The position numbers and the translations under genes are program-made. Below are positions 1 through 64,000 of a stretch of 64,000 bases of DNA, one piece after another (the first letter of the stretch is position 1; the number at the start of each line of letters is the position of its first letter). The DNA comes from Symmachiella dynata (GTDB lineage: Bacteria > Planctomycetota > Planctomycetia > Planctomycetales > Planctomycetaceae), in assembly GCF_007747995.1 (NCBI RefSeq), contig NZ_CP036276.1, positions 6,686,001-6,750,000 of the forward strand, read 5' to 3'. A model generated the notes under the pieces. That model was given only the letters and a program-made list of their open reading frames with translations, searched no databases and was not told where the DNA came from.

Positions 1-709
1 TCGGCTCCTCGAACGGCCACTGGTCTCGGCTTTCAAGCCCCAAGGGCCAGAACCGGATCGAATTCGAACCTTCCGGTGGTTCAAAAGCGACACGCGGCAG
101 TTCCTTCGCAATCAGTTCTGCATGCTGGCGATATGTCTCCGTAGTCGGCTGCCTCACAGCGAGGTCCGGCAATTGAGAAATCATTTGTGCGAGCGGAGCG
201 TTCTCAGCAGATCGAGGCTCACGCGGCCAATAGGTTCCATCGATGGCGAGCATCGTGTCCCAGGAACGATCAAATGTAAGGTTTCGACTGGGGCAAAGAA
301 CTCGGTACTCGATCGGCCATTCATCGTCAGGCTTTTGTCCCACGGGCTCGAACCGTAGGACCCACAGCTTTGGGTGAAACACCCCTCCCAGCGGCGCGGC
401 GACTTCAACGACGCATTGCTCCAAATAGCCAAACAGCTGACGGGCTTTGGTCGGTGGTTGAATCTTTCCTGCTTGGCAGAACAGAGTCACATTGTCCGCA
501 TAACGCCGCAGCGATTCCAATAGAGCCGTGGGAGTTGCAGTTAGTTTGCCTTCTTTGGTCTCACAATCAAATAAGGTGAATGCCAACGGCGTGACCAGCA
601 ACGCAAGCAGATCAAGGCTGTAAGTCGTACCGACAGCACATGACAAACGGTAACCCGTTGGGGGCCTCAACAGCTCAAACAGTAGTCGGCGATCGGTTGG
701 CTCCAGCAT
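1..709 (-). CDS. Phospholipase-D-like family protein, 3' part beyond the window (DISARM-like island)
   Basis: The reading frame is open from an ATG at 709 to the left edge (about 236 residues) and continues outside. The N-terminus reads MLEPTDRRLLFELLRPPTGY, followed by a stretch with TTYSLDLLALL. I recognise this as the start of the phospholipase-D-like proteins that sit beside DUF6361 genes in defence islands; the catalytic HKD motifs would lie downstream and are not visible. It starts only 5 nt after the stop of the DUF6361-like gene, so it is the next cistron of the operon. By analogy with DrmC of DISARM it could be a PLD-fold nuclease, but family membership rests on the N-terminus alone. 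Confidence 0.7.
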   Translation of the reverse strand, partial: MLEPTDRRLLFELLRPPTGYRLSCAVGTTYSLDLLALLVTPLAFTLFDCETKEGKLTATPTALLESLRRYADNVTLFCQAGKIQPPTKARQLFGYLEQCVVEVAAPLGGVFHPKLWVLRFEPVGQKPDDEWPIEYRVLCPSRNLTFDRSWDTMLAIDGTYWPREPRSAENAPLAQMISQLPDLAVRQPTTETYRQHAELIAKELPRVAFEPPEGSNSIRFWPLGLESRDQWPFEEP

Positions 710-714
710 TTGCG

Positions 715-1926
715 TTAATCCTTTAGTGGCCGTACGATGTCTTCAATGATCTGTGAAGACGTTGGCCAACGATAATTCAGCTGGGTGGTTCCCGACTTGC
801 CACCCCAGTCCTGTAACATCTGGTGATTTCCAATTCGTGCGCGACCTGTTTTGATTTTGCGTTCTCGATCTTTGACCAGAAATCTGGCGTCACTGTTGTC
901 AACGATCGACGCCTCGCTTGCAGCCTCGACAACCATCTCATGCCAGCGATTGACAAACGTCTTGGTTGGCGGAGGAACCCGATGCGCTGTGTTGCTTTCA
1001 ACCAACGACCAAAAGGCATCGCGTTTGTCGGCGACCGGTGACGCCCTCATCATTGGAACGTCCTCCCACCATTCAGTCAGGCTGTCGCGGTATTGATCGC
1101 AGAGGTCAGAGAATCGAGGATGCGACTCAGCCAGCAGCAGGTTGTAGAGCAAAGCCGCACCGTGCATGACCTCTGAAAAGTGTTGGGCATGGTCCACCAG
1201 ATTGCGGATTTGCTCGGGCAATGCCTGGCACGCCTCATCCAGCCATGGCAATGGAGCTTCAGGAATGATTTCGTGGCTGACGTAGTGAGCCAACAAACTG
1301 CCAGCCGTCGTCTGCCTAATACGATCAGCAAGATAGTCCGCTTCCTCGATTGTCAGATCGAATGTCGTTCCGTCCGGGAATGTTTCCGGGGGTGACGGAA
1401 TATGAGGATGCCAGTTCGCCGAACCAATGCTCCCCGCGTCGTCCAATTCTTCAGCAGCAGGAGCACGGTAGAGTTTGTCGTAATAGAGATCAAGCCAGCG
1501 GTGATATTCGTCTTTTGATCTCGCGAGTTGGAGGATTCCCCACTTACGCAATCCCGCCCAATATGCGGTGCTTGGCAATCTCTGGAGTTTGCCTCGTGAA
1601 CGAGCCCCGATCACGCCTAAGTCCGCGCCGGCAGCCAATAGCTTGTCAATCAGGACCGTCTCCGCCTTGCGTGCTTCCATGGCAATGTTCGCGTAGCCGA
1701 TTTTGCGACGTTCGAGTTCGAGATAGACCCACGGGATAAAAAGAAAATACCGGGCACGCGTCTGGATCGTACTTGTACCGGGAAATAGCAGGTCCGCCAA
1801 TGAATCACGGACCGTGCCAATTCCCAGTTCGTCTCGCGTATCCTCATCGGAATACTGGTCAATCACCTCCATCGCCTGGCGACGTTCGCCTTCGGAGAAA
1901 TCGAGCCATGTGAAAGTTGAAGCCAT
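715..1926 (-). CDS. DUF6361-like protein of defence island
   Basis: A protein of 403 residues with no recognisable catalytic motif. Its N-terminus (FTWLDFSEGERRQAMEVID, then a DELGIGTVRDSLADLLFPG stretch and TIQTRARYFLFIPWVY) matches my memory of the DUF6361 family. That family is of unknown function and occurs next to phospholipase-D-like genes and helicases. The gene lies 31 nt after the FRG gene and 5 nt before the PLD-like gene, on the same strand. It is probably a structural or substrate-binding partner of the PLD-like protein; this is inferred only from the tight linkage. The ATG at 1926 is the natural start, but no strong Shine-Dalgarno is seen. Confidence 0.7.
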   Translation of the reverse strand: MASTFTWLDFSEGERRQAMEVIDQYSDEDTRDELGIGTVRDSLADLLFPGTSTIQTRARYFLFIPWVYLELERRKIGYANIAMEARKAETVLIDKLLAAGADLGVIGARSRGKLQRLPSTAYWAGLRKWGILQLARSKDEYHRWLDLYYDKLYRAPAAEELDDAGSIGSANWHPHIPSPPETFPDGTTFDLTIEEADYLADRIRQTTAGSLLAHYVSHEIIPEAPLPWLDEACQALPEQIRNLVDHAQHFSEVMHGAALLYNLLLAESHPRFSDLCDQYRDSLTEWWEDVPMMRASPVADKRDAFWSLVESNTAHRVPPPTKTFVNRWHEMVVEAASEASIVDNSDARFLVKDRERKIKTGRARIGNHQMLQDWGGKSGTTQLNYRWPTSSQIIEDIVRPLKD

Positions 1927-1957
1927 GGAAAGTACACTTGTTGCTCTGAATGTTTGT

Positions 1958-2875
1958 TTACTCTTGCCACATTGAATTCAACGTGTCCCTGATATTGTCA
2001 AAGGTCGGCATCAGGTGCGATTTTGACACTCCTTCAGCAAACAATAGCCGGCGCAAATCTTTTGCCTCACACGAAGGTAACACTAGCTTCTTCAGCGTGT
2101 CTGGGGTGCAGATGTCTTCGAGTTTCGGCCAATCGCCGTGCAAAACGAAGTCGCCATCTGCCGATCTGTGATACGTGAAAAGTCCGGCCTGCGAATGTAG
2201 GAAGCCGATCTGGCTTCTTGGTACTCGGTATTCCGTCCATTCCGATTCGAATAGGGCTAGCCCGTTCAAAGCCCAGACTGCAACTGCGCCAGCGGGATCG
2301 TTCGGGTTTTCCGCTGCAAAGTAGGCTGCGTTAACTGGGTTCTGCGTCCAATCAAGAAGACGTGTGGCCATGCCGTGGTGCTGCGCCAATGCGTACGCTG
2401 GATGCGGCGATGAGCAGTGAGAGTCGTTGGAAACCACTTCGCGGGAGATCTTGTGCGAAATAAATCCACCCGGAACGTGCAGTCCGAGTTCATCGGCCAA
2501 AGAGGTGAATGCTTGCACTTGCAAGAACTCGAATCGCCGCTGCGCAACCTGTTGGCGAATCTGTTTTCGATCTAATTCTGAACTGCCAAGTAGTCCTGTG
2601 TTCACCTTGATCACATCGTCAATGATCTCGTCGGTGATCGTTTCAAGGACTGCCTGAAAGTGATTGTCTTTCCAAATGCTAGGACGCCAGGCCGATGGTG
2701 TGAGTCCCCAGGTCGAGTCACCTTGACCACGAAAAACCCACGGTGTAAGTGACGCGTTGTCACTCAGCCAACGCGGATTTGATCGTCGAAGTGCATCGAG
2801 GAATTCGCGAGCAGTGTTGAAGGTGATCGTTTCGTATTGCTGGTTGAAAGCCATCTTTCCTGCACTACTTTCCAC
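1958..2875 (-). CDS. FRG-domain protein
   Basis: A protein of 305 residues with a clear FRG domain: the namesake motif WVFRGQGDSTWGLTPSAWR lies near residues 45-65, and the second conserved block, QHHGMATRLLDWTQNPVNAA, near residues 167-186. FRG domains occur in bacterial and phage proteins, often in defence contexts; their biochemical activity is not settled. The start is a GTG at 2875. It is preceded at 7 nt by GGAG and overlaps the end of the upstream DUF2971-like gene by 11 nt, so the two are translationally coupled. An ATG seven codons later (2854) is possible but has poorer spacing. Confidence 0.85.
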   Translation of the reverse strand: MESSAGKMAFNQQYETITFNTAREFLDALRRSNPRWLSDNASLTPWVFRGQGDSTWGLTPSAWRPSIWKDNHFQAVLETITDEIIDDVIKVNTGLLGSSELDRKQIRQQVAQRRFEFLQVQAFTSLADELGLHVPGGFISHKISREVVSNDSHCSSPHPAYALAQHHGMATRLLDWTQNPVNAAYFAAENPNDPAGAVAVWALNGLALFESEWTEYRVPRSQIGFLHSQAGLFTYHRSADGDFVLHGDWPKLEDICTPDTLKKLVLPSCEAKDLRRLLFAEGVSKSHLMPTFDNIRDTLNSMWQE

Positions 2876-3821
2876 TGTGACACTCCTTTACCGCGACATT
2901 GGTCAGTCCATTTTGTTTCAGAAGCGTCTGCACTTCACCCACGTATGTCGTTTCAGCGTTTGGTTTGACCGCAACCTCTTGAATCAAGTCAGTGAGTTTG
3001 ATCGGTAAATGAAACCCCCTCTCGTCCGCCGCCCGAAGTTGTTTGTATTCCGACCGACTTTTGGAAAGTACCAGTTCGCGATGATTCTGTTTCTCAAGGT
3101 CCGTGAGACTGGGGATTGGCTCCGATGGCCGAAGCGGCTTTGAAATCCGCAAAGGTAATCGGAGAATAATTGGCGACTTGGCCACCATGCGAACTTCGTC
3201 TTCGTAACTCCACCCCTCCTCAACAATCGCAAGAATGCTGCGAAAGTCATCGTACTCAAGGAAGTAACTCGAATAGTCAATGTAACCGACCGCACAAACG
3301 GAAGGTTGTGCGTGGCGAACTGGTGTATTGTGAGCCCAGCCGAGCGCGCGCTCAAGCTGCCCAACCGTCGTCTTGAAGGCGATACCATTTTTCGAAGTTG
3401 CGTAATCCCACATGCTCGAAGATATTGTTGCGTTTCTGTGCCAACAGGAAACCCCGCAAAGTTGGGCCATCAGCACGTTGCAGTCTCGAACAGTCTGCGT
3501 AGAAGCTGCCAGGAACCGTTGCTTTCTCCTTGCCGCCTCTTGATCAGTGAGCCCTCGCGACATCGCCATGTGGTCACAGTACTCTTCCGGGCTCTCATTG
3601 ATGTCGGGAAGAGTTCCTTCATTGTCATCTTCAAACGTCCACGGATAACTGAACCACAGCTGTCCGACATCATTGAAGTATTTGATGTTCTTTCCCTTAT
3701 TATCATCATCTGTCCAAAGACTATGCTCCGAATACTTGCGGAGCATGTCCTCAAACTTCCAGTCATCTATATAGCGCCATATCGATGTGTTGGCATCAGG
3801 TGGGTGGGGATCACTTGTCAT
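2865..3821 (-). CDS. DUF2971-like protein
   Basis: About 318 residues. The order of features fits DUF2971: an N-terminal segment with WRYIDDWKFEDML, a central SMWDYATSKNGIAFKTT, then VGYIDYSSY and YEDEVRMV. The family is soluble, common in phage-defence neighbourhoods and of unproven biochemistry. The gene overlaps the FRG gene by 11 nt. I chose the ATG at 3821; a TTG two codons earlier (3827) is in frame. An AGGAGG lies 13 nt before the TTG and further from the ATG, so neither start has ideal spacing. About 90 nt separate it from the ATPase gene upstream. Confidence 0.65.
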   Translation of the reverse strand: MTSDPHPPDANTSIWRYIDDWKFEDMLRKYSEHSLWTDDDNKGKNIKYFNDVGQLWFSYPWTFEDDNEGTLPDINESPEEYCDHMAMSRGLTDQEAARRKQRFLAASTQTVRDCNVLMAQLCGVSCWHRNATISSSMWDYATSKNGIAFKTTVGQLERALGWAHNTPVRHAQPSVCAVGYIDYSSYFLEYDDFRSILAIVEEGWSYEDEVRMVAKSPIILRLPLRISKPLRPSEPIPSLTDLEKQNHRELVLSKSRSEYKQLRAADERGFHLPIKLTDLIQEVAVKPNAETTYVGEVQTLLKQNGLTNVAVKECHSGK

Positions 3822-3912
3822 TGTCAAATTTGCGTTTTCGCCTCCTGTTTACTATTGGGACTCGCATTGACAACACGGGGATGCTTACGCGACCGGAAAA
3901 CAATGACATTGT

Positions 3913-5397
3913 TCATTGGTCTATCTCGCCATCAAACAGGAGCTTTTGAATTTCTTCACTCCCGAGGGATTGTTTGATCTCATTCACCTTCTTCTGAAGT
4001 CGCTCGATCACCAGCGTGTCTGAATCGTCAGTGAATGCGTAAACCCCAACAGGGCCGGGCCGCCCAACTCGAAGGAACTGCCCAATTCGGGCATCGACGG
4101 TGGCTGGATTCCATGGAAGGTCGTAGAAGATGACAGCGGCAACCTCCGGGATGCGAACCGTCATTGCCGAGGTACAGACCAGCACGCCGCCATTCTGTGA
4201 AAAATCGGCAATGATCTGTTCACGTTCTCCATAGGAGCTACTGCCGGTTATGGCAGTAACATCAAAATGATTGTCGCTGAGCGCACTTTCCAGATACGTT
4301 GCCGTATTCACGTAGCTTGTGAACACACAAATTCGCATGTCTCCGCTGGAAGAAACACCAATCGTATGCAGGAGTTCGAGCAACGATTCAAGTTTGGAAT
4401 CCGTCTCGACCTCCTCAAGCATAGCGAGCAATCTGGGTACGTCGTCCATGAAAGATGATTGCGCCAGCGACTGACCATCCAAGTTCTCATCTGCGGATTC
4501 CGGTTCGATTTCGACATCGTCTGATTTTGACGCGACATCTCGAAGGCCATGAACTGTCTCGTTCCTAACTCGTTGCATTTGACTCAAACGCTGTTCAAGT
4601 GCTAGCAAGCTTGAAGATGCTGTTTGCAGCAATGCGGTTGCCTCTAACTGTGATCTCGGCTCTTTCACACCTGCTCGACGAATACACGCCTGCAATTCCA
4701 ACAGAATCTGTTGTTCGTCATCTCGCCGGACATGATGTATCCACTTGATTTGAACGTCGGGAAGCAATGGGTTCCCATCGTTGTCCCTGACGGTGTCACG
4801 TGACCAGACCGTTACCTTCGCGTCGTGAAAAAGCGGATTCGCGACACCTTCGCCGTCTGGGATCTTCGAAAGCGCATGAAGAAGCAGCGACCGGGCTTGT
4901 GGGCTGCTCTCGAATAGCCGCTGTACAAGCTCGTATCGTTGTGTCTTTGGCCTGAGATGATGCGCTTCGTCAACAACAATCAGGTCCCAGATCGTTTTCG
5001 ATAACAATTCTGCGACGTCAGCCTGTCGAGCGAAGTCGATTGACATCACCACTACACCGGTGTTCATCCAAAGGTCATCATCCTCGCCAGCGACCATCTC
5101 GCGTAGGCGGCGGCGATCGACAAAACGACATGGTACTTCGGGCGAATTACGCTGAAGCATGTCACACCATTGTTGGGCAATCCCCATCGGTGCCAGGACC
5201 AATACTCGTTTCGCCTGGCTGTGATAGAACGCGTATGCAACAATCTGGCTTCCAATAAAGCCTTTTCCCAGACCTGGTAGGCTGGTGAGTAGATGTTTCT
5301 GCTTGGAATCCGCAGCCAGAAAGTCGGCAGCGAATTCGGCTTGATGAGGGAAGCAGCCGAGTTCCAGGAAGGCGGTTGTAATCTCACTTTTATTCAT
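3913..5397 (-). CDS. SF2-type helicase/ATPase with degenerate motifs
   Basis: About 494 residues with two RecA-like halves. Motif I reads SLPGLGKGFIG (lysine kept, the usual Ser/Thr after it replaced by Gly). Motif II is VVDEAHHL. The region expected to hold motif III (SAT/TAT) reads SLLLHALSK. In the C-terminal half VLVCTSAMTVRIPEV fits motif V, and ARIGQFLRVGRPG fits motif VI (usual QRxGRxxR). It looks like a SNF2/DEAH-type protein with weakened ATPase chemistry, perhaps a regulatory or sensing ATPase. The start is an ATG at 5397 that overlaps the CBS-HEPN stop as ATGA, with GGAGGGG just upstream. A longer frame from 5451 exists but lacks these signals. Confidence 0.75.
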   Translation of the reverse strand: MNKSEITTAFLELGCFPHQAEFAADFLAADSKQKHLLTSLPGLGKGFIGSQIVAYAFYHSQAKRVLVLAPMGIAQQWCDMLQRNSPEVPCRFVDRRRLREMVAGEDDDLWMNTGVVVMSIDFARQADVAELLSKTIWDLIVVDEAHHLRPKTQRYELVQRLFESSPQARSLLLHALSKIPDGEGVANPLFHDAKVTVWSRDTVRDNDGNPLLPDVQIKWIHHVRRDDEQQILLELQACIRRAGVKEPRSQLEATALLQTASSSLLALEQRLSQMQRVRNETVHGLRDVASKSDDVEIEPESADENLDGQSLAQSSFMDDVPRLLAMLEEVETDSKLESLLELLHTIGVSSSGDMRICVFTSYVNTATYLESALSDNHFDVTAITGSSSYGEREQIIADFSQNGGVLVCTSAMTVRIPEVAAVIFYDLPWNPATVDARIGQFLRVGRPGPVGVYAFTDDSDTLVIERLQKKVNEIKQSLGSEEIQKLLFDGEIDQ

Positions 5398-6254
5398 TGT
5401 TGCCCCTCCCGCTGTCTCGCTTCGGCGGTTCGTGCCTTTCTCAGCATCCAATCTCGGTTCGAGGCGAGTGACTGATATTCGTCCACGGTTATCTCACGCC
5501 TGAAGTGGAAGATTACATTGCGGATGTCGCGTAGTTGTTCGAGTTTGGCTCTCGTGCGTGGACGACTACCGCCAAAGAATGGTGCAAAGTGCGGCCACCT
5601 TCGTCCATCGCCAACGATCTGGATGTAGTCGTTGAATGACATTTTGTGGAGTTCGGTTGGCATGCTCTCGGCATCGTACTTGTCCTTGAGACACTCATGA
5701 GCACACGCAGCGAGCGTCTCTGGATTAACGGCGATAGTCATCAGCGCCCTGAGAGCCAATTCAACTTCACCGATCAGGACAAAGGGGCTGGCGACGCGGT
5801 ACAGATACCGAAGGATGTCCATCGAAGTGACTATACCGAGAAGCCGGTCGGGCGATCCGACAAGAATCGAATTGTTCCGGTCAATCACATCGAACCACTC
5901 GGCAAACTCGTCGGTCACTCGTGCGAACGACGGCTTTGAGTCCATGCAATCTTCAACGGTGAGTTCCAAGGCGTCGAACTTACGATTTTTGGTCGCCGCA
6001 AGACTCTGGGTGATGACTGCCTGTGCAAAAGTCTGGTGGGAAAACAGCCCCAGCACCTCGCGTCCCACGACGACGGGAACCTGTGAAAACCTATGCTTGC
6101 CGAGCAGATCAAGGGCGTCTGCAACGGGCATTTCTGGTTCGACTGTCAACAGTGATTGGTCATCAGGTATTACGCTGTTCACACGGTGGAACAACTCCGT
6201 CAAGGATGGCGGGTCTGGCTCGCGTGGCTGAGATGTGTTTTCTGTTGGTTGCAT
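5394..6254 (-). CDS. CBS-pair protein with C-terminal HEPN domain
   Basis: A protein of 286 residues. Residues 25-155 form two CBS motifs (first: VADALDLLGKHRFSQVPVVV with GLFSHQTF; second: GIVTSMDILRYLY after a SILVGSP segment). CBS pairs usually bind adenine nucleotides. The C-terminal part is helical and carries RDIRNVIFHFRRE, which holds the Rx4H signature (RNVIFH) of HEPN RNases and toxins. The gene overlaps the following ATPase gene by 4 bp (ATGA). A nucleotide-sensing switch on an HEPN effector, paired with an ATPase, is the reading I favour, but RNase activity is inferred from one motif. Confidence 0.75.
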   Translation of the reverse strand: MQPTENTSQPREPDPPSLTELFHRVNSVIPDDQSLLTVEPEMPVADALDLLGKHRFSQVPVVVGREVLGLFSHQTFAQAVITQSLAATKNRKFDALELTVEDCMDSKPSFARVTDEFAEWFDVIDRNNSILVGSPDRLLGIVTSMDILRYLYRVASPFVLIGEVELALRALMTIAVNPETLAACAHECLKDKYDAESMPTELHKMSFNDYIQIVGDGRRWPHFAPFFGGSRPRTRAKLEQLRDIRNVIFHFRREITVDEYQSLASNRDWMLRKARTAEARQREGQQ

Positions 6255-6269
6255 AGGAAAGGTCTCGAC

Positions 6270-6614
6270 TTATTCCTCACCGTCTTTCCGGGTGATTGAA
6301 CATGTTTGCGATGACAGGTACTGGCGTTGCAGTAACGGAATTCCTGTTTCTCGCCACCATTCAGAGCAGATCTGGCCGCTGGACATTCCGCCGGCGTCGT
6401 ATCGTTCGACGAAGATGGGCTGGTCGCCTCGCAGCATGCTGCCAGTCAGGTCTTTGATCTTCAATTCCACTTGAGCAATGAACTTCTCAGCCGTTTCTGG
6501 AAGCTCGGCTGCTGAGAAGTGGTCGCGGAGTTCCTTCCAGAGGAACGGATCGCCACGCAGGCCCCATTGCCTTGGTTCCGTGAAGACTGACTGGATGCGG
6601 TTGGGCGCACTCAT
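6270..6614 (-). CDS. Small conserved-looking protein of defence operon, function unknown
   Basis: A soluble protein of 114 residues, mixed charge, no membrane segment. The N-terminus has FTEPRQWGLRGDPFLWKELRDHF and the C-terminus an RDTG-poor, Trp-containing SEWWRETGIPLLQ. Its start overlaps the methylase stop by 4 bp (ATGA at 6611-6614), so the two are translationally coupled. That suggests a partner of the methylase, for example a specificity or regulatory subunit. I do not recognise a family. The coding potential is supported by the overlap and by the 16-nt gap to the next cistron. Confidence 0.7.
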   Translation of the reverse strand: MSAPNRIQSVFTEPRQWGLRGDPFLWKELRDHFSAAELPETAEKFIAQVELKIKDLTGSMLRGDQPIFVERYDAGGMSSGQICSEWWRETGIPLLQRQYLSSQTCSITRKDGEE

Positions 6615-9600
6615 GACTCCACCTCCGCTTCACGTGGTGGATGGATGTGGGAGGTGTTGAGTTCGGGGGTCCATTGGGCGAAGGGGATGAAGTTGCCTTC
6701 GGCGTCGGTTGGTGGGCCGGGTGGTGGATTGAGGATGGTTTGGTAGGGTTGGCCGGTGCGGATGGCTTTGGCCATTTGATCGTAGATTTCGAGGATGGTG
6801 CGTTTGGTGCGGTATTCGCCGTCGTATTTGGCTTCGTCCTTGCGGCGAACGATGGGGAAGGTGTCCATAATGTAGTCGACGGCGTCGCGCGGCGAGGGGA
6901 ACATCTCGCGGAGCGTCGGATTGTCGGCTCCCCATTCTTCGTCGGAGCCGAGATAGAGATGGAAGTAGGCCGCATCCAGCTCGCACCGAATCTGAAACCG
7001 CCGCTCCTCATCCCAGCGAAACGGCGGTCCGTCATAGCCACAGTCTGTCGCGAATTGTTCTAGGTCCCAAGCTGTAAAGCTAAGTTCAAGGACCGCAGTC
7101 CCAATCCACTCTTGCAGCAACTCGCCGCTGCTCCACGGACAAATCTGTCCAAACAAGCTCTTCTTCACAAGTGGAAGCTGGGCAAAAATAAAGTGGCTCA
7201 AATTGATGCCGCCCATTTTTTCACGCAGCACAAAATCCAATCCGAACACGTTCAGATTTGCGACCAGGGATGCACAAACTTTTGTAGGATGATTTGCGTA
7301 GATTTGAAACAGGCTATGGCCCGCTCCGGCCCGTGGTGTTACGACAACTATGCACGTCCTCTCATTGGTCGGGCTCGTAACAGCGCAAAAGTGCATAAGC
7401 CAACAGCGGTCCCATCTGGCTTCCACCTTGCGATCAACAGACTCGGCATTGACCCAGTATTGGGGTGTTACCGAATACAGCGGGTCAGTGAGACGATTTG
7501 ATGGCGTTACGTCACTCGATGCTTGTCGCCCCTCGTTCGATGTGTTCACAATTACACTGGCTGCCCGGTGGTTGAATTGTTGGACCATCTTACCTTCGTA
7601 AAGGACAACAGGTTTGGCCAAATCGTTTGCGTCGCGGAATAACTCATCTGCCTCGTGAGACATCTGGAACATGCTGGTGGTCTCAATCATCCAGCAGTCA
7701 TCGGAGTTGTTGTCGACGTTGACAGGATGCCTCTTATGCATCTCGTTGACGAGCTGCGCCGATGAGTTAGTTCGAAAAACGGGGCATGTGCGACTCAGTG
7801 GGTTTACACGTTCGATATCCTCCGCAGACAATGGAAAAACACGGGTGTGATCGGAGAGCTCAGACGTTGCATGGAGAAAGAATCCGAATTGAGCGGCCAC
7901 TCGACTTCCACGTTGCCGTCCTGTAGTAACTAGTGAAAATCGCATGCTTGCATGGACGGTTGGGAAAAATACTTTCCTGTTCTCAAAATCAAATAGCGAC
8001 ACAAGTCGGCGAGATGACATTAGGAATTCAAAGAATTGACTTGTGCCCTTGTTTGTTGCAAGGCCACTCGGCACTACATTCCCGGAACGTCCATTCTTTG
8101 CTATCAATTTTGTTGCAAGTTCCACGAATAGGTTCGCGGTGCTGAGATTACCTTGAGCTGTGAGCGGGAGTAATTGCCCAATGTGCAACAAATGAGCGCT
8201 TGCGAGAATCAGGCGACGGTGGCGTTGCCATCGCTTCCAGGAGTCGGAGTCGTCTTGTTCCAGACGGGCAATTGCTTTCTGCCTTTTAGCGCGGTTTTCG
8301 ATCAAAGCAATGTCAGGGCGGACGTCTCCGAAGAACTTGCGTTCTTCAGGGCGAAGTTCATCCCATGGGGGATTTCCTAGAATCGAGTCAAATCCACTGT
8401 CCCACCCACACTCTTCATTGTCAGGGTTCGCGTCGACTGAGGGTAGGACGAATACATCGGGAAATGCCAAGTGCCAATGAAAGAATTGGTGCCGCGCGCT
8501 GACTTGCTGCACTTCTTCACGAACATGCGGTAGTACATTATGCGGGCTCCGTTCAATGTCACGAAACTTGCGTTCGGTTGGGCAAAGCCGGCCAAGGTCA
8601 CTCTCGTCTTTCTTCCAAACAAAAGTCGCGCACCATGTATCCGCCCAGAAGCGAGCGTTGAGGTAGTCGGCTCCTTTGACGAGGTCTTGGTATCGTTGCC
8701 GCTTGGCAGCAATCGAATCAAGAGAGTCGTCCTCGGCGGCGGTCAGCTTGGCAAACTCAGCGGCGGCGTTGCCGAGCTTGAACACTGGCTCAAACAAATA
8801 GCCCTGACCGGCTTTGTATTCACTGCGTTCCTTCTTATTGTCTTTCTTGAGGTCTGCGCAAACCTTCTTGTCATCGCCTTCGATTGGCTTGAACGCATCA
8901 TCGGGGATGCCGTCGGCCAACAGTCGCGGTGTGGTTCCGAGCAGGCTATTGCCACACTGGATGTGGTGATCAAGAAATGAGAGCGGCTTGCCCGGTTCGA
9001 GTGCTTCCATCCAGAGGCTGACTTTGCACAACTCGACCGCCATCGGGTTGATGTCGACGCCGTAGATGCAACGGCCGATGATGTCTCGCTTGGCATGCTG
9101 CACGTCGAGTGTGTTGGGCTGATCGTCGCCAGTGCGAAGACGGGCCAAGTGCATCGCCATTCGTTCGGCGGCGGCGATCAGAAAGTGACCACTACCGCAG
9201 GCTGGGTCGCAGACTTTCAGGTCCAGTAGCGCTGCTTCAGCTTCGGCCGGATCGGGAACGTCGATCGCTTGGCTGACGACAGGATCAAGAGCCGAGTCAA
9301 GGAGGCAGTTGATGAGCGACGTCGGTGTGTAGTAGCTGCCGGTAGTCTTCCGTTCGTTGCCGGCGGCGGTGCCGAGTGTGAAGGGGCCTTCGTCGGTGTC
9401 GATGTTGGGATGCAGTTCCAGCAGGGATTCGTAAACGCTGCCAAGTTCCTCGCTGCCCAGATTGCCGAAGTCGACCGGACGCCGGTAACTGCTGCCTCGG
9501 CCCGACGTGTCTTCGGTGTAGCAGAGATTGCGAAACGCATCGAGCAAATCCTGATTGGCGAGCAACGCATCATCCAGATCGGGCGTGGAATCGTCCGAGA

Positions 9601-10744
9601 ATAGAAACGAACCCATGCCGGGAATGCCCAGCGGCGCGTAACCTTCCCGCAGCTTCAGAAACAGGACCTTCAGCGATTCGTACAGATCGGTGTGAGCGGT
9701 GCCGCGTCGTTCGTAGGCCAGCGAACGAATACGGCTGACCGAATAGAAGCGGGCATACCGATCGCGTACTTCTGGCGTTGTGTCGGTCGGATGCAGCAGG
9801 TTCTGGCCATTCTCGGTCTTCTTTTCCTCGGCGACCAGCAACATCAGCAGCCGATAGACGACTCGCAGCAACTGACGGTAGTAGTCCTGCGTCGACAGCT
9901 CGCCGGTCCGCAGTCGCTCGCGGAGTGCGTTGTTGCCTTTGGTAGTGAGGAAGCCGGCACCGAGTGACTTGATGGCCGTTTCGACACCGTCCCGCAGTTT
10001 TTCACGAGCTCGCGTTCCCTGCTGGTCGGCCTGATTGGCCCATTTCTCCAGCCAGCAGTCTTCCGGCTTGCCGTCTTGTGCGATTTCGACGCGCGATTGA
10101 TGGCAGAGCAGAAACATCAGCATGAAGTCGGCGTAGTGTTCACCGTCCATCATGGCTTCCAGATCGAACTCGACATTGGCCGCTCGGGCCAGCGCCGCGT
10201 TGTCTCGCAGCAGAAAAAGCTTCAGCCCGTTGGAGACAAACCCCCAGCGATGTTGGGCACTGCGGTTGAGTTGTTCCTGAAGCAGACTGTACGGAGCACG
10301 CGTGGCCGCCCCGGAAACTCCCGGCGTGCGACGATCCAGCGGCAGACGGGCCGACAGCAGGTGAATCGGAACGTGATTCTCCCAGCCATGGCTGATCGGA
10401 TATTCCTTGCCATCAATTTCGATCGCCTTCTTGGCTTGCAGGCGACCGTAACCGAGTTCCTGAAATAACGGCAGCAGCCATTCATCACGCGTGACGGTGG
10501 TCCCGGCATCCGACGCTGGCAATGCCGCGAACTTCTTGCGGAATGACTTCCACGCGGCCAAGCATTCATTCCACGCCCGACTAGCCGCTTCGTTCAGCCG
10601 TTCGCCACTGCGCAGGTGATAGTCTTTGGGTGACAGCCCTTTGAGATCGGGATCGCCCTCAACAACGCGCGTCAGCAAATCGACCGGCAGTAGCAGACCA
10701 GCAGTGGTGACAGTTGTAAATGGGTTACGTGATCGTATTCGCAC
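6611..10744 (-). CDS. Class I N6-adenine DNA methyltransferase (Eco57I/PglX-like), DrmMI-like
   Basis: A protein of 1377 residues. The SAM-binding motif I DLKVCDPACGSGHFLIAAAE lies near residue 515 and the catalytic motif IV NPPW near 788, so it is a gamma-type N6-adenine methylase of the Eco57I/PglX sort. The N-terminal 450 residues are helical and may be a regulatory or nuclease-free arm. The region after NPPW (about 800-1230) should hold the target-recognition domain; its base composition is visibly more A+T-rich than the rest. The start is a GTG at 10744 with only a weak upstream GGA; the true start could differ. Its likely role is self-marking of host DNA, as DrmMI does in class 1 DISARM. 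Confidence 0.9.
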   Translation of the reverse strand: MRIRSRNPFTTVTTAGLLLPVDLLTRVVEGDPDLKGLSPKDYHLRSGERLNEAASRAWNECLAAWKSFRKKFAALPASDAGTTVTRDEWLLPLFQELGYGRLQAKKAIEIDGKEYPISHGWENHVPIHLLSARLPLDRRTPGVSGAATRAPYSLLQEQLNRSAQHRWGFVSNGLKLFLLRDNAALARAANVEFDLEAMMDGEHYADFMLMFLLCHQSRVEIAQDGKPEDCWLEKWANQADQQGTRAREKLRDGVETAIKSLGAGFLTTKGNNALRERLRTGELSTQDYYRQLLRVVYRLLMLLVAEEKKTENGQNLLHPTDTTPEVRDRYARFYSVSRIRSLAYERRGTAHTDLYESLKVLFLKLREGYAPLGIPGMGSFLFSDDSTPDLDDALLANQDLLDAFRNLCYTEDTSGRGSSYRRPVDFGNLGSEELGSVYESLLELHPNIDTDEGPFTLGTAAGNERKTTGSYYTPTSLINCLLDSALDPVVSQAIDVPDPAEAEAALLDLKVCDPACGSGHFLIAAAERMAMHLARLRTGDDQPNTLDVQHAKRDIIGRCIYGVDINPMAVELCKVSLWMEALEPGKPLSFLDHHIQCGNSLLGTTPRLLADGIPDDAFKPIEGDDKKVCADLKKDNKKERSEYKAGQGYLFEPVFKLGNAAAEFAKLTAAEDDSLDSIAAKRQRYQDLVKGADYLNARFWADTWCATFVWKKDESDLGRLCPTERKFRDIERSPHNVLPHVREEVQQVSARHQFFHWHLAFPDVFVLPSVDANPDNEECGWDSGFDSILGNPPWDELRPEERKFFGDVRPDIALIENRAKRQKAIARLEQDDSDSWKRWQRHRRLILASAHLLHIGQLLPLTAQGNLSTANLFVELATKLIAKNGRSGNVVPSGLATNKGTSQFFEFLMSSRRLVSLFDFENRKVFFPTVHASMRFSLVTTGRQRGSRVAAQFGFFLHATSELSDHTRVFPLSAEDIERVNPLSRTCPVFRTNSSAQLVNEMHKRHPVNVDNNSDDCWMIETTSMFQMSHEADELFRDANDLAKPVVLYEGKMVQQFNHRAASVIVNTSNEGRQASSDVTPSNRLTDPLYSVTPQYWVNAESVDRKVEARWDRCWLMHFCAVTSPTNERTCIVVVTPRAGAGHSLFQIYANHPTKVCASLVANLNVFGLDFVLREKMGGINLSHFIFAQLPLVKKSLFGQICPWSSGELLQEWIGTAVLELSFTAWDLEQFATDCGYDGPPFRWDEERRFQIRCELDAAYFHLYLGSDEEWGADNPTLREMFPSPRDAVDYIMDTFPIVRRKDEAKYDGEYRTKRTILEIYDQMAKAIRTGQPYQTILNPPPGPPTDAEGNFIPFAQWTPELNTSHIHPPREAEVES

Positions 10745-10835
10745 GAGTTGTTTTCCAGTTGTCCGTTAAAGTGTTTCCGTACTCGTATTCCGTATGCCCC
10801 AACCCGTCTCCCTGACAGGGGAAGGGGCTTAGTAT
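10745..10835. other. 91-bp spacer in defence operon with GC hairpin
   Basis: This is one of the longer gaps inside an otherwise tightly packed operon. It holds CCCTGACAGGG (4-bp stem, 3-nt loop) flanked by further C-rich and G-rich runs, around 10797-10830, so a G+C-rich hairpin can form before the methylase start. It could tune methylase expression relative to the helicases, or be a degenerate dispersed repeat. No promoter was identified with confidence. Confidence 0.35.
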
Positions 10836-11771
10836 TTATTTGTATTCGGCGTCGAAATTATCCACTTGCCCGCCTAATTCGATGATCACGTGAGGAGCAG
10901 GTGGCGATTGGGATAGACCATCGCGTTCCCATCTTCGAGCTTCTCTCGCATTTGCACGAATCATGGACATTGCCCATGGCTGAAGCCCCGCTTCGGACAC
11001 TTCGACTCTAGGCGGCAAGATGATGTATCCGTTACGGCTATCACCAATTCCGACATAGTCCCTCTTGGCTACGCACAAGGCCGTCAATGCACAGATAACC
11101 GCAGCTCTATGTTCGTGGTCAGTGACATCGCCAGTTGTTGATTCGATAGTACGATTCGGCAACAGGCGACTGATTAGTTCCTCAAATCGGTTTTCATCAG
11201 GCATGTGGCGGCCTGGTGCATCGGGCCCTAAAAGCCACTCGTAAAAAATGTCTGATTTTGCTTTTGATGAGGGACGCCTGTCTTCATCGAGCATCACAGC
11301 GAGAAAGGTTGTGGGAAACGCCTCAACAACGGCCATCTCGTGGATGGCCGCAGCATGTTCCGATTTTCTTACACACCCTGCCGCGATTACGGATTGTGCA
11401 AACAGATTTGCATGCTCATTGAGCATAATTCCGTTTGGCGAACTTGATTGTCCTGGCTTACCGAATCCTAGATTGCTGAATCTTCGCGTCAGCAGGAGTT
11501 CGGCAAGTCGGTACTCGTCTATGCGGTCCAATCCAGGACGTAACGGACCATCTAGGGCCACGGCATGAAATTCCTGATCACCCACGAGTTCACGAAGCGT
11601 TCTCTGACGGGCCTCATAATCAGTGGGGATGTGGTGAACGTCGAAACTGATTCTATTCTCAGTCCAGCGGAGCAGACACGCTCCAGTCGTATCAATTTGT
11701 TCGGACCAACCAACGTCGATCCCTAACACTTGCCCGCTGGCTTCAGTGTCCCGTAGAGGTTGTTCATTCAT
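10836..11771 (-). CDS. DUF429 family protein (predicted RNase H-like nuclease fold)
   Basis: A protein of 311 residues. It has the DUF429 layout: an N-terminal VLGIDVGWSEQ strand with an acidic residue (about 15-25), the VALDGPLRPG block near residue 70, an EAFPTTFLAV segment, and a DHEHRAAVICALTAL helix near residue 220. The family is predicted to adopt an RNase H-like fold; its substrate is unknown. The start ATG at 11771 overlaps the SNF2 helicase stop by 4 bp, so the two are coupled. It is an unusual member for a DISARM-type locus and could supply nuclease activity. Confidence 0.75.
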   Translation of the reverse strand: MNEQPLRDTEASGQVLGIDVGWSEQIDTTGACLLRWTENRISFDVHHIPTDYEARQRTLRELVGDQEFHAVALDGPLRPGLDRIDEYRLAELLLTRRFSNLGFGKPGQSSSPNGIMLNEHANLFAQSVIAAGCVRKSEHAAAIHEMAVVEAFPTTFLAVMLDEDRRPSSKAKSDIFYEWLLGPDAPGRHMPDENRFEELISRLLPNRTIESTTGDVTDHEHRAAVICALTALCVAKRDYVGIGDSRNGYIILPPRVEVSEAGLQPWAMSMIRANAREARRWERDGLSQSPPAPHVIIELGGQVDNFDAEYK

Positions 11772-14629
11772 GCTCCACCTCCCATGACTGGCAGATAAAC
11801 GTAGAGCCCCAAAACATCGGGGGGCAGTTGCGGCTCGATGCTGTACTTCACACCGGTGCGACGCGCGGCAGTGCGGACTCGTTGATGAGCGTCCAGCAGT
11901 TCTTTACCGTGGGCTTCGGCGATTTCATCGAGTCGTGGGCGGACGTGCTGAAACTCGTCGATCACCTTTTGAATAAAGTTGCGGGCGACATCATCGGTGA
12001 CGTTTTCATCAGGCTTGGCGAGTAACAACGATTCGGCATCGGCTCGATCCAACCAATCCGCCGTCGACGGAGCGCTGCGGAAACCGACGATTTGCGTGTC
12101 TTCGGCAAGCAACGGACTGACCTCTTCGCCTAGAGTGGTGATGATGTGATACCGTAGGCGGAGCAACAGCAGTGTGGTGCGAGTCTTCACGGCTTTGGTG
12201 CGGATGACACCGCAACGAGCCGCTGGGACCGGACCGACGCCAGCTGTGCCATCATCCAAGGCCGAGTCCATCACGTAGGTGGCAAGTCCTTCGGTGATGG
12301 GATGCGTTCGTGAGAGATAAAATTCCTTGTCGGAAACGGGCAACTCAAACCGGCCGGCAAACGTGAGATTGTCGCGGATGGATTCGCGGACAGCCCGAGG
12401 CGATTCGGTAAGATCGAATTCAAAGTGACCGTCACGGCCGCCGACCACGCCGCGATATGCCTTCACGCTGGATGTGACAAAATTCTCGACGTCGGTGGAC
12501 GATCCGATCGCAGATTGAATCTGTTCAACTTCCTTGGCAACTTCATCTGGCTTGATGGTGTGCTGTGCGAACAGCGAGCGGCTTTTCTTTTCTCTATCGG
12601 CGGCGTTCTGCCACTCGTCATTGAACTCCGTTGTCATCGGTTTGGTTTCTTCGTCGTCTTCAAACGGCAGTTGCTGCTGTTGAGTGTCTTTACGGCGAAG
12701 TAGCAGACCTTCGTACAACGCCTCCAGCACCGCGTTGCTAGTGGTGGGTACGGGGACGGAAACGCCGGTCGCTTTGCGGATTCGTTTGTGCTTATCAATC
12801 AGCACTTCCAGGACCACGCCGTCGATCTGGTTATCAGTGCCGTAGTAGGTCATCACTTTGACTTCCGGTTTTGGCTGACCAAATCGATCGACACGACCTT
12901 CACGTTGTTCGTGTCGGGTTGGATTCCAGCTCAGGTCGTAGTGAATGACCGAATCGAACAGGTGCTGAAGGTTGATACCTTCAGACAGACAGTCGGTGCA
13001 GACAAGCACGTATTTGTCATGTTCGCGTAATTCGGCGATACGCTGTTCACGCTCGGCGGGAGGAATCTGCCCGGTGACAGCGATGACTCGCACGCCTTTG
13101 GGCAACTTCTGACGAAGCTGTTCCGCCACATACTCTGCAGTAGCAATAAACCGGCAGAACAAGATTGGGCGACTGCCATCGGAGACCAGTGCCTTGACGA
13201 TGGGGATGATGCTGAGCAGTTTGGGGTCGCCATCGCCTTCCAGCTTGTCAGCCGCTCGTGCCATGTCGAGCAAACGTTTCCGTTCACGGTTGACGGAAGA
13301 CTCGTCGGCTTCTAGGTCAGTAATGTCTGCACCGGCCACCATGTCTTGTGTTTCACTGGAGTCGTCGGATTCATCGTCGAACACCAACGGACGACTGATT
13401 TCATCAACTTCTTCGGGGGATTCGGCAGAGATCGCCTGCAACTTATTGCGGAGTGTTGCGGCGGCAGCGGCTGGACTGCTGGCGAGTGCTCGAAGAAGCG
13501 CCAAGGCTGCCCACCAGCGAACGCGTTGCCGGACGCCTGACATGCCCTCGGAATCTTCAACCACTTCTCGGGCGTAGTTCAGCAGACGGTCGAAGAGCTT
13601 GCGATAGTCTGAGTTGCCGAGCTTGTAGGATTTCTCCTGTTCAAGCCGGTCAGGGAACGAAGTATCCGATTCCAGATAATGGCGAATGTCTCCGCGCCGG
13701 CGCTGGACGAAGTAACGAGCGAGTCGCTCTCTGTGCTTACGATTACCGTCACCGGAAAGGTTTGTTGGCAGCTCGGCAAATTCCGGGTTTAGTAATCCGA
13801 GAAGCGACCGGAAACCTTCTTCATTGCCGGAGTGAGGTGTCGCCGTCACCAGGACGATGTGTCGATCTGGTTTCTCGGCCAATGCCTTGACGACCTCGTG
13901 TCGCTGCTGCCGTGTGCTGACTCGTCCCGGCTGAGCAGATGAGGTACAGGTATGAGCTTCGTCCACAATGACCAGTTCGGGGCAGGCTCGAATGAAGTCG
14001 TCACGCCGGGATTCGCTTTTGATATAGTCCAGCGACACGATGGTGTAAGGGAATACGTCGAACACGGACCGGTTACCGCAAATACGGTCTAGCCGGCGAG
14101 CAGTATTGGACAGTACCAGTTCGGCTTCGATGTGAAACTTGTCTTGCAGTTCGTCCTGCCACTGTTCCGCAAGATGAGGGGGACAAAGGACAGCCATCCG
14201 CTGGACTTCAGCGCGATCGAGCAATTCGCGAGCGATCAGCAACGATTCAACCGTCTTTCCGATCCCGACGTCATCGGCAATCAGGAGGCGGATCGGGTCG
14301 AGCTTGAGAGCCATGAGTAGTGGCACGAGCTGATAGGGACGAGGTTCAACGGCAATTTTGCCAAATGACCGGAATGGCCCCGCACTTGAGCGAAAACCAA
14401 GGCGAATAGCATCTCGCAGCATGAGGCAGGATTGAAAATCTCCCAGGCGAGCCGGATTGGGCAAATCGAAACTAGCCGGAGCGACTGTTTCAAGCTCCGT
14501 GTCGATGCCAGCGACTTCTGCATCTGTGCCACCCAATGGCCGCACAACGAGGAAATCTTCTTTCGATTCCGGCAACACGACCCATTCGCGGCCGCGCGCT
14601 CTTACTAATGTCCCAACAGTAAAACTCAT
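11768..14629 (-). CDS. SNF2/HepA-type helicase (DrmD-like)
   Basis: A protein of 953 residues. The Walker A motif LLIADDVGIGKTVES lies near residue 120, DEAH box (VIVDEAHTC) near 221, and motif III (VTATPHSGN) near 260. The C-terminal helicase lobe has VLVCTDCLSEGINLQ and QREGRVDRFGQ near 580. An N-terminal SH3-like segment (VGTLVRARGREWVVLP) matches the RapA/HepA style. It is a double-strand DNA translocase rather than a strand-separating helicase by family. Class 1 DISARM carries an SNF2 helicase of this type (DrmD). It overlaps both neighbours by 4 bp (14626-14629 and 11768-11771). Confidence 0.9.
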   Translation of the reverse strand: MSFTVGTLVRARGREWVVLPESKEDFLVVRPLGGTDAEVAGIDTELETVAPASFDLPNPARLGDFQSCLMLRDAIRLGFRSSAGPFRSFGKIAVEPRPYQLVPLLMALKLDPIRLLIADDVGIGKTVESLLIARELLDRAEVQRMAVLCPPHLAEQWQDELQDKFHIEAELVLSNTARRLDRICGNRSVFDVFPYTIVSLDYIKSESRRDDFIRACPELVIVDEAHTCTSSAQPGRVSTRQQRHEVVKALAEKPDRHIVLVTATPHSGNEEGFRSLLGLLNPEFAELPTNLSGDGNRKHRERLARYFVQRRRGDIRHYLESDTSFPDRLEQEKSYKLGNSDYRKLFDRLLNYAREVVEDSEGMSGVRQRVRWWAALALLRALASSPAAAAATLRNKLQAISAESPEEVDEISRPLVFDDESDDSSETQDMVAGADITDLEADESSVNRERKRLLDMARAADKLEGDGDPKLLSIIPIVKALVSDGSRPILFCRFIATAEYVAEQLRQKLPKGVRVIAVTGQIPPAEREQRIAELREHDKYVLVCTDCLSEGINLQHLFDSVIHYDLSWNPTRHEQREGRVDRFGQPKPEVKVMTYYGTDNQIDGVVLEVLIDKHKRIRKATGVSVPVPTTSNAVLEALYEGLLLRRKDTQQQQLPFEDDEETKPMTTEFNDEWQNAADREKKSRSLFAQHTIKPDEVAKEVEQIQSAIGSSTDVENFVTSSVKAYRGVVGGRDGHFEFDLTESPRAVRESIRDNLTFAGRFELPVSDKEFYLSRTHPITEGLATYVMDSALDDGTAGVGPVPAARCGVIRTKAVKTRTTLLLLRLRYHIITTLGEEVSPLLAEDTQIVGFRSAPSTADWLDRADAESLLLAKPDENVTDDVARNFIQKVIDEFQHVRPRLDEIAEAHGKELLDAHQRVRTAARRTGVKYSIEPQLPPDVLGLYVYLPVMGGGA

Positions 14630-16716
14630 GAACTGGTTCCCGCACTGTTATCTATTTGTTTCAGAAATTCGGATGGCTTCCCAACCGACGTCACGAACAC
14701 TTCGTCGCGAGCACGTGTGATTGCGACGTACAGCAACTGCCGTTCGCGTTCGTAGGCAGCGTCGTAGTCTCCCTGATCACGGAGTTTGCCGAGTGTGTAC
14801 GAATGCGGGACGACGTTGTGATTGCAGTCAACAATAAAGACGGCTTTGAATTCCAGCCCCTTCGCACGGTGCATGGTGCCAAGATTGATGCCGCCTGTTT
14901 CGCTGAGGTCTTCGTTGTCGCTGAGATCATTGATGTCCAAGCCGGCGTCATGGAACACGCTACGCAACGGTTTCAGGTACTTGCCCGAGCGAGCGAAGAT
15001 GGCGATCTCTCTCGGAGAGATTCCCTGCGTCTGCAATGACTGAATCTGACTCAGGACGAAGGCTTCCTGTTCTGACTGATTGGCAAACTGCTTGATTGTC
15101 GGTAACGGCCCATTCAAGAGACTTTGTGATCGGCGATCCTCTGTCCCTTCGTTAAAATCGTCGGAAGCACCGGCCAGCATGCGATCGGCGAAGCGTCGAA
15201 TTTGCTCCGTGGTCCGATAGTTGATCCGCAGGATGTGTGAGCGGCCTCGAATGTCGATGCCCAGTTTCTTCAGGCTGAACCCACCGGGATAGATTCGCTG
15301 GCCAGCGTCGCCCAGCACCATCAGGTCTCCGGGATTCGTGGCTGACAAAGCGCTGAGCAGTTGCAGTTCCTGCGGCTGTAAATCCTGAACTTCGTCAACG
15401 ATGACAGCGTCGAAGGGACTCTCAACCGTTCCATCCTGAAGTGCTTCGCGGGCGACGCGGCAAATCCCCGACCATGGATAGGCATGGGCTGCGGTCAGGT
15501 CGCTCCACACGCGTTCAAAAACTTTCCAGCAATCTTTGCGTTGCTTGATCGTCAGTGGCTTGCCACGACCGGTGCGCACTGCGTCCCGATACTCATCCCA
15601 GGTAGAAATTCCCTGCGGCTCGATTACACCCGACCATTCGTGCGACAGGAATCCTGTATCGAATAGATAACCGCCGTGTCCATGGTGCCGTTTGATCAAT
15701 GCTTCGATCTTGTCAGCATCAACCGGGTGAATTTTGGGGATGGACGCTTTGGCAAGGGCGAGTGCCTGCTTATGGACCGTGCTGACCGTGATACGGCTTT
15801 CAACCGAAGCATCGAATTCCTGCTGGGCTCCAGCGCAAAGGACATGAATGTTGTGTTCAATGTTCCGGCACAGCGTTGTGACGTAGGACGTCAACAGCAC
15901 TCGCTTGCCCTCCGCTGCCAAACGACGTGCTCGGTGCATTCCTACGACGGTTTTGCCGGTGCCTGCCGCCCCGGAAACCTTCGCCGGTCCGTTGTAGTCC
16001 TTGCTGACTAGCAATCGCTGTGACGGATGGAGAAAGCGGACCCAGTCTTCGATAGGACGATCAAGGATACTAGCCAACTCGGCAGCATCCTGTACGACCC
16101 AAAACCGTCGCAAGTTATCAGGGTTCTGTTCGACCGGCGTTGTTGGAGAAACTGGCTTTGGCGGTGTGACCAGTTCGCCAGTGGATAGCGTCAGCAGGCT
16201 TTCCGCCACTTCTTCGGGTAGTTTTTGGCAAACCGTCAGCAGTTGATCGTCGTTTTGAATCTGCCGGGTGATTGTGAGCCAGTCTTCCGGGACGCCCAGA
16301 CTCAACAGGTACTCGTCGTCGTAGTCGGCGAATATTTTTGGAGCTTCGTAGTACGGCTGAGAGGCTTTGATCGCTTCTTGCACGCCCTCCGTGGTCTCGA
16401 CAATTTGTAGCGTCCCGGTCACCGGGTGATTTTCAATTCGGCGATGCTCCGCCCAACGGTAAGCATCCTCGTGATGTCCCGCGTATAACAGCGTCAGCAT
16501 GCCGTCGCTTTGATGCAGGATGGTGCGCAAGTCCTGTGTGATTCGCGCCGACTTCATGCTGGAATCTTTGGCCCCCTGTATCGTCTCGAAGTTCAATCCA
16601 GGACTGCCGGGGTCTTCCATGAACTTCGTCAGGAAGTCCAATACCCGGCCACGGTCAGGCGTGCTGAGCTTTTTAGTTGATGCGGAAAAGGTCTTGGAGA
16701 TGCTGACTGCACTCAT
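14626..16716 (-). CDS. UvrD/Rep-type SF1 helicase with N-terminal RelE/ParE-like domain
   Basis: A protein of 696 residues. Residues 1-95 resemble a RelE/ParE toxin fold: SARITQDLRTILHQSDG followed by LTLLYAGHHEDAYRWAEHRR, as in plasmid addiction toxins. The SF1A helicase follows: Walker A GAAGTGKTVVG near 252, Walker B AVIVDEVQDLQPQE near 440, and the C-terminal LLYVAITRARDEVFV near 665. It would move 3'-5' on single-stranded DNA. A RelE-like domain fused to UvrD is known in other bacterial helicases; whether it cuts mRNA or just binds is not known. It overlaps both flanking helicase genes by 4 bp. Confidence 0.88.
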   Translation of the reverse strand: MSAVSISKTFSASTKKLSTPDRGRVLDFLTKFMEDPGSPGLNFETIQGAKDSSMKSARITQDLRTILHQSDGMLTLLYAGHHEDAYRWAEHRRIENHPVTGTLQIVETTEGVQEAIKASQPYYEAPKIFADYDDEYLLSLGVPEDWLTITRQIQNDDQLLTVCQKLPEEVAESLLTLSTGELVTPPKPVSPTTPVEQNPDNLRRFWVVQDAAELASILDRPIEDWVRFLHPSQRLLVSKDYNGPAKVSGAAGTGKTVVGMHRARRLAAEGKRVLLTSYVTTLCRNIEHNIHVLCAGAQQEFDASVESRITVSTVHKQALALAKASIPKIHPVDADKIEALIKRHHGHGGYLFDTGFLSHEWSGVIEPQGISTWDEYRDAVRTGRGKPLTIKQRKDCWKVFERVWSDLTAAHAYPWSGICRVAREALQDGTVESPFDAVIVDEVQDLQPQELQLLSALSATNPGDLMVLGDAGQRIYPGGFSLKKLGIDIRGRSHILRINYRTTEQIRRFADRMLAGASDDFNEGTEDRRSQSLLNGPLPTIKQFANQSEQEAFVLSQIQSLQTQGISPREIAIFARSGKYLKPLRSVFHDAGLDINDLSDNEDLSETGGINLGTMHRAKGLEFKAVFIVDCNHNVVPHSYTLGKLRDQGDYDAAYERERQLLYVAITRARDEVFVTSVGKPSEFLKQIDNSAGTSS

Positions 16717-19700
16717 CGCGCATCCCCCAATGCCGCGAGGATTGCTTCAGCGGCCTCAGCATCAGCGGGATCGACCGCAACCGCCTTGTGGCCCTGTGAT
16801 TGAATGGCTTCGAGTATTTTTGGGACGCCATCTTCGCCAGCATTGACGACCCAGAGATGTCCGTCATCTTTGGCGATGTCTATAACGTAGGAGCCAAGGA
16901 CGCGGCCATTCGATGCCACGTCGCCACCAGGTTCAATCAGCAAACTGTCGTCACCGGCAAGCTGTTCAATAACAGAATGCCAGGGCGTCGGAAACAGATC
17001 GAGATCAAGTTCCTCCTCTTCTTCGACTGTCGGAACGGTGATCGAACTGACAACCTCGCGTGCGATGCCAAAGATATTGGGGTGGAGTGCAATAATCTCG
17101 TCCCACTCGGCTTCGTGATGGAATCTCAGCACCGTGATGCCAAAGTCATCCATTGCGGCGGTCTTTTCCTGATCGCGTTGTTGACGATCAGCGAAATCAT
17201 GCGGCGGACCGTCGATGTAAATCGCCGTGTGTTGCTTCCCGTACACGAAGTCTGGTCGGGTGCCACATTCCTCATAAAACTTCTGAGCGGTTGTCGGAAG
17301 CCTGAGGTGTCGTGCAGCCAGATAGTCGAGCCAGGACTTTTCCAGTTGGCTGTCACATTGCGACTTGAGCGATGCAAGGTGGGCTGCAAAAGACTTGATT
17401 CCGGGAGAGGCTTTGACCTGGGCGTGTTTGAGATCAAGCAGCGTATCGCGAATACGCTGGCGATCGAGTAACTCGTGATCGCGCTGATTCGAGTAGCTCA
17501 TCAAGCAGTCGTAACAGGCAGCTTCACAGTCTTCGGTTGCACCGATCGCTCGACGAAGATCATTGCCAGTAGCCGGGTCAAAGTGGCAAAGGCGAAGGGC
17601 TTCTTCGGCAATCAATGAAAGTGAATTCTCGTCTTCGAGGATGCGACGCAGGACGCCCGCACCGCCTTCCGCCGATTCAAAAAACAGAATCTGTCGACGA
17701 TCGTCCACTGATGGCAGCGGTTCCGCAGCGAGTTCGTTGTCTTCAAGCTGGTAAATCGTCTGAATGGCTTTTTTCAGTGCGGCCTGCAACGCCGCCATCT
17801 CGCCCGCGTCCAGCCCGCCGGAGGGATCAAAGATCAGGCAGTTTCGGCGATCTTCCACAAACGGCACAACCCGCTGTGTGCGAGCCCCCAGTGGATCGCC
17901 GGGGTCTTCTTCGTCGGGCAACTGGTCGGAACGCTGCCAATAACCTTTCTCAATGTCGAGCACAAACCCATGCTGGTCTCGATTTGCTCGCCTGCGCCAG
18001 CCAAGGTTAATTCGCCAAATCGTCGCAGCGTCACCATATGTCAAGCTGCAATCGAATGAAGTTATGCCAGTGACCTCGGCCACTCGATACTGCGGTAACC
18101 CACCGACTTCCTTAAATCTCAGGCCGGTTCGCAGCTCATACCCCATTCGCAATCGTTCTTCTTCATCCGAACTGATTCTGTCACGTCGTTTGGTCGCGAC
18201 ATTCTGCAAGCGCAACAGTGATCCGATTCGGGAAAGTCGGGCACTGTCACAGTTCTCGCACCGGTCCGGTCCGGCTTCACCCCACTTCAGTTCGTGCATG
18301 TAGCCGCAGTCCGCACACTGCTTGGCCGCACCCGTGAGCGGAGCGTCGCCTTCAGCAATGGGCAGAATCACCTTGTTGACGATGTAGCGGGAACCTTCGT
18401 GGTAGATGATGCCTCGCGGTCCGAACTCCGAAATGGCAAGGAATCGCGGGCGTGAAAGGAATTCGTCCTGACCTTTCATGCGTCGCCGAGCAGGTATGTA
18501 CGCTGAAAGCGGCAGACGAGGGAAGTTGTAGCCCGGAAGGAAGCCTTCGCTTGCGAAGTACCGGTAACTGTAGAAGTCCGACTGGATGACATTCCTGGCA
18601 TCTGTCAGCAATTCGATCTGCGCTTCTGCCTCGCGTCGCAGTCGGCGTGCCTCGTCCCATTGTGCTCGTAAAGCGACATCGCCGATGACCGCGTTCTGTC
18701 GCTCAAACTGATCCTTCGCTGCAAGAAACAGGCTCCGCCATCGTTGGCAGGCGTCTTCAAACGCGTGCAACGTGTGATCCAGCGTTTGTTTCAACCACTC
18801 ATCAGTGAACCACGAAGCGGATTCGAGTTCTGCCGAGATCGTTTGAAGAATGGATTCAGCTTTTGCTCGTGCCCCGGCGATGGAGGACGATTTCGACAAC
18901 CCAGCCTTTTTACTGGGCAGCATTGTTAGCGTCGGATTGACGCCTTCGACATCCAATAGATCGGTGAGTGAGTTGCCCAGCCACTCACCGGTTTCGGCGA
19001 GCCAGATGGCGTGAATATGGGCTCGAACAAGGTCTTCGTTGGCTAGATCGAGTCGCGGTGGGCTGACCGCGCCAGCGACCATGCGCTCCGGCTGCCGGAA
19101 GAAATACTGGTCGTGTGAACTTCCAGTTGTACAATACGTCAGCACGAATGCTGGTTGCCCGCTGCGTCCGGCGCGACCGCTCCGTTGAGCGTAATTTGCC
19201 GGCGTGGGCGGTACGTTTCGCATGTTGACGACGTTCAGCTGCCGAATGTCAACACCCAGTTCCATCGTTGGCGAACAGTAAAGAACAGGCAGCTTTGCCG
19301 AACCGAAATCCTGTTCACGTCGTTCTCGCTCCTGATACGGGACCTGAGCGGTATGTTCGCGAGCTTCCAGACCTCGAAGCTCACCTGCCACTGTCCGATA
19401 GAAATTCACGAAGAAGTCGTTGGTGCGTCCGCCTTCCTGTGGTGGATTTGGAACACGAATCGGATCGTGGAATGCAATGGTTCCATCTGCCATCTGCCAC
19501 TGCATGGCTGATGCCGACAGTTGATAGCCGGGTTGATCATCCTCATCGCCTGATGGCTCGACAACGCGCACAACGTAGCCGGCGTTAGCCAGTACGGTGA
19601 ACAAGTTCTGGATAATTGTGTCCTTGTCGACAAGACGCAAGTTGCCGGCAGAACGATCAAACTCCGGGAGTGTTGTCGGGCGACCAAGATAGATTCCGAA

Positions 19701-22256
19701 TCCACTGCGTCCCGACAGGTAGGTGTAGAACTGTCGGTCATGGGGACGTCGACCCCGGGGAAATACGGCGGACGCTATTTCAGCGCGTTCCTGCTCGTCG
19801 ATGGCCCAGGGCTCGCGAAGTCGCTGAGAACTCTGCTGTTGCAGTCGTTCAAAGAACTCGGTTGTCAGATAATCAACGTCGATCGCCAGTTCCCGACGCA
19901 AGTAATCCAACAGCGCTCGGGAAATCCGTTCGCGAGTCGCCGGTAACGCGCCGGTCAGTGCGGCATGGGTTCCTTGCCAGTGTTCCTCCGACTGACAAAG
20001 CTCAATAAGCGATGGATACTCAATTTTCAGTAGGCCACACTGCTCAAGGTTTGGTGATGTAATACGCCAACCACGTTTTTGGTCGCGGTAGAGTCGATAG
20101 CCCAGGACATTGCGGAAGGCGCGCTCGGTGTCGGCTCGTTGAGCGAATTGAACGCCGGGTTCGCGTGCAAATAATTCCAACGGCAGGTCGAGAGCTTTGT
20201 AGACTCGCTGGGTAAGTTCATCATGGGCAATGCCGTCACTCCCGGCAGCCGCCACAGCTTTATACAAAGCAGAACGCAACAAGCTGACTTCTACAAAATC
20301 ATTGAAATGACCGGCCTGAAGCGAGGCGTCCTGTCGGTTGTCAGTGAAGCTGAGCAGCTTTCGAGCGAAGTCCTGTAGTGTTGGTTCCTCTCGTAGGAAA
20401 CGAACACTGGTCAGGCTGAGAATTGTCGTGGCGGTGCTGCGACCTCCGCTCGCGAGAGTGGCGAGTTGACCGTAATCGGATGATCCGCGTCGAACACGAT
20501 ACGACACGCCGCAGTGCTGACAGAACCGGAACGGGGTATTTGTGAAGGCGTACATCAGCCCGTCTGCTGACACCGTTCCATCAGGGGCGATCAATATCGG
20601 TTGTGGTACGTCGTCGCGCCGATTACTGCGAACGCGCATCCTTCCACGATGTTCTTCCAGCCAATCTTCGGGAAGCCGTGCCACAAATTCGTCTGGATCA
20701 TTGGGCCACAGGTTTTCGGGATCACGATAAAGGAAACCTGCTTCTCCTTCCGCAGGGTCGTCGACGCGATCATTCAAGTCGCGCGTCCGAAAATGGACTC
20801 GACCGGTTGAACTTTCCGTATACTTCCAGACCGAGTAATACTCAGCGCCACACTCGCGGCAGAATGCCAATGGCAAGAGTATCTTTGACTTCTGACTGCC
20901 GGGCACAAACTGCTGTCCGCTGATCGACAAATGACGCGTGTCGTTCTCTTCCAGAGATGCAAAGACGGCGTCACCGCGACTGATGAATTGATGCAAGCGG
21001 AAAGCGAACGGCTGGCGATTGGTTTCGGGGTGGGGCTCGCTGTTGCAACCGGCAAGCAACCATCGCTCGATCGCATCTTCACAATCATCAGCCGACATTC
21101 CGACAAGAGCGGAAAGCTGTGTCGCTGCTCCATTGTCACCACGCATTCGTTTCGGTGTTGCTCGAATGAGCCGGTTGGTTCCTTCTTCTCGCGTCAAGCC
21201 AAAGCAGTCTTCGAGCCAGCACGCCATCGGTGATTCGATAAAGCTGGCATATGCGGATGGGAAACCATTCGTTTTGGCGATGTCGCTTTTTAGGCCCTGC
21301 AAAACGCTGGCGTCAGCAAAATTCAACTCTGGGGATTCACGCTTGAGGGTTTCGCCAATGATTGATTTCGGTTTAACGTCCGTGCCGAACAGGCGAGAGG
21401 CGACCGACGCAATTTCTTTTCGCTGTTCCTCGTAGCTACCTCCGCTCGCCATCGTGGCCGAAGTCCCAACACAGAGCATCTGTGTTGCATGACAGGCTTC
21501 ACGCACGCGACGCACCAGCAATGCGACATCCGCTCCTTGCCGACCACGATAAGTGTGCAACTCGTCGAGCACCAGAAAACTCAAGTCGCGGGCTGAGTTG
21601 ACCAGTGCCTGCTCGAACGGACGCGTCAGCAGGAGTTCCAGCATCACATAGTTGGTTAGCAGGATGTCCGGCGGGTTGCGAGTGATTTCCTCTCGTTTCT
21701 CTCGCGTCTCCTGCCCCGTGTAGCGTTCAAACCGCACTGGCTCCTTCCCTTCGCCGAATCCAATGCGAAGGAACTTTTCAAGTTCGCCATACTGACTGTT
21801 GCAGAGCGCGTTCATGGGGTAGACGACAATGGCCTGAATTCCTTTGCCTCGCCCTTTACGCAGAACGTGATCCACGATCGGGATAATGTACGACAGGCTC
21901 TTTCCCGAACCGGTCCCAGTGGTCAGCACATAGTTTCTGCCAGCCTGTGCCTCACCAATTGCGTCGACCTGATGCTTATGCAGACGCATCGGCGAGCCGT
22001 GGACGTTCTGCTCCGTCTTGATTCGAAAAATGTCCTTGCATTTCTGGTGGAGAACTTGGTTTTCAACCAAGGCATCAATCCAGCCCCCCACTTCGAAACT
22101 GGGGTTCATCTGAATCAGCGGCTGTGGCCACAACGCCTGATCGGTCAGACTTTCATCAACAAACTGCTGCAATCGACTTTCACGAATCCGTACAAAGCTA
22201 CGGACGTACTCGGCGTAGTCGTGAATAACTTTGTCGCGTAATTTGAAGACGTCCAT
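16713..22256 (-). CDS. Giant DEAD-like helicase with DUF1998/MZB and C-terminal nuclease-like domain (DrmA/DrmB-like)
   Basis: A protein of 1847 residues and first gene of the operon. Walker [13 protein letters not shown] is near residue 115; motif II is DELHTYRG (DELH for DEAH) near 232, as in the MrfA/YprA/Hrq1 group. Zinc-ribbon-like pairs CRECG and CQHCG follow in the middle, with CADCGY/CENCD further on. The four-Cys DUF1998/MZB signature [15 protein letters not shown] is near 1579. After it come [19 protein letters not shown] and [10 protein letters not shown] (about 1640-1685), then GITVLRFHH: the layout of a DUF559/Vsr-like endonuclease. Helicase plus DUF1998 are separate proteins (DrmA, DrmB) in DISARM; here they appear fused. 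Confidence 0.88.
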
Positions 22257-23325
22257 TGAGTTACCCGTTTCAGTTGCCTGCTTCTATTTGCTAAGACGCG
22301 CTGACATCAACCAATTTGTCGTGCAGCTACTCGAACGCATCGAAGATGTATTTCAGGAAGATCAGCCCGAGCACGACGTGTTTGTACTCCGCCCCATCTA
22401 TATTATTCCACAGCTTATCGGCCGCCTGCCAGAGCTTGGTTTCAAACCCAAGATTGGCCCCGTTGCCGTTTTTCGCATTGGTCGCTTTTTTCTTCGCCAT
22501 GTACGGTTTGTTATCTTTATCGGTGTAAATCAGTGGAGTGAAAGCCAGCGAGCATGAGAAACGGACGAGCGCGGAAGCAATAGGCGGGGGGCGACGCTAT
22601 TCAGCGGAACGCCGCGCAAAACGGCCAGCATAGCGTGAAACGGGGCGTGCCGAAAGGAAAAAATTGCCGCGCAATTAGCGACCTGATACTTCGGAGCAGA
22701 CGACAGTTGCGAAGATTCAAAGGACTCCCGACACATCGAGAGTGTACAAATCTTCTGCTTCACGCATCTGAACGACGCCCTCGAATTGCCTTCAACGCAC
22801 TTCGCGCTGCTTTCCTGACTTGTCGATTACGATTTCCGTTGTCGACATTGGCAAGAAATGGTTCCGCTTTTTGCCGATTCGCCGATGTCCGAAAGTAACC
22901 TGATGGCTTTTACTACACGAAAGTCGCTGGCATCCTCCAACCTATCGATTAATGGCGATTCACCAATTGCCAGGCGATCCGTTCCAAGGCTGAAACTCTT
23001 GCGTGCTCCACCGGCCGCTGTTATCGCATCTGGGTGCATACTGCCGGTGCCGTCAACCTAGGCGTGCTCGTAGGAGACGAGGCCGCCATTTGCAATTTCA
23101 AAATTGGCTCGGTTCGCGTGTGCGCGGTCTCGTGCCAATCGCCGTTCATCTTTCGGCATATGATGCCTCTCAATTCATAAACGTCGAACTGACTTTGCGC
23201 ATGAGTCCCGCTGGGCGCTCGTTATCGGTCCAGAAACGTCTCACAAGATGGAACCAGTCACCTTTAGCATACGTGTACCCCCAATCCCGAACAAACAAAT
23301 TTCCCAAGAAAACGGTTACCGCATG
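22257..23325. other. 1.07-kb gap with hsdM relic, otherwise no clear gene
   Basis: Apart from the hsdM fragment at 22327-22500, no convincing gene is seen. Several open frames of 60-110 codons occur on both strands but none shows a recognisable domain or ribosome-binding site. The gap probably holds the promoter of the minus-strand defence operon. It separates two defence units and looks like a recombination scar. Confidence 0.6.
22327..22500 (-). pseudogene. hsdM: hsdM relic (type I restriction methylase, N-terminal fragment)
   Basis: An ATG at 22500 opens 57 codons ending in TAG (22327-22329). The peptide carries [20 protein letters not shown] followed by [20 protein letters not shown], which is the conserved N-terminus of HsdM. 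Beyond the stop the frame still spells LHDKLVD, also HsdM-like, before a second stop. So the gene is truncated by a nonsense change and then deleted. It lies 70 nt upstream of the giant helicase gene on the same strand; whatever promoter served hsdM may now serve the island. Confidence 0.85.
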
Positions 23326-26300
23326 CTAGAAAAAGCGTTCAGCTTCGTCTTGGTCCTCACGTTCGGCCATTGCAAGGCGATCCTGAAATTCTGATTTCGC
23401 CCATTTTCGGATCATCGGATTCGAATGGTCGAGAAACCTCTTGGCGTCTTCAGCCTCTTGGCGAAACCTCTCGGAAGCGCTGCCGAACCACGATTCGTGA
23501 GAATGAACTCCTGCTGCAAATGCCGCCAGAACCGATTCGTCTGGAAAATCGCTCAGAATGACATCTAGGATCTTCGGTACGATGGGAGTTCCTTGATCAT
23601 CGATGTATGGCGCCGGAAGATGACGCGCGATTGCTTTTGCGCCGCGTAAGCCCTCTTGCTCGACCCACGCCAAGACAACATTAGCCGGAATGCTCGCTAC
23701 AATGTCCCTTAGAACGCCAACCTGCAGACGCCACCCACGTTCCTCATTCAACAAAGCTCGGCCGAGGCTAATCATGACCACTTCCGCATGTTCACCTTCC
23801 GCAATTCCCCCAAGAACTGTTTTGGCCTGACGTCGTAACGAATGGTTATCAGACAACAGTGCCTCGCAACATGTATTCGCCGTTCGCGATGGATCAAACG
23901 GAGAAAGTGCGCGAGCCAGGTCTGCCCACTCATGTGATGGATGCGCTCCTACGACCGCTTCGATAGAGTTTTCCAAAAGTGTCCAAGCACTTCCACGAGT
24001 GGATTCGTTTTCAAGGCATTGATCCCAATTGCGAATCTTTTCGAATGACAATCGCGTCGCAATAAAGCGGATACCTGCTCTGGCCGTCTCGTCATCATCG
24101 GCGCGCGGTGATTCAACGAATAACTTCAACAAACGGTTAATTTCTTCGGGCGTCAATTCTCTCCCGCCGACACCCATCGCAAAATAATTCAAATAGGCGG
24201 GTTTCAATGCGCCCCTTCCCGCGAGCGCCTCGACACGGTGTATTGCGTCGAAATCGTCCCCGCCAAACGACAGAAGATCGGCAGCAGTTTCAGGACACGT
24301 TGCCTCGATTCCATGTACCAGACTTACGCAATCATCGTTCGGCTTGCGCTCTTCTGCCCGTATACCGCGTATGTATCCTCGCGCCAAAGGCGCAGCGCAT
24401 GTCCTGGCGGCATTCTCAAGGATGATTCGAGCACAAAGGTCGTTCGCATCAATTTGCCCGATTCGAAAGCCGAGTATCTCTGCCGATCTCGCCTCGGATG
24501 AGCCCAGCCACTCAAGATGTCCCTCAAGCTTAGAAGGTTCTTTAATGATTTTGTCCGCCAAATCCGCCATTTCGTCGGTTGAATTCTTATCATCTTTGAA
24601 ACGTTCGTCCCAGATTTCGCGCGCACATACGCTTCGCAACACGCCATCAAAGTCTCGCGGACGAAACGGTTCGATCCACTCTTCAACCGACGACCGATAT
24701 TGTCTCGCTTCTGGATTGTCGTTGTCAAATCGATGCAGAAAACCGTCAACGCTCTCGACAAACACGCGACGTTCATCGTCGGAGAAGTCATTCGCGGTCA
24801 AGTTCTTCCGGGTCTCTTCCAAAAATCCGTTTGCGAGCCACGTCGTTGTGCTCCTCACTAGGACGGATAATACCGGGTCCCGCTTTGGTGGTTTAGCTTG
24901 GCGAAACGTTTCAATGCAAACTCGAATCGCGGCACGAAAACAGCTACGTTCTTCGTCGACGTTAGCTGGGAACCAGTCGCTTGGACGCATGCGACCGGAC
25001 ACAAATGAACGTCCGATTGCGCGAGCAGACTCCAGGGTGAAAATCTCCGCTAGCCCCTGACAGGCGAGCGCAAATTCGTTGGTATCATTGCCCGACAGTC
25101 GCCTAGCCAGCACACCCAATCTATAATTGAATGGTCTCTGAGTGCCTGAAAGAGTTATTCGGAACAGGCTTCGCCAGATCGCGGTTGCGTTGTTGCCAAT
25201 CTCGGGTTCGGTCTCAAATGCAGCCAGCCGAAACAAGCAACTTTCGCAGTCGTCGAAATATTCGTCGAAAGATACTAGATTTTCAAACAGCCAAACAAGA
25301 GTTCGCCGCGGCCCCCATTCCGACCCGTATGTGTGCCCCTTGATACGATCAATGGCCTCTGGTGCGCCGTTGATTAGGAATTCGCGCAGGAACGGCAAGA
25401 ACTCTCCTGGGGATGCTTCCGTTATCGCAGCCGCAAATTCCGCGACGCGCGAATTGGATAGGTCGTCAACCGTCAAATCAAGGAACCACTTTCGAAAAAA
25501 AGATGCGGATTCTCTGCGTACCTCCTCCGAACCGAGTACGGCGGTTCGCTCAATCAGATCATCTCGCAAGGTTTCCGGAAGCGATCCCCAAAAGCCTTCA
25601 ATATCGTCGCGGACCCACTTTTTCCAACCCGCTGTGAAAAGTACGCGAGCCACGATTTCAGGCGTTACATAAAAATATCTCCCTGCTTCCGCCACGAACC
25701 CCGGCGCGTCTTTTAACGATCGCATGGTATCGCGAAACCATTGCGGCTTGCAGTCCCCTATGACACAAAGTGCTTGCAACTCACTTTGGAACTCATCTCG
25801 AAACCCAACTCGACTGAATAGTGCGAGCAATGATACGATTCCAAAAACGTCACCAGGAATTCGGTCGCAAATGTATTCTTCGACAGTTTCCTCTGCCAAA
25901 GTGATGTCCCCGGCAGAGATCCTTGCATCGTTTGCGCACATGTCTGCTGCCAACCTTACGAAGCCCCGCGATAACTCAGCATACCGGTGCCTCCGATCAA
26001 TAGGCACGGACGGAAAATTCGTCGCAAGGATTTCTTCAGTATTCGTAAGATCTTCACCTGACAGCCAGATCGCCGGTGTTTGCGTTCTGTATCCTGGAAC
26101 AATATTGCTCACGCATATCAAGCGAATTCGGGAAGTATGCCCGATTAACATCGCATCAAGTGCCGCTCTAGCCTCCGCTGAGCATTCGTCCGCCACGATA
26201 ATTGCTGTGTTTTCAGAATCTAGCGTCAACTTTGCGGCTATGGTCTTGGCGACCGCTTCATTTGCCGTGTAGCCAATAATTCCTTCAGCGAACGGAAATT

Positions 26301-27045
26301 CCTTTAACGTCTCAAAAACGAGACGAGTCTTGCCCACACCTGCAACTCCACCTATCGGCAAACACGGTTTTCCGCCGACGCATGAGTTCGAGAACTGCAC
26401 ATGCTGACGTATCCGCTCTCGAAACTCGTTCCATCTTTTGTTTGGTACGTATTTCGCGGTCAAAGCAATGCAATTTGCCTGCCACGCTGACCAACACAAG
26501 ATCTCATCGTCGCCAATAGATGTCAATGAAATGGCGACGGCAGGGAAATGGGATGCCCACTTGCAGAGATCGGCTCCATGAACGACTCGCGGCGGCGGAG
26601 CACTAGAGTTGATCGCCGCAACTTCGCGCTTCAGTGTTTCCTCCCAAGCAGTGGCTTTTCTTGGTGTAACGTCACCCAAAAGGCAAAACCGAAATGCGTA
26701 CCCTTCGCCAATCAGCTTTTGGACGTGATCCTTTCGAACCTCGCTTTGAAGATCGTTGAGCTTCGTTTTATACGTCCGATTGTTGATGGCAGACGCGTCG
26801 ACTGCTTTAAATTGCCAACAGGTCTTCGTGGCGAACCATCCAAAGACGTCGTTCGGAATTGATTCGTCGACCTCCGTATCAACACCTCCATCGGGAACGT
26901 TAACCCGCTGCTGCGATTTAATCGCAGAATACGGTACACCAAATTTCGCTGCCGTAGCGTAAATCAGCATATCTACAAAATGAACGAAGCGCTCACCGCC
27001 GGCCCCTCGTAGCAGATTGAGATCGTTTTGAGTAATTTGCCACAT
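23326..27045 (-). CDS. STAND-type NTPase with N-terminal PD-(D/E)XK-like domain (Avs-like candidate)
   Basis: A protein of 1239 residues. The N-terminal 160 residues include PDGGVDTEVDES and, 20 residues on, CWQFKAVD: the D...(E/Q)xK layout of a restriction-endonuclease fold. A P-loop, GGVAGVGKTRLVFETL, is near residue 235 and Walker B, AIIVADECSAEA, near 281. The remaining 800 residues are helical and repeat-like, as in STAND sensors where they recognise a trigger. A nuclease-NTPase-sensor order is that of Avs antiviral proteins. No specific Avs class can be assigned by eye. It is a single gene, divergent from the next, so not part of the DISARM-like operon. Confidence 0.75.
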   Translation of the reverse strand: MWQITQNDLNLLRGAGGERFVHFVDMLIYATAAKFGVPYSAIKSQQRVNVPDGGVDTEVDESIPNDVFGWFATKTCWQFKAVDASAINNRTYKTKLNDLQSEVRKDHVQKLIGEGYAFRFCLLGDVTPRKATAWEETLKREVAAINSSAPPPRVVHGADLCKWASHFPAVAISLTSIGDDEILCWSAWQANCIALTAKYVPNKRWNEFRERIRQHVQFSNSCVGGKPCLPIGGVAGVGKTRLVFETLKEFPFAEGIIGYTANEAVAKTIAAKLTLDSENTAIIVADECSAEARAALDAMLIGHTSRIRLICVSNIVPGYRTQTPAIWLSGEDLTNTEEILATNFPSVPIDRRHRYAELSRGFVRLAADMCANDARISAGDITLAEETVEEYICDRIPGDVFGIVSLLALFSRVGFRDEFQSELQALCVIGDCKPQWFRDTMRSLKDAPGFVAEAGRYFYVTPEIVARVLFTAGWKKWVRDDIEGFWGSLPETLRDDLIERTAVLGSEEVRRESASFFRKWFLDLTVDDLSNSRVAEFAAAITEASPGEFLPFLREFLINGAPEAIDRIKGHTYGSEWGPRRTLVWLFENLVSFDEYFDDCESCLFRLAAFETEPEIGNNATAIWRSLFRITLSGTQRPFNYRLGVLARRLSGNDTNEFALACQGLAEIFTLESARAIGRSFVSGRMRPSDWFPANVDEERSCFRAAIRVCIETFRQAKPPKRDPVLSVLVRSTTTWLANGFLEETRKNLTANDFSDDERRVFVESVDGFLHRFDNDNPEARQYRSSVEEWIEPFRPRDFDGVLRSVCAREIWDERFKDDKNSTDEMADLADKIIKEPSKLEGHLEWLGSSEARSAEILGFRIGQIDANDLCARIILENAARTCAAPLARGYIRGIRAEERKPNDDCVSLVHGIEATCPETAADLLSFGGDDFDAIHRVEALAGRGALKPAYLNYFAMGVGGRELTPEEINRLLKLFVESPRADDDETARAGIRFIATRLSFEKIRNWDQCLENESTRGSAWTLLENSIEAVVGAHPSHEWADLARALSPFDPSRTANTCCEALLSDNHSLRRQAKTVLGGIAEGEHAEVVMISLGRALLNEERGWRLQVGVLRDIVASIPANVVLAWVEQEGLRGAKAIARHLPAPYIDDQGTPIVPKILDVILSDFPDESVLAAFAAGVHSHESWFGSASERFRQEAEDAKRFLDHSNPMIRKWAKSEFQDRLAMAEREDQDEAERFF

Positions 27046-27489
27046 GAATACATTCGATTCAGACGTTTAGATGGAAGCGCGAATCGGGACATCGAAAGGT
27101 GCAACGAAACAACAGCATCGCCATTCTGGTCAAGCTACGATAAAGAATTATTGGCGCCAAGAAGAATGGTTGTTTTTATCGACTTCCGTCCCAATACGTC
27201 GCGGTCGCCCCGCGATAATCGCACCGGCCATTTTGCCCCTGTCGTGCGATTACCACCTGAACCAGCCGCGTCCGCACCGTGTTGTGATGCAAAGGTGTCC
27301 AATGCCTGGCGGCGACCAATCTAGGGTGGGTCAATTGTAAGAATCGCCAATCGACTTTTTCATTCCCCGCCGCGTCTTCCCATTTTTACCTCGATCCACG
27401 CATCAAATTCTTGTGGACGCGAGCACTCCGAGTCACCATGATGGAGATCGTTCATCCGCAGGACGTAAATTGTCGGTCGTTGAGGAAAA
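27046..27489. other. 444-bp divergent intergenic region
   Basis: This lies between the divergent STAND gene and the 474-residue protein and should hold both promoters. Short open frames occur on both strands but none has a recognisable domain. No repeat or RNA structure stood out. Confidence 0.5.
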
Positions 27490-28914
27490 ATGATGCCGTC
27501 ACACGAGAACATCACTGATGCACTACCGAACTCTCCGGAAGAGAAATCGCTTCTTGAAGCCGCCATCCAAAAACTTCTTTTGTCGGCCCCCGAAGTGTGG
27601 ACCGTGCTCGACTACGATCAATTGACCGCCGTCGAGCAGCGTACTCTGTTCCTCTTGACCTCGGCAGGAATGGTCGAGCGTCGCGTTGGTTTTTGGTGCC
27701 AACATGTGAATAACGCAGACGGCGTCGAAGCGAAATGCACCATGACCGGTGAAGGCGGATTCGCGGAGGCGCTCCAGCCATTATTAGCGCGTCTCCAGGA
27801 AGTATGGCGAGATGCGTGGGACGAGTGGATCGCGGGAGGCCAATCTATGAGTTTTCCCCTCAATGTTGAGAAACTCACGCCCGAGTATTGGCGGTTGACA
27901 GATCAGGGCGTCTTGGCGGTTCAAGACCTGAGGAGTAACAAACCTGATGTTGTCGTCGATTTCGTGCTTAAGCAAGAATTCTTCCGTGACCGACCAGCAG
28001 TCGGTGGGTACGGCAAACTCCTGGCATTGACGGGCGCTAGCGGACGCGACTTGCCGACCGAGACCGTGGATATTGGGAATTGGGATCAAGGCGCTGAAAA
28101 ATTTGCTGAGGTAATGACCAAAGCGATTTCTGATTCGCTGGCAGACGCTCCCGGAACGCATCAACCCCATACAAATCAGGCGACAGCGAGCAGTACCGGT
28201 GCTGTCCCGCTGGATACGGGTGATGAGGAATTAGAATCTGGGGTTAAGACCTTTGAACGCGGTGACTTGATCATTCTTCCAGACCACATTGAATTGTGCG
28301 GAGTCAGATTTTGTGCTGGTTCGCGATCTGAGTCGAAACGAAAACTGCTGAACGTCCTAGCGAATAAGGACAAATCCGGGAGAACTCGAGCGTACAGCGG
28401 AAAGCGACTCGCAGAGGCCTTGCAGTTGAAGGACGCCACCAAAATAGCAGGCCTTGTGCGTGATCTTCGAGCGCAAATCAAATCTACACTTCAAAAACAT
28501 GGGCAAATCGACTGCGACCCGAAAGATATTATCCAAAGTGGTGGATGGGGATATCGCCTGTCTGAAAAACTAAGTGTCCAGGAAGTGGATAAGGGAGGCA
28601 AGGCACCGTTACAGGATCACGAAACAGGACAATCCCGTCATGGTGATCCTGTTCGTGATACTGTAAATGGTCCTGTTAGTGATTCTGTATTACCGTCCGG
28701 TGATACTGTAGCGACACGTCAAATCCGGATACTCCAGGTACTAAAAAGCGGCCAGGAATTGCGGGCGCCGGCCATCGCTGATGAACTGGGCTCCCCGCTG
28801 TCAACGGTCAAACGCGACTTGAAATCGTTGAAAGGCGAGGGCAAGATCGAATTTGTCGGACCGCCCAAAACCGGTCATTATCGCCTGTGTTCACGGGTGG
28901 ATTCCGGTAACTGA
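27490..28914 (+). CDS. Uncharacterised protein with C-terminal winged helix
   Basis: A protein of 474 residues, not recognised as a whole. The N-terminal 180 residues have no known motif. The middle (about 245-350) contains a GVRFCAGSRSESKRKLLNVL segment and reads like a winged-helix or transcriptional regulator C-domain. Residues about 380-410 come from an imperfect 12-nt tandem repeat (DPVR, DTVN, GPVS, DSVL, GDTV). The C-terminus (ILQVLKSGQELRAPAIADEL, then STVKRDLKSLKGEGKIEFVG) is a DeoR-like winged helix-turn-helix. A DNA-binding regulator is likely. Its start codon could be either of the tandem ATGs at the beginning. Confidence 0.65.
   Translation: MMPSHENITDALPNSPEEKSLLEAAIQKLLLSAPEVWTVLDYDQLTAVEQRTLFLLTSAGMVERRVGFWCQHVNNADGVEAKCTMTGEGGFAEALQPLLARLQEVWRDAWDEWIAGGQSMSFPLNVEKLTPEYWRLTDQGVLAVQDLRSNKPDVVVDFVLKQEFFRDRPAVGGYGKLLALTGASGRDLPTETVDIGNWDQGAEKFAEVMTKAISDSLADAPGTHQPHTNQATASSTGAVPLDTGDEELESGVKTFERGDLIILPDHIELCGVRFCAGSRSESKRKLLNVLANKDKSGRTRAYSGKRLAEALQLKDATKIAGLVRDLRAQIKSTLQKHGQIDCDPKDIIQSGGWGYRLSEKLSVQEVDKGGKAPLQDHETGQSRHGDPVRDTVNGPVSDSVLPSGDTVATRQIRILQVLKSGQELRAPAIADELGSPLSTVKRDLKSLKGEGKIEFVGPPKTGHYRLCSRVDSGN
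28611..28710 (+). repeat. Imperfect 12-nt tandem repeat and inverted repeat inside coding sequence
   Basis: The units GTGATCCTGTTC, GTGATACTGTAA, ATGGTCCTGTTA, GTGATTCTGTAT and (after 9 nt) GTGATACTGTAG follow each other. Upstream, ACAGGATCAC (28611-28620) is the exact reverse complement of GTGATCCTGT (28643-28652). The repeat keeps the reading frame and encodes a low-complexity linker. Confidence 0.75.
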
Positions 28915-29485
28915 TCAAGCCGAAATCTTAAGAATTCTTATAAAGTCAACGACTTCAGCATGCGGCGCCAGTACAGCCTCGACGCAGGCGGCGATCAACG
29001 GTTCAAACGAACGCCAGTCACCCCGACTTGAATTCAAAACAGCTCGCCGCATTCATTTGCGGCGAGCTGTTTTCGCTGAACTGCAATGGTTGACGCGATT
29101 TCTTATCAGCGACCGTGGCGGTTCAAACAGATGCCCATGTGTGCCCGCGTTCACCTTTTGTAACTTCTTGATCTGAAGACACTTAGCGAGTTCAAACCCC
29201 GTCGCCCCGTTCAAGTGGCTCGATCGATGACAACAAACCGGGATCATGCCTTGGTTTCTGGCGTTGATGTCCGACGGCGTATTTGACTCAGCGGCTCCTG
29301 TAGCAAACGAAGCAAGCCAGAGGAGCAGTTGCGAAACCGCCTCTCTGTCGGCCTGAACGCGGGTCAAGCCGAAGTCCGGTACTCGCCCCCTTCACCTGAA
29401 CGTTTAATCTTGGGCGTCTTTAAACAACCGTTGGTACAAGCCCTTTTTTGATCGACCCGTTGGAATTTGGCAAACTACGGCGGAT
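28915..29485. other. 571-bp gap with one strong hairpin, no gene
   Basis: Nothing coding is convincing here; a 104-codon minus-strand frame (29053-29367) has no recognisable domain. The hairpin at 29036-29073 is the only structured element. The gap marks the border between the defence genes and the efflux locus. Confidence 0.5.
29036..29073 (+). terminator. Perfect 15-bp hairpin, probable intrinsic terminator
   Basis: The arms AAAACAGCTCGCCGC and GCGGCGAGCTGTTTT are fully complementary around the 8-nt loop ATTCATTT. The G+C core followed by TTTT fits an intrinsic terminator for the gene ending at 28914; by symmetry it could also stop transcription from the right. Confidence 0.75.
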
Positions 29486-30130
29486 TCAGTTTACTGCATA
29501 TCGGCTGAGAAACATTTCAACGGTGTGCGAAACGATTTGATTCCGTTTGCGGCGTGAGGGCGGGGGCTCGCCGTGGACGATGGTTGGCCAGAAAGCAAAC
29601 GTACGCAGCAAGCCGACGAATTGCATCGCCGCGAACTCCGCGTCTGCTTCGAGAAGACAGCCGGACACCTGTGCCTTTTTCATCCACGTTGTCACCCGCC
29701 GGATGAAAAATCGCGGGTCGACCTGCTGCCCTGCATCCGGCTCGCCCAGCACGCGTGACAAGCCGGCTCGGGAAAATGCCTGGACTTCCTCGGACGTGAA
29801 AAAGTCAATTTCGGATTGCGCAAGCTCCGTCAACTGCTCGTCAAGATCACGCGAATCGTCGAACTCGCACTTCGGAAGTTGTTCGACGCGAACCTTCAAC
29901 TCCTCAAGAATCGCGTCGAAAAGAGCTTCCTTGCTATCGAAATGGTTGTACAGCGTTCGCTTGCTGACCGAAGCGGCGTCAGCGATGGCGTTCATGCTGG
30001 CGCCGAAATAGCCGTACTGCTGAAACGCCTCCACTGCCGCCTGCACGATCGACGCTCGTTTTCGATCCGTCAGTCGCTCCCGCGGTTTGGCTCCAGAAAT
30101 TACACCTTGCGGTTTACTTTTATTTTGCAT
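29486..30130 (-). CDS. TetR/AcrR-family repressor of RND efflux locus
   Basis: A protein of 214 residues. The N-terminal helix-turn-helix (about 28-75) has AAVEAFQQYGYFGASMNAIA followed by SVSKRTLYNHFDSKEALFDA, typical of TetR. The C-terminal ligand domain fits the AcrR style that senses hydrophobic compounds. The gene is divergent from the efflux operon and the 18-bp palindrome at 30139-30156 lies between them, so it most likely represses both itself and the pump. The start ATG is at 30130. Confidence 0.92.
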   Translation of the reverse strand: MQNKSKPQGVISGAKPRERLTDRKRASIVQAAVEAFQQYGYFGASMNAIADAASVSKRTLYNHFDSKEALFDAILEELKVRVEQLPKCEFDDSRDLDEQLTELAQSEIDFFTSEEVQAFSRAGLSRVLGEPDAGQQVDPRFFIRRVTTWMKKAQVSGCLLEADAEFAAMQFVGLLRTFAFWPTIVHGEPPPSRRKRNQIVSHTVEMFLSRYAVN

Positions 30131-30138
30131 ACTGTAAA

Positions 30139-30156
30139 GTATACCGATCGGTTTAC
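30139..30156. promoter_or_regulatory. Palindromic TetR operator
   Basis: GTATACCGATCGGTTTAC is an 18-bp near-perfect inverted repeat with a fully symmetric core ACCGATCGGT. It lies 8 bp from the tetR start and 40-60 bp upstream of the adaptor gene, in the shared promoter region, as expected for autoregulated TetR control. Confidence 0.75.
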
Positions 30157-30197
30157 TTATTGCAAATAGTGATGTGGCCTCTTTCGCTTGGCAAGTT

Positions 30198-32009
30198 ATG
30201 CGTTTTCAAAAGTACGACTTCATCGTCTTGACACTTTTCTGCTTATGCGGTCTCGTCATCAGCGGGTGCAGGCAGAAGCAGGAGGATTTCGTCTCGCCGG
30301 AAAAACCTCCCAAGCCAGTCGCGATCACTGTGTTGCGGCAAACCTCCCCGACAAATACCCAATTCATCACAGGTTCGGTTGTACCATGGAAATCCGAGCA
30401 GATTGGATTTGAGGTCGCCGGACGCGTCGCCGAAGTCATTGAACCAAAAGAATTTGTGACGCCACAAATCAGTGGTCAGACCAATAAACAGGCATCAGGT
30501 GCGACTCCACTGGCCCGTCTCGATGATGAAGAATTGAAGATTGCCGTCGAGTCGGCTCAGGCCAGTGTCGAAGTCGCAAAACTGAATCGCGATGCCAATC
30601 TGGTGACGATTGAGCAGCAGTTGCCCGCTCAGATCGAATCTGCAAGGGCCGAGGCCGATCTCGCGGACGTCGAGCTATCCCGCGCGTTGAAGCTTTCAAA
30701 ACAGAATACTATTTCACTCTCGGAACTCGACGCCGCTCGAACAAATGCATCAACGACGAAATCTCGCCTTGCCAGTTCCAATGCCGAATTGGCACAAGCG
30801 AAGGCACGCCAGCTTACCCTCGAAGCTCAGATTCTGCAGGCCCGGCAGCAACTCTCTGAATCCCAACGCAGCCTCCGAAACGCCGTGCTGTTCAGCCCGT
30901 TCCCCGGTCAGGTTTCCCAGATTCATGCCGTCCCCGGGACGTATGTCAAAGAAGGCGATCCGGTGGTAACCGTGCAGATGATGGATCCGATGACCATCGA
31001 ATTTGAAGTGACTGCGCGCGACTCTCGCCGCTACCGTCGTGGTGACATGTTGCCGGTTCAAGTCACCGATGGCAGCGGAACTTCTCGCCAGCTTAGCGGC
31101 ATGGTCTACCGGGTCGACACAGTGGCTGACCCGGCGGCGCGAACGTTCACGGTCACGATGCACGTGCGAAACGAGATAGACGAATCCGCGTACATGTCGC
31201 CAGACACTGACGAGCCGATCGCATGGACGAATCAGATCACCCCATTAAATATTGGCCCGATGATTACGGGCGACCGGCGACAACTTGTCGTACGTGAAGC
31301 GGTTCATACGATCGGCGGCGAGACGTTTGTCTGGAAAGTTACCAATCGCCGCTGGGGAACGCCATCGCCGTCGGGCGATCGGTTGCTTTCAGTGACCAAA
31401 GTCCCTGTGCGAATCACCAGCGACGTGATCCCCTATCTCGGACGGTGGAAATTTGTCGCAATCGAGTTCACCGATCCGAACGTAAAGATGGATGTCGATC
31501 ACGATTTGATTACCGGCAAACTTTACTTCAAGCCAACCCAGCCTGAGTACTCTGTCGTGGACGAGGTAACGAGTCCCAAGAATGGAACCAGCTCAAAGAA
31601 GTCATTACCTCGCCCACGACAAACGGCACTATTGGAAACCTGGGCCGGCTCTCAGGTCATGCTTGATGAGCAACGCTGGCTGTTGCGATCGGGCGACGTC
31701 GCGCGGATTTCACTGACTCCCGACGAACCGACCGCTGGGTATTTCGTCCCGATGAAGGCCGTCCGCGAAGAACAAGGGAAGACCTTCGTCCACGTCATTG
31801 ATGAAACTGCGGGCCAGGCGATCGCGCGACGCGTCTTTGTCGAAATCGCCGAAGGAGAATCGGTCCTCGGCGAAACGGTCTTGCTGCGGATCACGTCGAC
31901 TTCCTTGCAGGAGTTGCGTGAGGGGATGCAGGTCATTGTCGAAGGCACGCACTACTTGAACGACGGAGACCGCGTTGTGGTTTCGCAACTTGTGGGAGGC
32001 CAGCCATGA
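30198..32009 (+). CDS. RND efflux periplasmic adaptor (lipoprotein), unusually long
   Basis: About 603 residues from the ATG at 30198; a GTG at 30174 is in frame but would put extra residues before the signal sequence. The signal has a lipobox (VISGC), so the mature protein is lipid-anchored. A HlyD-like coiled-coil hairpin follows (KLNRDANLVTIEQQLPAQIE to QILQARQQLSESQRSL, about 130-215), then a barrel-sandwich half LFSPFPGQVSQIHAVPGTYV. About 120 extra residues (roughly 370-500) sit inside the membrane-proximal part, giving a longer protein than usual AcrA-type adaptors (about 380-400). Its stop overlaps the pump start by 4 bp. Confidence 0.88.
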   Translation: MRFQKYDFIVLTLFCLCGLVISGCRQKQEDFVSPEKPPKPVAITVLRQTSPTNTQFITGSVVPWKSEQIGFEVAGRVAEVIEPKEFVTPQISGQTNKQASGATPLARLDDEELKIAVESAQASVEVAKLNRDANLVTIEQQLPAQIESARAEADLADVELSRALKLSKQNTISLSELDAARTNASTTKSRLASSNAELAQAKARQLTLEAQILQARQQLSESQRSLRNAVLFSPFPGQVSQIHAVPGTYVKEGDPVVTVQMMDPMTIEFEVTARDSRRYRRGDMLPVQVTDGSGTSRQLSGMVYRVDTVADPAARTFTVTMHVRNEIDESAYMSPDTDEPIAWTNQITPLNIGPMITGDRRQLVVREAVHTIGGETFVWKVTNRRWGTPSPSGDRLLSVTKVPVRITSDVIPYLGRWKFVAIEFTDPNVKMDVDHDLITGKLYFKPTQPEYSVVDEVTSPKNGTSSKKSLPRPRQTALLETWAGSQVMLDEQRWLLRSGDVARISLTPDEPTAGYFVPMKAVREEQGKTFVHVIDETAGQAIARRVFVEIAEGESVLGETVLLRITSTSLQELREGMQVIVEGTHYLNDGDRVVVSQLVGGQP

Positions 32010-35000
32010 GAGGTCTCCCCGAGTTCGCAGTACATCGACCGACGATCACAATCACTCTGGTGTTGTTGCTAGTCGTCTGGGGCAGCGTCAGTTTCTTCAC
32101 CATGCCGCGTCGCGAAGACCCTGAGTTCACGCTCAAGATCGCCCTCGTGACCACTCGGTGGCAAGGTGCGTCTGCGGAGCAAATCGAAAAACTAGTCACT
32201 GATCCGTTGGAAGATGCAATCGACGGGTTGGAGGAAGTTCGGTTGATTCGCTCGACGTCCAGCAGCGAACAGTCGGTCATCTTCGTCGAACTCGAAGACA
32301 ACGTACCGGGCGCTAGAGTGGACGACGCCTGGGATCGCGTGCGTGCCCGGATTCGCAATGTGCCGATGCCCGACGAAAGCATTTCGCCGTTTCTGTTCGA
32401 TGAATTTGCTGACACCAGCGTCCTGCTGTATGCCGTCCACCAACAGCCGCTTGAGGGGGACTCGGTCGTTGACCCGATGTACGCTTACTCACCGCGACAA
32501 CTCGATCTATATTCAGAGCGAATTCGTGATTCGCTTAGGCTGCTGCCGGGCGTTTCGCAAGTCGGTCGCTTCGGAGTCCAGGAAGAAGCAATTTACATCG
32601 AGACCGATGAAGGAAACTGGTCGACGCTGGAACTGACGACGGCGCAAATCGAAACACTTGCAAAGTCGCGAAACATCGTCGCTTCAGGCGGACGGATCGA
32701 TGGCGAAGATGGACGCTTTTTTGTGAAGCCCAGTGGTGATGTCGGCGCGGTGGAGGCGTTTGATTCATTGGTCGTTGGGGTCGTGGCGACTGGAAATGAG
32801 TCGAGCGATGCCGGTGTCAATCAGGTTCAGCTCAAGAACACGGGGCTAAACGTTCGCCGTGGTTACATCGACCCGCCGCAGCGCATTTGCCGCTACGGAA
32901 CTCCGGAGTTTGAGACGCCCGCAATCATTCTTGCGGTATCCATGAAATCAGGCGCAAACATCATCGACATTTGCGACCTGTCCAAAGAAAGCGTCGCCCA
33001 GTTGCAAAACACTGCAGTGTTACCGCCCGATCTGGCGGTATCCATTATTTCCGACCAGTCAGACAGCGTGAAGCAGCGTATTCGCGAAGTTGGCGTGAAC
33101 ATCGTCCAAGCCATTCTGGTCGTTGTTGTTCTGGTGTATTTGGTCGTCGGCTTCCGCACCGCTGCCGTTATGGCCGCCAACATTCCGTTCGTTGTTATTT
33201 CGTCGCTGGCTATCATCACGCTGTTTGATGTGCAACTTGAACAGATGTCGTTGGCGTCGATGATTATCTCGCTCGGATTGTTGGTCGACAATGCGGTTCA
33301 GGTCTGCGACCAGAGTCGCACGAACCAGATCGCCGGCATGAGCCCGCGCGATGCATCGGTTGCAGGTGCAAAAATGCTGGGCCCATCGATGTTAAGCGGA
33401 ACCGCGACGACGGTTGCCGCTTTCATCCCGATGCTGATTGCGATGGACGGTGCCAATCGAGAATTCATTTACAGCTTGCCAATCACCCTGTCCGTGATGC
33501 TGGCGGTCAGTTGGGTTTTGGCGATGACTTTCTGTGTCATTCTTGCCGCTTGGTTCATTCGACCTCCCAAAGATCCGACTCGTCCAACCGCACCGTTGCC
33601 TTGGTTGATGAGCAAACTTGGAACCGTGTGGGGCAGGCTTCGCCAAAAGCGAAACAAGCAAACGAATGGAGAAGCGTTGTCCCCAACTGTTCCCGAGCAT
33701 GAGCACTCCGATGGGACAGCGGAGCTACAAGGTGGCTTCTATCGACTTTACGCCAACGCAGTCGGATGGGCACTGCGTCATCGGTTTGTCACGATTTTAG
33801 CGTCCATCGGCATGTTGCTGCTGACGACCCAACTTCCGGTTTCGAGCGAATTCTTTCCACTGACGCAGCGAGACCAATTTGCCGTTGAAATCTATTTGCC
33901 CGAGTCAGCTTCGATTGAGCAAACCAACAGGGTTGCGCGCCAAGTTGAAGAAATGATCCGCGCACTGAGCCCGCATGTCGATGCGGAAGGAACCCCACAC
34001 CAGCGATTGCTCAACATGCGAACCATCGTCGGCGGAGGCGGGTCGCGCTGGTACCTTGCATGGGAACCGGAGACCTTGAAGCCAAACTACGCCGAAATCC
34101 TGATCCACACGACCAAGGGAGAGTTTACCCACGACTTTGCCGAACAACTGCGCGTCGTTGCGCGGCAAGGAGACGAATCGTTGGGGTTGTCGCCGATCGC
34201 CGGTGCTCGAGTTGTCCCTGTTGAACTGGCGCTTGGCCCCCCCGCTGATCCGGTCGTTCTGCGGGTCATGGGTAACGGGCTCGCGAATGCGGACGAACTC
34301 AGGCGTATTGCGAATCGCGTCAAGTCGATTGTGGACGCCGAGCCTGACACCTGGGACGTCAACGATTCGTGGGGCGTCTCCAGCCAGCAGTTGTTCGTCG
34401 ATGTGGATTCGGATCGGGCTAGCCTGTCGGGGATTCGCAATGCGGAAGTTGCCTCGACGCTTGATGCTTACTATTCCGGAAAACTGCTGACGATGTATCG
34501 AGAGAATGACCGGCAGATCCCGGTCTACTTCCGGTTGAATCCCGAAAGCCGTCGGTCGCTTGGTGCAGTCAAGAACTCTCACATCGAAAGCCGCGTTGGC
34601 AAGGTTTCGCTGGCATCCATTGCGCGGGTGCAACCGCAATGGCGTTTAGAGGCCATTGATCGACGCAATGGGAATCGCACGATCGAAGTCAGATCACGCA
34701 TCAACTACGGCGCGTCAGGCAATGACATCACGAATCGCGTCTTCAACTCCGAGCCCATGCGACAGCTGAAAGCCGAATTGCCTCCCGGATTTCGCATTGA
34801 GATCGGCGGCGCTCTAGAGGAGTCGATGAAAGCTCAGTGGAAAATGTTTCGTTCATTTGGCATGTCATTCATCGCGATCATTTTGTTGTTGGTTTTTCAG
34901 TTCAACAGTCTCGCCCGCACTTCAATCATCATGGTGACGCTGCCGCTTGCTCTCGTGGGGGCACTGTTCGGACTGTGGGTGACAGGCAATGCGTTCGGAT

Positions 35001-35365
35001 TCATGCCGCAACTGGGTGTGCTGGCGCTATTCGGAATCGTTTTGAATTCGGCCATTTTGTTTGTCGAATTCGCTGACATTGTCATGAAGGAAAGAACAAC
35101 CGGGACCGATCAACCTTTGACGCGCAAAGAGTACCACGCTGCAATCGTCGACGCCGCACGACAGCGGCTGATGCCAATCTTTCTGACGACTGCGACGACC
35201 GTGGGCGGACTCATTCCTCTTGCACTTGCCGGCGGGCCGTTGTGGCAAGGTCTGGCTTGGTTGCTCATCTTTGGCTTGACGTTCGCCACGGTACTGACGC
35301 TGTTCGTGATCCCCGTCCTCTATTCCTTCCTGTCACCCACGTCTCGTCTTCGCGCTGCGGAATGA
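32006..35365 (+). CDS. RND efflux pump permease (AcrB/MexB-type)
   Basis: A protein of 1119 residues of the inner-membrane RND family. It has an N-terminal transmembrane helix (ITITLVLLLVVWGSVSFFTMP), a large periplasmic loop, the central membrane block with LGLLVDNAVQVCDQSRTN (proton-relay Asp within TM4), a second periplasmic loop and the final membrane helices. It uses proton flow to expel compounds together with the adaptor gene, which it overlaps as ATGA. No outer-membrane TolC-like gene lies nearby. Its loop signature resembles the hydrophobe-exporting HAE groups but the substrate cannot be told. Confidence 0.92.
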   Translation: MRGLPEFAVHRPTITITLVLLLVVWGSVSFFTMPRREDPEFTLKIALVTTRWQGASAEQIEKLVTDPLEDAIDGLEEVRLIRSTSSSEQSVIFVELEDNVPGARVDDAWDRVRARIRNVPMPDESISPFLFDEFADTSVLLYAVHQQPLEGDSVVDPMYAYSPRQLDLYSERIRDSLRLLPGVSQVGRFGVQEEAIYIETDEGNWSTLELTTAQIETLAKSRNIVASGGRIDGEDGRFFVKPSGDVGAVEAFDSLVVGVVATGNESSDAGVNQVQLKNTGLNVRRGYIDPPQRICRYGTPEFETPAIILAVSMKSGANIIDICDLSKESVAQLQNTAVLPPDLAVSIISDQSDSVKQRIREVGVNIVQAILVVVVLVYLVVGFRTAAVMAANIPFVVISSLAIITLFDVQLEQMSLASMIISLGLLVDNAVQVCDQSRTNQIAGMSPRDASVAGAKMLGPSMLSGTATTVAAFIPMLIAMDGANREFIYSLPITLSVMLAVSWVLAMTFCVILAAWFIRPPKDPTRPTAPLPWLMSKLGTVWGRLRQKRNKQTNGEALSPTVPEHEHSDGTAELQGGFYRLYANAVGWALRHRFVTILASIGMLLLTTQLPVSSEFFPLTQRDQFAVEIYLPESASIEQTNRVARQVEEMIRALSPHVDAEGTPHQRLLNMRTIVGGGGSRWYLAWEPETLKPNYAEILIHTTKGEFTHDFAEQLRVVARQGDESLGLSPIAGARVVPVELALGPPADPVVLRVMGNGLANADELRRIANRVKSIVDAEPDTWDVNDSWGVSSQQLFVDVDSDRASLSGIRNAEVASTLDAYYSGKLLTMYRENDRQIPVYFRLNPESRRSLGAVKNSHIESRVGKVSLASIARVQPQWRLEAIDRRNGNRTIEVRSRINYGASGNDITNRVFNSEPMRQLKAELPPGFRIEIGGALEESMKAQWKMFRSFGMSFIAIILLLVFQFNSLARTSIIMVTLPLALVGALFGLWVTGNAFGFMPQLGVLALFGIVLNSAILFVEFADIVMKERTTGTDQPLTRKEYHAAIVDAARQRLMPIFLTTATTVGGLIPLALAGGPLWQGLAWLLIFGLTFATVLTLFVIPVLYSFLSPTSRLRAAE

Positions 35366-35476
35366 AGGCAAGTCCGTATCGGTGCCTTCCAGTCGCCAGA
35401 ATTTGTCGGGCCTGGAAGCCACCCTGCTTAGTAATTTGTCTGAAGTCCTAAACTCGCGAAATAAGGAGCTTGAAAA

Positions 35477-36424
35477 ATGAACACCAAGAGAAACTTTGGC
35501 CCAACAGGATGGACGCCGGAGCGACTTGGTTCCCTCGAGGGCAAAACGTATGTTATCACCGGTGCCAATTCGGGCGCCGGATTCGAAGCCAGCAGAGTGT
35601 TCCTGTCCAAGGGCGCCGGCGTGGTGATGTTGAACCGCAGCGCCGACAAATCAGCCGCCGCAATCGCAACCCTAAAACAAGAATTCGGAACCGATGCTAA
35701 CGTGACGTTCGTGCGTATGGATCTGGCAGTGCTGGACTCGGTTCGACAAGATGCGGCGGAGGTTCTGGAAATCGTTCCCTGCATCGACGCTCTTATCTGC
35801 AACGCAGCCATCGCGCAGGTGGCCAAACAGGAAATCACCGTCGACGGCTTTGAAAGCCAGCTTGGTGTGAACCACTTCGGTCATTTCCTGCTTTGTGGAC
35901 TTCTGTTTGAGCGGATCGAAGAGTCGGTGGGGCGGATCGTGGTTGTCGGTAGCAATGCATACAAGATGGGGCTGAAGAGAATTCAGTTTGAAGACCTCAA
36001 CTTCGACAGGAATTACACTGCCTGGAGTGCGTATGCTCAGAGCAAACTGGCCCAAATGATGTTCGCCTACGAATTGCAGCGTCGCGTCGATGCTGCCGGA
36101 AAGAACGTTACTGTTCAGGTCTGCCATCCCGGCGCGTCAAGAACCAATTTGCTAAAGGACACGGCGAGCACGTTCAACAAAATCGTCTGGTCCATACTCT
36201 CTCGCATTATCGCACAATCGGCCGAGAAAGGGTCCTGGCCTGAAGTGATGTGCGCAACAGAAGGGAACGTGGAGCCTGAAAAGCTCTATGGACCGACCAA
36301 AAGAGCAGAGATGGTCGGCCCCATCGATGAGTGCCCGTTGCATGAGTGCGTGCTGGATCGCGAGGCCGCAGCCAAACTCTGGAACGTGTCCGAGCAGAAG
36401 ACTTCACACAGCTGGTCGCCCTAG
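35477..36424 (+). CDS. Short-chain dehydrogenase/reductase
   Basis: A protein of 315 residues. It has the cofactor-binding TGANSGAGFEA (about 31-41), the ICNAAIA segment, a catalytic Ser in VVVGSNAYKMG and the YxxxK pair in WSAYAQSKLAQ. This is the WW-domain oxidoreductase/protochlorophyllide-reductase-like branch of the SDR family; the substrate is unknown. An AAGGAG lies 8 nt before the ATG. It follows the pump by 111 nt on the same strand and may be co-induced. Confidence 0.9.
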   Translation: MNTKRNFGPTGWTPERLGSLEGKTYVITGANSGAGFEASRVFLSKGAGVVMLNRSADKSAAAIATLKQEFGTDANVTFVRMDLAVLDSVRQDAAEVLEIVPCIDALICNAAIAQVAKQEITVDGFESQLGVNHFGHFLLCGLLFERIEESVGRIVVVGSNAYKMGLKRIQFEDLNFDRNYTAWSAYAQSKLAQMMFAYELQRRVDAAGKNVTVQVCHPGASRTNLLKDTASTFNKIVWSILSRIIAQSAEKGSWPEVMCATEGNVEPEKLYGPTKRAEMVGPIDECPLHECVLDREAAAKLWNVSEQKTSHSWSP

Positions 36425-36734
36425 TTGCACTTTGTGCTCTTGCCATCGTCCAACTTGTTGGCAATTCAGTTTTCGATATCATTTTGAATACGAACTGAAC
36501 ATGAAGGCAGAATTCCCTGTAAGCCCTTTTGCCATAAAAGGATTCGCGTTTTCAACCGGAGCTTGCAAACTCGCTAAATCGTACGCGGCTTGATAGCATG
36601 ATGGCCACGATTCATTGCTCCTCGCCGGTAAATTTTGATTCCGGTGAACTTTGATTTCGGTGGCCGCAAAAGCAGCTGGTCCCCCAGGTTAGGTGGTCCG
36701 ACAATTTTCCGACAAAGCATCTTGGAGTAAGTCC
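36425..36734. other. 310-bp intergenic region
   Basis: No gene is supported. Near 36640 two similar direct repeats of the kind GATTCCGGTGAACTTTGATT and GATTTCGGTGG occur. The region presumably holds the patatin promoter. Confidence 0.5.
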
Positions 36735-37640
36735 ATGACCGTACCCCGCAAACTGCGCGTCGGGCTAGTGTTGGGCGGTGGTTCGGCCCGTGGCTGGGCG
36801 CACATCGGCGTGATCCGCGCTTTGGAAGAAGCGGGCATTCGGCCCGATATGGTGTGCGGCACATCCATTGGCGCGCTCGTTGGCGGCGCCTATGTCGCTG
36901 GAGAGTTAGACCGCCTGGAAGAGTGGGTGCGGACGCTGACCATGAAGGATGTGATCGCCTTCATGGATTTTACGCTGAGCGGCGGACTGGTTCGCGGCAA
37001 CCGGCTGATGGACCATTTTCGACAAAACGTCACCGATCGGCAGATCGAAGAATTAGCCACCCCCTTTGCCGCTGTTGCTACGGCGTTGGAAACAGGAGCG
37101 GAGATTTGGTTACAAAATGGATCGATGTTTGAGGCGGTTCGGGCCTCGGTCGCAGTGCCGGGATTCTTTGCCCCAGTATTACGCGACGGCATGATCCTGG
37201 TCGATGGCGGGCTGGTGAATCCCGTACCCGTCTCCTTGGCCCGCGCGATGGGCGCCGACATTCTGATTGCCGTCGATCTCGGTTCAGACATCCTCGGTCG
37301 TCGTCTACGCACTGATGAGTCGTCCAAGGCGTCGGACAACACCATCCGCGATTGGATGCATACGTTGCAGGACAACTTGGGCTTACACGTGCAGCCTCAG
37401 CCGAGTTATGAGCCCACGATGCCGTCGATTGTTGATGTCTTGACCACTAGCATCGACATTATGCAGGTGCGCATTGCACGCAGCCGCATGGCAGGGGAGC
37501 CGCCCGACCTCATCGTGGCCCCGCATCTGGCTCATTTTCGTCTGCTCGACTTTCAGCTGGCCAACGAAGCCATTGAGGAGGGCCGTCGCGCGGTGGAGCG
37601 TGTCGCGCAAAATCTAGCTGAGCTCACCGCGACATCTTGA
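36735..37640 (+). CDS. Patatin-like phospholipase (RssA type)
   Basis: A protein of 301 residues. It has the oxyanion motif GGGSARGWAHIG near residue 15, the nucleophile motif GTSIG near 45 and the catalytic Asp in DGGLVNPVPV near 160, as in bacterial patatins that cleave acyl esters. No signal peptide is seen, so it is cytoplasmic or membrane-peripheral. The start ATG at 36735 is chosen because an upstream in-frame ATG (36693) adds residues not seen in the family. Confidence 0.9.
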   Translation: MTVPRKLRVGLVLGGGSARGWAHIGVIRALEEAGIRPDMVCGTSIGALVGGAYVAGELDRLEEWVRTLTMKDVIAFMDFTLSGGLVRGNRLMDHFRQNVTDRQIEELATPFAAVATALETGAEIWLQNGSMFEAVRASVAVPGFFAPVLRDGMILVDGGLVNPVPVSLARAMGADILIAVDLGSDILGRRLRTDESSKASDNTIRDWMHTLQDNLGLHVQPQPSYEPTMPSIVDVLTTSIDIMQVRIARSRMAGEPPDLIVAPHLAHFRLLDFQLANEAIEEGRRAVERVAQNLAELTATS

Positions 37641-37841
37641 GAAACACCGCAATGATCGGATTCGTTGGCTGCGGGCGGCTGTGTTGGGTGCCAACGATGG
37701 CATTGTCTCCACGGCAAGTCGCCCAGCAATTGATGTCGTACGATGCATGGGGTGCTCACGCGCGCGATGAACTGAGCATCTCCGAAACAATGAGCGCCGG
37801 GCCGGTCCAGTTTTCCTGGCAACCAACGATCAAGAACACCA

Positions 37842-38996
37842 TCACCGCTGATAAATTGGTAGTAGCTGATACGGCGGCGTGAGGGCCAGTACAGTCAGGG
37901 CCGTCGTGTAGACGTTGCCGAATTGACCGTCGTGCACCGCTTCGCGGTCCCAGGAACCGTCGCGCTGTTGATTGGTGAGTAGCACTTTTTGTAGGTCGGG
38001 GTAAAACTGCTCCCAGTATTTTCCGCCGAGCTGAAACATCGCTTGGCTGCAATAGTAGGCGCTGTAGTGGTAACGGTCGTCGCTTTGTCGGCGGCGATTG
38101 TAGTGCGTGAAGGGGTGCTTCAAGATCCAGCGCCCGCCGGCCTGCGCCATTTCGGTATGGTGTTCGCCCCCCATGGAGAGAGCCACAATGCCGCCGCCGA
38201 CGGTGCCGCCGCTGGCGTAATGTTCTTCGTCCAGCGCTAGCCCATAGACAAACTCTCCCCGCTGCGGGATATAACAGCGGCGGACGTAACCCATCGCATC
38301 GTCGATGAATTTCGCCGGCACATCGAACTCGGCATTTTTAGCGGAGCGGTAAAACATTAACTGCCAACTGGTGGCGGTCAGGTCAGAATCGTTGGGGCCG
38401 TAGGCTCGCACATACCGCCAGCCCCCGTGATCGTCGGGATTGCGTTTGCGGCGGGTTTGTCGCATGCGGGAAAACTCAAGCGCGCGGGGAATCGCTTGCC
38501 GGATGCGGTTGCTGAGATCGCCGGTGGTCATGCCATAGACCTCGCCCAACATCAGCCCGGCGATGGCATGATTGTAATTCGGCCGCCCCCCGCTTCCGCC
38601 GCCACGAGGATCGACCGAGAGTACGCCGGAAGCATGTTGCGTGGAAAGGACAAATTCGATCGCCCGCTCCAACTGATCCCCATAAGGCCCCATGCCGGGA
38701 ACATGCCCCCGCGAGAGAAATGCCATGATGCACAAACTGGAAATGCCGGGCTGACCTGACTGCGGCGCCGTGAACGATCCGTCCCGTTGTTGATTGCGGG
38801 CAATAAATTCCAGACCGCGATCGACAGCGGTATCGATTTGTTGCCACTGCCCAGCGGAGAGCACCTTGAGGTTGGGCGTGTTGTTCGAATCGGTCTTGGC
38901 CTGTTCCTGCGCAATTACCGCTGCTGCCGGAAAAATGCCGACAAAGGCCGCGCAGGCGAAAAGCAGAATTCGAGAAGGTTGCGACATCGAGTGCAT
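37842..38996 (-). CDS. Secreted squalene-cyclase/prenyltransferase-like repeat protein
   Basis: About 384 residues from the ATG at 38996; the signal peptide (around residues 4-30, hydrophobic ILLFACAAFVGIFPAAAVIA) supports this start over the upstream ATG at 39158. The body has the alpha-barrel repeat of terpene cyclases and prenyltransferases: FIARNQQRDGSF, LSTQHASGVLS, DHGGWRYVR, and a C-terminal LTNQQRDGSWDRE with a TTALTVLALTPPYQ tail. Members of this kind in planctomycetes are usually exported and not proven enzymes. The conserved acidic DxDD of cyclases is not visible. Confidence 0.75.
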   Translation of the reverse strand: MHSMSQPSRILLFACAAFVGIFPAAAVIAQEQAKTDSNNTPNLKVLSAGQWQQIDTAVDRGLEFIARNQQRDGSFTAPQSGQPGISSLCIMAFLSRGHVPGMGPYGDQLERAIEFVLSTQHASGVLSVDPRGGGSGGRPNYNHAIAGLMLGEVYGMTTGDLSNRIRQAIPRALEFSRMRQTRRKRNPDDHGGWRYVRAYGPNDSDLTATSWQLMFYRSAKNAEFDVPAKFIDDAMGYVRRCYIPQRGEFVYGLALDEEHYASGGTVGGGIVALSMGGEHHTEMAQAGGRWILKHPFTHYNRRRQSDDRYHYSAYYCSQAMFQLGGKYWEQFYPDLQKVLLTNQQRDGSWDREAVHDGQFGNVYTTALTVLALTPPYQLLPIYQR

Positions 38997-39167
38997 AGTC
39001 GACCACCATAATAGAGGACGTTCGAGGAGTTGGCGGACAGGGACCGGCCCACTAACCATCATTCGTATTTTGCAGCTGATTCTTAATGTAACACACGCCC
39101 CGCAGCAAACCACCCGAAATCCAAAGGCGGCGGATTGGGAAGGCCATCTCTTGAGCACTGAACGGTG

Positions 39168-39749
39168 CTAAGGCGAAAGCATGACAGTCAAAAAAACGGG
39201 ACCTTGCGTGTGAATGTCGCGCGGCCTTCCGTCCTGTCCACCTACCGAGATGATCACGGTTCCGTAGCCGTCTGCCGAAACTTTGGCCCAGACTCCGGAG
39301 GTGAGCACAGATCCGACCTCGGAATATGCAGAGCTGGTTCCATGCGCGACGAATTGGTGCGTAAGCACGACCTGTCCTTCGTCGTCGGTCTGTCCCTGTT
39401 GAGGATTCGCATTCTTTGAGTTCGGACCGAAATCGATTTTGCTGAAGATATCCGGGGGTGTCTCCAAGGGGTGCGATGGACCATCGAAAATTGTCACCTT
39501 GGCCGCCGGAATGGGGCGCCGCGTCCCTGCGTCAAGCACAAGGATATGCACATCGAGTTCGTGGGAACCAACCCAATGGACTCGGGTCGTAAGACCAGCT
39601 GCGGAAAGAATGGCGAAGAAAATAGCAAGTACGACCAACGCCGCCAAAAAAATCAACCCACACCGTCTGCGGGCGAGGCGGGCGACGTAAGCATCTAATT
39701 CTGCGTCGGTTGACTTGTGCATACTCATCTCCGGGAATTCACTCATCAA
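39168..39749 (-). CDS. Membrane-anchored protein with carboxypeptidase-regulatory-like domain
   Basis: A protein of 193 residues. A transmembrane helix (GLIFLAALVVLAIFFAILSA) follows a charged N-terminus with RLARRR. The external part reads LDAGTRRPIPAAKVTIFDGP and later TDDEGQVVLTHQF, the layout of a carboxypeptidase-regulatory-like/PEGA-type beta-sandwich. No enzymatic motif. It is followed on the same strand by the squalene-cyclase-like gene. Function unknown. Confidence 0.6.
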   Translation of the reverse strand: MMSEFPEMSMHKSTDAELDAYVARLARRRCGLIFLAALVVLAIFFAILSAAGLTTRVHWVGSHELDVHILVLDAGTRRPIPAAKVTIFDGPSHPLETPPDIFSKIDFGPNSKNANPQQGQTDDEGQVVLTHQFVAHGTSSAYSEVGSVLTSGVWAKVSADGYGTVIISVGGQDGRPRDIHTQGPVFLTVMLSP

Positions 39750-39898
39750 TCCTATCCGCTACCGGTCGCCGAGGCAAAACGAGAATTGTGCTTGCGAAAT
39801 GAGATTCGTTCGACCCACAATGGTGGTATTACACGAATGATGCGCGGCAGGCGGGAGCCTGCCCTACGAATTAACGTAAAGACAGGGGACCGAATTTC

Positions 39899-41005
39899 AT
39901 GGCCGAACAATACCGCGTGGCGATCATTGGCAGTACCGGGCGGGGCAATTATGGGCATGGGCTGGATACGGTGTGGCATGAGATCCCCCAAACCGAAGTG
40001 GTTGCCGTTGCGGATGACAACGCCGAAGGTCTGGCCGCTGCTATAAAAAAGACGGGGGCGGCCAAGGGATATGCCGACTACGCGCAGATGCTCAAACAGG
40101 AGCAGCCGGATATCGTGGCGATCGGGCCGCGGTGGATTGACCGGCATCACGAAATGGTACTTGCCTGCACCGAGGTCGGCGCCCATATGTATATGGAAAA
40201 ACCGTTTTGTCGCACGATGGCTGAAGCGGACGAAATGGTCAAAGCCGTTGAAGCAACCCACGTGAAACTAGCGATCGCTCACCAAAGCCGTTACTCGCCG
40301 GTGCTGACCGCCATTCAAAAAATGATCGCCGAAGACAAACTCGGCACGCTGCTGGAAATTCGTGCGCGGGGCAAAGAAGACCGTCGCGGCGGAGCGGAGG
40401 ACCTGTGGGTGTTAGGGACGCACGTGTTGGACCTGATGCGCGCACTGGCCGGCGATGCCCGTTCTTGCAATGCACGGATGACCAACAAGGGACAACCGGT
40501 GACCAAAGCGGATGTCACTCCCGGCGGCGAAGGACTCGGCCCGTTGGCCGGTGACGGCCTGTCGGCAACGTATGTGTTCGATAACAATGTGAACGGCTAT
40601 TTCTCGTCGTATCGCAACCAAGCGGGCAATCCGCGGCGGTTTGGGCTGCAGATCTTTGGCTCCAAAGGGATCGCTGAGTTATTCACCGGATATCTGGTAC
40701 CAGGCTATTATCTGCCCGATTCGTCTTGGTCGCCGGGACGTAGCGGCGCGCAGTGGGTGCCGATCACTTCCAATGGACCGGGCAAGCCGGAAAGTCTCGA
40801 CGGGGGCAACTTGCATTCAGGCAACGTCGCAGCGGTTGAGGATTTGATCGCAGCGATCGAAGAAGACCGACTGCCGCTGGGCAACATCTACAATGCCGCC
40901 GGCGCGACGGAGATGATACATGCGGTCTTTGAATCGCACCGCCAAAAAGGCCCCGTTGAGTTCCCACTCAAGAACCGCGACCACGCACTGACGATGCTCG
41001 ACTGA
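39899..41005 (+). CDS. Gfo/Idh/MocA-family oxidoreductase
   Basis: A protein of 368 residues. The Rossmann N-terminus YRVAIIGSTGRGNYGHG and the family hallmark MYMEKPFCRTMAEADEMV (about 97-114) are clear. It should use NAD(P) to oxidise or reduce a sugar or inositol. No signal peptide or Tat motif. Planctomycetes carry many paralogues of this family; the substrate cannot be assigned here. Confidence 0.9.
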   Translation: MAEQYRVAIIGSTGRGNYGHGLDTVWHEIPQTEVVAVADDNAEGLAAAIKKTGAAKGYADYAQMLKQEQPDIVAIGPRWIDRHHEMVLACTEVGAHMYMEKPFCRTMAEADEMVKAVEATHVKLAIAHQSRYSPVLTAIQKMIAEDKLGTLLEIRARGKEDRRGGAEDLWVLGTHVLDLMRALAGDARSCNARMTNKGQPVTKADVTPGGEGLGPLAGDGLSATYVFDNNVNGYFSSYRNQAGNPRRFGLQIFGSKGIAELFTGYLVPGYYLPDSSWSPGRSGAQWVPITSNGPGKPESLDGGNLHSGNVAAVEDLIAAIEEDRLPLGNIYNAAGATEMIHAVFESHRQKGPVEFPLKNRDHALTMLD

Positions 41006-41012
41006 TCCCCGC

Positions 41013-41189
41013 CTAGTACGTCGTGCTAGTAGGCGCGTTGAGCGTGTGCCCGGTCGATTCGTGCCAGACCTGTCGCGTTTCCACGACATTAGCGGTCGTC
41101 CCCTTCCAATCAGGCAGGAGCGCCTTGGTCCGTGCAGCGGTACACGCCGGGCAGCAGAGTAACAGCATCGTGAGCAGTAGGTATCGCAT
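41013..41189 (-). CDS. Small putative lipoprotein
   Basis: About 58 residues. A short signal (MRYLLLTMLLLCCPAC) ends with PAC and the rest is hydrophilic, WHESTGHTLNAPTSTTY at the end. This looks like a small exported lipoprotein. It is convergent with the oxidoreductase (7 bp apart). It might be spurious; the ORF is short and no family is recognised. Confidence 0.4.
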   Translation of the reverse strand: MRYLLLTMLLLCCPACTAARTKALLPDWKGTTANVVETRQVWHESTGHTLNAPTSTTY

Positions 41190-41285
41190 GCACGTCTTAT
41201 CGACATCGCGCAACGGGACACTTGAATGACCGGTTGTGAGATGGTTGCAAGGTGCAAGTCCTGTTACCTAGCGCGAACCACCGCC

Positions 41286-41400
41286 CCGGGAGGGCGAAGC
41301 TCCTGCTGAGCCACATCGGTACGCTGGGCGTAACGGCGAAATCAATCGTAGATAACGGGGCTTGGTCGCGCGCGGCTCGGCGGGAGCCTCCCCCTCCCGG
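41286..41400. repeat. Imperfect inverted repeat with 25-nt arms (MITE- or REP-like)
   Basis: The arm at 41288-41312 (begins GGGAGGGCGAAGCTCC) and the arm at 41374-41398 (ends CCTCCCCCTCCC) are reverse complements with 4 mismatches over 25 nt, extended by 2 more pairs. A related core GGCGGGAGCCT also appears at about 39847 with GCCTGCCC after it. It lies in a gene-free stretch between the lipoprotein and the aldolase genes. Confidence 0.65.
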
Positions 41401-41444
41401 GACGCTAGCATGAGCATCCCGGGGCGCGATTTCGTTATTGGCGA

Positions 41445-42467
41445 CTAGGCGATGGACTTGCCGGTGGAGCGGAGTTCTTCGCAGGCTTGGCCGAGACGTT
41501 CGGCGACGCCAGCTTCCCCTTTTTTCAGGTAGCTCCGCGGATCGTAAGCCTTTTTGACTCCGATTTCCCCGTCGATTTTCAACACGCCATCGTAGTTCTT
41601 CATGATGTGATCGACGATCGGACGCGTGAAGGCATATTGCGTGTCGGTGTCGATGTTCATCTTCACCACACCGTAGGCCAACGTTTCGCGGATCTCTTCC
41701 AGCGGTGTGCCGGAGCCGCCGTGGAACACGAGATCGAATTCGGCTTCTTGGCCATGCTTGGCAATCACGGCGTCCTGGCCTAGCTTCAAAATATCCGGAC
41801 GCAATTTGACGGCACCCGGTTTGTAGCTGCCGTGCACGTTGCCGAATGTGGCGGCGAACAGAAAACGTCCGTGGCCGTTGAGGGTTTCGTAGACTTCCAG
41901 CATGTCTTCGGTTGTGGTGTACAACTTTTCGGCTGGTTGATCGGAGTGATCCACGCCATCTTCTTCACCACCGACGACACCCGCTTCGACTTCGAGGATG
42001 ATCTCGTTGGCCGCACATAGTTTGAGCAACTCGACTGAGAGTTCCAGATTCTCTTTGAGTGGCAACTCCGAAGCATCCAGCATGTGCGATTGGAACAGGT
42101 TGGGCTGACCAGCTTCGCGGCGGCGGGCTGTTTCGGCGATGAGCGGACGCAAGAAACCGTCGACTTTGCCCGGTTGGCAGTGATCAGTATGCAGGCCAAC
42201 GAAGATGTCATACTCCGCTGCCAAACGATGCGCGGCTTCGGCGAGCACGATGGCGCCTTTGGCAGCGTCGTTGACGCTTAAGCCCGAGGCAAATTGTCCG
42301 CCACCGGTGGAGACCTGGATAATGCCGTCCGACTTGTTATCGGCAAACGCCTTCAACGCGGCGTTGATTGTCGTGAGCGAGGTCACGTTGATCGCGGGAT
42401 ACGCATAATCGCCCGCTTGGGCGGCGTCGAGCATACGGCCGTACTGTTCCGGTGTCGCAATGGGCAT
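41445..42467 (-). CDS. fba: Class II fructose-1,6-bisphosphate aldolase
   Basis: About 340 residues from the ATG at 42467; longer frames to 42536 add residues before the conserved PIATPEQYGRML start. The class II zinc motif is VGLHTDHCQ, with further ligand residues in GNVHGSYKPG and DLVFHGGSGTP. It interconverts fructose-1,6-bisphosphate with DHAP and glyceraldehyde-3-phosphate. It is monocistronic here, with a 45-nt tail of C+G-rich sequence downstream. Confidence 0.93.
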   Translation of the reverse strand: MPIATPEQYGRMLDAAQAGDYAYPAINVTSLTTINAALKAFADNKSDGIIQVSTGGGQFASGLSVNDAAKGAIVLAEAAHRLAAEYDIFVGLHTDHCQPGKVDGFLRPLIAETARRREAGQPNLFQSHMLDASELPLKENLELSVELLKLCAANEIILEVEAGVVGGEEDGVDHSDQPAEKLYTTTEDMLEVYETLNGHGRFLFAATFGNVHGSYKPGAVKLRPDILKLGQDAVIAKHGQEAEFDLVFHGGSGTPLEEIRETLAYGVVKMNIDTDTQYAFTRPIVDHIMKNYDGVLKIDGEIGVKKAYDPRSYLKKGEAGVAERLGQACEELRSTGKSIA

Positions 42468-42667
42468 TGTCTGAAGCCTAGTCACATAAAGTAGAGAAAA
42501 TTCGCGCCAAATCCAGCCAAACGGCTCTGGGCGCAACGACCGCGCACGACAAGATGGGGCGGTCTGACATCTGTATTACCAGCTTTATCAGTTCGGTTCA
42601 AGCGAACGGGTTTTCGCCTGAAATTGGCGCTTCACAACGGCTTTGGCGGTAACTGCGAATAGTCAAT

Positions 42668-44107
42668 TTATGCCACAATATCGGTGATCACATTGCCGCC
42701 GTGGGCAATCGCAATTGGCCGGTTCGTGCGGTCGGGAACCATCAAATGCGGGTCGATGCCCAGCAAATGGTAGATTGTGGCAACAATATCGCCCGGCGAA
42801 ACGGGGTGGCTGGTCGGATAGGCCGCTTGCTTGTCAGTGCTGCCGAAGATCATGCCGCGACGGACTCCACCCCCGGTGAGCAGGCTGAATCCGCACTGCG
42901 GCCAATGGTCCCGGCCCGCTTTAGCGTTCACCCGTGGAGAACGCCCCATTTCTCCCATGACGACAACCAGGGTCGAATCCAGCAGCCCGCGTTGTTCGAG
43001 GTCTTCAATCAGGGCCGGGTAGACCATGTCGAGTACCGGCAGGTTTTCGTTTTTGAGCATGCCGAAATTGTTTTCATGCATGTCGTAGGAATGCCCATAG
43101 CGGCCAAAGATTTCGGCGTGCACGCTGATAAACGGCACCCCTGCTTCGACCAATCGACGCGCGACCAGCAAGCTGGAGCCCATCATGTGTCGACCATATT
43201 GATCGCGCAATGCGTCCGGTTCGCGGTCGAGATCAAAGGCATCTCGGACCTTGCTGGTGGAGAGCATGGCCAGCGCGCGTTGCTGGACTTCATCCATACG
43301 AGCAATCGCCGGCGACGATTCCGCTTGCGCGAACGCACCGTCCAGTTTTTGCAGCATCGACAAACGGCGGTCAAGACGATCGACACTCATCTCTGGTAAG
43401 ACATCGAGCGCCGGCAGTGTCGGCGCTCCCATCGGGCGGACCGGATCGTAGTAATTCACACTCGGTTCGCGATCAAATTTCGGATCGCATTCCCCGAACA
43501 ACGGATCGTAGCGATGCCCCAAGAAACCCCCATACGGTCCCGGGCGGCGGATACCGGGGTACATTGTCCGTTCGCCGAATCCGGGAAAACAGGGCAAGCA
43601 CACCGCGCCTGGCATTTCCCGTGGCCCCATATTCAGGTACTGGCAGATGGCGCCGATATCGGGTGGGTCGGTCGGTTCCGGGGCGAGTTGATTGTTGGCT
43701 CCGCCGGTGAAGCCGGTCATCATGGCCAACGGATTGTGTGCGTTGTAGGTGTGGGTGACCGTCCGCACGATGGTCGCCTGATGCATGTACCGCGCGGTAT
43801 TGGGCAAATGTTCGCAGATCTGCAAACCCGGCAACGAGGTGTCGATAGGCTGAAACTCGCCGCGGACTTCCACCGGCGCGTGCGGTTTCATGTCGAACAT
43901 GTCCATCTGACTCGGACCGCCCAGCAAGTTCAGCAAGATCACCGACTTGGCAGAACCACCAACGGGAGCGGCCGGAGAGGGGCTTGCGGCTGCCAAGAGG
44001 CGGGGCAACGTCATGCCGCCGAACAGCGAGAGCCCGCCGACGCGCATCAATTCGCGTCGCGTCACACCATCGCAAAGTTGTGTACGGCTGCCGAGAATTC
44101 GTAGCAT
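42668..44107 (-). CDS. DUF1501 protein, Tat-exported
   Basis: A protein of 479 residues. The N-terminus has a twin-arginine motif (TRRELMRVGGLSLFGG). The body has NLLGGPSQMDMFDMKP, LPGLQICEHLP, and MGEMGRSPRVNAKAGRDHWP, all typical of DUF1501 (alkaline-phosphatase-like fold). Planctomycetes encode dozens, often next to DUF1553 genes, which are not seen here. Activity on sulfate or phosphate esters is possible but unproven. Confidence 0.92.
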   Translation of the reverse strand: MLRILGSRTQLCDGVTRRELMRVGGLSLFGGMTLPRLLAAASPSPAAPVGGSAKSVILLNLLGGPSQMDMFDMKPHAPVEVRGEFQPIDTSLPGLQICEHLPNTARYMHQATIVRTVTHTYNAHNPLAMMTGFTGGANNQLAPEPTDPPDIGAICQYLNMGPREMPGAVCLPCFPGFGERTMYPGIRRPGPYGGFLGHRYDPLFGECDPKFDREPSVNYYDPVRPMGAPTLPALDVLPEMSVDRLDRRLSMLQKLDGAFAQAESSPAIARMDEVQQRALAMLSTSKVRDAFDLDREPDALRDQYGRHMMGSSLLVARRLVEAGVPFISVHAEIFGRYGHSYDMHENNFGMLKNENLPVLDMVYPALIEDLEQRGLLDSTLVVVMGEMGRSPRVNAKAGRDHWPQCGFSLLTGGGVRRGMIFGSTDKQAAYPTSHPVSPGDIVATIYHLLGIDPHLMVPDRTNRPIAIAHGGNVITDIVA

Positions 44108-44291
44108 GGTGACCTCCCGCTTAAGAGAATCCAGCGCAGCTGTTGTTCAACGCGTATTTAATGTATCGCTGCCCGCGCGGTCGGTCAACGACATTCTTTT
44201 GTCAGTTGACCCTCGTTCAGCCGTGCGTTAGCGTGGAAATTTGAGGAAATAACCACGATCCGCCATTCTGTCCTGTTGGAAAGCCGTCATC

Positions 44292-45191
44292 ATGTCCGTG
44301 ATTGATCGCCGCGCCTTTTTGGGAACCGCCGCTGCCGCGGGGTTTGTGACCGCCCAGTCGGCCAATGCAACTGAAGAGGTCTCTGCTGAAGAGCTTAGCC
44401 AATTGGGTCGCACCCCACACACAAAATTCGCCGTCAACATCGAAATGTGGTGGAAGAAGCTGCCCTTCCTGGAACGGATCAAACAAGCAGCCGCGTTCGG
44501 TTATCCCGCGTATGAATTCTGGCCCTGGGAGCGTCAAGACATCGACGCGATGGCCGCGCTGAGTCAAGAATTGGGCATTGAGTGCGCCCAGTTTACTGCC
44601 TGGGGATTTAGTCCCGGACTGAACGACCCTAAGAACCATGCCAACTTCGTCAAGAAAATTGAAGAGGGATGCGCAGCGGCGAAAAAGCTCAATTGCAAAA
44701 AGATGACCGTCGTCGGCGGCAACGACCAACCCGGCATGACGCAGCAGGAGATGCACGAGAATATCATCACCGGCCTGAAGTTGGCTGCCCCCATCGCCGA
44801 AGCCAACGACATCATGCTGATTCTGGAAGCGATGAATATCCGCGTCGATCACAAAGGGCATTGCCTGTACGGCAGCCCGCCATCGATTCATATTTGCAAC
44901 GAAGTCGGATCGCCGCATGTGAAGATCAATTGGGATCTCTACCACATGCAGATCACCGAAGGGGACTTGTGTGGGCATTTGCGAGAAGGGATGAAAGCGG
45001 GACAGATCGGATATCTGCAGTTGGCCGACACCCCCGGTCGCAATGAACCGGGAACCGGCGAGATTCACTACAATCGCGTCCTGAAGGAAGCCTATGACTT
45101 AGGTTACCGCGATTTTCTGGGTCTGGAATGCCGCCCCAAAACCACAGAATTAGCTGCTGCACAAGGGGTTGCCGCAGCCGACGTTTGGTAA
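44292..45191 (+). CDS. Hydroxypyruvate isomerase-like TIM-barrel protein, Tat signal
   Basis: A protein of 299 residues. After a Tat signal (DRRAFLGTAAAAGF) comes an AP-endonuclease-2-like TIM barrel: FAVNIEMWWKKLPFLERIKQ, YEFWPWERQDIDAM, ILEAMNIRVDHKG, and CNEVGSPHVKINWDLYHMQ with a metal-binding Glu/Asp/His set. This is the hydroxypyruvate isomerase/sugar-phosphate isomerase branch. The export signal points to a periplasmic role. Substrate is not known. Confidence 0.88.
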   Translation: MSVIDRRAFLGTAAAAGFVTAQSANATEEVSAEELSQLGRTPHTKFAVNIEMWWKKLPFLERIKQAAAFGYPAYEFWPWERQDIDAMAALSQELGIECAQFTAWGFSPGLNDPKNHANFVKKIEEGCAAAKKLNCKKMTVVGGNDQPGMTQQEMHENIITGLKLAAPIAEANDIMLILEAMNIRVDHKGHCLYGSPPSIHICNEVGSPHVKINWDLYHMQITEGDLCGHLREGMKAGQIGYLQLADTPGRNEPGTGEIHYNRVLKEAYDLGYRDFLGLECRPKTTELAAAQGVAAADVW

Positions 45192-45336
45192 CCCAGGCAA
45201 CACGCTCTCTGGACCTCTTCTTTGCAACCGCATCGGGGTATGGTAGACTGCAAACAGTTGTTCATCTCTTAAAGAGACCGCGTTTCTCGAAGGGGCAGTC
45301 GAGTGACGCAGTTCGTTCGGGTAATTGGAGTTGGCT

Positions 45337-47280
45337 GTGACGCAAAGCACGCTAAACGTCCGTGCGGCCGATCCCCCAGGGACGGCTTCCGCTACAAAGC
45401 GCGGTGCGGCTTATACCCGCTCAAAATGGCGGCTTCCCCGCGGCAAAAGTGCCCGCGCTTGGATCGCCAGTCTCGCGTTTCATCTGGGGCTGATGCTGCT
45501 GTTAGGCAGCGTCACTTATGTCGCCACGCAGGAATTCAAAGCGGCCGAAATCGAGAGTACGTTCGATCAACCAGAGCCGCGACGTGAATTCGAAACGGTG
45601 ATACAGGCCGACGCCATCGGAAATGATTCCGATATGCAGTCTCAAGCCAACTCGGCAGCGATGGCCGCGATGGCCGGACAAAACCCAAAGACGAATCTGG
45701 ATGAGCAGCTCAAGGAACTTGATGAGGCCGATTTTACCTTACCGGATGTGATCGAAAGTCCCGCCATGGCGGACTTGATTGAGCGGGTCGAAGTCAGTGG
45801 TGAATTTTCGGATATCGTCGGCGGTGTCGAGGGAGCTCTGGACCGGTTGGTTGCTGAAATTCGGCAGTCGTTGCAAGAGCGCAAGACACTCGTGGTTTGG
45901 TTGTTCGATGCCTCCGGTTCGCTCAAAGAACGACGCACGGCGATTGCCGATCGTTTTGAAAACATCTATTCGCAATTGGGCCAACTCCAAGAACAAGACG
46001 ACCCGCCGCTGAAGACGGTGGTCGCTTCGTTTGGTGAACGGCACACCTTCATCACCGACAAACCGGTCGACGACATCGGCAAGATGACGGATGCTGTGCG
46101 TGACATCGTCATGGATGAGTCGGGAACAGAAAATGTTTACGCCACCGTGCGCGACGCGGCGCAAAAGTATTACAAATATCGCACGCGCGCCGGTTACAAT
46201 GTGATGATCGTCGTAGTGACCGACGAACGCGGGGACGACGAAGCTCTGCTGGACAGCGTGATCAAATTCAATCGCCGGTATGGCATCCGCACCTACACGA
46301 TCGGTAACGCCTCCACCTTCGGCCGCGAGTTGGGATATGTCACATGGACTTACCCAGACAATTCCACCAAACAATTTCCCGTGCACCAAGGGCCGGAGAC
46401 CGCGATGGCGGAGCGGTTGCGGCTCAGTTTTTGGGGAGGATCGAATCGCGACATGGTACTGTCGTCAGGACACGGTCCTTACGGGCTGACGCGGTTGAGC
46501 GCGGAAACCGGCGGGTTGTTCCTGATCACCGATGACGTCGTCGGGGGTGCCAAATTTGACAAAGCGGTCATGAGAAACTACCGGCCCGACTACGTCTCTC
46601 GCGCCGAATACGAACGCCGCGTGTCGCAAAACAAAGCCAAAATGGCATTGGTCCAAGCAGCCGCCCTGACGAAAAACGAACGTGATGGCGCGATCAACGT
46701 CCCCCGAACAGAGTTCCGCGCCGACAGCGACAACATCCTGCGGCAACAGATGACCGAATCTCAAAAACCGATGGCCAAACTGACGTATCAGTTGGATCAG
46801 ATTTTGAGCATTTTGGAAACCGGCGAAGCAGATCGCGAGAAGATCACTGAGCCGCGCTGGCAGGCTGGCTACGATTTGGCAATTGGCCGCGCGCTGGCCA
46901 TGAAGGTTCGTAGTTTGGGTTACAACTCCGTGTTGGCCGAAATGAAGGGCCAGCCGCGTAAATTCTCTGACCCCAAGAACGACCAATGGGCGCTCATCCC
47001 CTCGGACCAAATCATCTCCGGCGCCCGCGTGAAAAAACTAGCAGGCCGTGCCCGCACGTATCTAACACGCATTATTGACGAACACCCCAATACCCCTTGG
47101 AGCTTGTTGGCCGAACGCGAACTTTCACAGCCGCTCGGTTGGCAATGGGTTGAGCGCAGTGTGGGCTATGCCAAAATGGATGAACGCATGCGTCAAGCAG
47201 GTGAAAACAAACCGCCGCGCGATGAAGCGGCACTGAAGAAGCGCGAACAGCTTCAACGCGATGGACCGAAAGGGCTGTGA
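45337..47280 (+). CDS. Membrane-anchored von Willebrand A protein (first of two)
   Basis: About 647 residues. A GTG start at 45337 with GGAG 6 nt upstream is preferred over a TTG at 45325. The N-terminal helix AWIASLAFHLGLMLLLGSVT anchors it; a coiled-coil-like acidic segment follows. The vWA domain begins TLVVWLFDASGSLKERR with the metal-binding DxSxS (DASGS). The C-terminal third is helical and tetratricopeptide-like. It is a tandem paralogue of the next gene (same order of parts), pointing to a periplasmic complex. Confidence 0.85.
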   Translation: MTQSTLNVRAADPPGTASATKRGAAYTRSKWRLPRGKSARAWIASLAFHLGLMLLLGSVTYVATQEFKAAEIESTFDQPEPRREFETVIQADAIGNDSDMQSQANSAAMAAMAGQNPKTNLDEQLKELDEADFTLPDVIESPAMADLIERVEVSGEFSDIVGGVEGALDRLVAEIRQSLQERKTLVVWLFDASGSLKERRTAIADRFENIYSQLGQLQEQDDPPLKTVVASFGERHTFITDKPVDDIGKMTDAVRDIVMDESGTENVYATVRDAAQKYYKYRTRAGYNVMIVVVTDERGDDEALLDSVIKFNRRYGIRTYTIGNASTFGRELGYVTWTYPDNSTKQFPVHQGPETAMAERLRLSFWGGSNRDMVLSSGHGPYGLTRLSAETGGLFLITDDVVGGAKFDKAVMRNYRPDYVSRAEYERRVSQNKAKMALVQAAALTKNERDGAINVPRTEFRADSDNILRQQMTESQKPMAKLTYQLDQILSILETGEADREKITEPRWQAGYDLAIGRALAMKVRSLGYNSVLAEMKGQPRKFSDPKNDQWALIPSDQIISGARVKKLAGRARTYLTRIIDEHPNTPWSLLAERELSQPLGWQWVERSVGYAKMDERMRQAGENKPPRDEAALKKREQLQRDGPKGL

Positions 47281-47400
47281 TTAAATGCCCGGGTACTAGA
47301 CCGCCATGTCTCTCACGGAGACAAAGACGGATGCCCGCGCAATGCCCGGCCGTAGGTAGGAATCGTAAATACAGCACTACGAAACGATCGGTATTCCCCC

Positions 47401-49278
47401 ATGCGTCAAAAACGAGAAGCCTCAGCTTTGATCACCTCCCTGGCGGTGCATCTTTTGATTTTGGCTGCACTTTTTATGGTGCAGTATGCGGTGGTTCAAC
47501 AGATCGAAGAGATCGACATTCAAACGGTGTTCGAAGATCATGAACGCCAGCAGCAAGAGTTCAACCGCCCTCTAGAGGCGGAGACTGAAATCTCCAACTC
47601 TGCGGCCGCCATAGCCGGCGGCGTGGTGAGCGACACCATCGGCGGTGTCGATGCCAACCTGACCGCAAAAAAATCGATTGAGGAATCCACCAAGCTTGAT
47701 ACTCCCGATTTCCAGGCGAATCTTGCGCCACCGCTTCCGGGCATTGAGGAGATGGGCGACCAATTGGAGGACGGAGGAGAAGTGAACGGCGAGCCCGGCG
47801 CTGCCGTCTCAGGCTATGGCGTGGCAATGAGCCGTATGACAGATGAGCTGCGACGACTGATGCGTGAAGGGAAGGGGCTGCTGGTCGTCTGGCTGTTTGA
47901 CGAGTCCGAAAGCATGCAGAATGACCAAAAGATGATTCGCGACGAATTCCACAAGATCTATGAAGAGCTGCGGATCGTCGAAGAGCAGGGCAAGCGCGCT
48001 GCCAAAAATCAGGACGCGCCAATTCTGACAGCCATGCATAGTTTCGGCAAAGGAATCACAGACCTGACCAAAAAGCCGACCTCCAATGAAATCGTGATCA
48101 AAGCGGCGATCGACAAAATCAAAGTGGACGAAAGTGGCGAAGAAAATATGAGCGGCGCCATCTCATACGTCATCGACAAGTATTCGACTATCGCCAATCG
48201 TGGCAATCGGCGATTGATCCTCGTCATTGTTTCGGATGAATCGGGAGATGACGGGGAAGCCTTTGACCTCACGCTGGTCAAGGCTAAAAAGGCCCATGCT
48301 CCCTGCTACATTCTCGGCCGCGAATCGATCTTCGGGTATCCCTATGCCCGAGTGCGTTGGAAGGATCCCGAATTTGGGCTGACGCATTGGCTGAGGATTC
48401 GCCGCGGCCCCGAAACTGCTTATCCCGAATCATTACAATATGATGGTTTGCACGGCCGCTGGGACGCACAATCCGCCGGATTTGGCCCCTATGAGCAGGT
48501 CCGGCTGGCCAAGGAGTCGGGTGGAATCTTTTTCATTCTTCCCAGCGAAGAGGAAAATCTGGTTACGACCCAACATGGCGAGGAGCGAAAATTCCGTTTT
48601 GAGGCAATCAGAGAATATGCACCAGACCTGGAACCCAGGAAACAGTACGAAGCCGAGCGGGACAGCAGCGAGTTTCGTCGCACAATCTGGGATATGGTGG
48701 TCAAACTCAATCCACACCGCGACAAAGATTTGAACATTAAAGAGATTTGGTACAGCAACGACCACGAGGAATTCCGTAAGCAAGCCAATATTTATTTCGG
48801 CCGCGCGCTCCGCGCTATGGGTATGCTCAACGAAGCGATCAAAACTCTGGATAGCATCGAACACTTGCGTGAAAAGGAAAGCTCACCTCGCTGGCGGGCT
48901 AATTACGATCTGGCTGCAGCGCAGGTCCTGGCCTATCGCGTGCGGTTATTTCAATACATGCTCGCGATGGACAAACATGCCAAGGAAGCCCCCGAACCGA
49001 AGAATCCCAAGAACAACCGCTGGAACCTTCGCCGCACCAAGAAAATGCTGCCCCCGGATGAAGAACAGGTCAAAAAAACAAAAGTCGACATGAACGAACT
49101 CAACGAACAGTTGGCGATGGCCCAAGACCGCTTTCGGCACGTCATCCATGAACATGCCGGCACCCCCTGGGCCTACCGGGCCAAATACGAAATGGACCAA
49201 GGCTTCGGCATGGAGTTTTTTGAAACGTTCCGCGACCCGCGTTACGATGAACTCACCGTTGAATTGCCAAAACAATAA
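47401..49278 (+). CDS. Membrane-anchored von Willebrand A protein (second of two)
   Basis: A protein of 625 residues with the same layout as its neighbour: N-terminal helix (ALITSLAVHLLILAALFMVQ), acidic linker, vWA domain with LVVWLFDESESMQNDQ (DESES in the metal site), then a helical C-terminus. It lies 120 bp after the first gene on the same strand. Duplication followed by divergence is likely. No secretion motif other than the anchor, so the vWA domain faces the periplasm or paryphoplasm. Confidence 0.85.
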   Translation: MRQKREASALITSLAVHLLILAALFMVQYAVVQQIEEIDIQTVFEDHERQQQEFNRPLEAETEISNSAAAIAGGVVSDTIGGVDANLTAKKSIEESTKLDTPDFQANLAPPLPGIEEMGDQLEDGGEVNGEPGAAVSGYGVAMSRMTDELRRLMREGKGLLVVWLFDESESMQNDQKMIRDEFHKIYEELRIVEEQGKRAAKNQDAPILTAMHSFGKGITDLTKKPTSNEIVIKAAIDKIKVDESGEENMSGAISYVIDKYSTIANRGNRRLILVIVSDESGDDGEAFDLTLVKAKKAHAPCYILGRESIFGYPYARVRWKDPEFGLTHWLRIRRGPETAYPESLQYDGLHGRWDAQSAGFGPYEQVRLAKESGGIFFILPSEEENLVTTQHGEERKFRFEAIREYAPDLEPRKQYEAERDSSEFRRTIWDMVVKLNPHRDKDLNIKEIWYSNDHEEFRKQANIYFGRALRAMGMLNEAIKTLDSIEHLREKESSPRWRANYDLAAAQVLAYRVRLFQYMLAMDKHAKEAPEPKNPKNNRWNLRRTKKMLPPDEEQVKKTKVDMNELNEQLAMAQDRFRHVIHEHAGTPWAYRAKYEMDQGFGMEFFETFRDPRYDELTVELPKQ

Positions 49279-49304
49279 ACGGCCCTGCGGTCATTTCTCC
49301 GCCC

Positions 49305-50315
49305 TCATTTCTCCGCGGCAGTCGCAGATTCGGCCGGGGCCGCGTCGGCCTCCGCGGCCCAACGGTCGGCAACCGCCGTGTCGACAAACAATTGCGATGC
49401 GTGATACATCAGCATCGGAAACACGGCAAACGGGAATGCCCCGAACATCGCCGGGTCGGTCGCAATGTAGACGCCAATCGGTAACGTCTTTTGGCTACCC
49501 GCAATCGCCACCGCCTTGCCATCCGCAGCCGTAAAGCCCAACTTCCCGGAGAAAAACCGGCCCGCAAACAGCACGGTTGTGTGAATCCCAACGCAGCTGG
49601 CCCAGACCACAGCCACGGCCAACAGGCTCATCTGAGCGTTGGTTACGGCTAAATTCCGGCCCGATTTCAGCGCCGCAAACAGCACGAGCACTAACACCAA
49701 CGACTGGGCAACAACGCCCAGCACTGTCTTCGCGCGGGTGGCAAAGCCTGCGACAACTCCCCATTGGCGAAGCAGTTGTCCAGCAGAGCAGGGGATCAGC
49801 ACCGTTTCGACCAACCGGCGGACCATTTCCCAGGCATCCAAATGGGCAGCACCGGTGGGGATCGCCGTATTGAGCCACAGCGGCGTGACGATAAAGCAGA
49901 TGGCATTGGTCGACATCGTGACCAACAACGACACGGCGTCGTTTCCCCGAGCCTTGCGTGTCCAGACCGAAGCGGCCGCCATCGTACAGGGGACGCTCCC
50001 GGCAATCATCAGACCAAAACGAAAGTCCTCAGAGAGTTGTATCGACATCAGCGCCCAGGCCGCGGCCGGTACGACGAGGTAATTCAGCCCCACAGCCAAC
50101 AGCACCGGAGCAGGCGCGCGAAACGATGCACGCAGCTGCCGACTGTCGAGCGTGATTGACATCAAAAACAACACAAACCCGGTCAGCCACCGCGGATGCA
50201 CAAATTCGGTGATACTCTCAATCCCCTGCGGACGCTGCCAGCCGTTCAGAATCCCACCGGTGATCGTCACCGCCAGCCCGATCAGGAACCATTTTTTGAG
50301 GAAGAATTGTTTCAT
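49305..50315 (-). CDS. Bile acid:sodium symporter-family transporter
   Basis: A protein of 336 residues with about nine hydrophobic helices, for instance FFLKKWFLIGLAVTITGGIL and the block VFLMSITLDSR-like near residue 50 (FVLFLMSITLDSRQL). SBF-family signature segments such as GLMIAGSVPCTMAAASV and SLLVTMSTNAICFIV are present. It should move organic anions with sodium; the YfeH-like branch has unknown substrates. The tail after residue 320 is alanine-rich. The neighbours do not identify a substrate. Confidence 0.8.
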   Translation of the reverse strand: MKQFFLKKWFLIGLAVTITGGILNGWQRPQGIESITEFVHPRWLTGFVLFLMSITLDSRQLRASFRAPAPVLLAVGLNYLVVPAAAWALMSIQLSEDFRFGLMIAGSVPCTMAAASVWTRKARGNDAVSLLVTMSTNAICFIVTPLWLNTAIPTGAAHLDAWEMVRRLVETVLIPCSAGQLLRQWGVVAGFATRAKTVLGVVAQSLVLVLVLFAALKSGRNLAVTNAQMSLLAVAVVWASCVGIHTTVLFAGRFFSGKLGFTAADGKAVAIAGSQKTLPIGVYIATDPAMFGAFPFAVFPMLMYHASQLFVDTAVADRWAAEADAAPAESATAAEK

Positions 50316-50650
50316 GGGGGGGATGTAATCAGAGTGGTCAGTGGCCGGTGGTCAGTGGTCAGAAGAAAGACGAAGTTATGCCGCCGGTCCCCTGTCTGCC
50401 TAATACTTCCCAAGCAGCGTAGGCAATCTGAGCGTTCGTCGCTACTCTCGCCGGCTTGGTTTCTTATTCTGGGAAATTGCCTTGTCCGCACTCCCCAACG
50501 GCAGAGAACGAGAACTCCTGCTATCTCAGCACAACCATTTGAGATAACCGGCCCGCACCCGGCTCACCTTGCTGCTCTTGGGCGATTGTGATAAAAGCCC
50601 GCCCTTCCTCTCTCGACTCATTGTAATATTCAGCGGCATGGAGGCTGCGC
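50316..50650. other. 335-bp intergenic region with GTGGTCAGTGG repeats
   Basis: No gene is supported. About 50333-50361 carries near-direct copies of GTGGTCAGTGG, a pattern I associate with dispersed planctomycete intergenic sequence. It separates divergent genes and should hold both promoters. Confidence 0.5.
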
Positions 50651-51502
50651 ATGACGGTACGCTATTCTCGCGCGAAAATGAAACTGGCATTGGCCACGGC
50701 TTTGATTCCGCTCGTCTGTTCAATCGCCGCCCATGCCTCCGCACCTTTGGCGAGACCGTTCGCGGTCAATCCCTCCCCGGCGTCGCTGGCATTTACGCAA
50801 TATCTGGTCGACAAAGGACTGGTCGATCCCACAGCCGAGGAAAATGCAAGATACGGATTCGTGAATCGCGGGAATACGCCCGTGATCATGACCAAAATCT
50901 CTGTCAGCTGCGGTTGTTTGAAACCGGAAGTGATCGTCGGCGATCAGCGATTTCGCCCCAATGATCAAGACGAACTACTGCTCCCGATTCCCCCCGGCGA
51001 ACAAGGCATGATCCTGCTCCGCGTGCAGATGGCCAATCAAGAACCGGGCGCCCATGAGTACACACTCACCGTCGAAACCCGCCCCGCGCGTTCCAAGGAA
51101 TCACAAAGCACGGACCTGGCCTTTCAACTCCGCGTCCCGGACCGCGGTGTGACCGTCAGGCCCGCCAGTATGGTTTTATATCACAATGGCGGCCGAATTG
51201 AGGAACAATCGATTACCGTAACCGACATGCGCCCCGATCACTTTCGGGTCGAGGGAGTCAGCTGTGACTCCGATCTTGTCCAATTACGCATCGAAGATGC
51301 TGTCGCCGATGAAAACGGCTTCCGCCGGATTCCCATCAAACTGGCAGTCAGCGATCACGTCCCGCCAGGTAAAAATGTCACGGTGGTACGAATCTTCACC
51401 GACGATCCAGAATATCCCGAGCTACGCGTGCCGCTGTGGATTTATGGGCCCAAGCAACCGAACGCACAGATCTCCACCGGCGAGGCACCGGCGAAGCACT
51501 AG
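50651..51502 (+). CDS. DUF1573 exported protein
   Basis: A protein of 283 residues. An N-terminal signal (MKLALATALIPLVCSIAAHA) follows a short leader; the start could be the inner ATG 9 codons later. The DUF1573 hallmark NTPVIMTKISVSCGCLKPEV is clear near residue 75-95, including the SCGC cysteines. The family is a periplasmic beta-sandwich of unknown function, common in Planctomycetes and Bacteroidetes. Confidence 0.88.
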   Translation: MTVRYSRAKMKLALATALIPLVCSIAAHASAPLARPFAVNPSPASLAFTQYLVDKGLVDPTAEENARYGFVNRGNTPVIMTKISVSCGCLKPEVIVGDQRFRPNDQDELLLPIPPGEQGMILLRVQMANQEPGAHEYTLTVETRPARSKESQSTDLAFQLRVPDRGVTVRPASMVLYHNGGRIEEQSITVTDMRPDHFRVEGVSCDSDLVQLRIEDAVADENGFRRIPIKLAVSDHVPPGKNVTVVRIFTDDPEYPELRVPLWIYGPKQPNAQISTGEAPAKH

Positions 51503-51633
51503 TCTTTACAATTGGTTTCAAAAACCCCCTGACGCGTTACGTGAACTCTTAGATTTCAGTATCTAAAGCAAACGTAACCGGGTTTCGAAACTGGTTCTAG
51601 CGAGACACGGCCGACCGCACGCGGCTGCCATGT
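51503..51633. terminator. Convergent gap with an imperfect A+T-containing hairpin
   Basis: GGTTTCAAAAACC near 51514 and GGGTTTCGAAACTGG near 51579 are roughly complementary across about 50 nt. It could end both convergent transcripts, but pairing is imperfect and there is no clean T-tract. Confidence 0.25.
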
Positions 51634-52689
51634 TTAGTGGTCGCCGTCGAAATAGGGTTCGACGTGGACAACCACATCGCGGACGGCGGGCCAGTCGGTT
51701 TGGATTTGAGCACGGACGTGTTGCGTGATAACGTGCGCCTCACTAACGGTTTGCAGCGGATCGACTTCGATATCAATATCGACATGCGCATCCGGACCGG
51801 CACACTGCATCCGCACTTTTTCGACGTCCAACACTCCTTCGACTTTTTCCGCCGACGCCCGCACCCGCTGAAACCATTCTGAGTCGGGGACGCGGTCGAG
51901 CAGTTGATGTACGTTTTGCCAGACAGCGGTCGCTCCCAAGCCCAGCATGATCGCCGCCAGGAGCATGGCTCCAATATGGTCGACCAAATTGCTGAATTGC
52001 GGAATCGCACTGGCCACCAGCAATCCAATGGCAGCCAATAAACTGGTGATTCCATCGACGCGGTAATGGTACGCCTCGGAGATGAGTGCGGTACTGTGCT
52101 CGCGACGACCGATCCGCAATATCATGCGGCAAATCAATTCGAAGATCACGGCGGCCGCCAATGGAATCGCAGCCACCCAGACATTCACATTGCCCGCAGG
52201 GGCTTCGGTGAAGACGGCAAAGAACTGCTGTCCGATCACTCCGCCCCCCAGCATGCAAATCAGAATCCCCATCTGCATTCCGGCCAGCGGTTCAAAGCGA
52301 CCGTGCCCGAAGGGATGGTCCTCATCGGGAGGTCGCTCGGCAATTTTGATAGCAATAATGATGGCGACACTCGCCACCACATCCGCCAGCGATGCGACCG
52401 CATCAACCAGCAAGACCGAATAGCCCCACACCCAAACCCCGGCCAATTCAATACCGATGATCAACAACCGGACGACCACGCCAATCGTGGAAACTCCCAC
52501 CAGACGTGATGTACGGGTCGCCCGCGCAAGGTCCACGGTTTCAGGCAGCCCCACCGGATCCGGGAATTCGCGATGCGGATCGACATTGTTATTGATTTTA
52601 ATTGTTTGCACTGGCAAAAAATGGTTGTGATAGAAAAAACAATTTCGGGACAAGCCGAGCACCTCCAAGAACCCAACCGCTTGCCACAA
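51634..52689 (-). CDS. Cation diffusion facilitator transporter
   Basis: Up to 351 residues. The hallmark HPFGHGRFEPLAG lies around residue 125. Six membrane segments are predicted, including SVLLVDAVASLADVVASVAI, and a C-terminal cytoplasmic metal-binding domain with VVVHVEPYF. It exports zinc, iron or cobalt in exchange for protons by family. The start is unclear: the first 45 residues are not typical; TTG at about 52653 or GTG at 52611 are alternatives. Confidence 0.88.
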   Translation of the reverse strand: MWQAVGFLEVLGLSRNCFFYHNHFLPVQTIKINNNVDPHREFPDPVGLPETVDLARATRTSRLVGVSTIGVVVRLLIIGIELAGVWVWGYSVLLVDAVASLADVVASVAIIIAIKIAERPPDEDHPFGHGRFEPLAGMQMGILICMLGGGVIGQQFFAVFTEAPAGNVNVWVAAIPLAAAVIFELICRMILRIGRREHSTALISEAYHYRVDGITSLLAAIGLLVASAIPQFSNLVDHIGAMLLAAIMLGLGATAVWQNVHQLLDRVPDSEWFQRVRASAEKVEGVLDVEKVRMQCAGPDAHVDIDIEVDPLQTVSEAHVITQHVRAQIQTDWPAVRDVVVHVEPYFDGDH

Positions 52690-52964
52690 TGAAGTATGTC
52701 AAACCGCCCGCCCCTTTGGCAACAATGATCAATAGTTTCGATCCGCCGAAATCACGTTCTACGAGAGGCCAAAACGTGCGTCGCAATCAGAACATTTGCC
52801 GCGGATTGGTAGGAACCAAGGGCTAAGGCTTGGGTGGAGAAGGGGAGGGGAGTTCGGTAGTGGAGTTGCTACGCTGGCAGCGGTGATGGAGGTGATCAGA
52901 AGATGTTCATCTTCCTAATTGACCAACGTTGGAGTTCACTCCGTGCAACTTATCAATCCCCGCT

Positions 52965-53555
52965 TCACGCCGATTCCTGCAACGGAATCAACTTGGGCAC
53001 CGGCAGGCGGATGCCGACGACTCCGCCGTGTTGTTTGGCGAGTTTGCGAAAGTTGGTTTTCAGGAACTGGTGCTGCGCGGCGGGCGGCTTTTGCTTTAAG
53101 TATTGATCCACCAAGCGGGCGCACATCGCGTCGTATTCTTTTTGGCTGTGCGAATGCACGTGGTACCGACCGGAATGTCGGCGGATGTCTCCGTCGAAGT
53201 GGGGGCTGATGTGGTGCAATTCGTGGACGATCGTGATCATCTTCTCACGAAAGTCGTGATCCAAAAACCGCGGCAGGTAGAACGTGAGTATATAGAGATA
53301 CTCATTTTCGCCGCTGTGATCGTACAGTCGCTGGACGGTCCATTCCCGGCCATAGCGGGAGGTCGTCAGCGATCCCCCTTCGAAGCGCATGGGGGTCAGT
53401 TTGGCCTGCAGTCCATAAGGGACGCGGCGGCGGGCTTGCGCGAAGGTGACGGCCACTTGGTCCATCCGCACATGCGAGAATTCATCAAGCCTGCCAACGA
53501 TGTCGCGGCAGAGTTGTTCCATTGCCCAGCTAAAGTCAAAACCGCGGTTGGCCAT
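52965..53555 (-). CDS. Putative zinc metallopeptidase
   Basis: About 196 residues. The zinc-binding motif HELHHISPHFDGD (HExxH) lies near residue 127. A C-terminal KSxxKE-like YHVHSHSQKEYDAMCARLVD follows. It resembles the putative phage-type metallopeptidase domain family. I chose the ATG at 53555, 67 nt after the L17 stop; a longer frame reaches 53840 but is mostly basic shadow of rplQ. The location at the end of the ribosomal operon is unusual. Confidence 0.6.
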   Translation of the reverse strand: MANRGFDFSWAMEQLCRDIVGRLDEFSHVRMDQVAVTFAQARRRVPYGLQAKLTPMRFEGGSLTTSRYGREWTVQRLYDHSGENEYLYILTFYLPRFLDHDFREKMITIVHELHHISPHFDGDIRRHSGRYHVHSHSQKEYDAMCARLVDQYLKQKPPAAQHQFLKTNFRKLAKQHGGVVGIRLPVPKLIPLQESA

Positions 53556-53622
53556 ATTCGTTGAGAATCCTTTCTCAACTGGGCGGGGGCGACGCGGCAG
53601 GATGATCTGCGCGTCGCGTTGA

Positions 53623-54348
53623 TTATTCTTCAGCCTTTTTGTCATCGTCCGCCGGTTCCTCACCAGCGACTTCTGCTGTTTCCGCCTCAGTCTCGGAAGT
53701 TTCGCTTCCGGCGGCCGATTCGTCAACTGCGGTTTCGCTTTCCGTCTCGGCGTTCTCTTCCGTGCCGGCTTCGGTTTCGTCGTCCTCAACGACCATGGGG
53801 GCCGCGGCTTGTTTGCTCGCGACGCGGTCACGCTCGCCAACGAATTCGATCAATGCCTGCTCACCGGCATCGCCAAGACGGACATCGGCCAAGCGAACCA
53901 CACGGGTGTATCCCCCGGGGCGATCTTCAAACCGTTCGGCCAATTCGGCGAACAAAACATCGACAGCCGTTTTGTCACGCAACAGGGCGAACGCACGACG
54001 GCGATAATTGACGGCCGGGGCAATCGCCTGATTCCACTTGTTCCATTGCTCCGAATTCCGCCAACTCTTCCACTCTTCTGTGTTGCGATCGGCGGAGGTG
54101 CTGAACTCGGCAGCTCGTTCAGTATGGGCCAATGACTTGCGAGCCATGGTGACCAATTTTTCCACGTAGGGGCGGAGTTCCTTGGCCTTGGCCACGGTTG
54201 TCACAATCCGTCCGGGAACCTTGGGGGCCTGCGGATCATCTTCATCCACGCGGACAGAGCAGATCAGGCTGGTGGCCATGTTGCGAAACATCGCGCGGCG
54301 GTGTGATGCATTGCGGCCGAGCTTGCGGCCTTTCATTCGGTGACGCAT
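53623..54348 (-). CDS. rplQ: 50S ribosomal protein L17 with acidic C-terminal extension
   Basis: A protein of 241 residues. The first 150 are L17 ([29 protein letters not shown]). Usual length is about 120-130; the rest is a low-complexity tail rich in Glu, Thr, Ser and Ala. Its role is unknown. Confidence 0.95.
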
Positions 54349-54449
54349 GGGACTCTCTTCAGTCTTCGATCAGTATTACAGTTGCGCGAAACCGGCGATG
54401 ACTCGACAGTGGAAATCCAAACCGTTTCGGTGTTTATACAAAGTCCGTG

Positions 54450-55475
54450 TTACATACCAGCGGGCATGCCGGGTGCGCCTTGCGGCACACGCATCCCCAA
54501 TCGCAAGTTGATGGCATCCAGCCGTTCGCGAACTTCGGTCAAAGTGGTTTCGCCGAAATTGCGGACTTGCAACAATTGGTCTTCCGTTCGAGACACCAAA
54601 TCCCGCACGGTATTGATTCCTTCGGATTCCAGACAGTTGGTTGCACGAACTGAGAGGTTCAATTCGGCCAACGACTGGTTCAGCTTTTCTTCCAGTTCCG
54701 TATCGACGGGAGCGTAACCGGTCGCTTCCATCATTTGTTTCAAACTGGCGTCCGGCGGCAACTCGGGACCCGGTTCGCGATAGGTCACAAACGGGTTGAG
54801 GTGCTTGCGGAGAATCTTGGCCGCTTCGACCAACGCCATTTCCGGCGTGACCGTACCATCGGTCCAGATCTCTAAAATCAGTTTGTCGTAGTTGGTCTTT
54901 TGACCAACGCGTGTGTCTTCGATTTTGTAACGTACCCGCACAACCGGCGAATACAGAGCATCGAGCGGAATGACACCGACTTCGGTTTCCATCTCGTACT
55001 GTTCGCTGGCTGAAACGTATCCGCGACCGGTTTGTGCCGTCAGTTCCATCACAAACGGAACGTCGTCGGTCATGGTGGCGATCACCATATCCTTACTGAT
55101 GACTTCAACCGTATCATCGGTAATGATATCAGCACCGGTCACCACACCACGTTCGTGACGCTCGATGCGGAGTGTTTTTGTATCACCGGAGTGATTCTTG
55201 AGGACGAGCGACTTGAGGTTCAACACCACGTCGGTCACATCCTCGACAACACCGGGGATCGTGGTGAACTCGTGCTGCACACCTTGGATTTTGACTTTCG
55301 TCAAGGCAGCGCCTTCGAGGCTGGATAGCAAAATCCGCCGCAGGCTGTTGCCAATCGTAACACCGAAACCACGCTCAAATGGTTCGGCGACAAATTTGCC
55401 GTAAGTCGGGCTGGCCACGTCCAATTCGGGACAGACCTTGCTCGGAAGCTCCAAACCACGCCAACGAATTCGCAT
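54450..55475 (-). CDS. rpoA: RNA polymerase alpha subunit
   Basis: About 341 residues. N-terminal assembly domain has [20 protein letters not shown] and the C-terminal alpha-CTD reads [20 protein letters not shown]. The start ATG at 55475 is preceded by GGAGAG with 8-nt spacing; an ORF extending to 55526 is unlikely. The last residues ([14 protein letters not shown]) are a short Pro/Gly/Met tail. Confidence 0.96.
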
Positions 55476-55622
55476 CTGGTTCTCTCCAACAAACATGATG
55501 ACAAGGCGAAACTCCGCCTCGGTCATAAACTCTCAATGTGATATCGCTGCCTGCCGTTTCAACCGTGACCCAATGGCTGAATCACAAACAGGGACGCGAT
55601 GGACTCCGCTCGCCCAAACGCA

Positions 55623-56003
55623 TCAAACGCGGCGGCGTTTGGGGGGACGACAGCCGTTGTGAGGCAAAGGGGTCACGTCTTCAATGGCTTTGATCGTCAA
55701 TCCGGACGACTGCAAACCAGTGATCGCGCTTTCCCGGCCCGACCCGGGACCTTTCACGCGGACTTCGATTTCCTTCACGCCAAACTTGGCGGCACGCTCG
55801 GCACAGGTTTCCGCTGCCCGCTGCGCTGCAAAGGGGGTGCTTTTACGACTCCCTTTGAAACCGCTCGTGCCTGCGGTTGCCCAGCAAAGCACGTCGCCGT
55901 TGACGTCGGTTACGGTCACCGTGGTATTATTGAAAGTCGCCTTAATGTGTGCGACAGCGCGCGTGACGTTGCGTCGCACCTTGCGTCGTTTCGACTTGGC
56001 CAC
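55623..56003 (-). CDS. rpsK: 30S ribosomal protein S11
   Basis: A protein of 126 residues, standard length. [20 protein letters not shown] and the C-terminal [18 protein letters not shown] are diagnostic. It is followed by rpoA with a 147-nt gap. Confidence 0.96.
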
Positions 56004-56099
56004 TGCGGACTCTCCTTCGGAATGTTTTCCGTAAATGTATGTAGGGGGGTGCTGTTTGTAAAAAATTGCAGGACGGCGAGTTCGCCGACAGCAGACCGG

Positions 56100-56480
56100 T
56101 TATCTGTCTTTGACACCCTTTTTGCCGGCGACCGTTTTGCGGACACCTTTGCGCGTCCGGGCATTGGTCTTGGTCCGCTGGCCCCGTGCCGGCAAACCGC
56201 GACGATGCCGCAAGCCGCGATAACAACCGATATCCCGCAAACGGGCGATATCCTGCTGCACCTTGCGTCGCAACTGACCTTCGGTCAAATAGTCTTTTTC
56301 AAGCAGATGCGCGATCCGCGTGATGTCATCTTCGGTCAGATCCTTGGCCTTCGCGTGTAGATCCAAACCCAGCGTGTAACAAATATTGATCGCCGAAGCT
56401 CGCCCGACCCCGTACAAGTAGGTCAACGAGATATACACCGGCTTGTCGTTGGGAATGTCGACGCCCTGAATACGAGGCAT
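56100..56480 (-). CDS. rpsM: 30S ribosomal protein S13
   Basis: About 126 residues from the ATG at 56480 (MPRIQGVDIPNDKPVYISL). The C-terminal RGLPARGQRTKTNARTRKG is typical. An upstream in-frame ATG at 56516 is rejected because S13 begins MPRI or MARI. Confidence 0.96.
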   Translation of the reverse strand: MPRIQGVDIPNDKPVYISLTYLYGVGRASAINICYTLGLDLHAKAKDLTEDDITRIAHLLEKDYLTEGQLRRKVQQDIARLRDIGCYRGLRHRRGLPARGQRTKTNARTRKGVRKTVAGKKGVKDR

Positions 56481-56634
56481 AAAACAACAGCTCCATTGTG
56501 CGAATTGGTTACGCACACCTAATAAAAATGTTTAGTTCGGCACGGCGACGATACGGAAACCATCGACCCTCAAGTCGATGCTGGCCCACGCGAGTCCACC
56601 AGCGGTGGCGACTACGCGGATCGTCACGATGGCG

Positions 56635-56751
56635 TTAACCCTGCCGCTGTTTGTGCCGCGGGTTGGATGAACAAATCACGTAGATCTTGCCTTTACGGCG
56701 GACGATCTTACAATTTTCACAAATGCGTTTAACGCTGGCTCGGACTTTCAT
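56635..56751 (-). CDS. rpmJ: 50S ribosomal protein L36
   Basis: A protein of 38 residues. [20 protein letters not shown] and the C-terminal [12 protein letters not shown] match L36, with three Cys and one His as zinc ligands. Stop TAA at 56635-56637. Confidence 0.95.
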
Positions 56752-57111
56752 GACGCCAACCGAATCTCCTGTAATTCAACGATGTTTCGCTGACCGCGAA
56801 ACAAAAAAACGGCAAGATACACACCAACCAAGGATCGAAACCCCCGTCCCATGGTCAACACGGTCAGCGACTCCGTCAGCCTGCCGAGGAGGGATGTTGC
56901 TTGATTTCTTTAGATTGACCCGGATTATAAGCACGCCCTCAGGGGGCAAACAAGTAATACGACACACTTTTCAACGATTTTGGAGCTTCCCGACCACACG
57001 AGCGCGGAAATTTCCCCAACCAATCGCCGCTTTGCCTATTTTTCCACCGCTGTGGTGAAAAATCGCCACTCAATTTCACGGCCTGCGACAAACGCAACTC
57101 CCCCGGTGGGA
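56752..57111. other. 360-bp spacer between map and rpmJ with A+T/G+C hairpin
   Basis: No gene is supported; infA, often found here, is absent. At 57037-57065 TTTTTCCACC and GGTGAAAAA form a stem (one bulge) that could separate two transcription units, although no T-tract follows it on the minus strand. Confidence 0.45.
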
Positions 57112-57876
57112 TTAGAGTGCCGTTAAAATCTGGACACCCTCGGCCGTGAAAGCCAATGTATGTTCATAGTGCACGCTTGGGCGACCGTCGGCTGTGACGA
57201 TTGTCCAGTGGTCATCCAGCAGGCAGACATCCGCGGTCCCTGCATTGAGCATCGGCTCGACAGCAAGCACCATTCCGGGCACCAGTTCAAAATCATACTC
57301 TTCTAATTCGGGAGTCACGAAATTGGGAACCTGCGGATCTTCATGCATTTCCCGACCAATTCCGTGCCCCACGAGCTCTTCGACAACCGAAAACCCCGCA
57401 TCCTTCACAGTCGTCTCCATCACTTCGGCAACCCCCGCCCAAGTCTTTTGACGCTGCATCTCGTGAATGGCGGTTGTCAGTGTCAACTGACCCGCCGCCA
57501 TCAATTCTTGCTTCTCTTCGTCGACGCGGCCTACCGCATAGGTCCAAGCGGCATCTCCGCACCATCCGTCCAAGCGACAACCGGTGTCGACGCTTACTAA
57601 ATCGCCTTCTTCGAGCAGACGGTCCGATGGAATTCCATGAACGATTTCGTCGTTGACCGAAATACACGTTGCCGCTGGAAAGGGAACGACTCCAGGAACT
57701 CCTTTGAACAACGGTGTGGCATTGTGTTTTGCAAACACGCGTACCACAGCGTCGTCAATTTGCCTGGTACTCACCCCGGGCGCTATAATTTTTCCAACCG
57801 CTCGATGCGCCTGAGCCACAACACGGCCGGCTTCACGCATCTTTTCAATCTCAGCTGGACTCTTCAAAACGATCAC
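57112..57876 (-). CDS. map: Methionine aminopeptidase, type I
   Basis: A protein of 254 residues. The metal ligands are in [34 protein letters not shown] and VLAVEPML. It removes N-terminal Met from new proteins. It lies 200 nt after secY; adk, commonly between secY and map, is absent. Confidence 0.96.
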
Positions 57877-58076
57877 AGGTTGGCCAACTCATTCGGTTCG
57901 CGCTGATCCGTATGAAATGGAAAAAGGGAAAGCACCCCGCAACCAGGCATAGACCTAACCAACGCTCGTTCTGGTCTGTGCACAATATCGTGACTGGAAA
58001 TAGTACCTCGCCCCGACGCCAATCCATTCGGTGTGATGCTCACTCACCGCAGCCCGGTCCTCCCCACATGGGAACG

Positions 58077-59435
58077 TTAGGACGCGGCGCGAGAATCATC
58101 GGAATCCAACAAGCCTGAGTAATTCCGCATCACAAGGTGGCTGTCAATTTTTTGTACTAAGTCCAAAGCAACAGAAACGACAATCAACAATCCGGTGCCA
58201 CCGAAGAAACTAGCCACCATAAAGTCGATCCCCATAACCGAAGCAATGACTGTCGGAATCACGGCCACGACCGCCAAGAAAGCAGCCCCGACATAAGTGA
58301 TCCGTACCATCACGCGTTCCAAATACTCGGCGGTCCGTTTCCCTGGACGGTATCCAGGAATAAAGCTGCCGTAATCTTTGAGGTTGTTCGCCATATCCTT
58401 AGGATTGAACGTGATGGCTGTCCAGAAATAACAGAAGAAGTAAATCAAGCCGACATAGCTAAGGTTGTACAAGAACCCGCGTCCCGTTCCGCTGAACGCT
58501 GCCGCTAGATCGGACCAGATCACCGAATCGAACCATTTGGCCAATTGGCCGAAACCAATCATGGGGATCATCAACAAACTCGAGGCGAAGATGATCGGCA
58601 TCACGCCCGCTTGGTTCACCCGCAAGGGCAAGAATTGACGTTGCCCACCGTAAACGCGACGGCCGCGGACGTGTTTGGCGCTTTGCGTGGGGATCTTGCG
58701 CTGGCCTTGCGTCATAAAGACCACCGACCCCACAACCACGACAAACAACACCGCCAAGACTAGTAGTTTTTCAATCCCGGAATCAGATCCGAGGGCAATT
58801 CCATTTTCCATGGCCGGACGCAACAACTGGATCGCTGCATCAGGCATACGGGCTAAGATTCCCGCCATAATCAACAAACTGATCCCGTTACCGATCCCAT
58901 ATTCGTCGATTTGCTCGCCGATCCACATCAGGAAGATCGTGCCGGCCGTCATGGTGATGGTGGCCACCATATGGCCAAAGAAACCATTATATTCAGGAAT
59001 AATGGTTCCCCAGCCGGAGATTGTTTTCACCCAAAAATAGCTTTGGATTAAACAAAGTACGACTGTCGCATATCGTGTATATTCATTGATCTTCTTGCGT
59101 CCCGATTCCCCTTCCTTTTGCAGTTTCTCCAAAGGCGGATAAACACTGCCCATCAATTGGAAGATAATCGAGGCGGAGATATAGGGCATGATTCCCAGAC
59201 CGAAGATCGTGCTCATGCCGATGTTCGAAGCGGAAAACAGTTGAACGATTTGCAGCGCTTGTCCGATCCCACCGCCGCTGGCCAGATTTTCCATCTTATC
59301 GGCCAGGGCTTGTTGATCGACAATCGGCAACGGTACCCAAAACCCCATACGGTATACCGCAAGCAGTGTCGCAGTCAGAACGATCTTCCGACGCAACTCC
59401 GGGATTTTGAAGACGGTAATCAGTTTTTCAAACAT
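58077..59435 (-). CDS. secY: Protein translocase subunit SecY
   Basis: A protein of 452 residues with ten membrane helices. Recognisable blocks are MGFWVPLPIV near the N-terminus, GIMPYISASIIFQLMGSVYP (TM2), and FIPGYRPGKRTAEYLERVMV (cytoplasmic loop), and a SIGGTGLLIVV-like FFGGTGLLIVVSVALDLVQK in TM10. It forms the Sec channel. Confidence 0.96.
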   Translation of the reverse strand: MFEKLITVFKIPELRRKIVLTATLLAVYRMGFWVPLPIVDQQALADKMENLASGGGIGQALQIVQLFSASNIGMSTIFGLGIMPYISASIIFQLMGSVYPPLEKLQKEGESGRKKINEYTRYATVVLCLIQSYFWVKTISGWGTIIPEYNGFFGHMVATITMTAGTIFLMWIGEQIDEYGIGNGISLLIMAGILARMPDAAIQLLRPAMENGIALGSDSGIEKLLVLAVLFVVVVGSVVFMTQGQRKIPTQSAKHVRGRRVYGGQRQFLPLRVNQAGVMPIIFASSLLMIPMIGFGQLAKWFDSVIWSDLAAAFSGTGRGFLYNLSYVGLIYFFCYFWTAITFNPKDMANNLKDYGSFIPGYRPGKRTAEYLERVMVRITYVGAAFLAVVAVIPTVIASVMGIDFMVASFFGGTGLLIVVSVALDLVQKIDSHLVMRNYSGLLDSDDSRAAS

Positions 59436-59686
59436 CGTTTCCGATTCCTCTCCGAGGAATGATTATGCCAAACTTCGCCGCAGTTTGTGTTGTCAAGGTG
59501 CCGGCCGTCAAGGGGTGCCAGAAATTGGCGGCACCCACATTACAAAAAACACCAACGGCGGCGAACATCAACAGCGGGCCAACGGCTCGTCGGCCCGGTC
59601 GACGCAAATTCCGGCGTCGGTGAACTTTATTATCAATATTCCTCAGAGGGAAGCCCAGATCGCCATGGCGGCGCGGCTGCCCTCAA

Positions 59687-60139
59687 TTATGCGTAGATAA
59701 TTTCAATGCTGCCGCCGGCTGCGGTAATCTTCTCTTCAGCCGATTTCGAGCATCGATGGACACGAACGGTGAACTTTTTGGTGATGTCGCCATCCCCCAG
59801 AACTTTGATCACATCAAAGCGGCCCTTGGCCAGATTCGCTTCGGCCAGCGCGGCTGCATCGATGGTCGCACCGCTATCGAAGCGCTGCTCGAGGTCACTG
59901 ACGTTGACGATCGCCACTTTCGTTGCGAAGCGTTTGTTGTTGAATCCCCGTTTGGCAATCCGCCGCGCCAAAGGAGTCTGTCCCCCTTCGAACGAAATGC
60001 GTCGGGACGAACCAGCACGACTTCCATAGCCATTGTGACCGCGAGCTGCGGTTTTTCCGTTGCCCGAACCGGGACCACGACCAATGCGCTTCCGCTTTTT
60101 GTTCTTTTTTATACCGCGATGGACGTCATCAATAATCAT
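59687..60139 (-). CDS. rplO: 50S ribosomal protein L15
   Basis: A protein of 150 residues. [20 protein letters not shown] and [19 protein letters not shown] are diagnostic. The gap to secY is about 250 nt, unusually wide for these genes. Confidence 0.96.
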
Positions 60140-60242
60140 GAGGACACTTCGTTCCGAAGATTCGTAAAGTTATAAGTAGGTGTTTGGTAACAACAACAGC
60201 AATGCCCTGTCGCGATCTGCCTGTACCGAACTGCCGGTACGA

Positions 60243-60722
60243 TTAGACGTTCACGCCTCTCAGGCGGGCGACATCTTCTCGCGTTCGTAGTTGTTCCAAA
60301 CCGTTGATTGTCGCTTTCACCAAATTCATGGGATTGTTGGAACCCCGGCTTTTGGTGAGAATGTCATGAATCCCGGCGGCTTCGACAACGGCACGCACGC
60401 TGGCACCGGCAATGACGCCCGTTCCCGGTCGTGCCGGCATGAGCAACACACGGGCCGCTCCGTATCGACCAACCACCGAATGCGGAATCGTCGTTCCAGT
60501 CACGTTCACTCGCGAAGAGTGACGATGACAGTTCTTGTTGGCTTTATCGACGGCAAGCGGAACTTCCGTCGCCTTGCCATAACCATAGGAGACGCCGCCC
60601 TTACCGTCGCCATTGACAACCAGCGCGGTAAAGCTGAAGCGACGGCCACCTTTGACTACGCACGAGCACCGGCGGATTTGCACGACTTTTTCTTTGCCAT
60701 CTGATCGGTTGTCTGTCGACAC
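60243..60722 (-). CDS. rpsE: 30S ribosomal protein S5
   Basis: A protein of 159 residues. [20 protein letters not shown] and [20 protein letters not shown] are diagnostic. The next gene is rplO, with rpmD (L30) missing from the 103-nt gap. Confidence 0.96.
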
Positions 60723-60853
60723 GGCGAATTACTCCAAAGCCTTAACGTGATTTAAAAACTCGTTTCCACACTCGATTGTCGCCAGCCTCACAGCGGCGAG
60801 TTTGCCATCGGGTCTGGAAATGGCATGTCTGAACTATTTAAAAACCGGGTCGA

Positions 60854-61222
60854 TTAAAAATCCAACCCACCTTGACGAGCCGCGTCAGCCAAAGCGGCGA
60901 CACGACCATGGTATTTGTACAATCCGCGATCAAAGGCGACCTGGGTGATCCCAGCTTCGAGAGCCTTTTTAGCTAACGCTTCACCGACTTTCGTAGCCGA
61001 TGCGACGTTCCCGCCGTTTTCACCATCAGCACAAATCCCTGCTTCACGCGTACTCGCGGAAACCAACGAACGTCCTGCGACGTCATCGATGATCTGGGCG
61101 TAAATGTGCTTATTGCTGCGGTGGACCGAAACCCGCGGTCGCGATGTGGTCGCACGAATTTTATTGCGAACGCGAAAGCGACGACGGCTACGCTGTTTAT
61201 TAACTTGGGCTATGTATTTCAT
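60854..61222 (-). CDS. rplR: 50S ribosomal protein L18
   Basis: A protein of 122 residues. [20 protein letters not shown] and [20 protein letters not shown] are diagnostic. Confidence 0.95.
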
Positions 61223-61306
61223 CGAACTGCTAACTTTCCTACCGATCGGCCGTTGATTTCACGGACCAGAACCATCGCAAACCTTTTAAAGACAAACAGC
61301 ACCGTA

Positions 61307-61855
61307 TCAGCCACTGGCCAACGCCTTACCGGCTTTCCGACGAACCTGTTCGTTCTGGTACCGGATTCCCTTGCCTTTGTAGGGCTCGGGCGGACGGACG
61401 CGGCGAATTTCGGCAGCGAACTGTCCCACCGCTTGCTTGTCAGCACTCTTCAGGGCGATCTGGATATTACTAGGCAATGAGCAGTCGACATTTGCGGGAA
61501 TCGGCAATTCGACAACGTTCGCAAAGCCAACCTGCAAGCAGAGCTTCGTGCCATCGATTGTGGCTTGGTAGCCAACGCCGACAATGTCCAATTTCTTTTC
61601 GAAATAGGTGGTAACGCCGGTCACCATATTATTCAACAAGCTACGGGTCAGCCCGTGGAACTTGCGGTTCTCTCGCAAATCCGTGGGGTTTTCCACCACG
61701 AGTTGCTTGGGGTCACTATCCAGCTTCACCGAAATGGAGGGATGGTGATCCAACGTCAATTCGCCGTTGGGGCCTTTCACCGTGATGACGGTGCCATCGA
61801 TCGATACTTCAACAGCATCGGGGACCGCAATCGGTTTTTTCCCGATTCTCGACAT
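61307..61855 (-). CDS. rplF: 50S ribosomal protein L6
   Basis: A protein of 182 residues. MSRIGKKPIAVPDAVEVSID and the C-terminal RPPEPYKGKGIRYQNEQVRR are diagnostic. Confidence 0.96.
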   Translation of the reverse strand: MSRIGKKPIAVPDAVEVSIDGTVITVKGPNGELTLDHHPSISVKLDSDPKQLVVENPTDLRENRKFHGLTRSLLNNMVTGVTTYFEKKLDIVGVGYQATIDGTKLCLQVGFANVVELPIPANVDCSLPSNIQIALKSADKQAVGQFAAEIRRVRPPEPYKGKGIRYQNEQVRRKAGKALASG

Positions 61856-61967
61856 GATACTTTGCCTTCTACTTTTTTACCGAAACCAGCCTTATCGGCT
61901 TGGATCCGTCAACTGTTTTTACTTGCGTCTGACAAGAACGAAAATGCCGCAGCAGCGGAGATACCCG

Positions 61968-62363
61968 CTACCAAATACTGCACAGCACTTCGCCACCGAC
62001 CAACTGTTCTTTGGCTTCGCGGTTGCTCAACAAACCCTTGTTCGTTGAGACGACACTGATGCCCATGCCTTGCAGGATTTCCGGCAAGTCGTTGACACCC
62101 AGATAGACCCGACGTCCCGGCTTGCTGACGCGATCGATTTTTTGAATCACACGCTCACCGTTAGGACCGTACTTCAGATGGATCCGCATTGCACTGCAAG
62201 GCTGCTGTTCGATTATTTCGTAATCCCAAATGTAGCCTTCGCGTTGCAACACATCGGCAATTCCCCGTTTCTCCTTCGAAAGGGGTACGTCGACGAATGC
62301 GCGCTCAATCGAGACCGCATTACGGATTCGCGTGAGCATGTCGGCAATCGGATCTGTCATCAT
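61968..62363 (-). CDS. rpsH: 30S ribosomal protein S8
   Basis: About 131 residues from the ATG at 62363 (the second ATG at 62360 is equally possible); a GAGG lies about 11 nt upstream. MTDPIADMLTRIRNAVSIER and the C-terminal GISVVSTNKGLLSNREAKEQ are diagnostic. A longer ORF to 62432 is rejected. Confidence 0.95.
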   Translation of the reverse strand: MMTDPIADMLTRIRNAVSIERAFVDVPLSKEKRGIADVLQREGYIWDYEIIEQQPCSAMRIHLKYGPNGERVIQKIDRVSKPGRRVYLGVNDLPEILQGMGISVVSTNKGLLSNREAKEQLVGGEVLCSIW

Positions 62364-62488
62364 AATGGAGTACACCTCAAGGAGCATTGCTCCTAAACTT
62401 TTCGAGCGGTGCGAGACGTGTTGCCGCACCATCTGTGCTGTATCGTTTTAGTATAGGTTTTGCGAAACGCACCCAGTCTCCGCCGGGC

Positions 62489-62674
62489 CTACCAACTCGC
62501 TTTTTTGGCACCGGGAATCATGCCGTCCAAACAGAGGTCGCGGAAACAAATCCGGCACAGTTTGAACTTGCGGTACACCGCACGGGGACGACCGCACAAT
62601 GCACAGCGCCGTTCGAGGCGGCTGCTGAATTTTGGCGTCCGGTTTGCCTTTTCGATCTTTGCTTTGCTGGCCAT
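62489..62674 (-). CDS. rpsN: 30S ribosomal protein S14, zinc-binding type
   Basis: A protein of 61 residues. [20 protein letters not shown] gives two CxxC pairs, so it is the zinc (C+) form. Start ATG at 62674. Confidence 0.95.
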
Positions 62675-62780
62675 CTCGCTAAATTTCTTCTGGAAAAAAC
62701 CTGTAGCTTATGAATTACACTTTTTGTATTACGTGGTGAGTTCTCTACGCTGTGCTGCAAACTTTGGAACCCGCTGAAAA

Positions 62781-63323
62781 CTAATCTTTCCGAAACGGCA
62801 TCCCGAGTTCTTTGAGCAACAGTCGACCCTCGTCATTTGTTGTCGCTGTCGTCACCAAGGTAATCGTCATACCTTGCTGATTCTTCACACGATCCGGATC
62901 AACTTCCGGAAACACCATTTGATCGCTGATACCCAGGCTATAGTTTCCATTGCCGTCAAACGCTTTGGGGCTCAGACCCCGAAAGTCGCGAACTCGCGGG
63001 AGAGTCAATGTGATCAGACGGTCCAGGAATTCATACATCCGCTGCGAGCGGAGCGTGACCATGCAGCCAATCTCCATCCCTTCGCGAAGTTTAAACCCGG
63101 CGACGGACTTGCGAGCACGGCGAATGACCGGCTTTTGTCCACTGAGGATCGTGAGATGCTCGACAGCTTCTTCCAAGCACTTCCGATCTTGAGCTGCCGC
63201 ACCAACCCCCATGTTGACGACGATCTTCTCCAATTGGGGAAGCGAGTGGGGATTTGACCGCCCCAGGGTTTCTGCGAGCGTCGGCCGGATTTCATTCCGG
63301 TATCGTTCCAATAACCTGGCCAT
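62781..63323 (-). CDS. rplE: 50S ribosomal protein L5
   Basis: About 180 residues from the ATG at 63323 (MARLLERYRNEIRPTL). LEKIVVNMGVGAAAQD and RDFRGLSPKAFDGNGNYSLG are diagnostic. The extension to 63356 is not typical. Confidence 0.95.
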   Translation of the reverse strand: MARLLERYRNEIRPTLAETLGRSNPHSLPQLEKIVVNMGVGAAAQDRKCLEEAVEHLTILSGQKPVIRRARKSVAGFKLREGMEIGCMVTLRSQRMYEFLDRLITLTLPRVRDFRGLSPKAFDGNGNYSLGISDQMVFPEVDPDRVKNQQGMTITLVTTATTNDEGRLLLKELGMPFRKD

Positions 63324-63587
63324 TGTACTTACACACATCCAATTTTCGCCACCCACGTCAGGTAGGCGATTACTGCCGGATTGCGTTTGAAGGTCGACCT
63401 TCGGCTACACACCGAAGCCTCCGCACACATCTGCTATTTGCTGTTTCCAGTCTCGCTGCTAACCTTCGATTGAAGAATCAAAAAGGGCTGCGTCGCCGGA
63501 TTCAAAACTGTATCAATGCGATCGTCGTAGCAATCGCGTTTTCGAGAGACCGCGAGAGACCGAAAGCCGGCCCTGCTGCCGCCAGAT
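63324..63587. other. 264-bp spacer between rplX and rplE
   Basis: No gene, RNA or clear repeat was found. It is long for two adjacent spc-operon genes. Confidence 0.5.
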
Positions 63588-63941
63588 TTATGACTGAGCG
63601 TAATGAGCCTTGGGAGGGCTGATGTTGCCGAGCCCGGCGTCGCAAATCTTGCAACACCGCTCTTTACTACCATCTTTTGTATAGCGATACCCGACTCGCA
63701 CACCTCGACCGCACGAATCACAGTAAAGCAACACATTTGAAATGTCAATTGGCATCTCTTTTGAGAGCCGTCCCCCTTGCGGACTGCGGGGATGGCCGCG
63801 TTTTACGTGTTTGTAAACGCGGTTCACGCCTTCCACAAGAACTTTTTTGCCACCGGCCTCGACCGAGAGGACTTTCCGTGCGGTCGTGCTAGCATCGTCG
63901 CCGGCAATGACTTGCACCGTATCTCCACGTCGAATCTTCAT
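63588..63941 (-). CDS. rplX: 50S ribosomal protein L24 with C-terminal zinc-ribbon-like tail
   Basis: A protein of 117 residues. The KOW motif MKIRRGDTVQVIAGDDAS and VNRVYKHVKRGHPRSPQGGR identify L24. The C-terminal part has LLYCDSCGRGVRV and CCKICDAG, two CxxC pairs of zinc-ribbon kind, as in many L24 proteins. Start ATG at 63941, 3 nt after the rplN stop. Confidence 0.95.
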   Translation of the reverse strand: MKIRRGDTVQVIAGDDASTTARKVLSVEAGGKKVLVEGVNRVYKHVKRGHPRSPQGGRLSKEMPIDISNVLLYCDSCGRGVRVGYRYTKDGSKERCCKICDAGLGNISPPKAHYAQS

Positions 63942-63944
63942 CGG

Positions 63945-64000
63945 TCAAACTACCTCACTTGCCAAGCTGACGATTTTCATAAACTTGCGCTCACGCAGTT
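63945..64000 (-). CDS. rplN: 50S ribosomal protein L14, C-terminal end only
   Basis: The frame from the right edge to a TGA at 63945-63947 reads LRERKFMKIVSLASEVV, the conserved L14 C-terminus. The rest lies beyond the window. Confidence 0.93.
   Translation of the reverse strand, partial: LRERKFMKIVSLASEVV

Follow-up and report, generated by a model that had tools for sequence, protein, structure and literature searches.

A probable Type I ARMADA operon with an ArmD gene and a tailed ArmC in a composite defence island of Symmachiella dynata

We analysed a window of 64,000 nucleotides from Symmachiella dynata (NZ_CP036276.1) and propose that the genes from 16713-22256 to 6611-10744 very probably constitute a single anti-phage operon belonging to the Type I lineage of ARMADA, in which an ArmD module would be docked on ArmC by a C-terminal tail and beside which the downstream genes would be separate modules. 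The region (positions 1-22256) is a composite island of several separate defence systems, and not the one extended DISARM operon of the original prediction. Two features appear to be new here, namely that a Type I operon contains ArmD and that its ArmC ends in a tail. What the sequence establishes is the gene content, the lineage, the homology of ArmD and the association of the tail with ArmD; the activities of the proteins in S. dynata, the docking by the tail and any role of the DUF429-like gene are what we infer.

Gene content and relationship of the core to ARMADA

The region holds eleven genes, all on the minus strand, ten of them complete and one (ZacB) truncated at the edge; twelve had been predicted, and a twelfth, ZacC, lies beyond the window. 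The predicted 4-bp overlaps are present at three junctions, linking the first four genes (ArmC, ArmD, ArmA and the DUF429-like gene), and gaps of 91 bp and 356 bp lie ahead of and behind ArmB, respectively.

22327..22500, minus: 57-aa open frame just upstream of ArmC
16713..22256, minus: ArmC-like YprA helicase-DUF1998/MZB-Vsr protein, 1847 aa (Pfam DEAD, Helicase_C, MZB; Type I homologues on plasmids at ~45% over the full length; DUF559 at 4.5e-5 in the Vsr part)
16719-17018, minus: C-terminal tail of ArmC, ~residues 1747-1846, located by profile
14626..16716, minus: ArmD-like protein, RelE/ParE-type N-terminal domain and UvrD helicase, 696 aa (33% over 726 columns to E. coli ATCC 8739 ArmD, E 1.3e-113; Pfam UvrD; UvrD-type structures top the fold search)
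11768..14629, minus: ArmA-like BrxHII/RapA SNF2 helicase, 953 aa (49% to the Nocardioides ArmA-position protein; 27% over 550 columns to E. coli ArmA)
10836..11771, minus: DUF429-like protein between ArmA and ArmB, 311 aa (PADLOC PDC-S44, 1.9e-13; four Roseomonas plasmid records at 39-43%, one of which bears the name DUF429)
6611..10744, minus: ArmB-like PglX/Eco57I adenine methylase, 1377 aa (Pfam Eco57I 4.7e-21; motifs DPACGSG and NPPW; 39% to Nocardioides; 23% over 956 columns to E. coli ArmB)
5394..6254, minus: CBS-HEPN protein, DS-11-like, separate cassette (NF053863 DS11_antiphage, 101.6 bits, cut-off 260)
3913..5451, minus: small SNF2-type protein, 512 aa, degenerate Walker A, paired with the CBS-HEPN gene (Pfam Helicase_C, ResIII)
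2865..3827, minus: 320-aa protein without family assignment (PADLOC PDC-S31, 1.2e-4; no Pfam match above noise)
1958..2875, minus: FRG-domain protein (Pfam FRG 8.6e-17; PADLOC PDC-S15, 1.4e-31)
715..1926, minus: ZacA (DUF6361) of ZacABC (PADLOC ZacA, 2.3e-129)
1..709, minus: start of ZacB (PLD-like), continuing beyond the window (PADLOC ZacB, 2e-176 on the whole gene, locus L002)
L002:11465-14785: ZacC, after ZacB beyond the window (PADLOC ZacC, 1115.6 bits on the whole gene)

Much of the predicted domain content was recovered. Helicase and DUF1998/MZB domains lie in a single 1847-residue protein, and Pfam detected UvrD, SNF2, Eco57I/N6 methylase, CBS, FRG and DUF6361 domains. The HEPN assignment agrees with an RNVIFH motif in the CBS protein, which fits Rx4-6H, the pattern of HEPN domains; the 512-aa ATPase that had been called degenerate keeps DEAH and has GLGKG in place of the usual Walker A pattern, GxGK[ST]. 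Pfam gave no meaningful match for DUF429, but the PADLOC match and a 39% relative annotated as DUF429 uphold that call, whereas DUF2971 was not confirmed for the 320-aa protein. The 57-aa frame may resemble the N-terminus of HsdM and is possibly a remnant. A promoter and terminator scan found fewer sites than in shuffles. A scan of genome contigs for relatives found one.

ARMADA was recently named as a defence system in a preprint (Bell et al. 2025, PMC12458937), the accessible part of which gives ArmC, ArmA, ArmB as the usual Type I order, describes ArmD as an extra gene of Type II, and reports anti-phage activity for Type II only, in E. coli, with all four genes needed. In the S. dynata operon, genes of the BrxHII-like and PglX-like kinds accompany a YprA homologue. 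Over its full length, its ArmC is ~45% alike to the ArmC proteins that Deinococcus, Nocardioides, Rhodococcus and Roseomonas carry on plasmids beside matching SNF2 and methylase genes, and ArmC, ArmA and ArmB each align along their whole length with such Type I trios, whereas the E. coli Type II ArmC gave only a patchy alignment (22-35%). ArmC grouped with Type I rows, apart from all seven Type II rows, in a quick tree of 38 rows that is distinct from the published tree and has one DruE outgroup row on a long branch (L135 and L093 were left out; whole frames were used for L136, L139, L140 and L142).

The Type I order is retained in S. dynata with two extra genes interspersed, ArmD between ArmC and ArmA and the DUF429-like gene between ArmA and ArmB; these and the ArmC tail set it apart from Type I as described in the preprint. 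With the Type II locus of E. coli ATCC 8739 (L045) it shares an ArmD directly behind ArmC and a tail ending ArmC, but the Type II order ArmA-ArmB-ArmC-ArmD is absent, ArmC is distant and the S. dynata ArmD falls outside the Type II branch. In the tree, the ArmC proteins of Thermaceae plasmid loci (L136, L139 and L144) also fall on the Type I side, and these loci likewise have an adjoining ArmD and the tail; they differ in their ArmA-ArmB-ArmC-ArmD order and in their deep, separate ArmC branches (for L136 also the ArmD branch). The criteria that have separated Types I and II are the tree, the gene order and ArmD, and the S. dynata locus mixes the last two.

DUF429 proteins have an RNase-H-like fold. 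We rejected the DUF429-like gene as a conserved occupant of the slot between ArmA and ArmB, since at E 1e-8 it was found only in S. dynata's own genome among 119; the slot holds a 225-aa gene without a Pfam match in one relative (G002), alike by eye only, and an HNH gene in another (G048).

The extended DISARM reading was correct in recognizing defence genes related to DISARM and a protein in which helicase and DUF1998 are fused, but the core is ARMADA Type I. That the locus is a class 1 DISARM variant with DrmA and DrmB fused is exceedingly improbable, even though both have a YprA-family helicase, an SNF2 helicase and a PglX-like methylase, the latter two from families common to DISARM. Class 1 DISARM has separate DrmA and DrmB genes and S. 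dynata one 1847-aa protein, which matches ARMADA Type I over its full length and DruE3 at 4.2e-101, but DrmA only at 6e-14 over part of the core. ArmA scored 321.5 bits against the DISARM_DrmD model, under its cut-off of 610. No DrmC was found: the gene predicted as such does have a PLD match (Pfam 25.2 bits, just below the cut-off of 27) but is ZacB, and its DrmC match, the best observed, reached only 9e-5. On the Nocardioides plasmid pNOCA01, an annotated DISARM and an ARMADA trio are neighbours with distinct genes. We rejected a fused DISARM on the model scores and the identity of ZacB. Druantia was also rejected: DruE3 was the top row for ArmC in the PADLOC library used (2023, older than the ARMADA naming), but its partner genes were not seen, with no DruH among the matches listed for the other scanned genes, and the DruE3 score reflects the shared helicase family.

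Genes downstream of ArmB

The CBS-HEPN/SNF2 pair, the FRG gene and ZacABC would be separate defence modules beside ARMADA. ZacA, ZacB and ZacC are adjacent and match strongly, in order, the DUF6361, PLD-like and helicase genes of ZacABC in PADLOC-DB 2.0.0, with no differences seen; a literature search found no paper on ZacABC, nor was one found in the accessible parts of PMC8565338 and PMC9252829. The CBS-HEPN protein shares CBS and HEPN-type domains with DS-11, as described in the available portion of PMC13092281, but it scored well under the NF053863 cut-off and is partnered with the small SNF2 protein, which had no plasmid match at E 1e-20.

We considered it very unlikely that the whole run of 11-12 genes is one undescribed system with all proteins acting together. 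The run keeps one strand throughout, with overlaps inside parts of it; ARMADA is again followed by ZacABC in two relatives (G002 and G048), and in a third (G009) ArmB overlaps by 4 bp with a CBS-HEPN relative behind it. Against this stand the 356-bp gap behind ArmB and the distribution of the downstream genes. ZacC occurred in 10 of the 119 genomes of the relatives set, within ~20 kb of ARMADA in three and without a nearby ARMADA in seven. CBS-HEPN occurred in four of the 119 and adjoined ARMADA in two; the same CBS-HEPN/SNF2 pair is present in G004, a genome 87% complete that gave no match to ARMADA. Since ZacC and CBS-HEPN can occur apart from ARMADA, we read the region as an ARMADA variant with independent neighbours, and the unlinked relatives of the downstream genes led us to reject a single large system. 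The proposal of a distinct, undescribed system thereby largely fell; what remains new of it is an ArmD gene within a Type I operon and the tail that ArmC carries.

ArmD and the C-terminal tail of ArmC

ArmD is homologous over its full length to E. coli ArmD and lies directly behind ArmC in five Type I loci (S. dynata, L043, L026, L088 and L089). The RelE domain predicted on the UvrD protein was borne out by the alignment and the model: ParE_like matches were obtained in 4 of 13 aligned ArmD domains and HigB-like models in 4 of 13 (best E ~1e-4), and the AlphaFold2 model has a beta-alpha-alpha-beta unit at residues 1-90 (block pLDDT 71-87). The S. dynata domain alone had no Pfam hit at E 1 and, against PDB sequences, two unrelated hits (E 0.8-1.8); a profile search of the PDB gave YoeB at E 0.29. 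In the fold search with the ArmD model, which does not address the RelE part, the first 23 of 50 listed rows were UvrD-type helicases and the others were other helicases and their relatives. Type I and Type II ArmD proteins do not form one clade (p-AU 0.00013; tree of 29 rows, with L087 and L131 lacking a hit at its threshold). BPTD_3080-type R-M genes take the place of a tailed partner in 22 of 36 viral-contig loci with ArmD relatives; no tail was found on the frames of these loci, nor on the methylase preceding ArmD in BPTD_3080 operons, a candidate we discarded.

The tail of ~100 residues was present in all 23 ArmC proteins that are followed on the same strand by an ArmD no more than 3.5 kb away (profile E <=1e-3; the weakest, L206, at 20.9 bits) and absent from 20 of 21 testable ArmC proteins without ArmD, the exception (L087) retaining an 88-residue ArmD remnant. 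These counts come from 46 loci, two of them excluded at contig ends, and they ignore kinship and include some tail rows that also trained the profiles. Among 392 sampled genomes of the phylum, four tail hits exceeded 100 bits, namely the three ArmD-bearing Type I ArmC proteins of the sample and the one with the ArmD remnant. Outside the 46-locus table, a Streptomyces locus (L135) has a Type I ArmC without a tail and an ArmD ~18 kb further on. The pattern possibly arose through loss from an ancestor having both; a single gain inside Type I was not rejected (p-AU 0.057) in a second ArmC tree of 20 of the 38 rows, with tails trimmed wherever a row had one.

On this pattern, the tail may couple ArmD to ArmC. 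Weighing against this are the many ArmD relatives that lack a tailed partner, the tail on ZorE where no ArmD is annotated nearby, the bridge on which the homology of the tail families depends, and counts that ignore kinship. ArmA and ArmC would engage invader DNA as ATP-driven helicases, the Vsr-type nuclease of ArmC would cut it, and the ArmB methylase may aid discrimination of self from non-self. The tail would hold ArmD, with its UvrD helicase and RelE-type RNase domain, on ArmC, and ArmD would act on whatever ArmC exposes. The tail provides a sequence marker for the way in which a portable RNase-helicase might be added to ARMADA.

Related tails were also found on other proteins. BrxL, which is unrelated to ArmC, carries one at its C-terminus in three Thermaceae plasmids with ArmD also in the neighbourhood, and ZorE ends in one, including the ZorE of Zorya II in P. 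putida and in Vibrio (20-21 bits), where no ArmD-like gene is annotated in 18.5 and 29 kb. The tail connects the C-termini of ArmC, BrxL and ZorE, which are unlinked in the accessible portions of PMC12458937 and PMC13192584. Direct profile comparison of S. dynata-type tails (A1) with Type II tails (A5) gave no match (1.3%), and their homology depends on the Thermaceae tails as a bridge (76.7% and 94.6%).

A tenable though somewhat less favoured alternative to coupling is that the tail is a degenerate DNA-binding or nuclease-like domain that accompanies large defence enzymes, in which case the link between tail and ArmD would reflect shared operon ancestry and not an adaptor. Type II tails are similar to the active Vsr domain (70.8%), the ZorE extension is termed nuclease-like in the part of PMC13192584 available, and ZorE has the tail without an annotated ArmD nearby. 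However, S. dynata-type tails had no Vsr match (0.3%), and the S. dynata tail is not supported as a copy of the adjacent Vsr domain; BrxL near ArmD also bears the tail, and the ArmD proteins of the two types are not one clade. The coupling reading could be broadened, at a rather low probability, into a portable adaptor through which unrelated defence enzymes recruit UvrD-type (SF1A) helicases: ArmC in ARMADA and BrxL in Thermaceae would each recruit ArmD, and ZorE would recruit a UvrD-family machine of the host, for instance RecBCD. This would account for the tail tracking ArmD in ARMADA, for the ZorE tail without ArmD, and for the RecBCD dependence of ZorE synergy reported in the same portion of PMC13192584; if true, defence systems would swap partners by swapping one small docking domain. 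Structure prediction of the S. dynata tail reached pLDDT 40, with no usable model. Separately, a 28-bit tail hit was observed at locus L069 (G448), in a frame preceding an ArmD relative.

Composition of the island and identity of its core

The window covers 6686001-6750000 of a genome that is one contig of 7.77 Mb. The original prediction read its bases 1-22256 as one extended DISARM-like operon; the region is instead a composite island, and its core is an ARMADA Type I variant not seen before.

Genes of the island in transcription order, first to eleventh, and the helicase gene beyond
16713-22256, minus, YprA-type helicase-DUF1998
14626-16716, minus, RelE-UvrD
11768-14629, minus, SNF2
10836-11771, minus, DUF429-like
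6611-10744, minus, adenine methylase
5394-6254, minus, CBS-HEPN (after a 356-bp gap)
3913-5451, minus, small SNF2
2865-3827, minus, 320-aa protein gene, family not assigned
1958-2875, minus, FRG
715-1926, minus, DUF6361
crossing the window edge, minus, PLD-like gene
L002:11465-14785, in the region extending past the window, helicase gene after the PLD-like gene

Overlaps of 4 bp link the first four genes. Immediately upstream of the helicase-DUF1998 gene (armC) lies an open frame of 57 aa (22327-22500, minus strand), which we take to resemble the N-terminus of HsdM and which may be left over from a type I R-M operon that was replaced. Further upstream, a minus-strand 1239-aa protein (23326-27045) gives a partial PD-Lambda-4_A match (7.6e-19). 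A search of genome contigs found one relative, a Planctomycetaceae MAG (L043) whose ArmC matches that of the window at 95%.

The best PADLOC (2023) rows were DruE3 for the helicase, DpdE for the SNF2 protein and DrmMI for the methylase, and taken alone they would mislead on the identity of the core. The ARMADA preprint (PMC12458937) describes Types I and II as two branches of YprA-based systems; Type II genes run ArmA-ArmB-ArmC, and ArmD, in which RelE and UvrD are fused, nearly always comes next. Against the Type II system of E. coli ATCC 8739, the window ArmC aligns in patches only. Type I-like plasmid proteins of Deinococcus, Nocardioides, Rhodococcus and Roseomonas match it over the full length at 44.5-46%, each adjoined by matching SNF2 and methylase genes, and a quick tree of 38 rows groups it with Type I, separate from all seven Type II rows. 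The Nocardioides plasmid also carries annotated DISARM genes and an McrC beside an AAA gene close to its ARMADA trio.

PADLOC identified the DUF6361 protein as ZacA (2.3e-129), the PLD-like protein as ZacB (2e-176) and the helicase beyond the window as ZacC (1115.6 bits). ZacC was found in 10 of 119 genomes. Three of these (own, G002 and G048) have ARMADA no more than about 20 kb away, G009 has it far off, and the other six gave no ARMADA match. CBS-HEPN relatives occur in four of the 119, beside ARMADA in the own genome and G009 and elsewhere in G004 and G104; the CBS-HEPN/SNF2 pair recurs in G004. PMC13092281 reports phage defence by DS-11, which consists of a single CBS-HEPN protein. The Zac and CBS-HEPN genes are recurrent island neighbours, not proven ARMADA members. 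Phage-like genes for a terminase large subunit and a ParB-like/methylase protein (L002:3999-11371) also lie beside ZacC.

ArmD and the ArmC tail

The window ArmD unusually lies directly 3' of ArmC in the Type I operon and aligns over its full length with E. coli Type II ArmD (33%, E 1.3e-113). Among 392 sampled genomes of the phylum, own genome counted, 24 held ArmD relatives (E 1e-30) and 15 held ArmC relatives (E 1e-100). ArmD immediately follows ArmC in five Type I loci (the window, L043, L026 of G048, L088 of G302 and L089 of G288), and L087 of G247 keeps an 88-residue ArmD remnant. Immediately upstream of ArmC in G048 are HTH and IrrE-type peptidase genes (L026:6042-7407), a possible regulator pair.

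In the ArmD-bearing Type I loci, ArmC extends about 100 residues past its Vsr domain. Across a table of 46 ArmC loci, two of them left out where the contig ends, this tail was present in 23/23 ArmC with ArmD at most 3.5 kb downstream and in 1/21 without ArmD, the exception being L087 with its remnant (Fisher p 1.2e-11, kinship ignored, with profiles partly built from several of the tails counted). The lowest-scoring positive locus, L206, reached 20.9 bits. Scanning the 392 genomes gave four tail matches above 100 bits, all on these ArmC, and 12 more below 22 bits. Within ARMADA, the tail and ArmD occur together, and we infer that the tail docks ArmD. A two-row model of the window tail was unusable (pLDDT 40). 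In L069 (G448), a weak tail match (28 bits) lies at the end of the frame preceding an ArmD relative.

The ArmD proteins of the five Type I loci form a single supported clade (100/99), and a supported branch (100/99) places six of the seven Type II rows on one side and these proteins, along with R-M-linked and other relatives, on the other. Forcing the clade together with all seven Type II rows was rejected at a cost of 79.7 log units (p-AU 0.00013), and the seventh row, Thermaceae L136, which itself falls on the Type I-ArmD side, may contribute to that rejection. Thermaceae ArmC (L136 and L139, both with ArmD and tail) likewise fall on the Type I side of the ArmC tree. From the ArmD tree and this Thermaceae placement, ArmD may either have reached Type I independently of the main Type II lineage or be an old gene that was repeatedly lost. 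A single gain of ArmD and tail inside Type I was not rejected (p-AU 0.057).

Among 36 viral-contig loci with an ArmD relative, 22 share the locus with BPTD_3080-type R-M genes, seven with Type II ARMADA and seven with neither. Upstream of one further relative (L116) are DISARM-like DrmMI, DrmA and DrmB matches, and the own genome has a second ArmD relative at 3.79 Mb (G000 3793615-3795666; L100, L101), about 10 kb from a phage terminase gene.

Tail matches among ArmC, BrxL and ZorE

Window-type tails matched Thermaceae tails (76.7%), and these matched Type II tails (94.6%); compared directly, window-type and Type II tails gave no match (7.5% and 1.3%). A resemblance to the active Vsr domain was seen for Type II tails (70.8%) and not for window-type tails (0.3%).

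The tail of Thermus oshimai BrxL, searched against plasmids, found five records at E 0.01, all Thermaceae. In three of them the best match lies in BrxL, in the other two it lies in a helicase.

Tailed Thermaceae BrxL with ArmD in the neighbourhood
L137:9457-10992
L138:8277-9905
L143:18291-19895

In T. oshimai the gene immediately after BrxL is ArmD, and in M. taiwanensis two small genes separate them. T. thermophilus SNM3-3 has BrxL, ArmA, ArmB, ArmC and ArmD on one strand, interspersed with an NYN gene and two opposite genes, and carries the tail on both BrxL and ArmC.

Weak tails (20-21 bits) were seen on the ZorE proteins of P. putida and Vibrio, and the examined stretches of 18.5 and 29 kb around them carry no annotated ArmD-like gene. 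The Type II tail profile matches residues 279-359 of E. coli ATCC 8739 ZorE (4.1e-9; L045:42278-43381, C-terminal domain), and in reverse the PADLOC ZorE model matches the end of E. coli ArmC (4e-10). Judged by position, the ZorE extension described in PMC13192584 should be this domain.

Proposed mode of action

The window proteins retain ArmC DELH, ArmA DEAH, ArmD Walker A, ArmB NPPW and DGPPH in the Vsr part, motifs whose meanings we take in part from general knowledge. According to PMC12458937, Type II in E. coli requires all four genes and, within them, the Walker motifs in ArmA and ArmC, the Walker A in ArmD and the NPPW in ArmB, and infected cells bearing it remain intact and active. ArmC-ArmA with its Vsr nuclease would attack phage DNA directly, and the tail, the part of the locus worth following up, would hold ArmD on ArmC. 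The ArmC proteins of L089 and L087 keep the tail and lack part of the Vsr active-site stretch, suggesting that in these two a different part may have taken over cutting.
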